From Sporobolomyces roseus (taxonomy: Eukaryota; Basidiomycota; Microbotryomycetes; Sporidiobolales; Sporidiobolaceae), in contig JADILM010000009.1 of assembly GCA_016617785.1 (NCBI GenBank), positions 992,001 to 1,056,000 on the forward strand: a stretch of DNA of 64,000 nt, written 5' to 3'. Under the pieces are notes generated by a model that worked only from the letters and a program-made list of their open reading frames with translations, had not been told where the DNA came from and ran no database searches. A program made the position numbers and the translations under genes. Each line of letters begins with the position of its first letter. The first letter of the stretch is position 1. This document shows positions 1-64,000 of this stretch, piece after piece.

Positions 1-119
1 CTAGTTTAGAACCATTTATACCGTCTTTGCTTTCGAGTGGAGAGATACTTACATCGACACTACTGACACCACACTGAACCCCAGAAGAAACCGTACTACA
101 GATACAAACGAGAACGCTA

Positions 120-1485
120 TCAAGCAAAAGGAGCGACGAGTTCCTTGATCGTAACCTCCAAATCAGTCCATCCGTCATGACCCAATTCCTTCAACACCTC
201 CAAACTCTTGTCAGCCTTGTACGTCGAGAACTCGGTAGCTTGTCCCTCGAAGACTTTGTACTCTTTGCCAGGGTACAATTTGCGGAAGATTGAGAGGACG
301 TCGTTCCAATTCGCAGAGTGAGCGGTTGCGAAGAGACGGGCGTTCGAGACAGAGGGGAGAGTGAGAGCTCCAACGTGGAGGAGAGCGGTGTCGCGAACGG
401 GAACGAGGTTCTCTGCGAGGAGGGACAGAGGAGTTCAGCTTTGAATGCTGAGGACTCTGTGTGGGAAAGAAACTCACGAAGAGGGAGAGATTTGGCCCAT
501 ACGTCGGATTCACCAGTGAAGAGGTCTTTGACTGTACGTCTCTTCTCGAATATAAGCTTTCCCTTATCACAAGGGCAGAAGCGTACATTATAGAGAAGAC
601 GTACCAATCTTTCCGGTCGAGCCAAATTGAGTCGAAGGATCGAGAATCTCGCCGACAGCGACAGATGGAAGGATAGTGTTGAGAGCGAAGGAAGGCTAGA
701 GATGCGTGGGGACAAGTCAGCTCGTCGAACAAGATAAGGAACGAGCGAAAACTGGGTTTCAAAGCTCACCTTCTCGGTTTGAACGAACTCCCAAGCTGCC
801 ACCTCGGACGCCGTCTTTGAAGCAAGGTAATTCATTCCTGGCTTCATAGGGTTATCCTCGGGAAGGCTTTTGGCGTAAGAGATGCTCTCCTTGAACCAAG
901 ACGTTTCATCGAAGGTTTCTGCTGGTGCTCCCTGTTGAGCAACACCAGCAGCGACAGTCGAAGAAGTGAGGACGAAGCGCTTGACAGAAGAGTTGGCAGA
1001 AGCGGCTCGGAGGGCGTTGAGAGTGCCTTTGACCGAGACTTCGACGGTGTTTTCGTAAGAAGGAGAGGGGATCATGGAGGAAGCGACGTGAGCGACAGCA
1101 TCGACGCCTGTAGAGGATATCTATCAGTCATTGCGTCAAGCGAAGGAGCAGTCCGAGAGTGCTCACCCTTCGCAGCCTCGTTGTAAGCTCCAGCAACAGC
1201 GAAATCGGGAACCTCGACAACTTCGAACTTTCCTGGAAACTTGCTCTCCCATCGCTTTCGGAGGCCCGATACCTTTGAGGTAGATCGAACCGCTCCTCGA
1301 ACGCGGAAACCGAATGTGAGGAGTTGCTCAACGATGTGAGATCCAACATACCCGTTTGCGCCCTGTCGGCGATTGAAGACAGTGGTCCCGTCAATACTGC
1401 ATCAAGAACGAAGAGACATGAGAGAGCTCACAGTGACGAGAATGAGGGAATCTTGGGGAAGAACAGAGTTTGCGATTTGAGGCAT
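120..1485 (-). CDS. Extended SDR NAD(P)-dependent reductase (dihydroflavonol reductase / Gre2-like)
   Basis: Cytosolic NAD(P)H-dependent reductase of the extended short-chain dehydrogenase family, which reduces aldehydes or ketones; the substrate cannot be told from sequence. Exon 1 (1432-1485) begins MPQIANSVLP and splices after LVT to GANGYVGSHIVEQ, giving the Gly-rich Rossmann loop. Later exons contain FVLTSSTVA (catalytic Ser region) and the Y-x-x-x-K pair in MNYLASKTASE. The C-terminal exon reads NLVPVRDTALLHVGALTLP and runs to a TGA at 120-122. There are about six exons with 50-70 nt introns (GTGAG/GTACG donors). The ATG at 1485 is the first that opens the Rossmann fold. It lies on the same strand as the next two genes, 726 bp beyond the end of the Bni4-like gene. 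The family is secure; Gre2, cinnamoyl-CoA reductase-like or sterol-type activity are all possible. Confidence 0.85.
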
Positions 1486-2211
1486 TTTGAGTGTAGTTGA
1501 AGAGAAGGAGCAAAGGAGAAACCGAAGCAGAGTCCAAGATACTCGAAGCTGCGAAATCGGAGAAATTCGACAAAGGAAGCTCTGCACAATAGCAAAGACG
1601 AAGCATACAGTCTGTGTGAGACGACAATAAGAGAGAGTTTCGGAGAGCGAGGGGACGGTCAGCTCAAAAGGATGAAAAGGAGAAGGGAAAACAAAGGGAA
1701 CTCACAAGAACGCGTCGACCACTCTCACGAGCGTCGAAAGGGATGTAGAAGCGCATACAGAGGCAACTCTCGTATACGAAGGAAGGGGGACAGAGGGGGA
1801 AACAGAAAACATGAGGAACTTCTACTCCACAACTGAGACCAAAAGGAGAAAGAATGTACGACGAAGGGACGAGAGACAGAACAAAGGAGAGAGACGAGAG
1901 AGATAGAGAAGTAGTGCGAAATGCGAGGTGGGGAAGATAAGCAAGAGTGTCCATCGAAAAGGAGGTGAGAGAGTAGCAGTTAGCGAGAAACGAACGGAAA
2001 ACAAAAATGGAGTTTAAAGAGAAGTCTACATGATAGGTGAGATAGAGACGAGAAAGTAGCGATAGTCGTAGTAGTGAACAAATAATCGAGGGAACGAGAA
2101 GTGTTGCGAAGTGAGATCGAAACCTCGTTTTTAGGAAAGATAGAGAAAGTGTGAGAAAGGAAGAGCTAAATACAGTCACTAAGGCGTGAAGAACAGGTGT
2201 AGGTGGAAGGT
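1486..2211. other. Intergenic spacer, upstream of the SDR gene
   Basis: These 726 bp separate the SDR start from the 3' end of the Bni4-like gene, both on the minus strand. They should hold the SDR promoter and 5' UTR and the upstream gene's 3' UTR. The open minus-strand frame at 1664-2179 is rich in Ser, Leu and Phe from CT-rich sequence, has no recognisable domain and looks fortuitous. Confidence 0.5.
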
Positions 2212-5200
2212 TTAGACGACTATCGAGGAAAGGGGATCAGTTTCGAACGAGGGGAAGGAGAACGAGCAGAGAAGAAAGCGACTCACAGAAATGGGTAAGT
2301 TTGCGAGAATCAGGGTGAACGTCCATTTCCTCCTATGATCGCGATAGAAGAGCGTTTGTCAGCATCTGGTAGAGAGAAAGAAAGAAGCGAAAGAGACTCA
2401 CCATTTTGAAACTGTTCAATTCCTCCTTGATCTGCTGAGCCAAAGTTGGCGTCAATCTATTACACGTCGCAGGCTCTGCCCGACGATCATAGATTGCAGC
2501 AGGCCAAGTCGTGTGAACGCTCAAGTTCGCAGCGAATGCGATTCTTCGACCAGTAGCTCCCGGAGCTGAATTGGAACGTATCGCGGTTTGAGCGGCGAAT
2601 TGAGTGAGAACAGGTGCTGAAGCGTTCATCGAAGGGTTACTGTAGACTCCTCCTCCTCCTCCTCCTCCTTCGACTCGTGAAATGGCGGAATCGTGGATCT
2701 GTTCAGTCGAGGTTGGAGGATGGGTATCGGTTCGAGCAGAGGTCGAAGAAGGAGCTACTCCATCGACTTGAGCTTGAGAAGGGATGACGTTGACAAGAGC
2801 TGCACCTCCAGGAGATCCAGGTCGACCTTGTTGTTGAGGAGCATCGAACGAAGAAGCTCTATTGCGGTGGAAACCAGGTCGAGGTCGAGCGTAATGATCT
2901 TGACTGTATGTTCCGGCGCCTGTAGTCTCAATTTCAAAGGTCAGTCATACGTAGCAAGGTGAATGACACAGACATCGAGCGTACCTTTGAGAATACCTTT
3001 GACTGAACGAGGATTCTGAGAAGGAGGAACAGCACCTTGTCGGTACAGACTCGGCTCGTAATCGCTCGAAGAGTCCCGCCTCACCGTCTCTTGACCGTAA
3101 GTAGCGTAAGATTGAGGAGGGGCGAGAATCTCGAGACTTTGACGAGGAGTCGTGTCGCCATCTCGATAAAGTCCGAGTGCTGAACCTCCTCCTCGTTCGG
3201 TACCAGCAATCGAGCTAGCGTCGTCGTTGTGAATGATCGAGCCTGCGTCCGAGTTGAGATCCGTCTTGCTTCCTCCGAACCCGAGTCTGAAGCCTCCTTT
3301 CGATCCCTTCTGATTCCTCGATTTCAGCTTGTCCTTCTCCTTCTCCAACGCCTTCTGTCTCCCTTGATCCGCATCATCCGTGGTCTTACTCCTTCCGATC
3401 CCCCATCTTCCACTCTTTCCACTCTTGACCGAAGCTCCATCAGAATCCGTTCTCCCATGAGAATGCATCGGAGGGCCCAATTTCGCAGCTTCTTCTCTAG
3501 CTTTCGCTTCTGCCGCTTCTTGTTCCGCGTAATGAGCTTGTTGTTTCTTTGCGAGTGCGGCGGCGGGAGACATCCCGGGTTGATGAGGAGAAGATTCGAC
3601 TTCTGCCGTAGCATGCGAAACTGAAGCTAGACTCGCACCCGATTTGTTCTTCTTGTCCTTCTTTCCCGGAGTCTTGATCGGATCCTCTTCTGCATCGTCC
3701 TTGTTCTTGTCCTTCTTGAACGCTTTCGTCAATCCCATCAAACTGTTCCTCCTAGCTAATTTACCCATTTGTCCAAGTTTACGAATCATGACGGAAGCGG
3801 AAGATACAGTGGAAGAGATTGAAATGTTGTCGGTCGAGGAGTTGAGTTTCGAATTGAGGAGACGGAATCGAGATGATGGAGCTTTGCGGGTAGAATCGGC
3901 ATCTCCATTCATGGTACGACTCGAGGAAGATGCCATCGAAGCGATCGAAGGTTGACTCGTGTGAGCCGAGGGAGGAGTTCGAGGATTCGTCGAGGTTTCC
4001 GAAGAGCTGATACTGTCATGTCGTGGTCGGAATCCTCCGTTCGGTTGTACAGGTCCTCTTCCATCGAGTTCACGTTCGGTCAACGTAGTCGCGGAAGACG
4101 AGTTCGACGACGATCCTCCTCCGGCTCCTCCACCACCTCCGAAAGCTTTCTTGAACCTCGAAGCCATTCCTTTTTTCTCCTTCTCTTTTCCTTTCTCGAC
4201 GACAACAGGTGCAGGTGCAGTAGTCTTGATAGTAGCCATACTATTCATCGTTGGACTCCTACTGACTGGCGCTGCTATTCTCGAAGCCTGATTGACCGTA
4301 GCAGTCGCTTCTGCTGTCCCATCCGATTCGATCCCATCATCCGATTCTTCGTCGCTGTCGACCGGGAGAGGTTGATGAACTCCCCCGAGCGGTGAAGGTC
4401 TCGGTCGATTCTGAGCGTGAGGGGTCGAAGAACGAGCAGATTCGAAAGAAGGTTGACGAGGGAGTGGAGAAGCTGCTGCTTGTTGAGATTGTTCGTACTG
4501 CTGTCGATGCAGGGAAGAGGACGAGGAATTGGCACTTTGAGTTCGAGGTCGAGAGGCGTAAGCGGGAGAAGGAAGTTGCGAGGTCGAAGAGGAAGAGGGG
4601 AGGGTAAGGCTTCGAACAGAAGTGATCGATGGAGAAGAAGTGTGAGAGCGAGGAATGGATTGAGAGTGGTAGGCTTGAGAGGATTGGGAAGATTCGGTGC
4701 GAGAGTGGGTCGTTCGATTTTGTTGAGGTTGTTGAGGAGAGGGAGCGGTGATTTTGGGTACTGCAACTCTACTCGGAATACTGCTCGTCGAAGGAGTCGT
4801 CGAATGAGATCGAGGAGTCGAAGAGGATCGAGTACCACTTTCAGAAGAAGAAGACTTCGAAGCTTGATGATGGTGATGCTGATCTCTTCGATACGGGTGA
4901 TAACCTCCTTCTCGACTGCCACCACTCGATGATCCACCTGACTCACCTCCTCTGACGACTCCCTCTGTACTGCCGGGTGGAGTTGGGTAGCCATGATTCG
5001 CTGCGAAATGAGGAAGCATCGCTCCAGCTGGAAAAGAGGGAGTTGATCCTGACGAAGGGAGACCGTATTGGGAAGGAGATGGAGAAGGAGGATAAGGCAG
5101 AGGTGTCGTGTAGTAGCTAGGTGAGTGATTCGCAGCTGGTCCTGAAGTCGTTCTCCGTCGACCGTCTTGTCCTGCGAGAACATCACTGGGTCAGATATCG

Positions 5201-6145
5201 GTTCAAGTGCAGGGAAACAAGGTGCAGTTCAGACGTACCATTTTGATTCTGATTCTGATAAGCAGCTTGTTGATTCCTCAACAATTCCATCTGACCCGCT
5301 GCTGCCGCCCACTGAGCCTGTTGAAACGCTTGCATCCTCTTCTGTTGTTCAGCAGTTCCACCTGGAGTTACTTGACCATTCGGAGAGTAGCTGACATAGT
5401 TGTTCGAGGTGTTGTTCGGATGAGGTGAAGCAACGAAAGGGAAAGCGGGATGGGCGAAAGCGTGAGGCGGAGCGAAAGGGGAAAAAGGTTGACCAACGAA
5501 AGAAGGGTGAGCTACTTGAGGGTGACCCATGTAGTTTTGTGGTTGTTGCTGTTGTTGTTGCTGGTATTGAGCGGGGTTGATTCTAGGTAGAGAGGAAGAA
5601 GAGTTCGAATGTTGGTGATGATAAGAACCGTTCTGATTCGGCAATGGAGTAGCAGTTGGTCGATTAGGGGAGGAGGAAGAGGAAGAGGAAGTAGATTGGA
5701 AAGTTGTAGGAGGTGTCGAGGTGGACCGGGAAGGGGGAAGAGGTGAAGGAAGACGAACGCTGTTTGAGGAAGGGCTCGAGCCAACTCCTCCGGCGGACGA
5801 CGACGACGTCGCTCCTCCTCCTCCACTCGTCGTAGCGTATCCTGCAGAAGAAGAACCTTGCCGAGGAGCGTGTTGCGAATTGTTATAACTTTCCCCCCCT
5901 CCTCCTCCTGTTCTCGGCGTTGCTGATCTAGCCTGTTGACCCAAATGAGGTAGTCCACTCGCCGATTTCACTGGACTCGCATGCATTGATCTACTTGACG
6001 AAGAAGTCGAGGTGGAAGGAGGAGTAGGGAGAGCTCTAACGAGAACTGAAGGAGGAGAGGAAGGGTCTGAAGCAGTTCTCGCGTGAATGGAATTTGCTGA
6101 AGGGTATAATGAAGTGGAAGGAGTGATGCTTGATACCAACGCCAT
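2212..6145 (-). CDS. Large low-complexity protein with conserved Bni4-like C-terminal tail
   Basis: About 1,240 residues in at least five exons. Exon 1 begins MALVSSITPS and is Ser/Gly/Pro-rich with a poly-Gln tract and the helical stretch AEQQKRMQAFQQAQWAAAAG. It joins (phase 1, donor GTACGT) to an exon running through GYPTPPGSTEG, several hundred disordered residues and a basic coiled segment, ending SVKGILK. The last exons encode AAIYDRRAEPATCNRLTP, AQQIKEELNSFKM, EMDVHPDSRKLTHF and a final 8-nt piece (2212-2219) giving FV-stop. That tail is a conserved fungal end motif which I associate, from memory, with Bni4-type bud-neck scaffolds that recruit PP1. The GILK tetrapeptide fits a [GS]ILK PP1-docking motif. 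A cortical or septum scaffold role is inference. A further 5' exon is possible. Confidence 0.7.
2648..2669 (+). repeat. TCC trinucleotide repeat (poly-Gly coding on minus strand)
   Basis: A short run of about seven TCC units inside the third exon of the Bni4-like gene. On the minus strand it encodes an uninterrupted glycine run between VEGG and VYSNPS. It is typical low-complexity coding sequence and may vary in length between strains. Confidence 0.8.
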
Positions 6146-7352
6146 ACACGCTTCTGCTTCGATAGGGAGGAGGAAGAGTGGAAGTGGCCGAGACTAGGGA
6201 CTAGGGAAAGGGGATTGAAAGCGAACTGTGCGATTTCCCAACAGTGGTGAATAACAACGCGATCTTTGAGCGAGTAGAGAGGTGTACATACGAGATAATC
6301 CCAGTCTAACCTTGCAGTGATTCCCTGACTTTGTTTGTGACGATTTGAACGAGAGTGGAGAGGTTTGTGAAAGTAGAAGGGGGACAAGACAATCAGCCTT
6401 TGAATACAGACTCCCGATCTAGCTTGACTGGTCGTGGCTTGAACTTGATGTACCTGCTGCACTATCTGATTCAGGCTTGTGAAGGAGCTGTGTGTAATGA
6501 AGGGAGAATTCGAATCACGATTCATCAGAATTATCATTCGATTTGAGAGGCATTAAGACCCCAGACTAATCTCCTCGTGGGAATCATAGGGTGTGTGGAC
6601 TTACAAGCTACCTTGCTGCCTTGTGCTCTTGATGAGAAGAAGTCGAATTGAAGAGGAGGAGGGCAGAGGCTCCTCGGCTTGAATTTGCGAAGTTGAGAGA
6701 GAATGGATGGGATCGAGTTGTATCGCTTACACTCAGCCTTTGTTCCGAGAGTCGTGAATGGAACGAGATCGACGAGAATCTACTGTTCGAAGAGTAGAAG
6801 CGCATTCGATGAAGGTGATTTCTTCTCAAAAACCCTCGAATTCGCTGCGAAGTTTATAGAACGCCCTCTTTTCGTGGTCCTCCGCTTTCTAACATTAGCC
6901 TCGCACGAGTATGTCATTCACAACGACGATAAACGACGAAACGAAAGCGCTCGTAAGGAGGAAAGAACCGTCTGTGGAGAATCTCGAAAATGAGGAAACG
7001 GAAAAAGGTTCGATGATACTGGTGAAGGAAAAGTTTACAGAATAACGAGGGGGGTGTCAAAGGAAGCAAGAGGGTATGTAGGGAAAGGAAAGGAAAGCGG
7101 TTGCGAACTATGTATGGTGGAGAAGAAGGATGCGAAAACGAACAGAGAAAAGACAATGAACAAAGTAAACGAGCTGTTAATCAGGAAGAAGGAAGGGTAA
7201 CTCTTGATGCAAAGGATCGAGCAAGGGGTAATCAGAACGAGGTGCGAAGGAGAAAGGGAAGTGGAAACTATGCAAAGAAGCGAAAACGGGGGAAAGTGAA
7301 TGAACGATAAGTAAGCGTATAGATGTGTTTCTAGAATAGATAGAGAGAAGCT
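6146..7352. other. Intergenic region with no supported gene
   Basis: About 1.2 kb between the start of the Bni4-like gene and the stop of the phosphatase gene, both on the minus strand. It should hold the Bni4-like promoter and leader, possibly with 5' UTR introns. Short open frames exist on both strands, but none has a domain, splice-consistent extension or repeated motif. The 7,000-7,300 part is strongly purine-rich on the plus strand. Confidence 0.5.
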
Positions 7353-9543
7353 CTACTCGGAGGTGGTGGTGGTAGGAGAATCGAGAGCGGTGAGGTCGGA
7401 GGCGGAAACGAAACGAGCCTGCGTTTGAAGGTGTTCAATATACTGCAAGAGGAATCGAACTTGGTGAGTCGTCTCGATCGACTTGACGCTGTGGCATTGA
7501 TTCAGACATGTCAGTGATATCCAGTGACGAAGGAGAGGAGCAGAACAGGTAGAAGCTCACCTTCGACGTTTCCTGATCAACTCGATGACCCTCTCGACGA
7601 TAACGATCGGATCCTCGTCCTTCCACTCCTTCTCCCCTCGTCTAACTTCCTCAAATCCATGTCGTCTACCCACCATTCCCATCTTGATCATCCAGCAACT
7701 CGCGACGAGTCCAGCTCGACCGATTCCACCTCGACAATGAGCGAGCACACTCTCGCCTTTCAGAGTGTGGTTGCGAATCAAGCGATCTAGTTGAGCGTCC
7801 AGGGAGGCGGGAGAAGAAGGTGCGAAACCTTCGACCATGGGGATTCGGAGGACTTGAAGTTCGAGTTCGGTACAGGCTGCTGAGTACTCCGAGAATGGTG
7901 TACCGAGATAAGCGAGTTCTGCGAGCGTTCATCGAGGGAGACAGTCAGCGATGAGATACGGAGCGTGATCGAAAGTACGAGCGACGGACCTGAATCATCA
8001 AGACAGCAAACGACCATTCTAACTCCCTCATCTTTCGCTCTCTGCAAGTCCAGCTTGACATCCCGACAGATCGCGCCTCTTCCACCTTTCAACGCTTCTC
8101 CGTTCATTCGAACTTTCTTGCCGGGACACGAAGAGAGCATGAAGTTGCCGATGAAAGGAGGAATCGTCGAATTCGGTGGGCGGTACGAAGAGTGAGGAAG
8201 TACTGGACATATCCCGTTTGAGACGGGAGTGATCATCGTGAGTAGATCGCAAGAAGGTTGTGGACTGATGATGAACGATGAAGGAGCATTGTCGCATGAG
8301 GGGAGTCCAGAGGGAATGGGAGTGCTCGACGAGGGAGAGGGAGAGCTAGAGAAGATACGAGCTGCGAAGTAGGGCAATAACTCGGGTGGGACGAGAGGGG
8401 AGATGCTGGGAATTGCGATCGTACCAATCAGCTTTTCTCCAACAGCAACCGAGAAACAGGGTCAAACTCACTTGATTGGATGACTCGTCGACGTCTTGAC
8501 GGGAACGCCATTGATAAGCTGCATACCGGGAAGGAGTCCAGGTACTGTAGCGGGTGTCGGGGTAGGAACAGTTTCTGAGACGACTACTTTGGTTGGAGTT
8601 CGCTCAACCATGACTGGCTCTCCTTCGACGAGATCGTTCAAGATCGTATCGACTGTATGTTCGGCAGCACTTCGTTGTTGAACGACGACTGGAGTTGCCG
8701 AAGTGGTAGGTTGAGCGTTGAGAGAGAATTCAAAGTTGACGCGAGCGAGAGAAGGGGTAAGGGTCGATCTAGGAGGAGTATTCGCGTTCGATCTCGTCGA
8801 CCTCGTAGTCTCGACGTTTCGAGTAGACTGCGGACTCGCGAGTGGACCAGCACTGGCGGTGCGAAGTGGAGGAGAGGGTCGTGAAGAAGGAGGGGAAGCA
8901 GGGAAAGTCGAGGGACCTGCGCTTTGAGCGTGTCGAAAGGGAGGCATGGGAGGAGCGGTTTGAATGTGCTGAACTGATGTTTGAGTACCAGGAACGGCTG
9001 CTGCTACAGCTCGTTTCAGGTTGTTGTACTCGGAATAGCTGGAATGAGGAAATCGTGAGTAAATGCGAAAGTAAATTGCATGAATCCGAGTAGACAGTGA
9101 ACTCACGGATGCTGACTGCACAACCTTGCGAGTAGATTCTGAGCCTGATACGAGAGTTGACCTAGCTCCCTCGTTTGTCGCTCGGCGGTTTCTGTCTGAG
9201 TCGCTCCCTCGTTCGATTCCAACTCCTGCTCAATAACCTGACCCTTCTCTTCTGTGGTTAATCCATCAACACCTAATCCGACTAATGATTCCGTTTCGTG
9301 GTACTCTGGAGGAGTTGAAGGGTCGTGAGGGAGGTCTCGATTCTCGATTCCTTCAACATCCAATTCCAACCTCACTTCCTCCTCCTTTCCGTTTGATAGC
9401 TTTGTACGTAAGATTCTTGGACTACCTTCTATGCCAAGTGCTGGACTCGTGTTGCTCCTCTTGGTTGGTGATGAGCAAGGTGGCAATTCACTCAATGAGC
9501 CGTTGATTGTTTCGAGAGAACGTAATCTAGTAACGGCTGCCAT
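7353..9543 (-). CDS. CDKN3-like dual-specificity/tyrosine phosphatase with long N-terminal region
   Basis: A roughly 680-residue protein whose C-terminal third is a cysteine-based phosphatase of the CDKN3/KAP type. It shows FIGNFMLSSCPGKKVR, VKLDLQRAKDEGVRMVVCCL, SELAYLGTPFSEY, IPMVEGFAPSS, the P-loop HCRGGIGRAG (the C-x5-R catalytic signature) and VASCWMIKMGM. KAP-type enzymes dephosphorylate the CDK T-loop; that role here is inferred. The N-terminal exon (from 9543) begins MAAVTRLRSLETING and includes a helical stretch with AERQTRELGQLSYQAQNL. It splices into YSEYNNLKRAV and a Ser/Thr/Pro-rich linker. The join SHPI-N-ISPLVPPELLPYF across a phase-2 intron proves that linker and phosphatase are one gene. 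No ATG lies within about 300 bp upstream of 9543. The N-terminal part is unrecognised and may target the enzyme. Confidence 0.85.
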
Positions 9544-10174
9544 CTTGTCCAGGTACGAGAGAGCTTGTGAAGCGGTGCTGTCGAGTCTGGCGTTGCTAGA
9601 AAGGGAAGAGAGGGGTTCGAGAGAGGAGTACTAGCGTGCAATTTGAAGGTGGGAGGGGAGACGAGAGGAGAGGAGGGTTAACGCTGGTGCTGTAGAATTG
9701 CTTCTTGATATTCTGAGTAGAGTTTGAGTGAGAAGTTGTGAAGAGAGAGAGGATCCGAGAGTTGACGAGCAGCGGGGATTCGTTTCAAAATTTCGCAAGG
9801 GCTCAGAGAAGTCAACCTTTCAATTTCGACCAGCCAAACTTTTCAGGAGACTTTGATGATCTCGATGATCGATCCGGAGAAGCGGCGCGGGAACAATGGC
9901 AGAGTTCGAAAGGAAAGACAGACGAAAACGACTTTTGCACGACGAAAGTGCTCGCTTCTTCGCTTTCGTAAGCTGCTCCGCTGGTCTCGGTGCGTGGGGC
10001 ACTCAGCTTATTGCATCTTGCTCAGCGACGACGCGGAATCGACAAAGTTGCAAAAGGTGGAAAGGCGGAAGTGAAGATTTGCAAAAGAGGAGTTTCTGAA
10101 GTGAAAGGCAGAGAAGAGAGACACCAGCGACCCGCATCAAAAGGGAACCAGTCTCTGATAGTGCACTGTAGCCT
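9544..10174. other. Intergenic spacer
   Basis: About 630 bp between the 3' end of the 10.2 kb family gene and the phosphatase start, both on the minus strand, so it should hold the phosphatase promoter. Only short open frames without domains are seen. Confidence 0.45.
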
Positions 10175-11296
10175 CTACGATGCGCGAAGAACCTGTCTTC
10201 GAGCAATCGGTTGGAATTTGCGGAGCGAGTTCTGAGCGTGCCAGGCTTCGTGAAGGAAGGGAGGAGGGGTTGTGAGGGTTTGAGGAGGCTGAAATACCAT
10301 TCAATACTCAGCAAATGGTCATGCCCGAAGAGTGGAAGAAAGAAGCGACAAGAGACGCACCGACCATGTCCTCATTCGATGCAGTACTTGGTCCATTTGG
10401 AATAGAGGGTGAACTTCTCCATCGCGGACAAGCTGACGTTCAACCAGTCATCTCATTAGCATCTTACAAGAAGTGAACCGCAGAGAAGGAAAGCTCACCG
10501 ACGTGCCAGATCTAACGAGATAATCAATGATGCTGACTTGTCGCTGCCTGATGATCCAGTCTGCTCGATTCAGGGAGTTGCACGTTTCCGGAGAAGGGAG
10601 CAGTTTCGTCTTGAGAGAGTTGATGTACGAAGCTACGAGCTCGCAATCTTTCGAACGAGTCTCGTAGGGCTCTCGAATTCTCCTGATTTGCTCATTGGCG
10701 TGAATCTCCAATAGGTCGATCTGCATGGCGAGCGCGTGTAGCCAAATTGATCCGGGATCCTGTGTTCGAGCTGTTTTAAGGATTTAAGATCTTTAGAGGA
10801 GGCGGAAGATCTGAACTTGCCATTGCGACAGTTCGTCGGTGATACAAGTACTCCAGGTGTGCTGTGAACTCCTTCTTGATGCGTCGAGAGCTCCCGAATG
10901 TGCGTCGCTCTGTCATCTGGACGTCCGTTCAGACCGTGAACGAGGGATTAGCGGTACATGCATCAATAAATGAGCCAGGAGGTTGCTCACCCTCTTCTTC
11001 CCTGCATCCACCTCTCGATAGATCGATGTCAGCTCGTCTCCGAGCCTTCCGAGTGCTTCTTCGCTCCAGCATGACTTCAAGATGAGCTCCTCGTATTTTT
11101 CTCGCCAATCCTCAACGAGATCCTTGTCTTCTTGCCACTTTTCGGCATGGCAAACGATGGTCAGGAGGCGCGTGTGTATCGTCTCGAGTTGCTCATGAGT
11201 TCTAGCGACATTGTTCTGAAGGTCCTCATCAACAGCCCTCTCGGCCAATCCGAGTTCGTACTTGTCGAAGTCGGAGGGAGTTGACCGAACTTGCAT
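10175..11296 (-). CDS. Novel family member (A-type), 282 aa, five exons
   Basis: Unrecognised intracellular, helix-rich protein. Exons are 10991-11296, 10821-10916, 10499-10759, 10361-10432 and 10175-10288, all joined in phase 0. The second intron has a GC donor (GCAAGT). The protein runs MQVRSTPSDFDKYELG, GKKR/MTERRTFGSSRRIKKEF, DPGSIWLHALAMQIDLLE, LVRDGEVHPLFQMDQVLHRM and RTWS/PPQTL, ending RKFQPIARRQVLRAS. It is a full-length homologue of the gene at 55601-56699: same exon number, near-identical length, and matching blocks such as GEVHPLF/GHVTPLF, RTWSPP/SRWTPP and KFQPIAR/KFHPVAR. The aligned initiator Met supports the start, although the frame stays open upstream. No signal peptide, membrane segment or known domain is visible. 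Confidence 0.75.
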
Positions 11297-12199
11297 TGCT
11301 GTCGAGTGTGCTGCCGAGAGAGTGTGCGAAGCTTCCGTGATGGAATCGCTGTGGGTGCAAGCGATGGAGCAGCGATGCAGAAAACTGAGGCTCGGCTTTG
11401 AATGGGAGGAAGGAAGGAAGAGCAGAGAAGCTTTTCGTTCGTTCGGTGGAAGTCGATTACGGCAATGGGACGGAGAGGTCGGAGGATCGGGTTTAGGGTC
11501 GAGGGAATGAGCGAACGTCGGGTTTAGAGAGCTGCAAATTTGCGAGAAGGGTCAGCGTATTCGCTCAAGAACTTAGGGTTTCAGACTGCGTCGTTCACAA
11601 CCTCTTGATGTGTCGAGGAGATCGAGGAAACATAGCGGTATTGAACGAGACCCAAGCGAGGAGAGAAAGGTTCGGAGAAGCGAGAATGAAGTCGACATGT
11701 TGCTTTCGATCTGAGTCTGGCTCAGCCTGTTCGATTTGAGCCAAGCGGTGAGAGCGCTTTCATGCATAATCCTATACATTGAACGCAATAGAATCTGCTT
11801 GAGCGAAGGAATCAGAAAACTCAGCAAACTACTCCGAAGCGTAGCTTCAAACGAAAGGGACGAACCATTATCGCCCTATCTCCATGTACATCAATAGAGC
11901 CTGAGCTCATTCTATCACTTCTCTGCTCACTGAACGCCTGACTGTCTGCCTGTAAACTGATCTTTCCTCCCTTTTTATGTTCGCGATCCCTCGATAACTA
12001 GTAACAGACGCTTGAAGACAGCATGAGCCGGTACCAGAGCAGCTTGGAGGAATCGCGGACTCGTTCCAAAGTCTAGAGGAGCCTTGCGAGAGTGCAGATT
12101 AGCTCATCAATTTAAAGTCGAGATGAAGCAAGAGAAGAGCGGGGACTTCACTTGACCGGTGACCGTATTTGTGACAGCTTCTGGGTTGAATCGTGGTAT
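11297..12199. other. Upstream region of the A-type gene; no supported gene
   Basis: About 900 bp with only short open frames. Sequence near 12,000-12,180 on the minus strand gives short coding-like runs (FNPEAVTNTV, APLDFGTSPRF) beside plausible splice sites. This could be part of an unresolved small gene continuing from the open frame at 12200-12475. Confidence 0.35.
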
Positions 12200-12475
12200 T
12201 TATTTGCCGATCACAAGCGAGTTCGAATAGCCAGAGCGAGTGATTGAAGTGAGGGAAAAACGAGCGATTTCGAAGTCTTCTCTTGACTTGCTACACTTCA
12301 CTTTCGATCTCGCTTTAGCTCCAGGAATGCTTTTTAGAGTAGTATCGAGCTGCTCTGCTATTCGGCTGGCTCCATCTCGCTGCTCCTGTTCTCTCTCGAC
12401 TCTTTTCCACCTCGCGATCCTCAAGTTTCTCGCAACATGATCATCGGCCATTAGACCTCTTGTAAGCTCACTCAA
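12200..12475 (-). CDS. Possible small basic protein (uncertain)
   Basis: An open frame with an internal ATG at MADDHVARNLR and a charged helical stretch (RWKRVEREQEQRDGASR) but no known domain. A weakly similar Glu/Arg-rich stretch, ERERKRELQAETGARYES, lies on the minus strand at 54.3-54.5 kb, next to the closest relative of the neighbouring 13 kb gene. Start, splicing and even coding status are unproven. It could equally be the promoter of the divergent plus-strand gene beginning at 12576. Confidence 0.25.
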   Translation of the reverse strand: MSELTRGLMADDHVARNLRIARWKRVEREQEQRDGASRIAEQLDTTLKSIPGAKARSKVKCSKSREDFEIARFSLTSITRSGYSNSLVIGK

Positions 12476-12575
12476 TTACTCCTCAGATATCGCTTGAGCT
12501 AATCAGCGGTCGTTCAGCAGGGAATGGAGGGGTGAATTCAAGCTCGCTGCTTTCTGCTACTTTTCGGTCGAGTAA

Positions 12576-12936
12576 ATGAGTCTGCCAACGCCTGCCTCGA
12601 TGCCTCGCTGGCTGCTGCGTGTGCTACTCTCAGGAATCTTCTACTCTGTCAAACCCTTCCTTTCGCGACCCGAGGGATTCGACAATCTCGTCCCGCAATC
12701 CGAGCCGTTTCTTCCGCCGTTTCTTCCCTCGGTCGCCTCAAGTTGGCGGATCACCTATCACAAGAATTTGACTCTCTTTGGCAGACGTCGTAAGTGGACA
12801 GAGGAAAGCGGAAACTGACATTACTTTGCTAGCGGAAACAGACGCTCGACACAAATTAGAGGACAGATTAGAGCTATACAGAGGAGGACAAATCACAGAT
12901 ACAAAGGGGGTGCATATTAGAAGGGGGAGGAGATGA
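12576..12936 (+). CDS. Small hypothetical protein (~105 aa), possible mitochondrial/membrane protein
   Basis: A two-exon plus-strand gene. Exon 1 begins MSLPTPASMPRWLLRVLLSG and includes FLPPFLPSVASSWRITYHKN. A 43-nt intron (GTAAGTGG...TTTGCTAG) joins FGRR to PETDARHKLEDRLELYRGG, ending HIRRGRR-stop. The N-terminal stretch at residues 11-30 is basic then hydrophobic, compatible with a mitochondrial presequence or one membrane helix. It converges on the family gene ending at 12988. I do not recognise it. A canonical intron and continued frame on both sides support it being real. Confidence 0.5.
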
Positions 12937-12987
12937 TGAAGGGGAGAGGCAGCAAAGAACGATCAGAGGGAGAAAATTACGGCGACT

Positions 12988-14166
12988 TCAAAATCTATCT
13001 TCCGAAATATCACGATTTAATCCGTACATTCTCGCTTTACGATAACTCAAGCTAGCTTCCGCTGCAACTCCTGGATCTTCGAATGGAGAGACAATCTGTG
13101 TATCACGATGATACTCCTCGGTTTCGCCTTCCTCGGTTTCTCGGAAGAATCGACTCGAGTTTCGGACGTATTGATACCAGGTATTCTCGGTTGGACGATG
13201 TGCAACTCGAGCAGTAATTGACTGTGAGATCATTCAAAGTCAGGTAGAGTATACGTAGAAAGCTGTCAAGCTCACTGAGAGATGCCTCTGATCAGTACGA
13301 CGGTACTCGATTATCGTCTTGAGGTGCCAAAATGCAGCGTGTTTCGCAGCGCGGTCGGGTAGATCTACGTTGATCAAGAAAGCTTGTGATGACATGCCGA
13401 TTACATCGATTCGATGGCCCTTTTGACAACGACACAAAGATCAGTTAATTCCTTTCGAGCACAAAACCTGTCTACGTACTCGCAACGCAGTACTGGAGCT
13501 CGAAAGGTATATCCCAATCACCATACGCTTAGCAGGAGCTTCAGGATGTAAGTACGGATTAGGTTCATCGCGAAGCTCTTTCACTGAGCCGTCGAAACAT
13601 CGATGAAAGTATGCTTCCCTTTCGACGTGCTTGGTCATGAAATGTTCTCCAAGAGCTTCCGTGTACTAATCGAAACATAAGGTCAGTTCACTCCCCGCAG
13701 TCTGATGAAGCCATCTCGTACCCGACTGTCACGAGAGGGCTTGAACATAGTATTTTCAGGATTGATCAGCTCAAGGTGCCTTCGGTGCGCCGCAGAACTG
13801 CCGTTGACTGGACAAGGATAGATTGCGTATTCAATTGTGCTGAACCCGTCTCTATTGAGTGCGCTGACTTCAACATGTACACCCCAACGGTCGAGTTCTT
13901 CGAGATGAAAGAATTTGTCGTGATCAGGGTGTTTTCGATACTCCCGTTTATCATACAGTTTTATCTAATAGGAGCAGATAACATTCAGCTAGAGATCTCT
14001 TCACACATCGTCGCAAACTCACGACAGGGTTGGGAGAATACCAAGCATCTCTTGCCGCTGCAACCATGAGGCGGACTGTCTCGTTAGCTCGAGAGCATTG
14101 GTCTTGATTGCCGCTTGGCGAGTGAGGGTTGCTACTCCTAATCCTCTGTACGGGATTTGACGCCAT
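12988..14166 (-). CDS. Novel family member (C-type), 316 aa, five phase-0 exons
   Basis: Exons are 14023-14166, 13722-13964, 13480-13665, 13276-13419 and 12988-13221; every exon is a multiple of three. The protein reads MASNPVQRIRSS, ANETVRLMVAAARDAWYSPN, REYRKHPDHDKFFHLEELDR, YTEALGEHFMTKHVEREAYF, HRCFDGSVKELRDEPN, then GHRIDVIGMSSQAFLI, the aromatic module TWYQYVRNSSRFFRE, and the family ending SLSYRKARMYGLNRDIS...EDRF. It is the closest relative of the gene at 53524-54342 (AWY/AWF, EYRKH, MTKH/VTKH, HDGSVKEL/FDGSVKEL, RKARMYG). That gene lacks the fourth exon and most of the fifth. No signal peptide or known domain is visible, and function is unknown. Confidence 0.8.
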
Positions 14167-14523
14167 CGCGAAGCTGGGGTGTGTCGAAACGTTCGAAAGT
14201 GAAACGAAAAGACGCCGGTTACAGAAAAGAGGAAAGGAGTCCTTTCCTCAAGGTCCCAGACCTCCGCTTCCCACTTTAGAAACTCTCCTATCTTGACGAA
14301 AAGTGGGCCTAGGGACTCGGGAGTTGTTCGGGTGTTCCGTTCGAAACGGTCTATAACCGCTCACGACCCTGATCGTCTCAAAGAACGAGCAAGACTGCAG
14401 TCGAGGTAACATATCCCGAAAACTGAGCTTCGTACCAATGAGAATCGTGAGGCAGCTTCGAGAAACTCGACACAAGGAAAAGCTTCATTTTCATCCATCG
14501 TTCTTTCTTCCGCAAATCGCGGA
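14167..14523. other. Spacer between family genes
   Basis: About 357 bp between two minus-strand family genes. It should hold the promoter of the 13 kb gene. Overlapping short frames are seen but nothing supportable. Confidence 0.4.
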
Positions 14524-14916
14524 TCAGAATCTCCTACCGCTCCCTCCGTTTGCCCTTGCAATCCACCTATCACGACTGACCCCTGACCCGTAGATTGCCT
14601 CAAAGCGGTGTCCTAAACTCTTGACTGTGCTGTTGTCGTGAGTAGAGACAGCGTAAACCTTTCCGTTCTCCATGTCGTATTTGTACTGGATCCCTCCATC
14701 TGGGCTGTAGCGCATCGGCAGATCTCCAGCTGTGAATCTATACCAAGTATGGCCGTCGTGCGTTTCCTCCTGTACGCCGTTTTGTGAAATCGGTCAAAAC
14801 TCGAACTTCTCGGAAGGGAAGACACTCGCGTAAGTTGGACTCACGCAAATGCCATGCTTACTAGGCTCTTTGATCTTGTCTATATTCCTTTGATGAGCAG
14901 GGAGAATTGAGGTCAT
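14524..14916 (-). CDS. Novel family member (D), short form, at least 105 aa
   Basis: Exons 14845-14916 (MTSILPAHQRNIDKIKEPSK) and 14524-14769, phase-0 join. The second exon carries the aromatic module HDGHTWYRFTAGDLPMRYSP and the family ending SLGHRFEAIYGSGVSRDRW, then RRF-stop. It aligns along its length with the next gene (HQRNIDK/HHQNIEK, LPMRYSPD/LPMRYYQD, GHR...IY...R-x-RWI), so the two look like tandem duplicates. An upstream minus-strand stretch starting at an ATG near 15283 (MAAKARGVELWVLV, ending THRGKG before a GTAAG donor) joins in a compatible phase to an acceptor just before this exon. It may be a true 5' exon, but the implied intron would be unusually long. Confidence 0.65.
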
Positions 14917-15420
14917 TGATGCTGTCAATCTAAAACGGTAGGCGTCAACGATCATCGACATTAGCACGCATAGTGTCAGATCCATGCGCTGAGGAGGACA
15001 GTTTACCGCAGGTTTATTCACACAAACGGCTCAGGACCTTATACGAGTGAATGGAGGGAGAAAGAAAGAGACCGGTTAGAGAAATCACGAGGAAATATTG
15101 ATTGGAGTCTTTCCTCGCGATCCTAAGGGTTGCCTAAGGGGATGCTGGACTTACCCTTACCACGGTGTGTGATCGGACTGATAGCGATTCGGCTTTCCCG
15201 AATCTGCTCTCTTGTGCGCTCTGAGTGCAGTCCCGCAAAGCAAACGAGTACCCATAATTCGACTCCTCTCGCTTTTGCCGCCATACTCAGCGTCTCTCGA
15301 GTGAGCGTACACGATACTTAACCTGAGAAGATCGACAAAGTTTGCGAAAACAACGTGAATTGAACTCAGCGCAACGACAAAACAGTATAGAAACTTTGGA
15401 CTTTTCCATCGACCCCACTC
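14917..15420. other. Spacer or possible 5' exon of gene D
   Basis: About 500 bp between two minus-strand family genes. The only coding-like piece is the possible exon near 15140-15283 described under the 14524-14916 entry; the rest shows nothing supportable. Confidence 0.35.
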
Positions 15421-15886
15421 CTAGACCAGGCCAGCTAATACCCTGTTCTTCTCTTCGATCCATCTTTCCCTTTTCACCTGATAGATCCTAGCCATCCGAT
15501 GACCAATTGATGCTTGAGGTGGACGAGGATCGATCGTTTCGTTCGTCGCAGCGTTGACCCACGAAGTCCGCCTCGTAATGGGATCGTATCGTTCCTGTAC
15601 GAGACCATGAGTTTCATCTTGATAGTAGCGCATCGGTAATTCGCGGAGCGATCCTCCAGGACTGGGTGGATTAAGATAATAGTATGTCTGCCGGTTGGCA
15701 AACTCTTTCTATTCAAGCAGAAGCACCGAAATCAGCAAACATCTGTACTTGGCAAGAAGCGTGTAATGTAGAGCTAGTTGGACAGACCTTCAGTTCAAGT
15801 TTCCCTTGCTTAGCTTCCTCGATTTGCTTTTCGATGTTTTGATGATGCCGGAGGACAAGCCAGGAGTCGCTCGATTCTGGACTCAT
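15421..15886 (-). CDS. Novel family member (E), 128 aa, two exons
   Basis: Exon 1 (15788-15886) encodes MSPESSDSWLVLRHHQNIEK and a charged helix. A 79-nt intron with an uncommon GTCTGT donor leads to exon 2 (15421-15708). That exon carries the aromatic module NRQTYYYLNPPSPGGS and LPMRYYQDETHGLVQERYD, a second module TRRTSWVNAATNETIDPRPP that loosely recalls a WW domain, and the signature SIGHRMARIYQVKRERWIEE. It lacks the terminal RF of its relatives, ending VLAGLV. Its tandem neighbour at 14.5 kb is its closest relative. Function is unknown. Confidence 0.7.
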
Positions 15887-16350
15887 GACGGTGAATAGGT
15901 CTCGAGGCTCGGGGGAAGAAAGCTGAAAGAAGAAGCGAAGGAAAGGAGGAAGAAAGGAGAAGGAAAAAAGGCTGAAGCGGCGAAAGGTTCGGGTTTAGGA
16001 AAGCTATTTCGCCTATACCCCAGGACGCGGCTTTCCGATGAAGCCTCTTAGCCTGCGTTCATAACCGAGAAGTAGCGAGTCGGGAAAGGGAAGTGGGTTG
16101 TCGGCGGGTTATCGAAATTTCGGAAGAAAGTGCCGTGAGAAAACAGAAAGGTTTGCTTGAAAGGGTTGCGTAGGGTTTGGGTAGCGTGAGAAGTCGTAAG
16201 AAAGGCGATACATTGCGAAGGAAGGAAATATGATATAGGTGAAAAGGAAAACCTGCGTCGAAGCGATCAAGAGTCAGTCTGTATCTGAGCAGATCTGTCA
16301 CGACGAGAGTCAGAGAGGCCACATACAAGATACAAGATACCCAGGAATAC
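15887..16350. other. Spacer with no supported gene
   Basis: About 464 bp between the secreted-protein stop and the start of gene E. Minus-strand frames here are Leu/Phe/Ser-rich translations of purine-rich DNA without domain content. Confidence 0.4.
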
Positions 16351-17523
16351 TCAATACTCCTTGACAGTCAATACAGCGACTCTCCCGTCCTGCGCAATCC
16401 CATGATTGATACCTGCGCTTCGTCCATTCGATCTCAACGCTTCGTCCAGGTCAACAATTGAGCTCGAGAGCACGTACCATCCTTCCCAGGTTTCAGTAGC
16501 CCCTCGACATACTCTACATTCGTCTCCCAACTCCTCCCCAGATATTGACTCCCACCTCTCGCTTTCTCGACCACCAGATCTCTTCCTACATTATAACCAT
16601 TCGGTGCAATCTTGTGTTTCCCTCGAAGATCCTGTGAGTACCTTGGAACTGCTCAGCACTCGAGGTATCGGAGATGAGAGGGGATGAAGACGCACGACTT
16701 CTTTCGAGACTGCTAAGAACCAAGCTCCTGAATTCGCTTCTGTTCCATTCTGCTTGTACGCTCGGAAATGATTACCGCCTATAAGGAGTCGACGAGGGTG
16801 AGCTTGTTTCAGGTGAGTCAAGGTGGTGAGAAACAGAGACGAAACGTACCGATAGCGGATTCTAAACAACTCCCTACGAAAGGCCACCATGATTCTCTCA
16901 TTACTAATAGCTCGGCTTCCCATCCTATACGTATGAGATCTCGATCAGAATGAGCTCGAGAGAGATATGGAAGAAGGAATAAGGTAACATTTACCTTTCC
17001 CATCCCCTAAATTCGCTTCTTGAGGATCCCCAATATGCAAATTCGCACACTCGTTCCACAGCCCTAAGTTACTCGATCGAATTCTTAATCGTCAGCTAGC
17101 GAATGAGTGCGAGATCAGTGTGAGGATGTGAGTGAGACTGACCTAAACTTCTCGAGAATGCGATCAAACCATTCTTCCTCAATACGTCTGGACTCGATTG
17201 AGCGCTGATGATGACGTTTAATGGTTCACCTCCTCCCCATGGATTCCTCTATCACCTCATTCAAAGGATCGCTTATCAGTTTTCCCTTTCGCAGTTCCGA
17301 ACAAAGTGGAGCTTACATTTAGCATTGAGCCTCCATGCTCTCGTGGATCGTAGAAAGGTGTTCGATCAGGTCTAGGTGGATTTGAGGGATCTAGAGGAGT
17401 GGAAGGGGAGAGAAGAGGCGAGTTGATTGATGAGTCGAGAAGTGGGAATTGCTTGGGATCGAGTAAAGGGGAAGCAGTGACTGTGAGCGCGATAGATAGT
17501 AAGAGCAATAGGACGTAGTACAT
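16351..17523 (-). CDS. Secreted GGNHFR-type conserved fungal protein of unknown function
   Basis: Exon 1 starts MYYVLLLLLSIALTVTASP, a clear signal peptide of about 18 residues. Later exons give NPWGGGEPLNVIISAQSSPD, NLGLWNECANLHIGDPQEAN, ESWWPFVGSCLESAI, GGNHFRAYKQNGTEANSGAW, FLAVSKE, KIAPNGYNVGRDLVVEKA, and the end GINHGIAQDGRVAVLTVKEY. I recall proteins with the CLES.IGGNHFR..QNG block as conserved, uncharacterised secreted or vacuolar proteins in many fungi; no activity is known to me. About seven exons. The gene is divergent from Rgp1 over 377 bp. Family membership is fairly sure; biochemical role unknown. Confidence 0.75.
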
Positions 17524-17900
17524 CGACGTAAAGAGGTCGTTATTGGAGCAGTAGTGAGATGAAGGAAGGAGAGAAGTTGACAGTCGCTTGGGTTTAAACT
17601 ATTCACTCGCTTTGGATAGACGACCACCTGAAACAATCTGGGATCACTAAGAAGGAGCTAGGGACTACAGAACCGACCATCACGACACAAACAGGCTAGA
17701 TCTAGCTTATCAGTCAACTTGGACACGACCAAATCTACAAACTCGCTTCATTCACTCGGCAACCTCAGCAGCGGATAGTAGTTAGATTAGATAGAGTAAT
17801 AGCAAGTACTGTAAGCGTTCTGCATCATTCGTGGAATCTCTGAAAGCTGATTGACTGCTATGTTAACCGGTCGAAAGATCCATAGTTTCGTCCCTTCGAG
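17524..17900. promoter_or_regulatory. Divergent promoter region (secreted protein / RGP1)
   Basis: The 377 bp between two divergent start codons must carry both 5' UTRs and promoters. No TATA element is obvious and no factor-binding site is claimed. Confidence 0.5.
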
Positions 17901-20900
17901 ATGCCTCAGAAGACTACTGGAGGAGGACTAGTAGTCAAAGTATCCCCCTCCGCGTCCGCCTATTTCGCAGGGGAACAACTCACCGCTCACATTACCTTCA
18001 CCAACACTCATCCAGCACCACCTTCCCCATCTCCCTCCTCCTTTCCTCCTGCTCCTCCTTCCTACTCTTCTCACTCCCGAACTACCTCGACCTCACTAGG
18101 GAAAGGAAGGAATCGACCCCCAAACGCGAGTCATCTAGGATTAGCAGAGTATTCAACGAATGGTTTGAATTCAGATGAAATCCCTCCTTCCCCATTCTTT
18201 GGTTCGACTTCAGGTCAATTCCAACCCCACCCTCAACCTCAAACTGAACCTTCCTCTTCCTCTTCCTCTCCTCCTAATCACTCCCGAAACTTTTCTCAGA
18301 ACAATTCTCCGAAACGTCCAAATTTCACTTCGAATCCTTTGAATCGCTCAATCTCCTCCTCAACTTCACCTTCTGCTTCACCTTCAACCTCGAAAACTAC
18401 TCAACAACTCCCAACCCGTAAAGGGCTGATCGGGAAACCTCCATCTCTCGGGGGTCCACCTCCCTCATCTCTTCCTCCCCGTGGTCCAGGAGGTGGACTT
18501 TATTCTGGAGGACCTCGTAGACCAGGTGGATTATTAAGGAGTGGCAGTGGAAGTGGAGGACATGGGAGAGCTCAAAGTATGGCGATTAGTAGTAGTCCGG
18601 ATTTACTCAGGAAGAGTTCGAACGAGAGTTTTGAGGGTAGGAGCATGAGTTCAGGTTATGGGCATCAGAAAGGGAGGTTCGGAGGGAGTGTGGTTGGAGG
18701 AGGAGGAGGGGGGAATGGAGTGAATGGATTTGCGGAGGAGAGGAAGATTAGTGGTTCGAATAGAGGTGAGTTGAATTTCTTGCTCTGACTACTTAATCTC
18801 GCAAGAGTGTAAACTAAGTAAAGCTTTCGATCCTTGACTCGCAGCTCCACCTCCACTGCCTGAAGAAGACTCTTCATCTCCCACTTCACCTTACGAATCA
18901 ACGACAAATTTCCACGAAGATGCCGCATTCCCCATCTCCAGTTCCACTTCTTCTCCCGCACCTCCCTCGTTCCCTCGCCGTCCAACATTCGGTCATCAAC
19001 GAGTCCCCTCTTCCTCTTTCTATCAGAACTCGCGAGCTGGACTCTCGACTCTTTCATTAGCCGACTCTGATTCAGGTGACGAGAACGAAGGGAACACGAG
19101 TGGGAACGGATTCTATGGATTAGGGAGGAACGATACGATGGACAGTGTTATCGAAGGATCATTGAATGCGAGTTACGGAAGGAGTAGTGGGGGGAAGACT
19201 GGACCATTATTTGAAGGATTAGGGAATTCGAATGGAGTGAGACCAGGTCATGGTAGACAAAGATCTATCTCACATGGAAATCCCGTCGAAGAGGAAAAGG
19301 TGATCAAGAATCAATTCCTTCATCCCCCATCTACTATCGCGTTATTATGGGCATTCGCGCACTTGGAGGGTTCGTTCGAAGTAGACGAGACATTGATCAA
19401 ACCTAATGAGTTCTTGGAGGTTAAGCAATTGTTGGCGGGTGGGGTTGGGGGAGTTGGGATGGGAGGTGGAACGTTGGAGAGAGGGAAGAATGAGGGGAAA
19501 GGAGGAGGACGAGGTGGGTGGAAGAATTGGTTATGGGGTACTTCTGCTAGTGAGGGAAAGGACAGAGGGGGAGGGGGCAAAGAGAATGAGAGTGTTTCGA
19601 ATGGTGCTGATGCGGTTGGAGCGGCGAGTTTGGAAGAGAGGAAGGAGAAGGCAGTTAAGGATAAAAGCGTACCCATCTTCTCGTGTCCTCCTAGTATACT
19701 AGCGGTGGATCTCGTTCTTGAACCAGGGGAGAGCAAAACTTGTAAGCTCGATCCGCTTGCCAACTGATGCGAGACTGTTGTTGATCACTCGGATTCAATC
19801 TACAGTTTCATTCTCGATTCGATTACCCGCGGATTTACCTCCTTCTTTCAGAGGGAAAGCGATTAAGTTCAATTATCAATTAGTCGTAGGATCCAATCGG
19901 GTCTCGGTTGAATCGATGGGCAATCGAGGAATGGCGAGTGGAAAGGGAAGCGTTAGTCGATTGATGAGAGTTCCGTTGAGGATTTACAATCATGTCGGAG
20001 GTACGCTCTTTCTCTCAATCAGACGTGTTGTACTCGACTGATCGGCAGCGAGCATATACAGTGACGGGAGCGAGACCTTTCTATGATTTGACGAATCCAG
20101 TGATTTATCAAAGGGATGAAGCGACGATTACTCCGATTGAAGAGGATGCGAAAGCTTTACCTATAGAAGATGCGAAAGCTTTACCTACTCGACGGAAACC
20201 TCGGATATCAGGTGAGGTGAAGCAGACGTCGCATCGACTCAACAAGAGCTGATGTGACTATGTCGTTGAACTCCACAGACGTTGGTCGACCAGAATTCGA
20301 ATCTTTCGCTTCTTCCCTTTTATCCTCCATTGCGATCTCTCCCGAACTCTCTCAGCGGCCTTTCCCTCACCTCTCGGCAAGTATAGGAGGTAGGAACAGT
20401 CCGAGATCCATCATGGATGTGCGACCAGAGATGAGACCTGAAATGAACGGACATCGAGGTGGAGGTCCTGAAGCTTTTGGAATCGATTTGGATGAAGGGA
20501 ACGGGTGCAAGAGTGCAGTGGAGATTGTCTCGAGGAACGCTCAGAAAGGTGCGCCGCTTTCGAAGTTGATCAAACCGAGTCGTCGACTGATGAAGAATGA
20601 AGTCGGCGTCCAGTTTCTTACGACATCAATAAAGATGGATATATGGTTGCTCAACTCACTCTCGTCAAATCTGCTTATCGATTAGGAGAAACAGTGAATG
20701 GCTCAGTAATGATCAACTCGGGAGAAGGACGAGTTTTGAGGGTGAGTTTCTCTTCCCTCCTCCCTGTCGAATGTGTAGCTTATCCCCTCGCTGCAGATTT
20801 CCGCTCGACTCGAAACGCACGAACTCGTCGAAACCTCGATCTCTACGAAACCTGCACCTCAAATTCGACAGATCACCCGACGACTCCACTCAGAACACCA

Positions 20901-21680
20901 CGAGGCGACTCTCGATTGCGCTCGTTTAGGATTCGCTCTCGCTATCCCGTCGGGAGCTACTCCCGACTTTGGCACGAGTGGAGTCAAGCTTCAATGGAGT
21001 GTTCGACTATCATTCTTGGTCATCCCACCTTCTCCCGACGCTCCCTTGGATGGATCGAACCCAAACATAACACCTCGGCGAGCTCCTCTCGGTCGATCTG
21101 CACCTCCTCCACCTCCACCACCTTCAGCGCCTCCAAATGGTCGACCTGGTAATCACGGTCGAAGTAAATCTTTCGCGTATGGATTCGAACCTGCCGTTCC
21201 GCTCACTCTCCCAGCTCCACCTTCGATCGCTCCTTCCGGCGCAGCTCACCTCATGCCCGTCTCGACACCATCCCTATCGCCTTTCACATCCTCGTTTGAG
21301 CCGTCAAAACCGGCTCAATATACTTCCTATCGAGCAGTTCCAGATCTCGGTTTCGTTCCCGTCCTGTTCTCTTCTTCACTTCCCGATCCACCACCTTCTC
21401 CTGGACCTCTACAGAAGACGGCTGCGGGAGCTATGCATCGTCCTAATGCACCGAGCATGAGTTTGAGCGCGAGTCAGAGAGGGGATCCTTTGGGAGGAGG
21501 GAGAACTGTTCTTGTTCCGGCAAAGGTGGAGACTGTTGAATGCTCCATTCCAATCAAGGTCTATCCCGGGTGAGTAGCTCTATCTCGCTGTCCCCTCTTG
21601 AATTCTGTCCTGATGAGGAGTATTCGTGATTTCGCAGAAACACTCCTTTCAAACCGACAGTCTCGATCTTCGAAGCGTAG
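17901..21680 (+). CDS. RGP1: Rgp1, arrestin-like subunit of the Ric1-Rgp1 Rab6/Ypt6 GEF
   Basis: Rgp1 pairs with Ric1 at the Golgi to activate the Rab6/Ypt6 GTPase for endosome-to-Golgi traffic (family knowledge). The protein opens MPQKTTGGGLVVKVSPSASA with the first arrestin-like strand (AYFAGEQLTAHITFTN), then several hundred Ser/Pro/Gly-rich residues. The conserved core follows: PPSTIALLWAFAHLEGSFEV, FSCPPSILAVDLVLEPGESK, SFSIRLPADLPPSFRGKAIK, SAYRLGETVNGSVMINSGEG, and the C-terminal VETVECSIPIKVYPGNTPFK ending SIFEA-stop. At least seven exons. It is far longer than yeast Rgp1 because of the low-complexity insert near the N-terminus and a proline-rich insert near residues 900-1000. It is 162 bp upstream of the gelsolin-like gene, same strand. 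Confidence 0.88.
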
Positions 21681-21842
21681 TATCAAAGGAATCGCACTCT
21701 AGCATTGTAGTCTCCATCAGTAGTAGTAGTAATGTGTTGCATCTAATATATTTCGGAATCGCTTTCTTCTTGACGAAAGTTGCGAAATCCTCGAGACAGC
21801 TCTTCATTTCTTGCTTCTCACTTCTCTCCTTATTTTCATCGC

Positions 21843-24800
21843 ATGGATTTAGATCCCTCGATCTACTATCGCTCGTCATCACCCGAACTTACTCAAGTTA
21901 CGCCAGAAACGCCTTCTTCGCCGTTACCACGCATCACACTTCCGACTCTCCCTCGACCTTCAGTCTCTCCCGCTTCTACGAGAGTATCCTTCACGCAACA
22001 ACAGAAGAGTGGTAGAACAAGTGCTGGATTAGATCTATCTGCTAGTATGCAAGGGAACTATTCGAATGGGAACTCGAATGGAGGAGGAGCTGGTGGGGGG
22101 AACTCGCTCGAAGATGTAAGTCGAGGCCCCATTCATACTGGATTCAGATATAGAGCAAGATGGATGCTATCACAGCTAGAATGACTTGTCTCGAGTTGAG
22201 GAGATTAGCGAGGAAAGAGCGTCACTCGAGGGAACCTGGAATGCGAAGGGGAAGCGAGGCAAGAAGAACAGCTCTATAGGATTTCAACGCTGACGAGATC
22301 TACTCTACATAGGACGTAGCTCGCGCTCGAGCAGAGAGAACAGCTCGTCGCAACATGACCTCTTCCTTCGATTCAGAATCCGCTCCCACCTCTCCCAACC
22401 CTACCTCTTCCTCTTCCGATCCACGAGATTCTGCTTCCGCTCGAGACAATATCCTGAATCTCGTCTCTGCCGGTCAGAAACAATCTGGAAATTCTTCGAC
22501 CCCTTCTCTCGCGATGTTCATGGGAGGAGGAACGAATCGAAGGATCCACAAGGTGAATCAAGAGATGACGGAGCAGGAACGAGAGGTCACTGAGAAGTTA
22601 GAGAAGGAAATGGAAGCGACTCGAGCGAAATGGGGAAACAAGGTGGAAGAATCTCCCGCTCCGAGAAGTGGTGGGTTCAGTTTGGCTAGTTTGATGAACA
22701 AGCAAGTTGGAGCAACTTCATCAAGCTCGACTCAAGGCGACGAACCGAAACGATGGCAACCTTCAGCCGCTTCCCCTCCTCTCGCTTCCTCCGATCCAGT
22801 TCGCTCGCAAACCGCTCCCGCTTCCTCAAAAGTACCCTCGTCTCAACCTACCTCTTCCACAACTCCTCGTTCCCTCGCGTCAGCTTTCGGATCGACTGCG
22901 AATGGTCCCCGCCTCAACTCTGCCTCTCAAGCTCCTGCAGACGAGCAAGACGGCCCTGTACACGCTCGATCAGGGGGAGGATTCGCGATGCCTGGACTGG
23001 CGAAAGAGAAGACTGAAGAGAGTCAACCGCAAGAGACGCACAAAGAAGACAGTACCCCTCTCGTCGAACCAAAGGTGTTCTCTCGTCCAGCTCCTCCTCC
23101 CGCTGAACCCGCTCAAGCTCCCGCCGCTTCTTCGCCTACCAAAGTCACTTTCCCTTCCATCTCTCCTAACGACTCTCCCTCGAAGACTGCCTCGATCACT
23201 CAGAACTCTACCCTCGGTCGCTTACGAGGTTCAAGTATCGTAGCTGAACGTCTCAAATTCGCCGAACAACTTCAACAGCAATCTTCTTCACCTCTCTCAT
23301 CTCCAACGAAGGAACGAGGATCAACTACGACGAGTCCAGAGAAAAGAAGGAGTGTCATGGATAGGTGGAACAGAGACCAACCCAACTCTTTTGGAAATAC
23401 TACTCCTGCTTCTCCAACGAAATCATCGACTCTACCTCCTCCGAAGAGTCCTGGATTTTCGAGAGGCAACTCGCCTTGGTCAGCCGCTGCGAAGCCGACC
23501 TCAACGAGTCCGAAGGAAGAGGAGAATCAGTTAGTCAAGGACGAAGGAGAGGAGAAGAATGATTCGGAACCTGCTTATACTTCTGTGAGTACTGTCAAGC
23601 TCTGTAGGGCTACGTCCAGTATGCTTACGAGTGGATTGATGTTGCACAGCAACCGACTTTTACTGCTCGACCAGCTAGCTACTCGAAACCTTCATGGGAG
23701 CATGCTCCTATCGGCGTCAAGTCAGTCTCCAAATCCTCCTTCTCCGCTCATCCCGATGAAGAAACTCCTCACGAGCGAAGGTCAACTCGAGGAGTCGCTT
23801 TACCCGGAATGGGAGTTCCCTCTTCGACACCCTCTTTTCCTCCCTCATCCTCTTCTACTGTCCCTCCTCCTTCACCCGAGAAACAGAAGACCGACCCTCT
23901 CCCGACTTCTTCATCAGGAGGTGTTCGTGCAGCAGCGATGAAATGGGGAAGAACAGATTCGGATGCTCAGAGGGAGAAATTGGAGGAATTGAAAAGGCTC
24001 AAAGAGAGTTACGGAGTCAAAGTCAGTCAATCCGATACTCCTCGATCTGTCAAAGACACTCCCGCTCGATCTCAGCCTCAAGCTCAACCGAAGCCTGTTC
24101 AACAAAAGGAACAATCGAAGCCGAAACCAGCTGATTCGAAACCCGCTTCGACTCCCATTCCCTCGCAACCTCGCAAGACCTTTTCCACTTCTTCCTCATC
24201 CTCGAATCCTCTCGTCAATGAGATTGTTTCTCTCGCTCTCACTCCCCGATCCTCCCCTTCTTTATCCGGCGAACTCCTCTCACTCGACGTTTTCCACCTC
24301 AACTCACCAACCGACAACCCTCATCCAATCGAACACAACCACATCCTCCATTCGACCGAGATTCTCGGTATTGTTGTCCGTACCGCTACTTCAGAGTCAG
24401 AGGAAGATGTCGAAACGAATGTTTGGGTTTGGAGAGGAAGGGATGCGGAGGAGACTGCGAGGACTCAAGAGAGGATTGAGAAATTGGCGAAGAAGACTGG
24501 TGTAAACCCGGTTGAAGTTGGATATAGACAGGAACCGAAAGCGCTTGTTGAGGCGTTCGAAGGTCAATTGACTATTTGCAAGGTGAGCAAACTTCTAGTC
24601 TCAGCTGGAGGAAGAGCTTAGTTGCTGAGACGAAGACCTGGTCGCAGGGACTTCGAGAAGACTTTGATCATCTTGAGAAACGACTCTTTATCGTTCAATC
24701 CGAAGAATCGGTTGTCTTCGTCGAAGAAACAGATCTCGTTAGTCAGCCTCTGTTTTCTGTCTCCTCTCTCATCTACTGACGAAAGTACTCGCGCAGTCCG

Positions 24801-25607
24801 CAAAGAGTCTTTGCTCGGGCTACTGTGCCGTCTTGAGTCTTCCTGGAGAAGTCTATGCTTGGCTGGGAGAAGGTTCAACTTCGATTGAACGAGAAGCTTG
24901 TTGTCAATTCGCAGAGTCGATCGCTGTAAGCATGGAAGTCTCGCTATCTCGCTCATCTCTCACTGATAGCATTCTTCCATGCTTGCAGGATGGTCGATCT
25001 GTCAACGTTCTCGCCGAGGGAGAAGAAACTCAATGGTTCTGGCATTCTTTGGACGACGAAGATAACGTTGAATACGCTTCTGCCAACGTGAGTGGCCCTC
25101 CTCCTTACCCTTGTTGCTTCATTCGCTAATGCCCTACCCTTTCGACAGTACTGGCATCGTCGACCCGAATCATCTCCTCCCGCCACTCTCGTCAAAATCT
25201 CCTCTTCTTCCGCCTCTCTCGCTTCGTCCCTCGATCCAACCTCAATCTTCATTGTTGATGGTGGATCTCTCGAGCACTTCGTCATCGTTCCTGAACAAGC
25301 GAGCTTGAATACAATCGAGATCAAAACTGCGCTCGAAGCAGTAAAGGTTCTGAGCGACAAATGGGAAGAAAGAGGATTCGAATCGAAAACTCCCGCTCAT
25401 GTACGTTCCAACTTCATCTCTTACTCTCTGATGCGCCGAGGCTGAGTAAAGGGAGCTGGCTCCGCACAGGTCATTGTTTTCCCTTCGAGAGTTCCGAGGG
25501 ATCTACCTTTCTTGTCTCGCTCGCTTGACTTTGAATCGCTCAATCACGGCAAGATGAAGAAGATGAACGTTTACACCCTAGATGAGGCAAAGAAGGAGCT
25601 GTTGTGA
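21843..25607 (+). CDS. Gelsolin/villin-repeat actin-binding protein with long disordered N-terminus (DUF4045-like)
   Basis: Exon 1 begins MDLDPSIYYRSSSPELTQVT. The next exon carries MFMGGGTNRRIHKVNQEMTE and a charged coiled helix with TRAKWGNKVEES, followed by about 500 Ser/Pro/Lys-rich residues. A second helix, MKWGRTDSDAQREKLEELKR, follows. The C-terminal half contains gelsolin-like repeats: VFHLNSPTDNPHPIEHNHIL, NVWVWRGRDAEETARTQERI, KRLFIVQSEESVVFVEETDL, SLPGEVYAWLGEGSTSIERE, and the end KMKKMNVYTLDEAKKELL. This resembles fungal actin-regulating proteins that join a DUF4045-type region to gelsolin repeats. About ten exons; those in the gelsolin part are short. It probably acts on cortical actin; specificity is unknown. 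Confidence 0.8.
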
Positions 25608-25811
25608 GCGGGAGTAGAGCAAAACTTATCTGTGTCTATCTTTTCGCATTTCTTTCTAGTTCTCTGTGCTTTTACTTATCCTCTTACCTTGATAATATCC
25701 ATTCATACTTTTTTTGCTTCACTCACTTTTGAACCCGTCTTCGAGGATCGGAGAGAATTGGGCTAGGAGAAAAGGAACATTTCAAAATAAAACGAAAGAC
25801 TGAGACGGAAA

Positions 25812-27238
25812 CTAGACGAGACGATTGCCTCCGAATGCTGAGTCCTGTTGATAGATTCTCTGCTTGCGGTGACTGAGAGAGTTTGCTTTGTCGGGTCGCT
25901 GAGTAAGGGTGTCAAGCAAAGTTAATTTGGGAGCGTAAAGTTCGAAGAGGGAGAGCTCACCCAGTGACTTCCCCAATGGTAGCCTTCGGGCGGCTCAAGA
26001 GATCCTTTGTACGCACGTGGATCCTACGAAGCGATTGCCGATCATCGAGGAGCCTCGGCGAAAGCGGTAAAGTTAGAACAACTCACACTAGAAAAAGTAG
26101 ATTGATCGTTGAATCGAAGATGAGCTCTTTCGTGGGTGCCGTGGGTGGAAATGGGAGGAAGAGGAGCTGTAGTAAGAAGTCGTGAAGACGAAGCTACCGG
26201 GAAAGGCTGACGGTCGACGTTGGCCTGTCAAAGCGATGTGGTTCAGTAACTTTCCCGATCGCCGGATATAGAGAAAAGTCGCTGCTAACCTCTTTCGTCC
26301 ATGGCTTGAAACGACCATCCTCGTCAGGTACTATACGAAAGATGACATTGACTGTTTCGTCGGGATGACCTTGACGAGAGATGGTGAGCCGAAATGGAGT
26401 GAAATCGGGCGTGTTTGGAGAACCCTTCTTTCGCTCTTCAAGCGAGCCCGTCAACTCAGGTCTCGCCGGCAGTTGGTACCAATGGTCTGTGTAGCCGTCG
26501 AGTGCTGTTCGAGGCAAAGCTGTGAACAGATGTGCTTAGATCGCGAAGGAAATTGTCCGCACCAGGCAATGAGAAAGGAGTGTTTGATTCGCAGATTTCG
26601 AGCCACTTGTTCATCTCGATTTCACTAGGATTGTTCTTCTTGTAGCCAGGGAAGGAAGGTTGGACTGCCATTGCCCTTGGTAAAGCGTACCATTTCGCGA
26701 GCTCGATATCGCGGGACAACCCCTGGGGTTCTTGTCCTTCGATCAATCGTCTCCAGACAGGATTCGTTTGCCTCTGTTGCGCATCAATCCAGACTTGTTC
26801 GCCGACTTCCAATTCACTCTTCGAAGTACGAGTTGTTTTAACCCGCGCACACCGAGCGACTGCCTTCGGAATTGTGTAGCTTTCGACAATCCACTTGCCG
26901 TTGACGAGTCTCTTGGACCTCGCATCTGTTCCAGGGTAGAAGCCACGGACGACGATTCCCGATACGATATAGGCGTGACTTCCTCCGTAATCTGCAGGCT
27001 CACGAAATCGTCGAAATTTAATACTCACGGGTTTCGATAATGAGGTGGAACGCAACTCACGCTGTGCTTGTTCGGAAGTCAACTTCTCTACCTCAATGTC
27101 GATGTCTTCAGCGGGGAGCGCGATCTTGGTCGGAACTTCTCCGATCGTGCGATTCCAATGTCCATAGAATCGACGGATCCTTTGACAAATGTCGTCATGT
27201 GTTCCTACTGGAGAGCGATGGAACCCATGATACGACAT
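25812..27238 (-). CDS. Novel family member (J), largest form, 374 aa, six exons
   Basis: Exons are 27061-27238, 26563-26991, 26290-26519, 26087-26224, 25961-26023 and 25812-25898. The first two junctions are phase 1, the rest phase 0, with one frame throughout. The protein runs MSYHGFHRSPVGTHDDICQR, EDIDIEVEKLTSEQAQ, HYGGSHAYIVSGIVVRGFYP, a basic middle region, WYALPRAMAVQPSFPGYK, DGYTDHWYQLPARPEL, VNVIFRIVPDEDGRFKPW, GYHWGSHW, and the family ending SLSHRKQRIYQQDSAF...RLV. That ending matches the 13 kb gene (SLSYRKARMYGLNRD). It stands alone between the gelsolin-like gene and Gid1. It contains the longest unique region of the family and may be closest to an ancestral single-copy form, though that is only a guess. 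Confidence 0.72.
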
Positions 27239-27592
27239 GATCGATCGAAGTGTCGAGTGAAGGAGAGAGAAAGAAGGAAAGAGGAAAGCGGGAGAAAGGG
27301 ACGCTCGACGATCGCGGGATTAGACGCGAAGGGAGCTTGCAGATGATCGATCCTCTCTTCCGGTCGGCTTGAGCGGTTCGCGATGAAAGTGGGTTATCTC
27401 GAACTTCCTGCGTGAATCGATGTTGGCTTCGCTTCGAGCTCTCCTCTCGTGTCGGTCTCAATGAGAGAAACGACAACAATCTCGTAGCTATTTGCGCGCG
27501 CAATGAACAACAAGTGATACAATCAGCGAAATAAAACACGACCCAGGGGTGTGAAAACGGATAACGAAATCTCGATAATAGCCTCAACTCAT
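27239..27592. other. Spacer between Gid1 stop and gene J start
   Basis: 354 bp that should hold the promoter of the minus-strand family gene and the Gid1 3' UTR; no gene is supported. Confidence 0.4.
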
Positions 27593-29759
27593 TCATTCTC
27601 CCTCACCCAAAACTTCCCTCCTAACATCGACTAGAGCAGCACCACCACTCCCGAGCTCACTACCCATCCCGACAACTGCCCAACTCTGTCTGAACATCAA
27701 CTCCAACGTTGGAATAGGTGGTAAACCGCTCGCTTCTGTTTTTACGGAAACAGCATGGAATCGTCAGCTCCTCGCAGATTAACCCATGAGAGAGAGACAG
27801 AGGAGAACATACTGAGGATAGCTCGATTCAGTCGTTCTACAAGCGCATCTCGATCTGCACCGGTAACTAAAGCATGCGATTCCGTTCCCCCTTGAACTTG
27901 CGCCAATGGGTTCTGATACGCCATCAATCCCAACGTCGACTGAAGAGTCGCTTGAATGGATGCTGAAGGGTGAGAGGAGTAAAAGGAATGAAGTTCTCGA
28001 CCTAGGAGGAGGAGTGAATCGATCGTGACTGCTGAAGGGGAAGGGTCCATCTCGTGATCCTCCTGAGTAGATTTATTCTTGCCTTTGAGATCCACTAGTG
28101 AGTTCGTCTCGGATCTTGAGTATTTGAGTACGGCTTCGACAAACACTCGACATCTCAACCTAAACACTAATTCCTCTCTATCTTTCCGATCCCCCTCTTC
28201 TCCCTCCGAAGAGAACACAGCAGGGTAATGTTCTTGAACCATTTCCAATGCTTCTCTCGTCCGATCTTGTTGAGCGAGTCCTAAGATCCTCGTTCGTAAT
28301 TCAGCTGAACTTGCTTCTTTTCCTCTCAAACCTTCTTCTTCCTGAACCACTTCTTCCAGTCGAGGTAAAGAAGGAATGATTCCTTCCCCTCGATCGATCC
28401 GTTCTCGTTTGACTTGGGATCGGAACGAGGACGCAGTTTGATCGTAACCGCAGTGGCTCACATATTCTCCGATCAACTCTTGAAGCGTTTCGTGTAGCTT
28501 GTCTCGCGCTTTGTGCGCAGAGTCTTGTGGAGATGAAGCGACGGAGGAGGAGACGAGAGTTGGGATTGGAGGTTGAGGAGTGAGAGAGGAGGGAAGGAAA
28601 TAATTGGGTGTGAGGGGAAGGGTCGAGATTCGGGAGAGGATCACTCGTTTTCGATCCTGTGAAGTTCGCGGAAACTTGATCGACTTAGAGCTCGTAACAA
28701 CAAGTCATTAGTGCAACGAGACTCACGAGTAAGAGAGATTCAATATCGAATTTGAACGGGTTTTGTCCAAAGTTCACTCGGATCGATTCGTTTGGTGTTC
28801 GTAAACCTATCGTAGGGTACAATTTGCCGCTCACTCCAGAGAATGCATAACCTGTGGAGAGGTGCGCCGTGCCTACTCAGCTGTCTAGTTCAAGCAAGAG
28901 TAGAAGCTCGATCGCAACTCACCGATAAACACCCCATTTTTCGTGTAAAACACTCTTCCCCCGGTACCCGCCTTCTCCTTCTCTTTACCTTTCCTCGCAT
29001 CTTTCCTTCCCGCATCTCTCTCCCTCTTCCCTCTCTCTCCTCCAGCGTCCGTCCAATCAATCCCACATCCAACGATATCGCCCGTTGTAAACGTTGGTCC
29101 GAATGGTTCTCCCGTACCTTGGGAACAGAACGCTCTACCATCATCGGCGTGGTAACCGTAGGAAAGGGATTCCCATCCTGGTAAACGAGAGAGTGAGACG
29201 GAACGGTGTGAAAGTCCAATACCTGCGAGAACGACAACGAAGAGGAATTTGCGAGTTTGGTAAAGGATAGGAGGACGAGACAATAAGAAAGCTATAGATC
29301 AGTACGGGCCTTCCAACAAGATAGTAGGAGAGATAAGATAAGAGGAAGCATTACCTATATAACCACTCACACCTTTATTCAAAACCTCTACTTCGAAATA
29401 CCAAACTCCCGTTTCAGTCGGTACTGAATGATTCGCCCTGACAGCCGCAGCGTCCCTATCCCCATATTTCGCCGATCCTCTGAAACTGCATTCCAAACTG
29501 TTTGAACTCAGTTCGAGTAATGCACATTTATCTAATGGATCCCAGGAAGTTGGGAGAGGGATCGAATTGGGCAAAGAGGATGAGGGTGTGGTTGAGAAGA
29601 GGGAAGAGTAGGAAGAGTGTCGGAGGTAGGAGGGGAGGGGGAAGGAGGGAGTGTAGGAAGAGATGGGAGTTGAGGTAGAGGAGGAGGAGGGAGGGAGGAA
29701 AGAAGATGTTCGTCTGGGTGATAGGGGAACTCGGTTGGAACCTGATAAGGGATTCATTG
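27593..29759 (-). CDS. GID1: Gid1/Vid30 (RanBPM/RanBP9-10 homologue), CTLH E3 ligase scaffold
   Basis: Core subunit of the GID/CTLH ubiquitin ligase, which in yeast degrades gluconeogenic enzymes when glucose returns; RanBP9/10 are the animal homologues. Domains in order: a disordered Ser-rich N-terminus (first ATG 29759, [12 protein letters not shown]); SPRY ([115 protein letters not shown]); LisH ([20 protein letters not shown]); CTLH ([20 protein letters not shown]); and CRA to [20 protein letters not shown] and a TGA at 27593-27595. The SPRY has a Lys/Arg/Glu-rich insert before RVFYTKNG. About seven exons. It is divergent from the GNAT gene over 382 bp. Confidence 0.9.
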
Positions 29760-30141
29760 AAGTATGGGAAAGCTGCTTGAGGAGGAGGGAGAAACGAGTG
29801 GGGGTCAGGATCAGCGAATTCAAGATTGAAGTAGTCGTGCTATTCAGTGCAGGTCTTTGGATCGGTCTCTTGAGTAGTTTGATAGAAGCTAGTGAATGGT
29901 AGGAAAGAGAGAGATTTTGCGGTTGTCATCGTCGTCGTTCTTCCGAGATCGAGTCTCATCTCTTATTCACCTTCACTTTACTCCTAGATCTCGATCGCAC
30001 TCTCTAGCTCCCTTCCGAACTTCGCATTACTAGTGACAAACATCCACGAATTGATTCTTCTCCAAAGTTGATTCATCTTCCTCAATCGAACCTCGCTTCA
30101 TCATCCGAGATTGCTACTCCCTCCTCTCCTTGCAGCCCAGG
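29760..30141. promoter_or_regulatory. Divergent promoter region (GID1 / GNAT gene)
   Basis: 382 bp between divergent start codons, pyrimidine-rich towards the GNAT start. It should contain both promoters; no specific site is identified. Confidence 0.5.
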
Positions 30142-31332
30142 ATGCCTCTCCTTAACCTACACCCATCGAATCAGCCAATAATCAATCTCCTAACCCCTCA
30201 TCTCCCCTATTCTCTTTCGACTCTTCAACCCCTCCTCACTCCCGGCGCACCTCTCAAACTCTACTCGACATTCAATCCCACGTCCACTCCCGCTATATCC
30301 AGACAGGGAAACGAGGATGCATGGATTGTATTGGCTGATATGGGCAATCAATTGAGATTTTATCATTCTTACGAGAAACGGATCCATGAGGCTGCCAACG
30401 ACGGGGCTGGAACAGGACACCGTAGCGAGCTTATAGAGAAAGGAGAGGAACTGGTCGAGAAGGTGATACGGGAAATCTTGTCGAATCATCAAGAAGGGAG
30501 GGAAGGTAAGCCTGATTCTTTTCGCTCTTCTTTCGTTTTTTGTTTCTTGATCGCTCATTCTGTCGGTGCGACCTTTTGTTCGCACAGTCATCAAGATTGG
30601 TTCAATATCTGATTTGTGGTCGAAAGCGATTGAGAGAGTCACGGGGATTCCGAGCGAAGGAGAAAAGAGACCGGAAAGATACAGGATTTGGTTTGATCCG
30701 TCAATACGAGGGGGAAGTAAACGGTCTGACGCAGAGAACGGGAATGGAGGAATGTCCAAAGTAGTTCCGCCGGAAGGAATGGAGTTTCGAGATGCGAGGG
30801 AAGAAGACATCCCAATTGTGAGCTCCACTCTTCCTCGTCGTCTTGGGCTCTCACTCGCCCTACCTTCATCAAAGGATCGACTCTCTAGTCTTCTACCAAT
30901 CCTCTGCTTCTCCATGTGTACTGATCCCTCATTGTGGCATTCCCTCAGTTCCTCTCCACCTCCGAAGTAGCCCATTCCCATTCCTACCTGTCATCGCGTC
31001 TACCCTACACCTCAGTCCTCACTCTCTCTTTCCCACCCCACACGATAATCTCACACGCCACAACTCACCGCGACGGTTCGCTCGGAACCCTTTTCGTCTC
31101 TCCTGATCACCGCAGACAAGGACTCGCAAAGCTTGTTTCGCAACATCGATTGGGGGAGATGGGAGGGAAGAGTCATAGTCATGTTAGGAGGGATAATGAG
31201 AGTAGTAGAGCACTCATGAGGAGTTTGGGGTGGGTGGAAACGGGGTGGGGGGTTTGGTGGGGTGTTGTAGAAATGAGGGAGTGGAAGGAGAGGGAGAGGA
31301 GACTGAGTAAGGAGGAGAGGGTAGAGAGGTAA
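30142..31332 (+). CDS. GNAT-family N-acetyltransferase
   Basis: Begins MPLLNLHPSNQPIINLLTPH, then LADMGNQLRFYHSYEKRIHE and IGSISDLWSKAIERVTGIPS. The C-terminal half is the GNAT fold: GMEFRDAREEDIPI (start of the fold), FLSTSEVAHSHSYLSSRLPY, HRDGSLGTLFVSPDHRRQGL (the acetyl-CoA pyrophosphate loop, R-R-Q-G-L-A), HVRRDNESSRALMRSLGWVE, and a Glu/Arg-rich end. The layout, with an N-terminal substrate half before the GNAT core, resembles glycine N-acyltransferase-like fungal proteins. The substrate is unknown. Four exons. It is followed by the 32-36 kb family island. Confidence 0.8.
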
Positions 31333-31838
31333 TGGATATGTATATCGATGGACTATGGCAGTAGGCGGTTATTGATCGATACAGATTCGAGATTTAGTGA
31401 AAACTCCGATCGTACGTCTACTTCTCTCCCAGTTTCACTCCCTTTGACGATACCGACTGTCGATATTGTTACAGGCTCACTCCTTCATCTTACTCTCGAG
31501 TTTACGCTTCTGAGAACGCGGAATCGCTCGCTTTGGATTCTCTCGCTCGAAGTTATCGATCATTTCGCTTCGACTTGGACACCTCCTGATCCTTCTTTCG
31601 CACTCTCTTCCTTTCTTCTTTGGACAAGGCAGCACTCTCTTCCACTCTTCTCGTACCCAGATTGGGTCAAAGTGGGTCGACGGTAAGAGACGGTCGAGTC
31701 TCCTATTCGGAGTTTGCGAAACTATGCTCAGCTCGTTCGATTGCACGAGGTTTCCGTTTCCGTGGGTTCTCTTGCTCTCGCGTCTCTGCTTCTTCTTCTC
31801 TTTCTTCTCTATTCATCCCGTCTCACGGTGTTATTCTG
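31333..31838. other. Spacer with no supported gene
   Basis: About 506 bp between the GNAT stop and the first gene of island 3, on the same strand. An open frame at 31348-31686 has no domain content; the region likely holds the promoter of the 31839 gene. Confidence 0.4.
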
Positions 31839-32904
31839 ATGCCTCGAAGATCAAACAGAGTCCCGCATAACGTTACTTCCTCCCAAGGTACCAACACCTC
31901 CGGTATTTCTGGACGACGTGCACGGCCAGTAAGAAGGAAGCTAGAGGAGCGAAGAACACGTCGTCCAGACAACGCAAGGATGGCAGCAGAAAGGGTGCGC
32001 AGAGGTTCTCTCACTTCAACGCGAAGACTTCCTGACGACTCGTCCGTGTAGGAGGAACTTTGTACGTTATGGAGCAAGTACTGTGATGCTCTCAAGGCTG
32101 TCGAGAATGATACCACGCATCGAGGTGATCACAATCGGCAGAATCGGGCGGACAACATTCTCAAGAAACTCGTCGAACGAGCAACAGCGTTTCAGGATCT
32201 GACATATCAGGTTCGTACCTCTACACGTATTGAAGTATCTCTTCTCTCCGAACCCTGACGTTACCTTCTGTAACAGACTCGTTGGCAAGATGGATTTGAG
32301 TGGTTTGAATATGTCAAGGATTCAGGCTGCTTCTTTCGAGTGACGGAGAGCGGAGCTGTCGAGGAGCTTCCAGAGGACGACGCTAGTGCATCCGACTCGA
32401 ATGTCTCCATGGCAGAGGAAGAACCCGCAGCTGTGCCTGCAACACGACAGAATTCCGAGGTGCCCATTCCCGACCGATATGAAGAAGCACAAGACGAGCT
32501 CACGGAGAGGTGGGCTAATTACAAGACTCTCAAGGAGAGTGGACAGGTAGGACACGCAGCAGCAGCACGGAGGGCTCTGCTCAACTTGATTGAATTCGGT
32601 CGAGCAGTGCGAAGGCAGTTTCGTCCGAACTTCAGGGTGCGTTGTTTTCGTCTTTGGACGCTTCGACTGGCCGCGGGACTAAAAAGCGTCTCGTGTGTAG
32701 ACGCATACTGTCGAAGGCATCAAATATGTCGAGTTCATTCGGAAGAGCGGTGATTTTCTCGCCATTTTTCGAGGTCAACCTCGCATTCAACACTTCACGG
32801 ACGCAGAACGATCTTGCATCGAGGTCCAGCGGCGTAGTATCAGTCATCGAACGTGTCGCTCACATGGTATAGATCGAGAGACGTGGTTAGCTGCTCATAA
32901 CTAG
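31839..32904 (+). CDS. Novel family member (F1), 292 aa, with two internal repeats
   Basis: Exons 31839-31994, 32052-32210, 32277-32636 and 32701-32904, all phase 0. A basic N-terminus (MPRRSNRVPHNV, RRARPVRRKLEERRTRRPD) could be a nuclear signal. Two copies of a module follow: a charged helix, then an aromatic strand pair. Copy 1 is LWSKYCDALKAVEND with GFEWFEYVKDSGCFFRVTES. Copy 2 is LTERWANYKTLKESGQVG with GIKYVEFIRKSGDFLAIFRG. An acidic linker lies between them (EELPEDDASASDSN). The protein ends with SISHRTCRSHGIDRETW. It is a tandem duplicate of the next gene. Function is unknown; no enzymatic motif is visible. Confidence 0.8.
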
Positions 32905-33349
32905 AACGTCGCTTCTCTCGTCAATCTGTCTTGCTACTTCCCTCGTTGTACCTTTTGGTAGCTTACAGTTATACCTTTCATTTGTGTTGCTGCTCCTCGT
33001 CGTCGCAGGCTTTGTGAGCGAGAGCCAACGCAGTTCTGGGGATCAGTTGTCGCCGATTTTAAGAGTCCTGCCTTCACTCGAGGCTCAACGCTCACGATTT
33101 GACGATGCAGCTCTGCTCTGAGGTTAAGAGGGTACGGTCAATGCTACAATTCGAGCTGCACCGCTGCTCCAATTCAACCCACTTGCGCCAGATCGAATCG
33201 ATGAAGAAGCTATTCGGCTAAAGACGCTCGAAACCTCCTATTTACATCTCCGCTCAGGTCTTGGACACACGAGGTTCCATTCCTCCACGAATCTTTCTCC
33301 CTGATCCTACCCTTTCTTCCTCTCTCTTCACCTCCCAACTTGACTCGTT
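32905..33349. other. Spacer between F1 and F2
   Basis: About 445 bp. It contains a 38-codon open frame near 33104-33220 (start MQLCSEVKRVRSMLQFELHR) of charged, helix-like composition. This may be a leftover exon or an upstream exon of F2; otherwise nothing is supported. Confidence 0.35.
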
Positions 33350-34403
33350 ATGTTCTCGACTTCCACTCGTCCGGCCACTCGTCAAACGCGCAGGTCCAAA
33401 CGCCAGGAGCTCAAGGTTGCAAACACAACTCGAAAAGTCAGTGCCGAGTCAGAAAAGGAAGGGGTAAGCGCAGATTTCGTTTTCGTTTCTCGAAACGAAC
33501 GGAAAACGGCTCTCCTGACTCACTTGAACACAGATTGGTAAGAGGTGGGAGCACTGGATAGTTCTTGACGGAGAAGCAAAGGCAAAGCGGAGCAATGCTA
33601 AGAGACAGGATCAAGCTTGGGAAGCACTGTCTGACCTGGTTCGCTACGCTTTGACTGATTGTCGAGATCTTCACTTGGAGGTATGTCTTCGCACTGTCTA
33701 CCACGACATACAGCTCAGATGTAGCTCAGCTGTATGTCGAGTACACTTCAGTCAGTAGCTTGGAAAGGCTATACCTACTACGAGATCAAAAAAGGAACAG
33801 GACGGTTCTTTCGATTAACCAAAGCTGATCTACCTCAAGAGCTTCCTTCTGACGAGAAGCGTCTGAGGACGAGTACCTACAGCTCTTCCAAAGTTAGTGC
33901 ATTCGAAAGCGAGTTTTGGAGATGATTCAGCGCTGACACTCTCGCCTTGATTTCCCTGTAGGATCAGACTATCGACACAAATGAACAGAACGATCTCGCC
34001 AAGGAATGGCTGCGTTATGAGAAGCTCAGAAGTGATGGAAAGACAGCGAAAGCTGCTGATGAAGCTTTCAAGGGCATCATTGAGTACGGTGAAGCTCTTC
34101 GTCGATTTCGAATTTTCAGGGCTAGTCCTCTTTCTTTGCCTGCCTGCCCATGAGCACATCAGGAGGATTCGATCACTCACTCGCTCTCTCTGTATGACCT
34201 AGACCTTGAACCACGATGGTATCAACCTCGTCGAGTACCTTCGAAACAGCAATGTCTTCCTCGGGATGAATGGAGCTATCGCCGTCGAGTATGCCCTTCC
34301 ACCTGATGATCCCATGTATGTGGAACCCAAACGTACTATCGGTCATCGCTCTGCCCAAATACACTGCGTCGACAGGGCGAAATGGATGCGCGAACACACC
34401 TAG
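33350..34403 (+). CDS. Novel family member (F2), 253 aa, five phase-0 exons
   Basis: Exons 33350-33463, 33534-33680, 33752-33892, 33962-34120 and 34203-34403. The fourth intron starts GCTAGT: phase and homology to F1 (…FR/TH versus …FR/TL) require this GC donor. The N-terminus is basic (MFSTSTRPATRQTRRSKRQE). Repeat 1 is RWEHWIVLDGEAKAKRSNAK with GYTYYEIKKGTGRFFRLTKA. Repeat 2 is AKEWLRYEKLRSDGKTAKAA with GINLVEYLRNSNVFLGMNG. The ending is TIGHRSAQIHCVDRAKW. Each block has a counterpart in F1 in the same order, so F1 and F2 arose by tandem duplication and then diverged strongly. Function is unknown. Confidence 0.8.
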
Positions 34404-34792
34404 CTTGCGATTTCTGTATCGTTGTTCGATTATGCTTCTTTGTCTATCCTATATGTACCGCGTCGGTTTGTATTACTATCTGTGAACTTCTGCTCGTCGA
34501 TTGGCTTCGATCAAGCTTGAGTGGAGAGCGCCAACGCACACATTGCGAGCAGAGCTTTTTTTTGGCTCTCTGACTTGAACCCTTTGCGATTGTCGTTCAG
34601 TCGAGCAGCACGAGTGAATCCTAACGAGCGCTTGACATTCGGCGAGACACGAGAAGAGGATGCATCGAGATAGCGGTAACAGACCTTTTTCTCCTGTTTA
34701 TCAAAACTCCGAAAGTCCGCGAGCGTGTCTTCGACTTGATTCTCTCTCTCTTGCTCTCTCTCAATTTTTCCTTATCAAACAATTATCTCAAG
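34404..34792. other. Spacer between F2 and F3
   Basis: 389 bp, with a CT-rich tract just before the F3 start; it should be the F3 promoter and leader. No gene is supported. Confidence 0.4.
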
Positions 34793-35905
34793 ATGGCTCG
34801 CAGAGGGCACGCTCGAAAGCCAGGCGAACCACTTCCCGATCAAGTCGTCGTACATCATCGCACTGCCACCGGTAAGAGAGCTCATCGTCGTCACCGGGTT
34901 GTCGACCTTCGAGGAGAGGAAGATAGAGAGATGCAGGAGCGCATACAACAAGAAGACGAAGAGGTGAGCCTTAAACAGCTTTTAACCTCCTTTACCGCTA
35001 TGACTAAATCTCCTGTCGAGCTCAGTCAAATCACCGTCCCAGCGCCCCTCGACCTCCTCAGCGTCAGAAATCAATCAGAGACTTCTTCCACCGCCGAGAA
35101 GACGTTCCACCTGAGCCTGAGCCAGCTAGCGCCAGCGGCGAAACTGCGGAAACAGACCAGGAGAAGGGGAAACGGGATGCTTCAGTGGGTCTGTAGCTCA
35201 AGATTATCTCCATCCCTTACTCATAGTTGTACAACCGTACGTTACAGGCCCGAATGGAGGAAATTGATCGTCGCGCTATCGAGGAACACCCGAGATTCGA
35301 AACAGGGAGAGCCTCGTCAACATCCCAGGCTGTCGAACGTCTTCAAGCTTTCGACTCCCGCAATGAGCTCGAGGTGAAGAAGGAGAACGCGAGTCCCCGC
35401 TGGCTCGAACGCAAGATTGAAACTTGGCTGACCCAATTGCGAAGAAAACAGATTCGCAAAGCTATTCGAAAGCTGATCGGGAGTCACTGGACCAACTACA
35501 TCTCGTTGTATCACGACTCTGAGAATGAGGTTCCAGGTGCCCACAAAAAGGCTGAAGCAGAAGCTCGACGCATGATTGGGATCGTCGAAGAAAACTTCAC
35601 TCGTTCGGATCTTGAGCAAACCCTTAGGGTACGAGCTGTCTCTCCACCGTCGAAGTTGGTCATCCGTGATCTGACACGCCATTGTCATGACACAGTTCTC
35701 GTACGGTCCACACGAGCATTCTGTCGATCGAGAAGCTCACGGAAAGTGGTGGGAGATTATGCCCGCTCAAGGTCGCTACTTCCGACACGACGGAGCTGTC
35801 TGGAGGTCGCGTGTTCAAGCTTCTATAGGTCATCGGGTGGCTGCTCTACACGGATTCAGGAAGGAGGACTTTGAGAAAAGGATGAACCGCTCTCCTCGTT
35901 TCTAA
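34793..35905 (+). CDS. Novel family member (F3), 306 aa, with a consensus PIP box
   Basis: Exons 34793-34963, 35026-35184, 35248-35628 and 35696-35905, all phase 0. A basic N-terminus (MARRGHARKPGEPL, GKRAHRRHRVVDLRGEED) is followed at residues 71-78 by QKSIRDFF. This fits the PCNA-interacting consensus Q-x-x-[ILM]-x-x-[FY]-[FY] and has basic flanks (PPQRQ before, HRRE after). A charged helical middle (ENASPRWLERKIETWLTQLR) leads to the aromatic module HGKWWEIMPAQGRYFRHDG and the ending SIGHRVAALHGFRKEDF...SPRF. PCNA binding would place the protein in the nucleus at replication or repair sites; this rests on one short motif. Confidence 0.8.
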
Positions 35906-36183
35906 TCCCTTCTTTCTCGATGTCTGTCTTCAAACGACTTCCCGCTGTGCCCAAAGTGTTTCGTTGGTCCCCATCAGCTTCTTACACCTCTCATTTTGCA
36001 CTTGAATCGGGTATTCACCATGAGAAGTGCGAAAGAAATCGTTGTTGAGTTTTGCAAATTCGAGAGAGCTGAAAAGTCGTTACTGAGAGAAGTATATGCA
36101 AGCGTCGGGAACGAAAGGAAGCGAAGAAGGGGTTTCAGGTGACATCAAGCGTGAAAAGAGGGAGAAGGAGAGGTAGTTGGATT
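35906..36183. other. Convergent 3' spacer
   Basis: 278 bp between the converging ends of F3 and CAND1; presumably both 3' UTRs and polyadenylation signals. Confidence 0.4.
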
Positions 36184-39100
36184 TTAATCGAGATCCATCG
36201 TAACGGCTTGGGAAGCTCTCAAAGCTTCCTTGTACTGTTGCAGAAGGGTGAGGAAGATCAGTACGGAGCAGAGACGCAGTGAGAGAACGAGGCGATGTAC
36301 TTCAGTGGCCATTGCTCCTCGTTCGATGGTAGCAGACAAGAACTCGCAAAACACTGGTGCCACAGCTACACGAGACGTCGATGACACATCAGCAACGTCA
36401 GCAAGAAGTGAAGAGAGGAAGAAGACTTACCAGGAGTAGCGATTCTACCGAGGACAGCGACACAACGAGTGATACTCTTTTGTTGTTCGATCGAACGTTC
36501 GGCATCTTGTTTCGTAGAGTTGTCCTTCATAACAAAGTTGAAAGGATCCGTAAAAGGTTTGACCGTTTCATCGAGTTCTGTTAGTCGCGAACACTTCAAT
36601 TATCAGTCGTGATCAAGAGTGATTGGAAGAAGAGTAGCAACGAACGCGTAGAGACGATATCAGGAGCTACTTGAGCGAGTTTGACGATGAGGATGTAACA
36701 GATCTTTTTGATTTCCTCTTCATCGCTCAAACCAGCAATAACTCGTTCGAGGAAAGGTTCAATCGTGATCTCCTTGAGGCAAGTCTCAAAGATCGAGTGC
36801 ATGCATTCGTAAGCGGCCTGTGAAACGTCGATCCACCAAATCAGCCTCTGAACCGAAAGAGCAAGGAGGATTCAGCAGTTGATAGGCTCACCTTTCGAAT
36901 ATCCAATCCATCGTCAACCTTGTGCTTGAAAGGACCCATCTCGACGATACGAACCAAGCTTTGATCGATGACACTCTGAGCGTAGAGTTCGGGAAGAAGG
37001 GTCGAAAGGTGGTCTCGAACGAGATGAGGTTTGTTGTGAGCTGCAGAGTTGAGCGAAGAAAGTGCCAAACGTCGAACACCCTGAGGTCCCGCGCCCTCGT
37101 ACAGTCAGCGCTCGATCACGGATGACTAGAGAGAGAGCGTTGCAACTCACAAGATCTGAATCTTTCATCAATTTGAAGAATTCGACGATGAGGGGAGCCA
37201 ACAATTCATCGTAACTGGTCGAATCGTTCGTGAAGGTGAACCTCAAACTAGCGATAACGGTCGCACGTTCATGCGCAGATTCCGATGACAAGCGGGCTTG
37301 AAGTTGAGGAAGGTATTTCGAAGGGTTGCTCGTCGTGAGGTGGCCGAGACAGTCGGCAGCGACATTGCGAGTCGATTCTTCTTCATTCGGGTAGTGTTGG
37401 AAGAGAGGTGACCAGAGAGTGTCGGAGAGAGAGGCGAGTGCTTCAGGTGAGGAATGAATGATGACCTGCGAAGCGTAATCTCGAGGTCAGTCGCTGCCAA
37501 CAGCTACTGAGGAAAGAGACGATGCGCACCTCCTTGAGCGCTTGGAGAGCCAAGTACCTCTTCTTGTCATCCGTCTGAATAATCTCGAGAATCGTAGGTA
37601 AGAACAACTCGGTGTTTCCAACCGCAACGTTTCCAGCAGCGAAAGCAGCAGAACGTCGGACGTCCTCGGCGCCCGCGCTGAGTTGATCGACAATCTTGTT
37701 GAAGGTTGTGGTGTGAGAAGAGAAATCGCTGCAGACCGACTCTTCGGAGAAATCAGCATTTCTCAATGGCGATTTCGATAGAAAAGAAGAGCCTACGTTA
37801 CTCGACCGATTTCACCGAGAGTGAGAAGAGCGAGAATGAGAGATGAAGTGGAAGATTTCGAGGACTGTGTCCGGGAATCCTCGAGTAAGTCTTCTGTCTA
37901 TAGGGACTAACAAGAGAATCGAGAACTCACCTTGAGGATCTTTTCGTTATCCTTGACGACTTCCTCTCCAACACTCCCCTTACTCTCCTTGACGATCATC
38001 CCGATACATCGACTAGTAGTGACCAAATTTTGAATCCCTTCTTGACCAGCCACGGCCTTCTTTCCACCCTCTGCATTGACTGCAGTCGCTCCAAGTTGCT
38101 TGAGTAAAGGTTTAGCCTCTGCACCACTCTTGAGGTAAGCTTTGAAGAATTGGAGGAGACCTTCGAGGGAAGGACCTTGAACGAGAGGGGATTGAACGAC
38201 TTGATAAATCTTGGGGAGGAGGGAATCTTCAATATCGATTTCGGAATCAGAGGAGGAAGAAGCGAGTAAGTGAGCAGTGGTGTTGAGAGCGTGAGGGAGG
38301 AGGTTGACATCTTGATCAGTGAGGAGTGGTTCGAGATCTTGCAAGAGGTTTGAAGAGACTTCTTCAGGGATCGAGGTGGATGAAGTGCGAGTCAAGAGTG
38401 AATCGATTGAATCGAAAGCGGCGATCTTCAAGGGTCGGTGAACCTTCCTCAACAACGTACTGACTTCTCCTAGACATTCTAATACCCATTCATCAACTTC
38501 TTTCCCTTTCAATACTGGTGAACTAGCGACCAATCCAACAGTTTGAACAGTGACGATACGTTGAACTTCAATCTTGAGTCGATCGCGAAGGAAGGAGAGT
38601 GCGGTTGAGAGGTCTCCAGCGGCGTAATCTCCTGCGTGGTAGAGTAGAGTACCTAGAGTTTGAATTCCCTTTCCTTTCACTTCTTCATCTGCGTCTGGTC
38701 CTTGAAGGCGTTGCATCGTAGCTTGGTAGATTTGAGTCAAGTATGCGATCATGGGAGGAGGGAGAGTCGGGGGAGTCGAAGTAGGGGAAACGGGTCGAAG
38801 TGCTTTGATGAGTGAAGAAGCGGTGACGAAAGCTTCTGCAGCGATCTTGTTGAATCGATCCGAGATACCACTGACGATCAAAGGAACCAATTTACCCAAT
38901 TCATCCGAGTAGGTTTTCGGGTGATGAGTTTTGAAGAAGAGGGAGAGGAGGGAGAGAACTTCGATCTTGAGTTGAGTAGCGGCACCTGAGAGACCAGAAT
39001 CGGAAGTCTTGAGAGCGGTTTCGATACGAGTGACGAGTAAGGGGATTTGAGACTCGAGTCCTCCTTGCAAGACGGCGATCAATTCGTGGAGGAGTGCGAA

Positions 39101-41096
39101 ACCAGCTTGACGAGTAGAGAGGGATCTCGCAGTGAGTTGAGCAACGATAGATTTGACGATACTGGGAGTTTGAGCGTTCAATTGAGCAAGGGGACTGTGA
39201 ATATGAAGCCAATCTCGGATCAGCTTGCGAAGCGCTTAACGGATTCGAAGCGACAACTCGACTCACGCATCATCATCTAGCATCTGTTCATCACTCCTCT
39301 TCCTCTTCAATCCACCTCTCGGGCTAACTCCGCCTCCCTCAACACCGGCATTGACACCAACACTCTTTCCACCCAAAACTTCTTCCCTCGTAACCCTCAA
39401 AAGCGTAGTTTCCGTAGTCCAGATTTCAACCTTGACCGTTTCCTCTCGATCTCCGAAACGAGCAATGAGAGCTGGAGAGATAGTCTTGTAGAAAGTGGAG
39501 AGGAGATCTGGTCGAGTTTGAATCAAGGTTGAAAGAAGTTTCGAAGCAGACCTTCGAACCCTCCAAGAAGTATCATCTTCATCATCGTACCTATTTTTCA
39601 CTTTCACACTTCCATCAGCTTCACTCTTCACATCACTTCCATCTCAGAAGAACGAAAACCAGAAACTTACTCATCCTCGAAATCGTCTTGATCCAAATCA
39701 TCATCCTCTTCACCATTCTCGCCCATCTCCATTTCCTCATCCCCATCCCCTTCCTCCTCTCCTCCAGCATAATTCGGATCAAACCTCAAACATTCCGTCG
39801 CTTTCCCAACAATCTCTCCAACCAACCCCGAACTACTCCTCAATTCCTCTTTACACTTCAAGACCAAACTTTCGAGGCACGTCAAACAACCTTCTCGTAC
39901 TTCTATGAGGGTTTCTTGGTTTGACTCGTACTGGGTCGAAGTTAGCGCAGAGAGGATCAAAGGGATCAAAGTGGGTACGTGGGGACCGAGTTGGGAGGGT
40001 GAAGTGCGAGCTACTGAGGAGATTAGTGAGATTGAAGTGAGGAGGGAGTCGGAAGAGGAAGTGGAAGTCGATTTGAGAGAGGGGAGAAGGGTATCGGAGA
40101 GTAAAGAGGGGAAGAGGTTAGAGGTGGATGAAGTCGTAGGAATCAGAGTAGCTGTACATGTCTCCTCGTGTCTCAGTTCTGCTCAACAAGAGTACTGGAG
40201 AGAGAAGCATAACGTACCGATAGTTCCAACAGCACGTTTCCTTACCGCAGCCCTCGAGTGACCAAGTAAAGGAACTGAAGCTTTCAAGATTTTTTCTTGT
40301 AATTTCGGTAAACCCCTCATAGTACTCTCAAACCTCGAAACGATATCACTCAACAAATCCAATGAATCGATCAACAATTCCGCCGAACTTGCGCTCTGTA
40401 ACGTCTCTTTCCCTTGCGAATCAGCTCGAACTCCAAATTCGAATGAGGAGAAGGACGACGTACGTTTGTAAGTTGTGAAAGAACTTCTGGTACCAAGTTG
40501 TTACAACAAGTACCAGCGAGTGTACTTCCAGGTTGTACTTCAGCCACCACCATTTTCAATCCCAAACTTGCGATATCCCTTACTCCTTCATCAGTGTTTG
40601 CCGTCAAAGTTACTAATCGATCAATGATAGTTCTAATCCTCGTCGCATTGACACTTGGAGTTAGAGTAGCCAATCTAAAACCCGCTTCACCAAGTCAGTG
40701 AGGGAGGAAGAAGTGGAAAGTGGGAGAGGGGGAACTTACGTTTTTACAGCGACTGATTTCACTTCACCATTAGGATCGTTCAAGAGGGATAAGACGGATT
40801 CTACTAGTTGATGTTCAGTTGAATCATCGATTGCGAAAGTGGGTTGAGTGGCTTCATTGATTAAATCTTGTAATGCCATGAACCTGTAACTCTCTTTGAC
40901 AATCAATTACGCGCTCTACTCTATTGGTAAGGTAGAGAAAGAGAGTTATACCTGAGATCTGCATCTGGATTCTTTAGCTGTTGGAAAGAGATCAAAGGTG
41001 GGGTTGAGTCACTGCTACAAGAGAGCGAGGGAAGAGGGAGAGAGTGTTTACCTTTTGTAGTAGTGATTGTACTGAATAAGAGTTCTTGGCTGCCAT
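36184..41096 (-). CDS. CAND1: CAND1/TIP120, cullin-associated HEAT-repeat exchange factor
   Basis: CAND1 wraps around unneddylated cullin-RBX1 and exchanges substrate receptors of SCF-type ligases (family knowledge). The N-terminus reads [20 protein letters not shown] with [14 protein letters not shown] and [20 protein letters not shown] repeats follow through [19 protein letters not shown] helices, [18 protein letters not shown], an acidic insert ([11 protein letters not shown]), and [20 protein letters not shown]. The C-terminal TIP120 region contains [45 protein letters not shown], and the end [17 protein letters not shown] before a TAA at 36184-36186. About ten exons, roughly 1,250-1,300 residues, close to the animal length. 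It diverges from the aldose epimerase gene over 155 bp. The gene appears intact. Confidence 0.92.
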
Positions 41097-41251
41097 CCTA
41101 TCCGAGTGTTTGAATCTCAGAAGAGTGAGATGAAGGAACCAGAAAGAGCGAACTTCGCTTCTCTCTCTCTCTCTCTTTTCTACCTCTCTGTCTAAATTGC
41201 TTTGTATCGCTCAGTGAAAGCTCTTGAATACTCTCTACTACTAAATGCAAT
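41097..41251. promoter_or_regulatory. Very short divergent promoter (CAND1 / aldose 1-epimerase) with CT tract
   Basis: Only 155 bp separate the two divergent ATGs. It contains a CT dinucleotide tract at about 41160-41176 and further pyrimidine-rich sequence, a common feature of fungal core promoters. Confidence 0.55.
41160..41176 (+). repeat. CT dinucleotide microsatellite
   Basis: About eight CT units inside the divergent CAND1/epimerase promoter, followed by TTTTC. Confidence 0.85.
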
Positions 41252-43041
41252 ATGCCCTCTAACGCTCTAGATGAACAACCCTCACTTCCCCTCCTCTCCT
41301 ATCCTCCCCTCTCAACTCCCCGCTCCTCCTACTCGTCTACAAGATCCCCATCTCTCCTCCATATCCTCTCTCGTATCTCATTCCCCGCAGTCCTCCTCAC
41401 AATACTCTCTTTCGTTTATTTCGCATTCTACCCTTCTTCGACTGACTCGGCGGGGAAAGAAACGGTCGATTGGAAGGAATGGACGAGAAGGAATGGGAGT
41501 AACGTCGATGTCTTGAGAGGATTGGAGATTAGAGGGAAAGATGGCAATTCAAGAGCGGTCTTTACAGGTGAGCCGAAATAGAAGATTTTGCGAAGATTCT
41601 CGATTGACGACGAGGGAACGAGCTGAATCTCTCTGATGAGCGAGCTGATAGCACTCGGAGCTAGTTTGAACGAGTTCTGGGTGAAAGATAGGGAGGGAAA
41701 CATGAGTGATATAGTTATTGGTTGTTCGTACTTCTTCTCTCCTGCTCTCTTCCTATTCCCCAGTAACCCTTCACTTGTACTTTTCAGATCCAGATCCTCA
41801 TACCGCCATCTCCTCGCCCTCTTCATACGCATACTTTGGATCAATAGTAGGAAGATACGCAAACCGAATTTCTCAATCTTCTTTCACTTCTCCCGATACG
41901 AACGAGAGTTTCAGTTTACCCGTCAATGAGGGGGATAGTACGACTTTACATGGTGGAATGTGGGGGTATAGTAGGAGTGGATGGAAAGTTGAGAGTCATA
42001 AAGAGAATGAAATTGTTTTTGGTTTATTGGATCAAGGGAGTGAAGGTGAGATGACTTTTGATTTTTCAATCGGGTTCAGTCACTGATTGTGAAATTGCGA
42101 CCTCTCGCAGGTTTTCCTGGAACTGTTCAAACCCTCCTCACTTACACCCTCTCTTCCTCTCCAACCCGATTCACGACTCATATGATTTCTCGAGTCCTCT
42201 CTCCCCTGCCCTTGCGCACTCCCATCCTTCTCTCCTCTCACATCTATTGGAACCTTGGAGGGTGGGCAACAGAACCAGATAGAGGGAAAGGAGGGGGAAT
42301 GAAATTATGGGTTGACTCGGATAGAACGGTCGAGGTCGATGAGGGGTTAATACCGACTGGGAAATTGCTGAGGGTTGAGAAAGAAGGACCATTGGATTTT
42401 GGAGGGGAGGAGGGAAGGGAGAGGGAGTTGAAAGAGGTGTTGGGAGATCCGAGAGCGAAGAATTTGTGTGGACCAGGTGAGCTTTCCTTGTTTACTCTTT
42501 TGATTGAACCTGTACATGAAAAGATTGATCGAGAATCGGAAAGTGCTCAGGTTGTACAGGAATCGATAACGCTTTGATTTATTCAAACTTATCTCGAACG
42601 GATTGGCAACAAACCGTTATGACTCTTTCGTCTGCCTCTTCAGGGATCCGGTATAGCCCTCTCTCCCTCCTTCAACACTTTCTACTCGCTGATGCTCTTC
42701 TCGAGATAGCTTGAAAGCAAGAACGAATCAACCTCTTCTCCATCTCTACTCTTGCAATTCTCCCTCCTTCTCACAAGGTGCCTACCCGAAGAAGTCATCA
42801 CATGGGGAAGGGACCTATGAGCAATATAGTTGTCTTGCGGTTGAACAGGAGGGATGGATTGATGGGTTGCATCATCGAAACGAGTGGGAATTGACTGGCG
42901 AGAAGAATCAGGTGAGCCCACTTTTCTCGACTTTTGAGCACTCTTGAAGAGGGTACTGACTTTACACTCTGTGTATAGTGGTATGATGAGAAGAGGGAGT
43001 ACGAGTGGTGGAGTGAATACGAGTTTGAGAATTTCGATTGA
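41252..43041 (+). CDS. Aldose 1-epimerase (galactose mutarotase), N-terminally membrane-anchored
   Basis: Interconverts alpha and beta anomers of hexoses. After a short Ser/Pro-rich cytosolic stretch (MPSNALDEQPSL) there is one hydrophobic segment, ISFPAVLLTILSFVYFAFYP (about residues 43-62), predicting a single-pass type II anchor. The epimerase fold follows: LIALGASLNEFWVKDREGNM, DIVIGYSDPDPHTAISSPSS, YFGSIVGRYANRIS (substrate-binding R/N region), TTLHGGMWGYSRSGWKV, LLSSHIYWNLGGW (catalytic His in the H-x-Y-x-N-L block), SLTRTDW-like IYSNLSRTDWQQTVMTLSS, and CLAVEQEGWIDGL, which holds the likely catalytic Glu. It ends WWSEYEFENFD-stop. About seven exons. Soluble relatives lack the anchor, so this enzyme may act in the ER/Golgi lumen or outside the cell. 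Confidence 0.88.
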
Positions 43042-43257
43042 ACACTCGGAGCTTGATGATGGAATCTCTCTCGTTATGTACACGCCATGACCGAGTAGTA
43101 CAGACACGCTGTATGCTCTCAGAATGGGCTGGTCGGACGGTCAGAGGATGAACGGGCAATACAACGAAGATCGATTGGCAAAAAGCAGGAAGAACAGACG
43201 AGCTCGAGAGGAATCTCGAAGGCACGGACGTGGTACTACAAGGATGATCACGCTACT

Positions 43258-44168
43258 TCAGAACCTTCTGTTGCTATTGATAAGACTCTTATCTATCCCG
43301 TACATCTCTGCTCGACGGTGGCTGAGAGCATGCTGAGGCGGCTCAGCGTATTTCTTTCGTCCGTCGAGCATTTCCTGACCAGTCACTATGCTACATTCGC
43401 GCATCCATGTCTCATTGTTACGTGCGGAGTAGATGTCATAGCTCTGATGAGGGTGGAAAACGAATTCGTGAAGGATGCGGTTCCCTTCGTCGAGGCGAAA
43501 GGATCGGTGACTCCCAGCCACGTATTCGTAGTACCATGTACAATCGCTCCCTTTTGTTCGCTAGGCATGAGGATCAAGCAGTGTGAGTTTACTGTATGTT
43601 GATCTCGAGAGATGCAAATTACCCTGAGATGCGAGTCTCCCCTTTTCGCCAACGGTATGAGCTGACCAAGAATGTTCTGTTGCCACTTCCAGTCTCCGGC
43701 TTGACTAGCTTGTAGAAAATTCTCCAATAGGTCACTCTCGCTGCAGGCCTGGACGGCGTAAGTCTAGTGAGCTCGACGGGCCGGTTAAAGATCAAAATGA
43801 GAGAACACTTACGGCTTGGTCGTAGTAGTCCCCCAAAGCCTGTAGCCTAGCAGAGTTGTAGCTCAGATCTGGATGATGCTCCATCACTCGAGTTGTCGAT
43901 GAAAACAAATTCGGTGTGGTGAGAGAGAAGTAGAGGAACAAGAAGCAAAAAACTAGCTGTTGCCACCTGCACGCCTCAAGTACTCGTGGACTGGAGGATC
44001 CTGCTTTGTGAACTCGTAGAGGAGTCCGTCCACGAGAGGAGATTGCAAACCGCAGTCTGTAGCCGAAACCTCGCGGTTCAGTTCCCTTTGCTCTTCCGCG
44101 ACTAGTAACCGAAGTACTCTACCGAGCTGACGGATATATGGAGTGCTTGCAACCCGTGAATCAGTCAT
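43258..44168 (-). CDS. Novel family member (G1), 228 aa, four exons
   Basis: Exons 43967-44168, 43813-43868, 43623-43748 and 43258-43560; intron 1 is phase 1, the others phase 0. The protein runs MTDSRVASTPYIRQLGRVLR, LLVAEEQRELNREVSATDCG, LSYNSARLQALGDYYDQA, WKWQQNILGQLIPLAKRGDS, the aromatic module SDCTWYYEYVAGSHRSFRLD, and the ending ALSHRRAEMYGIDKSL...NRRF. The exact start is less certain because the frame extends upstream to about 44303 (MHFESVNVLHDC). First of three same-strand family genes. No known domain is visible. Confidence 0.75.
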
Positions 44169-44381
44169 TGAAGTGAGCGGTTGCGAAGAATCGGCTATAG
44201 ACGCAGCGAGCGAACGAGACTTGACTTCTGTCCCTCTCACAAATACGACCCCCAAAGATGGATGCGCGCAATCATGAAGAACATTGACGCTCTCAAAGTG
44301 CAAACAAAGTATAACGAGGGGGTTTTCATAATCAAAATCGGGGAAAAGTTTGAATGTTGGGGCTATTTGGGGGCTGCTACC

Positions 44382-45148
44382 TCAAAATCTCCTGCTACGA
44401 GCGATCCAGGCAGATCTATCAATCTTGTGGATGCCGGTAACTCGATGTCCGATTGAGCTTTGAACGTGACCCATCAACTCCGCCAACCTCACTTGCTCTC
44501 GAATTGCCCCCCTCCCATTGATGTGAGTACGTTGCCCGTTTTTTGTGATCTCGTAGACGGTGTCATCATTTTTGAAGTGCAATTCGACAAAATGAATCCT
44601 ATTCCTATCCTGCTTCTCCGTAAAGAATCTGAACGTGTCCGCCACGTACTCGCGAAAGTACTCGCCGGTTGCAGAATCGAAGTACGTCTACAGAGTGAGA
44701 TCAGAGCCTGTAGATGGTGCCAGAGGTAGCGAAAGAGAACTTGCCTGTAAATGATCCACCGCTCCGATCTCGCTATAGAAACCCAGAAGAGGTCGAAGAG
44801 CAGCCTGAGCTGCATCGTTGATCGGCACGCTCAAAGGACGGCCAGAAATTGCGTTGCGAAAGACACCACTGTAGTACTTGATCTCTTGAGCACGTCTCTC
44901 GAGCGCCTGTAAATCCGCGGCGCCAATCAATCCTCGGTGAGAGCAAATGTCATATCAGGCAGAGTGACTCACTACTCTTTGAAGCTGTCTACGTGGCTGT
45001 GTTACCTCGGAAGGGTCAACTGGGATCTTTGCTCATGCGTTAGACAGTGCAATCGGAAACTTACGTCGAGATTTGTGTTATTCTGCGCCTCTAGTTGTGC
45101 TATGTAATGCTGATACTCTTCTAACCTGTCTCGAAGGACTGATGGCAT
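44382..45148 (-). CDS. Novel family member (G2), 201 aa, four phase-0 exons with a GC-AG intron
   Basis: Exons 45065-45148 (MPSVLRDRLEEYQHYIAQLE), 44973-45026, 44745-44906 (ALERRAQEIKYYSGVFRNAI) and 44382-44687. The third intron begins GCAAGT, a GC-AG type donor. The last exon has the aromatic module YFREYVADTFRFFTEKQD and the ending SIGHRVTGIHKIDRSAW...SRRF. The N-terminal Leu/Glu/Gln-rich segment could form a short coiled coil. Function is unknown. The ending is nearly the family consensus. Confidence 0.78.
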
Positions 45149-45862
45149 GAAGGTGGAGGCAGAGCGGTGTCGAGCGAAAAGAGAAGCAAGCAGGAGGAGA
45201 AGCGAGAAAGATGATCGAACTCAGGAGACGGATCTCGGTATGCGGTACAAGGTAACACGGGAGAATCGTGGAAGTCATTCATTTGTCACGCGGTGTCCTG
45301 TCTTTAACCGCACTCCCTGATCGCAATCTTCGAGGGAGATTCGTAACGAATGCTCTTGCTCTGTTGCTCTCTGATACAGCAATAAAGCGAGATGATAATG
45401 CTTGATGATAATGATCCAAACAATTACATAGCAGAATAAGATAAAGCTTGTGTAATAGAGCAAAATAGGTAGGACAGCAACAATTTTCAACCTCTCGTCT
45501 TCTCCCTCAGCCAATACTCTCTGTTTAACCTCCAAGCCCGCGAAATTCCGGCAAGTAGACAATCGACCTTCAAGACTCAGGCCAATGACGAGGCGAGACA
45601 GCGAGGTTATCGAGAGGAGCTCGAAGCGGTAAAGACGAATGCGGTCAAAGCCTCAGTTTCGTTTTGTTTGGTTTCGCTCGTTTCGCTTCGATAGCTGCGG
45701 AGAGCTTCGCTGACTCGCTGCTCATAGACACCTCTATTTAGATAAGGCAGATGGAGTAATACAGGACGATCTCCGAATATAACGGCATCAACCGAAAAAC
45801 TTTGCAAAGAAATATTCAGATCAAATTCTAGTTATGACGTCTCCTTTCGCGCCTCAGTCTCT
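45149..45862. other. Spacer between G2 and G3
   Basis: 714 bp between two minus-strand family genes. It holds the G2 promoter and G3 3' UTR. An A/T-richer stretch lies near 45,380-45,470. Short frames on both strands show no family motif. Confidence 0.4.
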
Positions 45863-47043
45863 TCAAAGCCTTCTACTCTGTACCACAAACGCATTGCTGT
45901 GGTTTTCCCGGTGACCCAAGCTGGATTGGGAAGATTCTCCTTGATTCAAATGTCGATCGATGAAGTTACGAACACGAACCGAAGTCGCGTTGTCAGGGTT
46001 ACCCGACTGTGACTCAGATACAGCCGTCAATTCAGCAAATTTGGATGGCAGAATTCAAACGCACCAAGAGCGACATTTTCGCAATGACTTCCTCGACCTT
46101 GTACATCTCGCAAAAAGCGTCAATGCGGGGTTTTGCGCTCAAGCGCTTCCATTGTCGCTGTTCAAAGATCGAGTATGCGACTCAGCCCAGAAACTCGTCG
46201 AATCAGGGTCAATTCACACTTACCTGATGTTTGGGAACGTCCTCTTTGATGAATCCGAGAACCGCTTCGACTCGGTACCAAACAAGATCGAGTTGTAGAT
46301 TGTTGGGACTCGTGGTGATTTGTTTCCGAATCGGCTTGGCCCACTCGTTCTCAAATTGCTGTGAATTATCGCCATGTAGAAACAGCTCTTGATAAGGCTG
46401 ATTAAGAAGCTTCTGGAGGAACTGAGTTCGAGCCCGGAGTACTCCCTACACAGCAGAGTCAGTACCAAACAGAATCAATCTGAGGAAGAAAGCTTGACGG
46501 ACATTGAGATTGAGCTTCCTCATAATGCTTTCAACCGTAAACTCTTTGACTGGCCCACTTTCTGTCACAATCTCAACCTGAACATGGCACTCAGCAGAGC
46601 ATAGAATAACGGCAGTTCGAGAAGCGACTCACAAGGTTTCCTCTCCAGTTCCTTCGCTCAAGCAGCTTCTTGAAGTAAGCGGCAATACTCGTCCAATTTG
46701 GCTCGTAATAGTAGTTGAAGCCTCGGTTGCGAGTAGCAACATGTTCATCAGGAGTGATGATTGTTCCATCAAGACGTAGGAGGAGCTGGTGTTTCCAAAT
46801 TTCGAAAGCCTGCTTTAGTTCAGGTTGTTGCGGTGAACCCAAACGAGATTTGATGATATCATCGAGGTCTTCGACTAGTGCACGACGGAGCGTTTTACTC
46901 CTCGATGAATCACGACGAGAAAATAATCCAGTTTTGCTGACAGCGTTGGCTGCTTCGAATGAGCCGTAGTCTGGAGGATCTGGTGCCGAATCATAAATGG
47001 GGGGTCGCTGTGAACCCAAGTCGTCTTGATGTTGATAGTTCAT
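45863..47043 (-). CDS. Novel family member (G3), 314 aa, five phase-0 exons
   Basis: Exons 46633-47043, 46503-46577, 46224-46445, 46065-46157 and 45863-46006, every one a multiple of three. The N-terminus is MNYQHQDDLGSQRPPIYDSA, then SRSKTLRRALVEDLDDIIKS, AFEIWKHQLLLRLDGTIITP, NRGFNYYYEPNWTSIAAYFK, EIVTESGPVKEFTVESIMRK, QKLLNQPYQELFLHG, WYRVEAVLGFIKEDVPKHQ, and RQWKRLSAKPRIDAFCEMY. The ending is SLGHRENHSNAFVVQSRRL. The GHR and terminal SRRL link it to the family, but the rest has diverged furthest. The second intron has an uncommon GTCCGT donor. It lies 189 bp from the Elp1 stop. Confidence 0.72.
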
Positions 47044-47231
47044 GGCGAGATGTCGAGGAGGTCGGCGGGAGAAAAGAGAGATCGGGACAGAGTTGTGAGA
47101 GGGAATCCGGCTACAGACCTGGTTGTTTCTCCGTTCGGAGTCCGGTCCATTCGTTATAGCGGCATAGTCAGCGAGCCTCTCTCGTGGAGAACGACATGCT
47201 CACGAAACACCGAATACACAATGCAAGCCTG

Positions 47232-50200
47232 CTACGACTCTCCTGTACTCAACATCCCTATTCTCCACTTCACTTTCGCCAAACTCGGTCTCTCGACTCG
47301 TTTCGTCTCTGCTTCTCCCTCGATCGGTTTCGGTCTCGCTTCCCATTCAGCGAGCAGACTGGCATCTCCTTTGTCCCGAATTTGCTGTTCCTCGACTTGT
47401 TCCGCTTTCCATTCTTGTTCTCGAGGTAGCCAGATACGGTCGATGAGAGAGACGAGGAAGGCTTCGAAGTCGGTGAGCGCAGATTGGAGTTCGGAGGCGG
47501 AGGATCGATGTGAAGAGGAAGAGAGGGTGAGGAGGATCGGTAGGAGACCCGCGACTTCGGCTGAAAGAACGACAAACCCTAATTAGCTACACTCAAGATC
47601 GAACGAGGGATATGGAGCTTACTCTGGAGTTCTGCGATCTTGACTTCAAGCGACTTCTTGATCGAATTGAGCAAGTACATTTCCTCGTAAACACTTCCTT
47701 TCTTTCCCGCAATCTTCTTCAGTCCAGCTCGTCTTCGAGATCTCGCTGTTCGACTCGACGACCTTTGACTACTTGCGACAGTCGTTGGGTTGACAGTGTA
47801 ACGAGTGAAAGCGGTTCCAGCGTCGGAAACTCCATCGGGAGCCAATTCGAGATTCTCGAGAGCGGCGGAAGGATCGTCGATGCAGAAGTATTGATCTGTG
47901 GGGAAGCGGCAAAGTCAGCAATGGCGGAGGGAGAGTCAGAGCGAGAACGAAGAACGAACAAGGATTGTTGTCTCTTCGTTGTCTCAACTCGTCTAATCGA
48001 TCAGCTTGTTTCTCTAGCTGTTCAGTCGTCTCCGAGAAGTCGTCGAGTAGTCGTTGTTGCATGTCGAGCGTGCTAGACTTGATTCGAGATTCGATGAGAT
48101 CCCTTCGGTTGTGAAGAGCAGTCTGCGTAATCAGAGTGAAATCAACGTGAATCCACAGGAGTCAGAGTAAGGAGATATCGAGTACTCACGAGTCGTATAG
48201 CTTCAGCGTAGAGATGTCCTTCGCACAAGGCATCGACAGCTGCCGGTAGATCTTGAGCGTATTCGAGCAAGACCTTTCCTGACTCGGCGTATCTTCGTTT
48301 ACTCGTCAAGCGTTCTATTAGATCGCAGAAGAGGTGATCAGAGTCGAGTGTAACAGTCCGCACGAGTGCAGAAGACTAACCGGCGATCTCGAAAGCAAGT
48401 TCTTTGACCTCATCCTCCGACTTTTGCGAGTTGTAAGCGACCGTAAACAGCTCTTGCCAAGCGTTCGCATGCTGATACGCTAGAATAGCCTTGTCGGGTT
48501 GATCAGAGAGCGAGAAGACTAGGGATCGAGTATTGCGAGTCAGTTGAATTCCCAAAGAGCGAGAATGAGGGAGACAACTCACGTAGACCTGCCTCAGCAT
48601 ACTTCGATTTCTCGAACAGATCTTCCGCGTTCGCTTCGAGTACAGTTCTATACTTCTCTTCGTCTGCTCCGTAAGCTTCGAGAGCGACTCCGAACAATCC
48701 ATGTTTCTTCGTGTAATCGAGCGCTTCATCGAAATGATCAGGACCTGCTCGAGAGAGGTTGCGAAGGGCAGAGACATGGCGAGAGAGGTAGTCGTCGATC
48801 TTGTGTCTCTGTAAGAACTCGGGAAGTTCGCGAAGTGCTCGAAGGAAAGGGAGGTATTCTCGGGGATCCTGTTTTCGGGTTACTCGAGATCAGCCCGAAG
48901 TCACAATAGCTAGACGAGGGAACCATGACTTACCTTCTGAGAGTGTTGAGCGATCATCAAGACGAGGGCAAAGTCGTACATTCCCAAAGCGAGATCGAAC
49001 AGTTTGTTGGCATCACTGAGGAAGATGATGTATTTGACGGCATCCTCTGCCCGTTCAGCGTCTTTCGCTGTAGGTGATGATCGAGTCAGCGTGAGATCGC
49101 TCATACTGAGAAAGAAGCCTGTTTACCTTTGAGCTCGGCGAGAAGGTTGAGAGCGTCTTCGTAAGCTGGAGGTTGTCTTCGAACGTGAGCAGTCAAGATG
49201 GAATTGGCGTAGTCGAATACTTCTCGCTTCTCTAGATCCTCGCGAACGAGGTCACAGACGGTGTTGATCTTGTTCGTCGAGACGCTACAGAGCCGAACGT
49301 GAGAATCAGCTTTCTGTCAGCACAAAAACGAACCAGAGAAGCTTACGAGACAGCAGGAGCGACTGAGCCGGATGCACCAATGCTCAAGACACTCTTGTAC
49401 ATGCTCTTTGTTACATCTTCGTCCTTCAGTCCACTCAGGAACAAGTTGAGATGGTCGACTTCCTTGACTTGATCGATGAATTCGCTAATATGTTCCGTAA
49501 AGAAAGAAGGGTTGTGGTCGTGCAAGAGGTTGAGATCGATGCGATGTTTGCGACACAAAAGGAATGCGGATCGGAAACGACGTCTATTCAGGGAAGGGAG
49601 TGAGCGAAACTCGAAGGAGAGAAATCGATTCAGAACTCACGAGTCGAGGAAATCACGAACTACTCTCAAGACGAGCGGTCTCGGGCAGATGATCTCCAGG
49701 TTACCTCTCGGCATCTGAAGAACTAGACTGGTCGAACTGGGTGCGACAGTGACAATTCTCGAACCCCTCTCGACCGCTCGTTTGATCGAAGGAGTTTCGT
49801 TCTCTCCTCCAGCTCCGCCATTTGCGCGTCTAGCAAAAGATTCGGTGTGCTCGACTGCTGATGGACCGGTGTAGAAAGGTGAAAGGGTGAAGAGGGGGAC
49901 GAATTTGGCCTCGTGAGAGAAAGTGGTGTAAATGAGGAAGTCGGGAGTAGTGATGAACGAAGTAGCATCGGATGCAATGAGTCGAGAGGAGGAATAGAGT
50001 CGACCGGAAGCGGAGAGACCGATGACAGTCGGAAAACGAGAAGAGGAGGTCGAAGAAGCGGGAGGGAGGAGGATGTGTTGAAGTTGAGGACAGAATTCAG
50101 GGACGGGAGTGAGGGAAGGTGAAGGGAGGGCCATGTCTTCGGATTGGGAGTAGAGGAAAGTCTCGAGTAACCATCCTTCGTTTGTTTCGAGTAAGAAACT

Positions 50201-52305
50201 GTCTTCTTCATCCTCTTCGTCTGATCCTTCCTCTCGTTTCGCTACTTTCGCAACGATTCTTCGAGCTCCTTCCATAACCACCACTCTTTGCGCTTCCCCT
50301 TCCTTTCCAACAATGACGACTTCATCTCGAACTTCCCCATCTTCTTCTCGGACAGTTCTCAATGCTCCGACTTTCACTTCTCCCGTTTTCATCTGGAGCA
50401 TCGCACATTGCTTGACGACCGATCTGGTGGCTCGAGGAAGGTCGACTGTCCATTCGAGAACGGGAGTAGGTAAACCAGCTCTGGCGCGGGCTTGAGCATT
50501 GCCAGTAAGCGAGAGGGACCAAGAGTAGACGGCGACTGAAGTCGGGTAGAGGAGCGCAAAGTAGAGAGGTGCAGTGGAAGTGAGGGAAGATGTGGAAGTT
50601 GGAAGGGAAGGAGCGAAGGATATGTGGGTCGGAGTAGAAGAAGTTGGCAGAGTGAGAGCGCTCATTGGAGGCGGGATGTTGACGAGTCGGAAGGGTGTCA
50701 ATTTGGTGTTGGCTGCCGAACGAGATAGTGAGTCAGCCTATAGTGCAGCGATCAAAAATAAAGCTTCACTCACATCCGTCGACAACCGCGACTGTCGCAT
50801 CGTCCTCGTGTCTCTCGGCACTCCTCTCTGACCTCAGCGTATCCCATCCCATCTCGTACGTTTCCGACCCTTCCCTCGTGATCAGACTCAGCTCGAGAGA
50901 CTTTTCAGGATGCCATGAGAAAGCGAGGAGTTTCGAAGAATTTGATAAAGACGGTGAAAGGGTTTGCTTGAGTGCCCAATAATAGTTCGAACGATGATAG
51001 AGGTGTACTGTGAGCACTAGGAGTCAGCTCTGAGGAACGTTGATCAATTCAAGGCGAGCTCACCAGTGTCAGAACCATCCTCTTTTTCAATCCAAACCGC
51101 GAGCACATCACTTCCCGAGTTCCAAGCGACTTCCCTAATTCTTCCTTTCTCCCTCACCTCAAACTCGTACCTCCTCAATCCGTTCCTCTCGAAGAACACA
51201 ACCTGTTTCCTCCCTTCCTCACCTTTTTCAATCGATACATCCTGACTACTCGCGATCAATTCTCCACTCGGGATCCAATCCAACGCATCCTCCAATCCCG
51301 CCACCGGTAAACTAGTCGAAGACAATTCCGCTCCAACCCGGGAGAAGATTCGAATTCGTCGAATTTGTCGAGATGATTCGGTTTCTTCGTGACCTGTTCG
51401 AGCTGGTACGGTTTCGATACTCGAAACAGCGAACCATGATGCGTCACCTCTCCATCTGATTCGAACTTTGCCTTCGTCTTGAGGACCGACGAGTCGTTCA
51501 CGAGTGAGTAAAGGATCGTTGGCGGCAGCTTGAGCAGCAGCGGTCTTTCCAAGTGAACCGTGGAATTGTGTCGATTTGTTTCCCCATCCTACTGAGACCG
51601 GTGCGTCGGAACCGAAGGAAGCGGTGTGTAAGGGTGATTCAGAGAGGGGATCGAAGGATTTCGTCAAAGTGAGGAGAACGTCGTTGCCTATAAATGATGA
51701 GGGTGAGCGGCCCGTTTCGATTAGCGTGATGTGATCTAGCTTTACCGTTGACAATCGCTAGTAGCTCTTCATCAGGACTCCATTGAGCTGCTTTGATACC
51801 TTCATCGAAAGTTCCGACGTTTTCCCTCTGCAAACTCGCAATTTTCGGTCAGCTTAGCTATCGGGGAAGCTGAGCGAGGACCTAGAGCTCACGACAGGTT
51901 CTCCAACTCCACCATTCAGGAAGATCTGCTCGATATCACCGTTCGATAGGACTACTACGAGCGCATCATCTTCTGGAAGATATTTGAACGAGAGTACGAG
52001 AGGAGTTTCTGCTGTTGGCGCTTCTTGCTTTGGAAGGGGAAAAGCGGACCACGCTGTCAATAGCTCGGGATCCTGTTCACTTCCGATCTGTCAGCGAATC
52101 TTATGAGGAACTTGTGAGAGTGAAATAAGCGAACCTGTTTGCTCGAGTTGCTATACACTTCCAAGCTGATCTCACCATCATTCGAATCACCTTGTAAGAT
52201 AGTGTAGACCTTGTCGGTAGCTGGATCGAGTGTTGTAGCGACTAATGAAGAGTTTGCTGAAGTCGAAGGTGAGAAATTGACATTGAGTAGAGTGAGGGAC
52301 CTCAT
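47232..52305 (-). CDS. ELP1: Elongator complex protein 1 (Elp1/Iki3)
   Basis: Largest scaffold of the Elongator complex, which modifies wobble uridines of tRNAs in the cytoplasm. The start MRSLTLLNVNFSPSTSANSS leads a long beta-propeller region including EISLEVYSNSSKQ, QIFLNGGVGEPV, GIKAAQWSPDEELLAIVNG, SVGWGNKSTQFHGSLGKTAA and KVRIRWRGDASWFAVSSIE. The hallmark CRKHRIDLNLLHDHNPSFF and QVKEVDHLNLFLSGLKDEDV block follows near mid-protein. TPR-like helices come next (FEKSKYAEAG, ELAFEIAG, KVLLEYAQDLPAAVDALCEG), then a basic segment (SSSRTARSRRRAGLKKIAGK) that in the family binds tRNA. The end is KVKWRIGMLSTGES with a stop at 47232. More than ten exons. The size by span fits the family's roughly 1,300 residues. 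Confidence 0.93.
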
Positions 52306-52444
52306 GTCGCTCTACGCTCAAGTTTGCTAGGCTTCTGGAGCTGGGACTGAGCTGCCTCTGGTGGAGTTGTGTGAATGGTAGAAGCAGGTTGAATTTGTGA
52401 GGGAACTCTTCAACTCTTACAACTCCCTACCTCAACCTTTAACA
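52306..52444. promoter_or_regulatory. Short divergent promoter (ELP1 / NDUFB2)
   Basis: 139 bp between divergent ATGs. It must serve two housekeeping genes; no specific element is identified. Confidence 0.55.
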
Positions 52445-52764
52445 ATGGCTGGAGGAGCATTCAAACCTGGATTCAACCCCCATCTACCCGGTGAGCATGA
52501 CCCTCCCGTAACCCGAGACGAATTCGCTGATTTTTTGATTCTCATCATCCCGATTCGTTTCTCGACCTCAGGACTCTCTCATCGTCTCGGAGCGAAGATG
52601 CTAGGTGCTAGCATGTGGTTCTTCCTCATGTGGAGGGCCCGCAGCGATGGAGCTGTGCTGCTCGTAAGCCCTTGTGACCGTTCAGACTCTTCAAGAAACG
52701 TTGAACTAACCGATTTCCCCTTTCTCGCCAAATGTAGGGCATGAGACACCCCTGGGATCACTAG
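52445..52764 (+). CDS. Complex I accessory subunit NDUFB2-like
   Basis: A 54-residue protein in three exons: MAGGAFKPGFNPHLP, then GLSHRLGAKMLGASMWFFLM with WRARSDGAVLL, then GMRHPWDH-stop. The GASMWFF...W/YRAK-like...DG..LLG.RHPW(D/E)H pattern is that of the small single-helix membrane-arm subunit NDUFB2 (AGGG) of mitochondrial NADH:ubiquinone oxidoreductase. Its presence means the organism has canonical complex I. The first intron is phase 1 (GTGAGC), the second phase 0 (GTAAGC). Confidence 0.85.
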
Positions 52765-52823
52765 TAGACTCAAGAGATGGACTGTGTGTACCGATAGAAG
52801 TTATTGAGGGATGTTTAAGCGAA

Positions 52824-53381
52824 ATGTCATCTGGTTCAATAAACTCGATTTCGGGACAGGGACATGCACGAACTCGCGAGTCTACGGGAGTGGGCATCGG
52901 TCGAGGTCACTCCACGACTATAGGCTACTCGGAAGCGGTCAACGAGATACTCAGCCATCACATACCGATCCTTTCTTCCTCCACCTTTTCGACGACGACA
53001 GCGACAGCAACGAAGCAAGACCGATCTACAGACGGAACTCCGACGAGAAGAGAGGAGCGAGGGCAAGACAGTAGTAGATCGTCCCCTCCGATGGCAGGGC
53101 GAAAAAGTCGGAAGGAGGCCTATCGACGATCAGGGGAACGATTCACTTTTCGATGCGAATGATTCCAACGACCGCTTACTGACTCATCCTGAACCTCTTG
53201 CAAGCCTCAGGGTCCTCTCACTCCTGCGCCTACATTCGTCAAAGAGCCGACTGCTCCTCTCTCTCTGGGTGAAAGGAACTCGATGGGAGCACTCGCAAAC
53301 TCAGGGAGAGAGGGTCAAGGCCAAGCCGATTTCGTGGACGTTCGTGGCGAGCGATTCGTGGATCCCGTCCGAGAAAGATAG
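52824..53381 (+). CDS. Hypothetical Ser/Thr/Arg-rich small protein (model incomplete)
   Basis: An open stretch begins MSSGSINSISGQGHARTRES and runs through STFSTTTATATKQDRSTDG to RKSRKEAYRRSGERF. After a likely intron ending CCTCAG, a second exon reads GPLTPAPTFVKEPTAPLSLG, ERNSMGALANSGREGQGQAD and FVDVRGERFVDPVRER-stop. The second exon looks coding; I could not find a good donor for the first, so the join and start are unresolved. I do not recognise it. It lies 60 bp after NDUFB2 and 143 bp before the next family gene. Confidence 0.35.
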
Positions 53382-53523
53382 GAGGTTGATCTGAGCGCGT
53401 GAGCGGGGTCATCGTGGGAGAACGCCCGCGCTCCTTTTCCTCGTTTCTGTATCCGGTTCTATCTTTCTCTCACTCTATCGCCCTCGCTCTTTGCTCATTA
53501 CTACTCTATACTCAAGTCTCACC

Positions 53524-54342
53524 ATGGCTTCTCCATCTCGACCATCTCCAATCGGTAACAAACAACAGTGTGACGCTGCCAACGCTCAAACAAAAGCCGT
53601 GATCCAATTGGCAAAGGAAGCTTGGTTTGCGACGAATCCCGTGAGGTTAATGCTTCTGTTCAAGAAATCTACAGCTAATCATTGTTACCGACAGGTGAGA
53701 AAAATGCACGGGGACTTCGAGTATCGAAAACATTCCGTTTTCGAGAGATACTTTCACTACAAGCAACACGACGACCCGGGAGTTTGGAGCGAGTCGAGGG
53801 AGCTTCTTGCAAATGGAACTACGATGGAAATCGATGTCAGACCTTACCCTCCCAAAAAGGCTCACTGGATGTTCCCGAACCATATCAGACTCATCGCCGA
53901 TGCTCATGCTATCAAGGACAATCCTACCAGTCGTGTATGTTGCTCGTTTTGCATTGTGAAAGTACTGTAGCTGACAGTTTGGTATGTTCAGTCAGAGAAG
54001 CTCTTCGGCGAGTGCTTTGTGACTAAACACGATTCATCAGGCCTCTTTTACCATCGATGCCACGACGGATCAGTCAAGGAGCTTCTGTTCAGCCCCGACG
54101 AGCACATGAGTGGACACGAGACCACGGCTAAAAAGCTGTTCATCTACTTGTCGCCGACGAGCGTTGCATTCCAGGTGCGTTGGGGCAAATTCTTTGGGCG
54201 AACACTGAGCCGAACTGATCACTTGGTCACGGCTGTCATAAAGGACATTGTCGCTACGTCGTCTCAGGTTCAGGCAAGCTTGAACCACCGCAAAGCGAGG
54301 ATGTACGGATTCGATTGCGATGATTCGGAGGATAGGTTCTGA
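53524..54342 (+). CDS. Novel family member (H), 204 aa, shortened C-type
   Basis: Exons 53524-53640, 53695-53934, 53992-54174 and 54268-54342, all phase 0. The protein runs MASPSRPSPIGNKQQCDAAN, VIQLAKEAWFATNP, FEYRKHSVFERYFHYKQHDD, MEIDVRPYPPKKAHWMFPNH, ECFVTKHDSSGLFYHRCHDG, SVKELLF, KKLFIYLSPTSVAFQ and VQASLNHRKARMYGFDCDDS...EDRF. Exons 1-3 match those of the 13 kb gene one for one. That gene's fourth exon and the aromatic module of its fifth are absent, so this looks like exon loss. The last intron is 93 nt and open in frame, so retention would insert 31 residues. Function is unknown. Confidence 0.8.
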
Positions 54343-55009
54343 ACTCGGCGTTATCTTCCTCGCCTCTTTCTGCCTCGCTCGTCGTCCCCGTCGTCCTCTT
54401 ATCCTTCTTATCTGTACCTCCCACCAATCTGTGACCTGCACTCCTCTTGATAGCTTGAATTCGTGATTCGTATCGAGCGCCTGTTTCCGCTTGCAGTTCA
54501 CGCTTCCGTTCCCTTTCCAATAAGTAGTGGTCAGCTTGAGCGCTACCTCAGGGGTGGCTTAGCGAGTTTACAAGAAGTCTGATGCTGACGATCTATCTTG
54601 CGAGATTTGTAAATACGAGGGGGGGAAAGAGACACGAGAGAGCAGGAGCAGCAAGATGAAGCCGGCCGAGTGGCGGGGTAGCTTAACACGACTATAAGAA
54701 ACATTCTCAGAGTCAAGACGAGATCGGAAGTGGAGGGTAGGAAGCTAAGGGACGATTCAAAGTTGCTCGATCTCGACCGACTGTCTTGCTTCCACCACTC
54801 GCTCTGGCTACTCATACCTGCTTTTGTTCAGCGGAGATGCATCTCAAATTAACCTGGAACCCTCCGCAAGTACGCGCAGGTGAGTCCTCGCTCGGCTCTT
54901 CCCCCATCTCGCCCTTGAAATGATGAGCTGACCTGCCCACTCGCGGGACTCTGCTAGGCTCTGACAACGCCTCTGTAGTGTATTCAAGGTACCCTGCTAC
55001 TCGAATCAT
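54343..55009 (-). CDS. Possible small minus-strand gene (uncertain)
   Basis: Two coding-like pieces on the minus strand: MIRVAGYLEYTTEALSEPSR (from the ATG at 55009) running to GGFQVNLRCISAEQKQ, and farther on ERERKRELQAETGARYESRI, IQAIKRSAGHRLVGGTDKKD. Splice sites between them are plausible but not unique and the stop is unclear, so the limits are approximate. It would converge on the family gene ending at 54342. No domain is recognised. Confidence 0.25.
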
Positions 55010-55600
55010 GCTGTCGACAAGTCTCTCTAGCAGCGTGAGGGAAAGGGAACACTGAAAGGGAGGAAAGACTGGGCTATGGAGAGGACATCGAGCATATAGT
55101 GCGCGAGGGAGTAGGTCAGAGAGCTCAATTTCATGTTACTCAGGCCGAAGATAGAATGGGAAAGGTATGTTTATCGAATCGATGCTTTCCTTAGAGTTGG
55201 CTGATTTCGCTGACTTCATTTCATACTTCGAACAGTTCCTGACCTAAGCGTCTACGAGGCATGCTTTTGCGATACTCGACAACGCTCGAGGCACTTGCCG
55301 ACCTCGCGATTCCGAATTCGCTTCGAGATCGGGGAGACGGCGACCTCACGTTCTGCAAACCTTTCCGTCTCTCGTTCGGCTACACTACGACGCTGCTTTG
55401 CTGTCCATCTGCTACGCTAAGCTGTCTGGAGTGATTCGGACGAAGTGGAGACGCTTACCAGCATTTCTGCGAGAACCGCGGACCGTTTTCCTAAACCCGA
55501 CGTTTCCCTCGAGCCGCTTTCTGTTTCTTCCTCTCCTTACCCTCTCCCTCCGACTGATTCTCACCGTTTCTTGCTTACCATTGAAGAGTCGCTGGATCAG
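55010..55600. other. Upstream region of the 55.6 kb family gene
   Basis: About 590 bp. The frame of the downstream gene stays open back to a TAA near 55430 without an ATG, so an upstream exon cannot be excluded. Otherwise this should be promoter and 5' UTR. Confidence 0.4.
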
Positions 55601-56699
55601 ATGCCCCATCAACTCACTCAAGCTCAGTCGGATCATCTTGCCACAGCACAGCGCGAAGCGGACAGCACATTACACGAGGAATACAGGAACGCTTTCGTCA
55701 AAGTCCACAAGCTACAGCAACTTTTGGAAGCCATCGTCAAGTTCTGTGTCAATCGAGGAGAAGAGAGCCGGAGTCTAGAAGCTTGGAAGAAAGCGTACAT
55801 CAAATTCATCGAAGGAACCAGTATGAGGGAGGTGGTGCTGAAAGGGTTTGAGGAGCACATTGGACTTGTTCGAGAGAGCGCTGGCAAAGGGAAGAGGGTA
55901 AGCAGACATCTCGCTTTTCTCAACTTTGCAGAGCTCACGCTTATTGATATCTGCCTCGATCCGTGTTTCAGCTGATCCGCTTGGGAAGGATCAAAGCAGA
56001 ATTTGCTCCGCAGCTTGACCTGCCTAGAGAAGCCGGTCTGAAGGAACGCTCGAACGACGCCCTTCTTTACACCCTGCAAGACACTGACTCACAATAACTT
56101 GTTGACTACAGAGTGTCGAAGACATCTGGTATCAAGAGATGTACTCTGTCCTTCTCTCTATCAGCGGCTTTATCGAAGTCCAGATGAAAGCGAAACGAGC
56201 GCCGTATGAAGGCGGACCTTTGACGGTGCTTCGTGACCCTTTGAGAAACTGGTTTAGCAAGATCAAAGACGATCTCTTCACTTCCAACGTGGAATTTGAG
56301 AATGTAAGGCCGGCGCGCAAATACTGGCTCAAACTCTATCACGAGATTCTAGTCCTCTTTCACCTCGTTCATTTGGGGGAACCGGTGACGTCCTTCCCTC
56401 TCTCTTCCTCTGGGCGAGAAGGACTAACGTTGCCAATCAATGTCCAACAGATCATAGTTGAAGGCCATGTAACCCCTCTCTTTGAACCGGACACAATACA
56501 GCATCGACTAAGCCGATGGACAGTTCGTTCAAATCCGCTTTCCCTCATTCTTCTGTCGATCTCTAGCTGATATGCTCTTGCCGAATCTACCTTACAGCCT
56601 CCCGCTTATCTCGATCAGCCCGAGAACCTCATCGCAATGGAATTTGGCAAATTCCATCCTGTCGCAAGGAGTCAGCTCGAATCTCTCGACAGGTTCTGA
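55601..56699 (+). CDS. Novel family member (I, A-type), 281 aa, five exons
   Basis: Exons 55601-55897, 55972-56075, 56114-56384, 56451-56522 and 56598-56699. It is a full-length homologue of the gene at 10175-11296, on the other strand. Blocks: MPHQLTQAQSDHLATAQREA, EAWKKAYIKFIEGTSM, GKGKR, RIKAEFAPQLDL, EDIWYQEMYSVLLSISGF, KYWLKLYHEILVLFHLVHLG, VEGHVTPLFEPDTIQHRLSR, W(T)PPAYLDQPENL, and GKFHPVARSQLESLDRF. Introns fall at equivalent places. The second is best explained by a GC donor (GCAAGA) in phase 2, where the 10 kb gene has GCAAGT in phase 0. The terminal ARSQLESLDRF resembles the EDRF end of the C-type genes. Function is unknown. Confidence 0.75.
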
Positions 56700-56957
56700 A
56701 CTCCGACGGATAGTAGCTCGTAGCTACTGAACACGGTCTCTCTGCAGCCGTCGCTCTTCTGTTCCTAGACGTTCTTTTCGATTTCGCAATTTATCTTTGT
56801 CAGCGCTTTCTCCTTCACAATCTGTCGTTTCGACATTGCGGTCTACTTCGCTAGCGTGAAGAGTAATCAAACGAGATACTGCATAAAGATTACTCTCGAC
56901 TTGTTCTACACTATCGCTACAAGTTGTCTCTCTTCCCCTTCCAGATTCGACTTTACC
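56700..56957. other. Convergent 3' spacer
   Basis: 258 bp between the converging ends of the family gene and the nucleoporin; probable 3' UTRs only. Confidence 0.4.
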
Positions 56958-59900
56958 TTATCTCCCCGGCATCTTCCTGATCGTTCTCCTCCTCGGTGTC
57001 GTCGTACCACTAGCAGTCCCTTCGTCACCTCCCGCACCTAAAGCTGTGAATCGTCGAAGTTCAAATCTTTCATCAGTCAGTAATCTTTCAACAATGATGA
57101 ACAAAGAGTGAGACTCACAGAACAGTCCGCCACCTGTAGGAGTCGAAGGAGCTTGCGCAGCTTGACCAAACGAGAAACCACCTCCATTCGAAGCTAATCC
57201 AGGAGTGACATTCCCGTTCGAAGGGGGAGAAGCGCCGAATGAGAACCCTCCTGGGCTAGGTTGCGCTGGAGCGGATTGACCGAATGAGAAAGAGTTCGTT
57301 GGTGAGACTGGATTTGAAGAGGCTGGTGTTGAGGAACCGAAGGAGAATCCGTTAGCTGCCGTCGAGGGGGGTTGTCCAAAGAACGAAGGAGCTGGAACGT
57401 TCTTCTTTGATTCAGTAGATGTAGAGCCGAATGAGAATCCTCCTGATGGTGCTGCTGCTGGGGCCTCGAGTTTCTTCTCAACTGGAGGAGCTGATACGAA
57501 GGAGAAACCTAATGATTTGGGTTCTTCCTTCTTTGCTTGTTCGTCTGGTTTAGGCGCGGAGCCGAAAGAGAAGGAAGCTGACGGTGTCGACGTAGCGAGA
57601 GGAGCTGCGGGAGTAGAGGTGGAAGGAGGAGGAGCACCGAATGAGAATCCTCCCGATTTAGGTGCCTCTTGTTTCTTCTCTTCGGTTGACGATGAAGGAG
57701 TTGCGCCGAAAGAGAACGAAGATGACGATGTCGAGGGCGCAGGTGGAGGAGGGACAGAGGAAGTAGAACCGAAAGAGAACGAGGGTTTTGATGGTTCTTC
57801 TTTCTTTTCGGTCGAAGGAGCCGTACCGAATGAGAGCGAAGGGGCAGAGGGCTTCGGGGCTTCAACCTTCTTTTCGCTCGTTGTCGTCGGGGCCGAGCCG
57901 AAACTGAACGAAGAGGTGGGTTTTGCTGCTTCGACAGGTTTCGAAACTGTTGTCGAAGGGGCAGCGCCGAATGAGAATCCTCCAGAAGGCTTTGTCGGTT
58001 CCGCTACCGGTGCTTTTGCCGTCTCGACTGTTTGAGTTTGAGGCGCGGTAGGCTTCGGATCGTATTCAGCCAATTTAATCTTTTTCAACCCTTTTTCTTC
58101 CGCCTCGTTTTCTTGTTCCTCTTCTTTCTGTAACAATTTCGCTCGAGCCCGTTCAGCGATCGACCACGCCCGTCGAGCGGGACTTTGAATCCCTTGAGTC
58201 GAGGGTAATCGCAGACGACCTCCTTTCGAGAGAGCAGAGAGGGAACCGTAGGAACCTGAAGAGGAGAGACCTTTCGGTGATGACGGGAGAAGGGAAGAGA
58301 GGGAAGAAGTCGAAGAGGATGAAGGGAGTAGTCGGGAGGATAAGGAGGAGTGGGTTCGGAGAGGCGAGTTTGTCCCTTTCGTATAGTACAATCCTTGTTC
58401 TTTCGGTGGACGAGGCTGGGAATCAGGTGGTACTGTCAGCTCTCACACGTCAGAGGTTGATAAGAGTAACTCCGAACTCACGATAGCAGTAGCATCCTCC
58501 ATCGATTGATCACCTTTCGATTCCTCCTGTCTCAGTCTCTCCTTTTCCCGCTCCTCTTCCTCATAGCTCACTTGCCATGCGAGCTTTCGTTGCTCAAACA
58601 ACGCTCGATACTCTTCTTGTGTAACCCATCGCTCGACGACAACCTGAGGAGAATCGAATCAGATCAGCACTATAAGTCGGCGAATCTATAGAAAGTGAGA
58701 AGCATACCTCGTGCATTTCCTTAGTATCAGGATGTCTAACATCCTTCGGCAATTTGTATTTCCTCCTCTTCTCCCTACACTCGACCAACCGTCTCTGAAC
58801 CAATCCATCTTCCCCCTTCTCTCCCTTCTCAACATCCGGTTCATCCAATCGATAGTAATCCCCCTCGTGATTCTGCCACACTTCTCCAACTTTCCTCTCT
58901 TTCTCTTCTTGTCCTCCGATAGAATTCGATTTAGTGAATCTAGGTTTCGATAATGCTTGTTTCGATTTTCGAGCGGATTGAGCGGATCGAGAGGAAAGGC
59001 GTTTCTTCGGTGTCGATTGGGAAGGGGCGGAAGCGGCAGTCTGGAAGCGTTTCTTTGCTGCGGCAGAGGGTGGTGGTGGAGGAGAGAGGAGATCATCATC
59101 ACCCATTAAATCCTCATCCTCCGATCCTTCCCTCTTCATTTTCTCCCTAAATCGTTTCGCAACCACTTTCTTCACCGGTCTCTTCTCTTCCTCGACTTTC
59201 GATTGTTCTTCCCCCTCAGCCCCCGATTCTACTTCACTATCCGCGTTTCTCTCCCTCTTCTGTCCCTCCTCCTGATCCGATTCGCCCCATCCATCATTCG
59301 AAACTTGATCGATCCCTCTCTTATCCCTAATCGAACCCGTTCCAATCGTTTGTTTCTTCGCTTTCTTCTTACTCCTAGATTTCCTCTCCTGACTCTCTCC
59401 ATCCGAAACTTGAGGTGATTCCCTCGAAGGTCTCTTCTTCCCCTTCCCTACCTCCTCCTCCTCCAATTCCTCCTCCCTCATTTCCTCATCATCATCATCA
59501 TCATCGAGTTCAATCAAAGAATCATTCGTTTCTTCTCGACGAGTTCTTTTCCTCTCCTCGAATTCCTCTTGACTATCCTCTTCTTCATGTCTCTTAATCC
59601 CCCTCTTTCCCCTCTCCTCATCCTCGTTCCTATCAATCTCCATTAAATCCCTCACCTCTTCGTCCTCGCTATGAAACGGATCAAATTTCCCTCTCTTCTC
59701 CCCATGTTCCTCCTCCTCTTCCTCCTCATCTCCCAATCCTCTCTTCCTACTCTGCTGTGATTGATCAGGTACAGTCGATTGTCTCAACGAAGATGCAGGT
59801 CTTTGGGATTGAGGTTGAGGTGTAAAAGATGGTCTCAAAGGTGATTCAGATCTGAATGAACCTCTACGCTCCCTCATTTCTGGCGCACCATTAAATGAAT

Positions 59901-60342
59901 TCCTTTGTTGTAATTGATGGGGTTGAGGAGTGGAGCGGGTGGAAGTACGGGGAGTGGAGTTGAGGGACGAGGAAGAAGGTTTTCGAGGGAGTGGTTGACG
60001 GGGAGTTCGGGAGGATGATGGGTTCGTTTGTTGTGCTGTTAAACGTTTCCTAGCACTGTATAGAGAGAGTTAGTTCGTTGACAAGTGAAGAGAAGAGTGT
60101 GATGAAACTAAGTAGGTCATCACAAACTCCAACTCTTCTCTATGGGCTAGAGAGGGGCAGACTTACCTTCTAGCTACTTTTTTTTCTTTCCCTTGTCCAA
60201 ATTTGAACCATACTGCAACGATAGCGATCAAGTAGAAATACCAGGGGATTTTGGAAAGAATCCACCAAGACCAACTGCCGAGGGTTGCTTTTGGTGCTGT
60301 TGGGGGAACTCGAGAAGAGATCTGCTCAATCTTGGACGACAT
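56958..60342 (-). CDS. Membrane-anchored FSFG nucleoporin (POM121-like architecture)
   Basis: The first exon, from the ATG at 60342, reads MSSKIEQISSRVPPTAPKAT and one hydrophobic helix, WYFYLIAIVAVWFKFGQG, then KEKKVARR. A canonical 108-nt intron (GTAAGTCT...CTATACAG) joins it to SARKRLTAQQTNPSSSRTP. A long Asp/Glu/Lys/Arg-rich region with likely nuclear signals follows (RKRGLGDEEEEEEEHGEKRG, KKVVAKRFREKMKREG), then GDYYRLDEPDVEKGE, RRLVECREKRRKYKLPKDV, ERWVTQEEYRALFEQRKLAW and ARRAWSIAERARAKLL. The C-terminal half has about twelve FxFG repeats separated by Ser/Thr/Pro/Lys spacers. The end, GTTTPRRRTIRKMPGR, is basic. FxFG repeats bind karyopherins at the nuclear pore. If the first intron is not spliced, a TAA directly follows KKVARR and the exon would encode a separate small tail-anchored protein. 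Confidence 0.82.
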
Positions 60343-61011
60343 TTGAGGGCGGAGGGGGAAGTCGCGAGGTGATGGGAGAAGGAGAGAGAATTTCGCAGAG
60401 AGGAGCGACTGCATTTTCGCTAATGTTTAATTGTTGCGCAAAGTCGCAACGCAAGTAGCGTGCAGCTGCAGGGAGGAGGAGCTCCAAAACAGCAAGAGAC
60501 GAACGAAGAGACCGTGTTCTCCGAGGAGAAAAGAACAAATGTCCGGCTTTCTTCGCTTCGAACATCTCCCGGCCTCGGCTCGCTCCCTAGCGACGTTACT
60601 CGACGGTCCCCTCACCTGGCTCGAAGAAGCAGTTCAGAATGAAAGCGAAAAAATAAATCGGTTCGCTTTGATTGGTTTCCGAGGAAAAGTAGAACCAACA
60701 AACTTCCCTTCCCCGATCCTTCTTCGCTCTCCTCCACATCGCTTCGACTCTTACAGCTCCTCGCTGACCTCCCCTCGCACTCGCTCAAGCTTTCCACACT
60801 TCTAACCGATTCGCCGTCTCTTCGCGGTTCCCGATCTCAAATCGCCTCTTCCCTCTTTCGATCATGTAAGTCCGCCTCTCCTCTCCATATCTCCCACCCT
60901 CGCTAAACCCTTTCAAGTGAATTTAGGCTCTCTACACTCCCACCTGATCACCCCCCAATCCCTACTACCTCAACCGCACAATTCCCAACCCGACCTCCTC
61001 CAGCATGTCCC
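60343..61011. promoter_or_regulatory. Divergent promoter region (nucleoporin / HEM3)
   Basis: About 670 bp between divergent starts. It holds both promoters and probably a 5' UTR intron of HEM3. Open frames here (for example near 60540-60800) lack domains. An upstream in-frame ATG at 60414 could extend the nucleoporin by 24 residues. Confidence 0.45.
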
Positions 61012-62909
61012 ATGTCACAACTCGCACAAACTCGACCCAACTCTCCAAATGCGAAACATCCTTATGCGGGTGAAGTGTTCACTTTGGGAACTAGGAACTC
61101 GAAATTAGCTATGGTAACTTCTTCTCTCTCTCTCTTTCGATCGAGATGAGTGGAACAAGAATCGAATGCTGATCAATGTTATCGAGGAGGGATAATAGGT
61201 TCAAACAGAGACGGTCAGGAGGGAACTGCAGGAGAAATGGCCAGGTTGCGAAATTCGGATTTTGGGAATGGTTAGTTTCTCTTCTCTTCCTCTTCCTTTT
61301 CTCCCTCGAAGTCTCAAAATGCTGATTGACAAAGTATACGTTGAATTTAGACTACTTTGGGAGATAACGTTCAAACTCAACCTCTTTACACTTTCGGTGG
61401 AAAAGGTTAGTTTCACTGTTCCTCTTTCCTCCTCCTCAACTCGCAAGCTAATCCCCATCCACGAATGTCAGCACTCTGGACGAAAGAGTTAGAAGTAGCA
61501 TTACTCGAATCTCAAGTAGACGCGATCGTTCATTGCCTCAAAGACGTCCCTACCGAATTTCCACCAGGATGTCAATTAGGAGCAGTACTCGAACGTGAAG
61601 ACCCCCTAGATGCACTAGTAGTCAAAGAAGGGTTAGGGTATACCAGTTTAGAAGAGATGCCTGAAGGTGCAGTGATTGGTACAAGTAGCGTTAGGAGGGT
61701 CGCTCAGTTGAGGAGGAAATTCCCTGGTTTGAAATTCGCTGATGTCGTGCGTTTTTCATTCTTTCACTATCTCTCCATACTTTTGGGAGACTGATAGGGT
61801 TAGAATCGGAATCGCACAGCGAGGTAATTTGGGAACGAGATTAAGAAAACTCGATGATCCTACTTCTTCTTACCACGCTTTGATCCTAGCATCTGCTGGT
61901 CTCCTTCGTCTCTCCCTTGGACACCGTATTACCGCTCCTATCGGTCCTCCCATCCTCTACCCTTCGGTGGGTCAAGGAGCGCTCGCCATCGAAATCCGAG
62001 AAGGAGATGACAGATCACAAGAAATTATTGGATCGTTGGAATGTTGGAAAACGAGTTGGATGACTAGAGCAGAGAGAATGATGTTGAAAGTGTTGGAGGG
62101 TGGATGTTCAGTTCCTGTTGGATGCGAGACTCGGTTGACTCAAGTTTGGGTCAAAGGTGGTGAAGGGGACAAAGAGAATCGAGTGAATGGAACTGTTACT
62201 CCTCAAGTACATCAAAGAGTACCGAAATCGACTACGAATGGAGGAGGAGGTTACTTTTCAATTCCGAATATTAATGGGATCACGAAAGAAGATAATCGTT
62301 TGATCATTCCTAGTCCTCATTTATGCCCTCATCACGATACTCAAGGATCTTTACATCATGCGACGTTGCATTTGACGGGAACGATTACGAGTTTGAGTGG
62401 AACTTCGGCGGTGATTTCGACGATTTCGAGAAAAGTTCATTCGGTGGAAGATTGTGAGGCTTTGGGAAGGGACGTTGCGTTGGAATTGATCGAAGGTGGA
62501 GGGAAGGAGATCTTGACTGAATTAGGGAGACACGTCAAGGGTAAGCTTGCACTTTGTTTCTCTCTTCGTCTTTTCGTTTCTTGACTGACTCAATTATTCT
62601 TGTCGAGTGCTTGTAGAAGTGGGAGGTGACGAGTTAGACGGACGACCTATTCCCACTTCAGTTCCGAACCCTACATCACCCATTTCGATTCCAGTACATC
62701 CAGCAGATCACATGATGGCGACCGACAAAGTCATCGAAGAGCTACATCTCGAACCCTCAAACGGTGGTCTCTCCCCTCCTGCTTCAAACGGTATCAACGG
62801 TCACTCTCATTCGAATGGGAGTTTGTCAAAGAGTCCAAAGAGTCCGAGGAGTGGAACCAAGGTGTTTAGGGCGGGAGGAGAGAAATGCTTGAGACCTGAG
62901 GGATGGTAG
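61012..62909 (+). CDS. HEM3: Porphobilinogen deaminase (hydroxymethylbilane synthase)
   Basis: Condenses four porphobilinogens to hydroxymethylbilane in cytosolic heme synthesis. Start MSQLAQTRPNSPNAKHPYAG, then VFTLGTRNSKLAMVQTE, MTTLGDNVQTQPLYTFGGKA, VDAIVHCLKDVPTEFPPGC, EREDPLDALVVKEG, GTSSVRRVAQLRRKFPG, RGNLGTRLRKLDDPTSSYHA, LILASAGLLRLSLGHRITAP and YPSVGQGALAIEIREGD. The cofactor cysteine lies in LEGGCSVPVGC. Domain 3 carries an insertion of about 60 residues (including VNGTVTPQVHQRVPKS and a His-rich SPHLCPHHDTQGSLHHATLH). A roughly 90-residue Ser/Pro/Asn-rich tail ending GGEKCLRPEGW follows the usual end. Seven or so exons. All catalytic motifs look intact. Confidence 0.93.
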
Positions 62910-63298
62910 GAGCTTAGCAGTTGTAGAGGAGAAGGGGAGATGTAGAGATGTAGTCTTGAGATATATTGTATGAGATTGATTTGACTGGAAGATACAGATT
63001 CAACTAAAATTGTTTTCATAGCACGATCATGTTCTAGCAACGAAGCACACCTTTCTCATAGCGAGCGTTTCTTCGAGTTGGGTACTCGCGAGGAGACGTC
63101 GACTTGCGAGGGAGAGAGCGATACGAGCGAAATGGAACGAATTTGAAGTTGCGAAAAGGAAGATGCAAGTTGCGAAGAACGACAAGGCAATACAAGAGAT
63201 CTACAACAAGCTCTTCAATGTCTATCCATCTACTTCCCCCCTGAAGCACACTACCACTCCTGACTCTCCTCCCCTCCCTCAGCCTACGATACCCAGAT
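62910..63298. other. Convergent 3' spacer
   Basis: 389 bp between the HEM3 stop and the stop of the right-edge minus-strand gene; no gene is supported. Confidence 0.4.
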
Positions 63299-64000
63299 CT
63301 ATTGTTTCCAAAACAACAAAGGATGTTTCTGATCCCTACTCGACTTTTCCTCCTTGGTCAAACTCTGTCTCCTAATCTTGTAGACGTTCGCGAAACTAGG
63401 TCGTTTCGGTAAACCCCTCAACGCATCTCTCTGCTTGAAACTCAACCTCCTTCCTTCTTCTCGTTCTTCGAGGTCGACATCGAGATCTTCAGAGGGATGA
63501 GACGAAAGTTGAGAACGAGATGGGAAAGGATTGTTCTCGAGTGGTGAGAGACGGGAAGGACGAGGGGTGTGAATGTTGGTCGAAGGTGAGTGAGAAGGAG
63601 AAGTCGGTGCGGGTCGATGAGAGTACAAATCGGGTTTCCCTCCAAACACTTCATCCGATCTCTCATACTCCCTTTCTCCCTCCTGCGCCTCGTCGTATCC
63701 AAGTTCCCTCTCTCTAGCTTTCCAATTCTCTTCTTTCCTTCTCCTCCTCTCTTCTTCTGCCTCATCCAACTCTCCTTCCAACAACCATTCCATCCTAGTC
63801 CAACCCCTAACCTCTTTCCCACCATACCATCTCCTTTTCCCTACCTCTTTCTCCCTCTCGCCCTCATCCAATGCCCCTCCGAACACTCCCCTCTCCTCCA
63901 ACAACCTCACATTCCCTTCTGCTCGTTCCCTATCAATTCTAATACTCTCCCCAATAGCCCTCACTAATTCTTTAATCTTTTCCCCTGCTCCTCCTCCAAC
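63299..64000 (-). CDS. Partial hypothetical charged protein, 5' end outside the window
   Basis: One uninterrupted minus-strand frame from the right edge to a TAG at 63299-63301, about 230 residues. It begins inside the protein (GGGAGEKIKELVRAIGESIR), continues through a charged coiled region (RIDRERAEGNVRLLEERGVF, RGWTRMEWLLEGELDEAEEE), a Ser/Pro linker (HRPAPTSPSHSPSTNIHTPR), and a basic end (SFKQRDALRGLPKRPSFANV, then YKIRRQSL). Because the frame is open to the edge the gene is certainly truncated by the window. I do not recognise the domain. Confidence 0.6.
   Translation of the reverse strand, partial: VGGGAGEKIKELVRAIGESIRIDRERAEGNVRLLEERGVFGGALDEGEREKEVGKRRWYGGKEVRGWTRMEWLLEGELDEAEEERRRRKEENWKARERELGYDEAQEGEREYERSDEVFGGKPDLYSHRPAPTSPSHSPSTNIHTPRPSRLSPLENNPFPSRSQLSSHPSEDLDVDLEEREEGRRLSFKQRDALRGLPKRPSFANVYKIRRQSLTKEEKSSRDQKHPLLFWKQ

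Follow-up and report, generated by a model that had tools for sequence, protein, structure and literature searches.

The closest described systems are the KRAB-ZNF proteins of tetrapods and the ZAD-ZNF proteins of insects, in which C2H2 fingers are paired with a common effector domain. A gene family of the basidiomycete Sporobolomyces roseus, represented in a 64,000-nucleotide stretch of its genome (here "the window"), resembles them in two respects: in computed gene models at four loci elsewhere in the same genome, fingers and a common module fall in one gene, and the profile of these fingers matches the C2H2 fingers of CTCF. It differs from them in that the module is C-terminal and passes no Pfam cut-off, that the window copies are finger-less, and that this SIGHR-module family is much smaller, as far as seen.

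A first-pass annotation had assigned thirteen genes of the window, named below by their position in kb, to a single family. Profile-profile comparison joins nine of the thirteen, including the type A pair 13.0/53.5, which reaches the module with a probability of 96%. The other four stay outside, and because the 25.8 body and 10.2/55.6 each score 0.1% and 45.9 scores 2%, the thirteen genes do not form one family; a common neighborhood and some shared RF endings speak for the original proposal, which against these values is now extremely improbable. The gene models were put together from frames read by eye and are computed, without transcripts; on these genes the automatic gene finder returned over-spliced, partial or short-fragment models. 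E values in the following lines are those of held-out tails unless marked otherwise.

10175 to 11296, minus strand: 10.2, type B; model of 250 aa; distinct family that lacks the module
12988 to 14166, minus strand: 13.0, type A; 316 aa model, five exons; blastp to 53.5, 2e-32
14524 to 14916, minus strand: 14.5; 105 aa model, two exons, module; E 0.0016
15421 to 15886, minus strand: 15.4; 128 aa model, two exons, module; E 5e-10
25812 to 27238, minus strand: 25.8; body ORF 26456-27238 and SLSHR tail exon 25812-25898, joining splices putative
31839 to 32904, plus strand: 31.8; 292 aa model, four exons, two modules; E 3e-6
33537 to 34403, plus strand: 33.4; partial model, two modules; E 2e-4
34793 to 35905, plus strand: 34.8; 306 aa model, four exons, helical exon and module; E 1.4e-6
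43258 to 44168, minus strand: 43.3; 228 aa model, four exons, module; E 1.2e-4
44382 to 45148, minus strand: 44.4; 183 aa model, three exons, module; E 5e-6
45863 to 47043, minus strand: 45.9; 314 aa model, five exons; E 0.37, profile-profile 2%
53524 to 54342, plus strand: 53.5, type A; 212 aa model, four exons; E 3e-8
55601 to 56699, plus strand: 55.6, type B; model of 247 aa; distinct family that lacks the module

The C-terminal signature that the annotation had described for eleven members is real. All 11 tails lie in open frames where it had placed them, as does the ARSQLESLDRF ending in the frame of 55.6, and an RF C-terminus is seen in 13.0, 14.5, 34.8, 43.3, 44.4, 53.5 and 55.6. When each tail was held out in turn and the profile of the remainder was run against 1772 window ORFs, 10 of the 11 were recovered (E 5e-10 to 0.002), the top non-member scored 0.13–0.34, and the sole miss was 45.9. 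At the DNA level the GHRxA pattern is not enriched, with 199 matches versus 260 for the reversed pattern.

The domain is larger than its tail: a hairpin region and a helical exon belong to it. The annotation, made without database searches, had overlooked both of these, as well as the finger-bearing relatives on further contigs. As judged from sequence, nine window genes carry the module (13.0, 14.5, 15.4, 31.8, 33.4, 34.8, 43.3, 44.4 and 53.5), with a hairpin region of rough consensus [YF]xEYVPxTxRYFxxxxDG and a two-helix tail that reads roughly QASIGHRxAALHGIDRxxW and in several ends in RF. Ahead of the module, most models have an alpha-helical exon together with a phase-0 intron, and wherever a model could be completed, exon lengths put a phase-0 intron 5′ of the terminal exon. 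The final exon of 13.0 (12988-13221; held-out tail E 1.6e-4) bears both the hairpin and an SLSYR tail, while in 53.5 an SLNHR tail and a hairpin-like stretch are split between exons; these two genes also have a body in common. The first hairpin of 31.8 lies within exon 32277-32636, ahead of the final exon 32701-32904, and 33.4 is without a resolvable splice ahead of its final exon. Other details of the models are a weakly supported first intron in 43.3 (score 0.8), a last intron modeled as GC-AG in 44.4, and a missed intron indicated in 34.8, for which reason its model was shortened from 328 to 306 aa; alignment A2 took in the superseded 328 aa version. Pairwise, 14.5 matches 15.4 (blastp 2e-10), and 34.8, which has relatives elsewhere in the genome, is matched by 53.5 across the last 61 residues (blastp 9e-5).

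A final-exon profile was built from 14 final exons, eight from the window and six from other loci of the same genome, so the scores of these training exons are non-independent. Among untrained window sequences it detected 53.5 (5e-6) and the first modules of 31.8 (2e-5) and 33.4 (3.5e-3), against a top score of 0.061 among 8163 reversed ORFs. Neither 45.9 (0.97) nor 25.8 (0.064, but 0.002 for its held-out tail) did better than this reversed control. Hairpin region and SIGHR tail were found together in nine window genes, eight trained and 53.5 untrained, the last supported by blastp as well.

The fold of the module is uncertain. An AlphaFold2 model of the 15.4 final exon predicts four strands and two helices (mean pLDDT 65), and a second fold model yields the two tail helices alone (pLDDT 59). 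The short beta-meander of the 15.4 model is like a WW domain, with faint Foldseek (E 2.0 or worse) and Pfam (E 0.86 in one of 15 members) echoes, and the hairpin pattern of the module is like the beta-trefoil repeat of designed proteins, one short stretch of which reached a profile E of 0.012 at best versus a default cut-off of 0.001; both were rejected because the echoes are insignificant. The annotation knew no domain with this signature, and the libraries bear it out: nothing rose above a Pfam cut-off, no PDB or Foldseek match was accepted, and HicA (0.0062), Osmo_CC (0.0059) and ECM29 (0.015) fell below their curated Pfam cut-offs and were dismissed. Two fragments matched among 5.8 billion proteins, in a search whose reach was restricted by length, shared words and introns. 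The literature covered (listings and abstract openings, with subscription journals mostly outside) held nothing on this family, of which prior publication is possible. What emerges is a domain without a described match in the libraries searched, with many diverged copies within one genome.

Support for the module beyond the window comes from at least ten places on contigs C1, C7 and C9, all own-genome locus counts being lower bounds. A profile of the window tails alone finds L003 (1.6e-11), L004 (7e-11), L015 (2.4e-10), L006 (2.8e-8), L036 (2.6e-5), L039 (7.9e-5) and L005 (0.0035), and the final-exon profile finds, untrained, L042 (C7:141.9k, 1.5e-13), L043 (C1:117.6k, 2.4e-9) and L039 (8.7e-8 at C9:1130k; 6e-4 at C9:1127k). 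Left out of the counts were matches at C3:276.9k (0.10), C5:999k (0.43), C3:1362.8k (0.09), C12:750k (0.13), C1:925.9k (0.28), C4:765.6k (0.03) and C2:1633.8k (0.04). The gene cluster is local, and the suggestion that its density might be typical of the genome is not supported: the 200 kb flanking the window holds three module matches in all, every one in the 100 kb to the right, and none better than 0.11 in the 100 kb to the left. Without C9, module and type A loci are not significantly close to contig ends (four of eight within 200 kb, p 0.07). Two C7 copies are 91% identical, with the identity confined to the module half, and over that half L003 and L004 show modest to weak constraint (dN 0.065–0.071, dS 0.098–0.128).

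It is at these relatives that fingers come into play. C2H2-like finger exons lie upstream of the module at five non-window loci (L003, L004, L005, L042 and L006), and at four of the five they can be joined with it into computed single gene models, in which fingers and module would share a transcript; the putative joint transcripts lie at C7:79-80k, C7:143-145k and C1:1.110-1.111M. For L004, the version in alignments A2 and A6 has a hand-joined N-terminal part, unlike the automatic model. Paired Cys/His fingers were found in the C7 and C1 relatives, the Cys/His columns are conserved across four sequences, and the CTCF match stands at 2.4e-7 in a PDB profile search. Three of the four finger members match Pfam zf-H2C2_2, at best with 2.5e-6 and under the curated cut-off; the 12 places listed for PF13465 in the whole genome include none at the finger loci and none over cut-off. 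On the C7 and C1 relatives the module appears, in the models, to sit on C2H2 zinc-finger proteins. In the window genes paired fingers were not found, the finger profile giving no window match at E 3, and the top window match of the GRNW profile was 0.11.

The module family is best read as a lineage-restricted set of probable nuclear regulators, a function we infer. In its full form, to which we give a probability of roughly 0.4, the SIGHR-module proteins would be nuclear, the fingers of the C7 and C1 relatives would choose the DNA, with the module binding a common partner or another copy of itself; the finger-less window copies would then either partner or compete with the copies that bear fingers. 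Tail recovery, the untrained profile matches at other loci, the phase-0 intron, upstream finger exons with their conserved Cys/His columns and CTCF match, N-termini unlike signal peptides and modest constraint favor the regulator reading, and the finger-less window genes, the PF13465 result and the uncertain fold count against it. By analogy, the family might even be a fungal counterpart of the KRAB- and ZAD-zinc-finger systems, with a constant module, finger halves swapped among paralogs and clustered finger-less modulators, which we consider quite improbable. If true, the regulator reading would make this a compact fungal example of how finger proteins diversify, one that can be tested in a genome of 22 Mb.

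Several other readings deserve weighing. The genes could belong to a mobile or selfish system, such as a type A and type B pair that flanks a repeated 0.7 kb element and spreads along one chromosome arm. The arrangement type A, element, type B is indeed seen three times on C9 (window 10–14 kb, window 53–57 kb and C9:1126–1130k), and the element occurs at six places, all within the last 154 kb of C9; however, the pair was not found at its three remaining places, type B matches near C9:1067.7k lie on the opposite strand, most module genes lack such pairing, and Pfam gave no transposase-like match, so that we hold this to be unlikely. A similarly low probability attaches to the cluster being decaying relics of an older family, as the high divergence, the unresolved splice of 33.4, the weak constraint between L003 and L004 and the low coding scores of the automatic gene finder might suggest. 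Yet the other models have open frames and consistent splice phases, 10 of the 11 tails are kept, and a public-contig fragment retains an intact frame and, counted by eye, 48 of 53 residues of L036.

Secreted or host-directed genes of fungi are often fast-diverging and unevenly clustered, which counts for the module genes encoding such proteins of a parasitic fungus. Against this, and in agreement with the annotation, the 11 modeled proteins (25.8 and 33.4 left out) are without an evident signal peptide or hydrophobic N-terminus, judged by hydropathy alone: over 12 residues near the N-terminus, with start codons predicted, the maximum is 0.89, the value for 34.8 coming from its earlier 328 aa model. 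With fingers associated with the module at other loci as well, secretion is very unlikely. The tail alone might instead be a C-terminal tag, a sorting or recognition peptide on unrelated proteins and not part of one domain; in keeping with this, comparable tails occur at C9:980.7k and on the unrelated 25.8 body, and several members have basic tails, but the hairpin region accompanies the tail in nine genes and the 25.8 tail failed to exceed the reversed control, leaving the tag an improbable choice.

As for the remaining window genes, 10.2 and 55.6 are homologous to one another (blastp 4e-16), as the annotation had it, and other copies of this type B family sit near contig ends. Membership of 45.9 in the module family is doubtful; its tail looks, by eye only, like that of L039. 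The 25.8 body belongs to an unrelated multi-copy family with relatives on C8, C2 and C9, and its order of body then tail recurs at C9:979-981k.

The eleven C-terminal tails that the first-pass annotation had quoted as the mark of one thirteen-gene family all lie where it claimed, in open frames, and when each was held out in turn, profiles built from the other ten recovered 10 of the 11 at E ≤0.002 (best non-members 0.13–0.34), the tail of gene 45.9 (genes are named by window kb) going unrecovered at E 0.37. The single family itself was not borne out by profile–profile comparison, in which the module, namely the C-terminal hairpin region plus the two-helix SIGHR tail, matched the type A genes 13.0/53.5 at 96% probability, versus 0.1% for the type B genes 10.2/55.6, 0.1% for the body of 25.8 and 2% for 45.9. 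What the facts support is a real, undescribed and apparently lineage-restricted module present in nine of the thirteen genes (13.0, 14.5, 15.4, 31.8, 33.4, 34.8, 43.3, 44.4 and 53.5). The final exons of eight genes can be aligned across the hairpin region as well as the tail, making the domain longer than the tail alone. A final-exon profile, built from 14 exons, matches additional sequences outside its training set; against a best score of 0.061 among 8163 reversed ORFs, 25.8 (0.064) and 45.9 (0.97) do not rise above background. The final-exon profile also finds a second hairpin in 31.8 (2e-5) and, judging by its score there (3.5e-3), probably another in 33.4. Relatives of the 25.8 body occur at C8:1463.7k, C2:131.6k, C2:399k, C2:51k and C9:979k (contig:kb of the same assembly), and at C9:979–981k a 25.8-type body again precedes a tail like that of 25.8, this tail scoring 4e-6 with a profile of the window tails, 25.8 among them.

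The gene models were computed from three-frame readings and scored introns, without transcript support; those of 33.4 and 25.8 are incomplete, and that of 43.3 includes an intron with poor support. Short introns carry GTRAG donors and YAG acceptors, a form which, like the TTAGGG repeats at the C6 start and the C2 end, points to a fungus, probably a basidiomycete. All completed models have a phase-0 intron before the last exon, as derived from exon lengths. The intron modelled before the last exon of 44.4 (window 44688–44744) is GC-AG. In 33.4, no acceptable intron was found to separate the second helical exon from the last one (window 33962–34203), which may reflect an unusual splice, a model error or decay. 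The 15.4 exon is predicted to form four strands and two helices (mean pLDDT 65, pTM 0.41); the hairpin fold stays unconfirmed because the 34.8 prediction contains the two tail helices only (pLDDT 59). Foldseek against the PDB listed 176 matches with E values of 10 or less, of which the best was 1.4 and none reached 0.001, and a Pfam search of the module gave no match over a cut-off. The best PDB sequence-profile match, to designed beta-trefoils (0.012), was not accepted.

Across the assembly (22.4 Mb, 15 contigs; the window is C9:992001–1056000), profiles support the module in at least 10 places outside the window, on three contigs:
C7: 78.7k, 141.9k, 144.8k, module loci by profile match
C1: 117.6k, 477k, 1104k, 1111k, module loci by profile match
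C9: 1102k, 1127k, 1130k, module loci by profile match
Seven of the ten were matched by a profile of the window tails alone (weakest C1:1111k, 0.0035), and L042 (C7:141.9k), L043 (C1:117.6k) and C9:1130k by the final-exon profile; C1:1087.6k matches a type A body exon only (1.3e-4). Such genome counts are lower bounds, since own-genome searches score the best candidates only. The 100 kb to the left of the window yielded nothing better than 0.11 and the 100 kb to the right three matches, one of which the profile had been trained on, so the density is local, and a similar density across the genome is not supported. Among 5.8 billion proteins, where length, shared words and introns limit the sensitivity, a single-member query had no match at E 1 among its 111 candidates, a five-protein profile (best 7997 candidates scored) found one fragment resembling the start of 34.8, and a 15-exon profile found one fragment, by eye like the own-genome module locus L036 at 48 of 53 residues.

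At five own-genome loci, L003 (C7:144k), L004 (C7:79k), L005 (C1:1111k), L042 and L006, exons carrying a GRNW motif along with a Cys/His pattern lie upstream of the module; the finger profile matches the C2H2 fingers of CTCF (2.4e-7), and the L006 finger part, outside the training set, scores 1.9e-5. Four loci gave computed joined models, and L042 was modelled as two separate pieces only:
L005: finger plus module, 379 aa
L003: finger plus module, 361 aa
L004: finger plus module, 354 aa, weak first intron
L006: finger plus module, 369 aa, without start
The window holds no such finger exon, an additional genome search for fingers gave no new locus, and none of the 12 places listed for Pfam PF13465 across the genome is one of these five loci. 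Because L003 and L004 are alike in the module half (91% identity across 779 alignment columns) and diverged on both sides in global alignment (finger side, L003 201–900, 38–54%; downstream side 33–53%), the pattern suggests that this half was converted or transferred between finger genes. Over 594 bases of it, dN is 0.065–0.071 and dS 0.098–0.128. The 91% DNA identity (L003 960–1730, L004 1463–2240) drops sharply at its edges, both sides being hardly alignable.

As the module is associated with fingers elsewhere in the genome, nuclear regulation is, at somewhat less than even odds, the likeliest role of these genes, and the module itself may bind a partner. That the module genes are selfish cassettes seems unlikely, and we would give similarly little weight to their being relics or, for the tail, to its serving as a tag; host-directed proteins are a distinctly improbable reading.

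For the type B family, seven loci were counted beyond the window, each no more than 100 kb from a contig end (binomial p 2e-7); leaving C9 aside, the count is four of four (p 1e-4). Both values depend on searches seeded from C9, treat two adjacent loci as separate, and take in contig ends not every one of which is a telomere. The relatives at C2:2347.9k, C8:5.6k, C8:10.6k and C11:885k lie 2–11 kb from contig ends. TTAGGG repeats mark the C6 start and the C2 end, the latter near the relative at C2:2347.9k. The starts of C1, C7 and C12 (L044, L050 and L055) are similar in their first 120 bases, and are perhaps subtelomeric. C9 (1,157,481 bases) ends about 101 kb beyond the window, in which Rfam had no match at gathering scores. 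A repeated DNA element, about 0.7 kb at its longest and 72–83% identical to its C9:1128k copy, was found at six places, all of them in the terminal 154 kb of C9:
window 11963–12320, (−) strand, repeated DNA element
window 54711–55402, (+) strand, repeated DNA element
C9:1067.7k, 1100.6k, 1128.0k and 1143.9k, repeated DNA element
Indels that break the frame argue against coding. By eye, the element carries intron-like signals. At three of the six places it has a type A gene on one side and a type B gene on the other.
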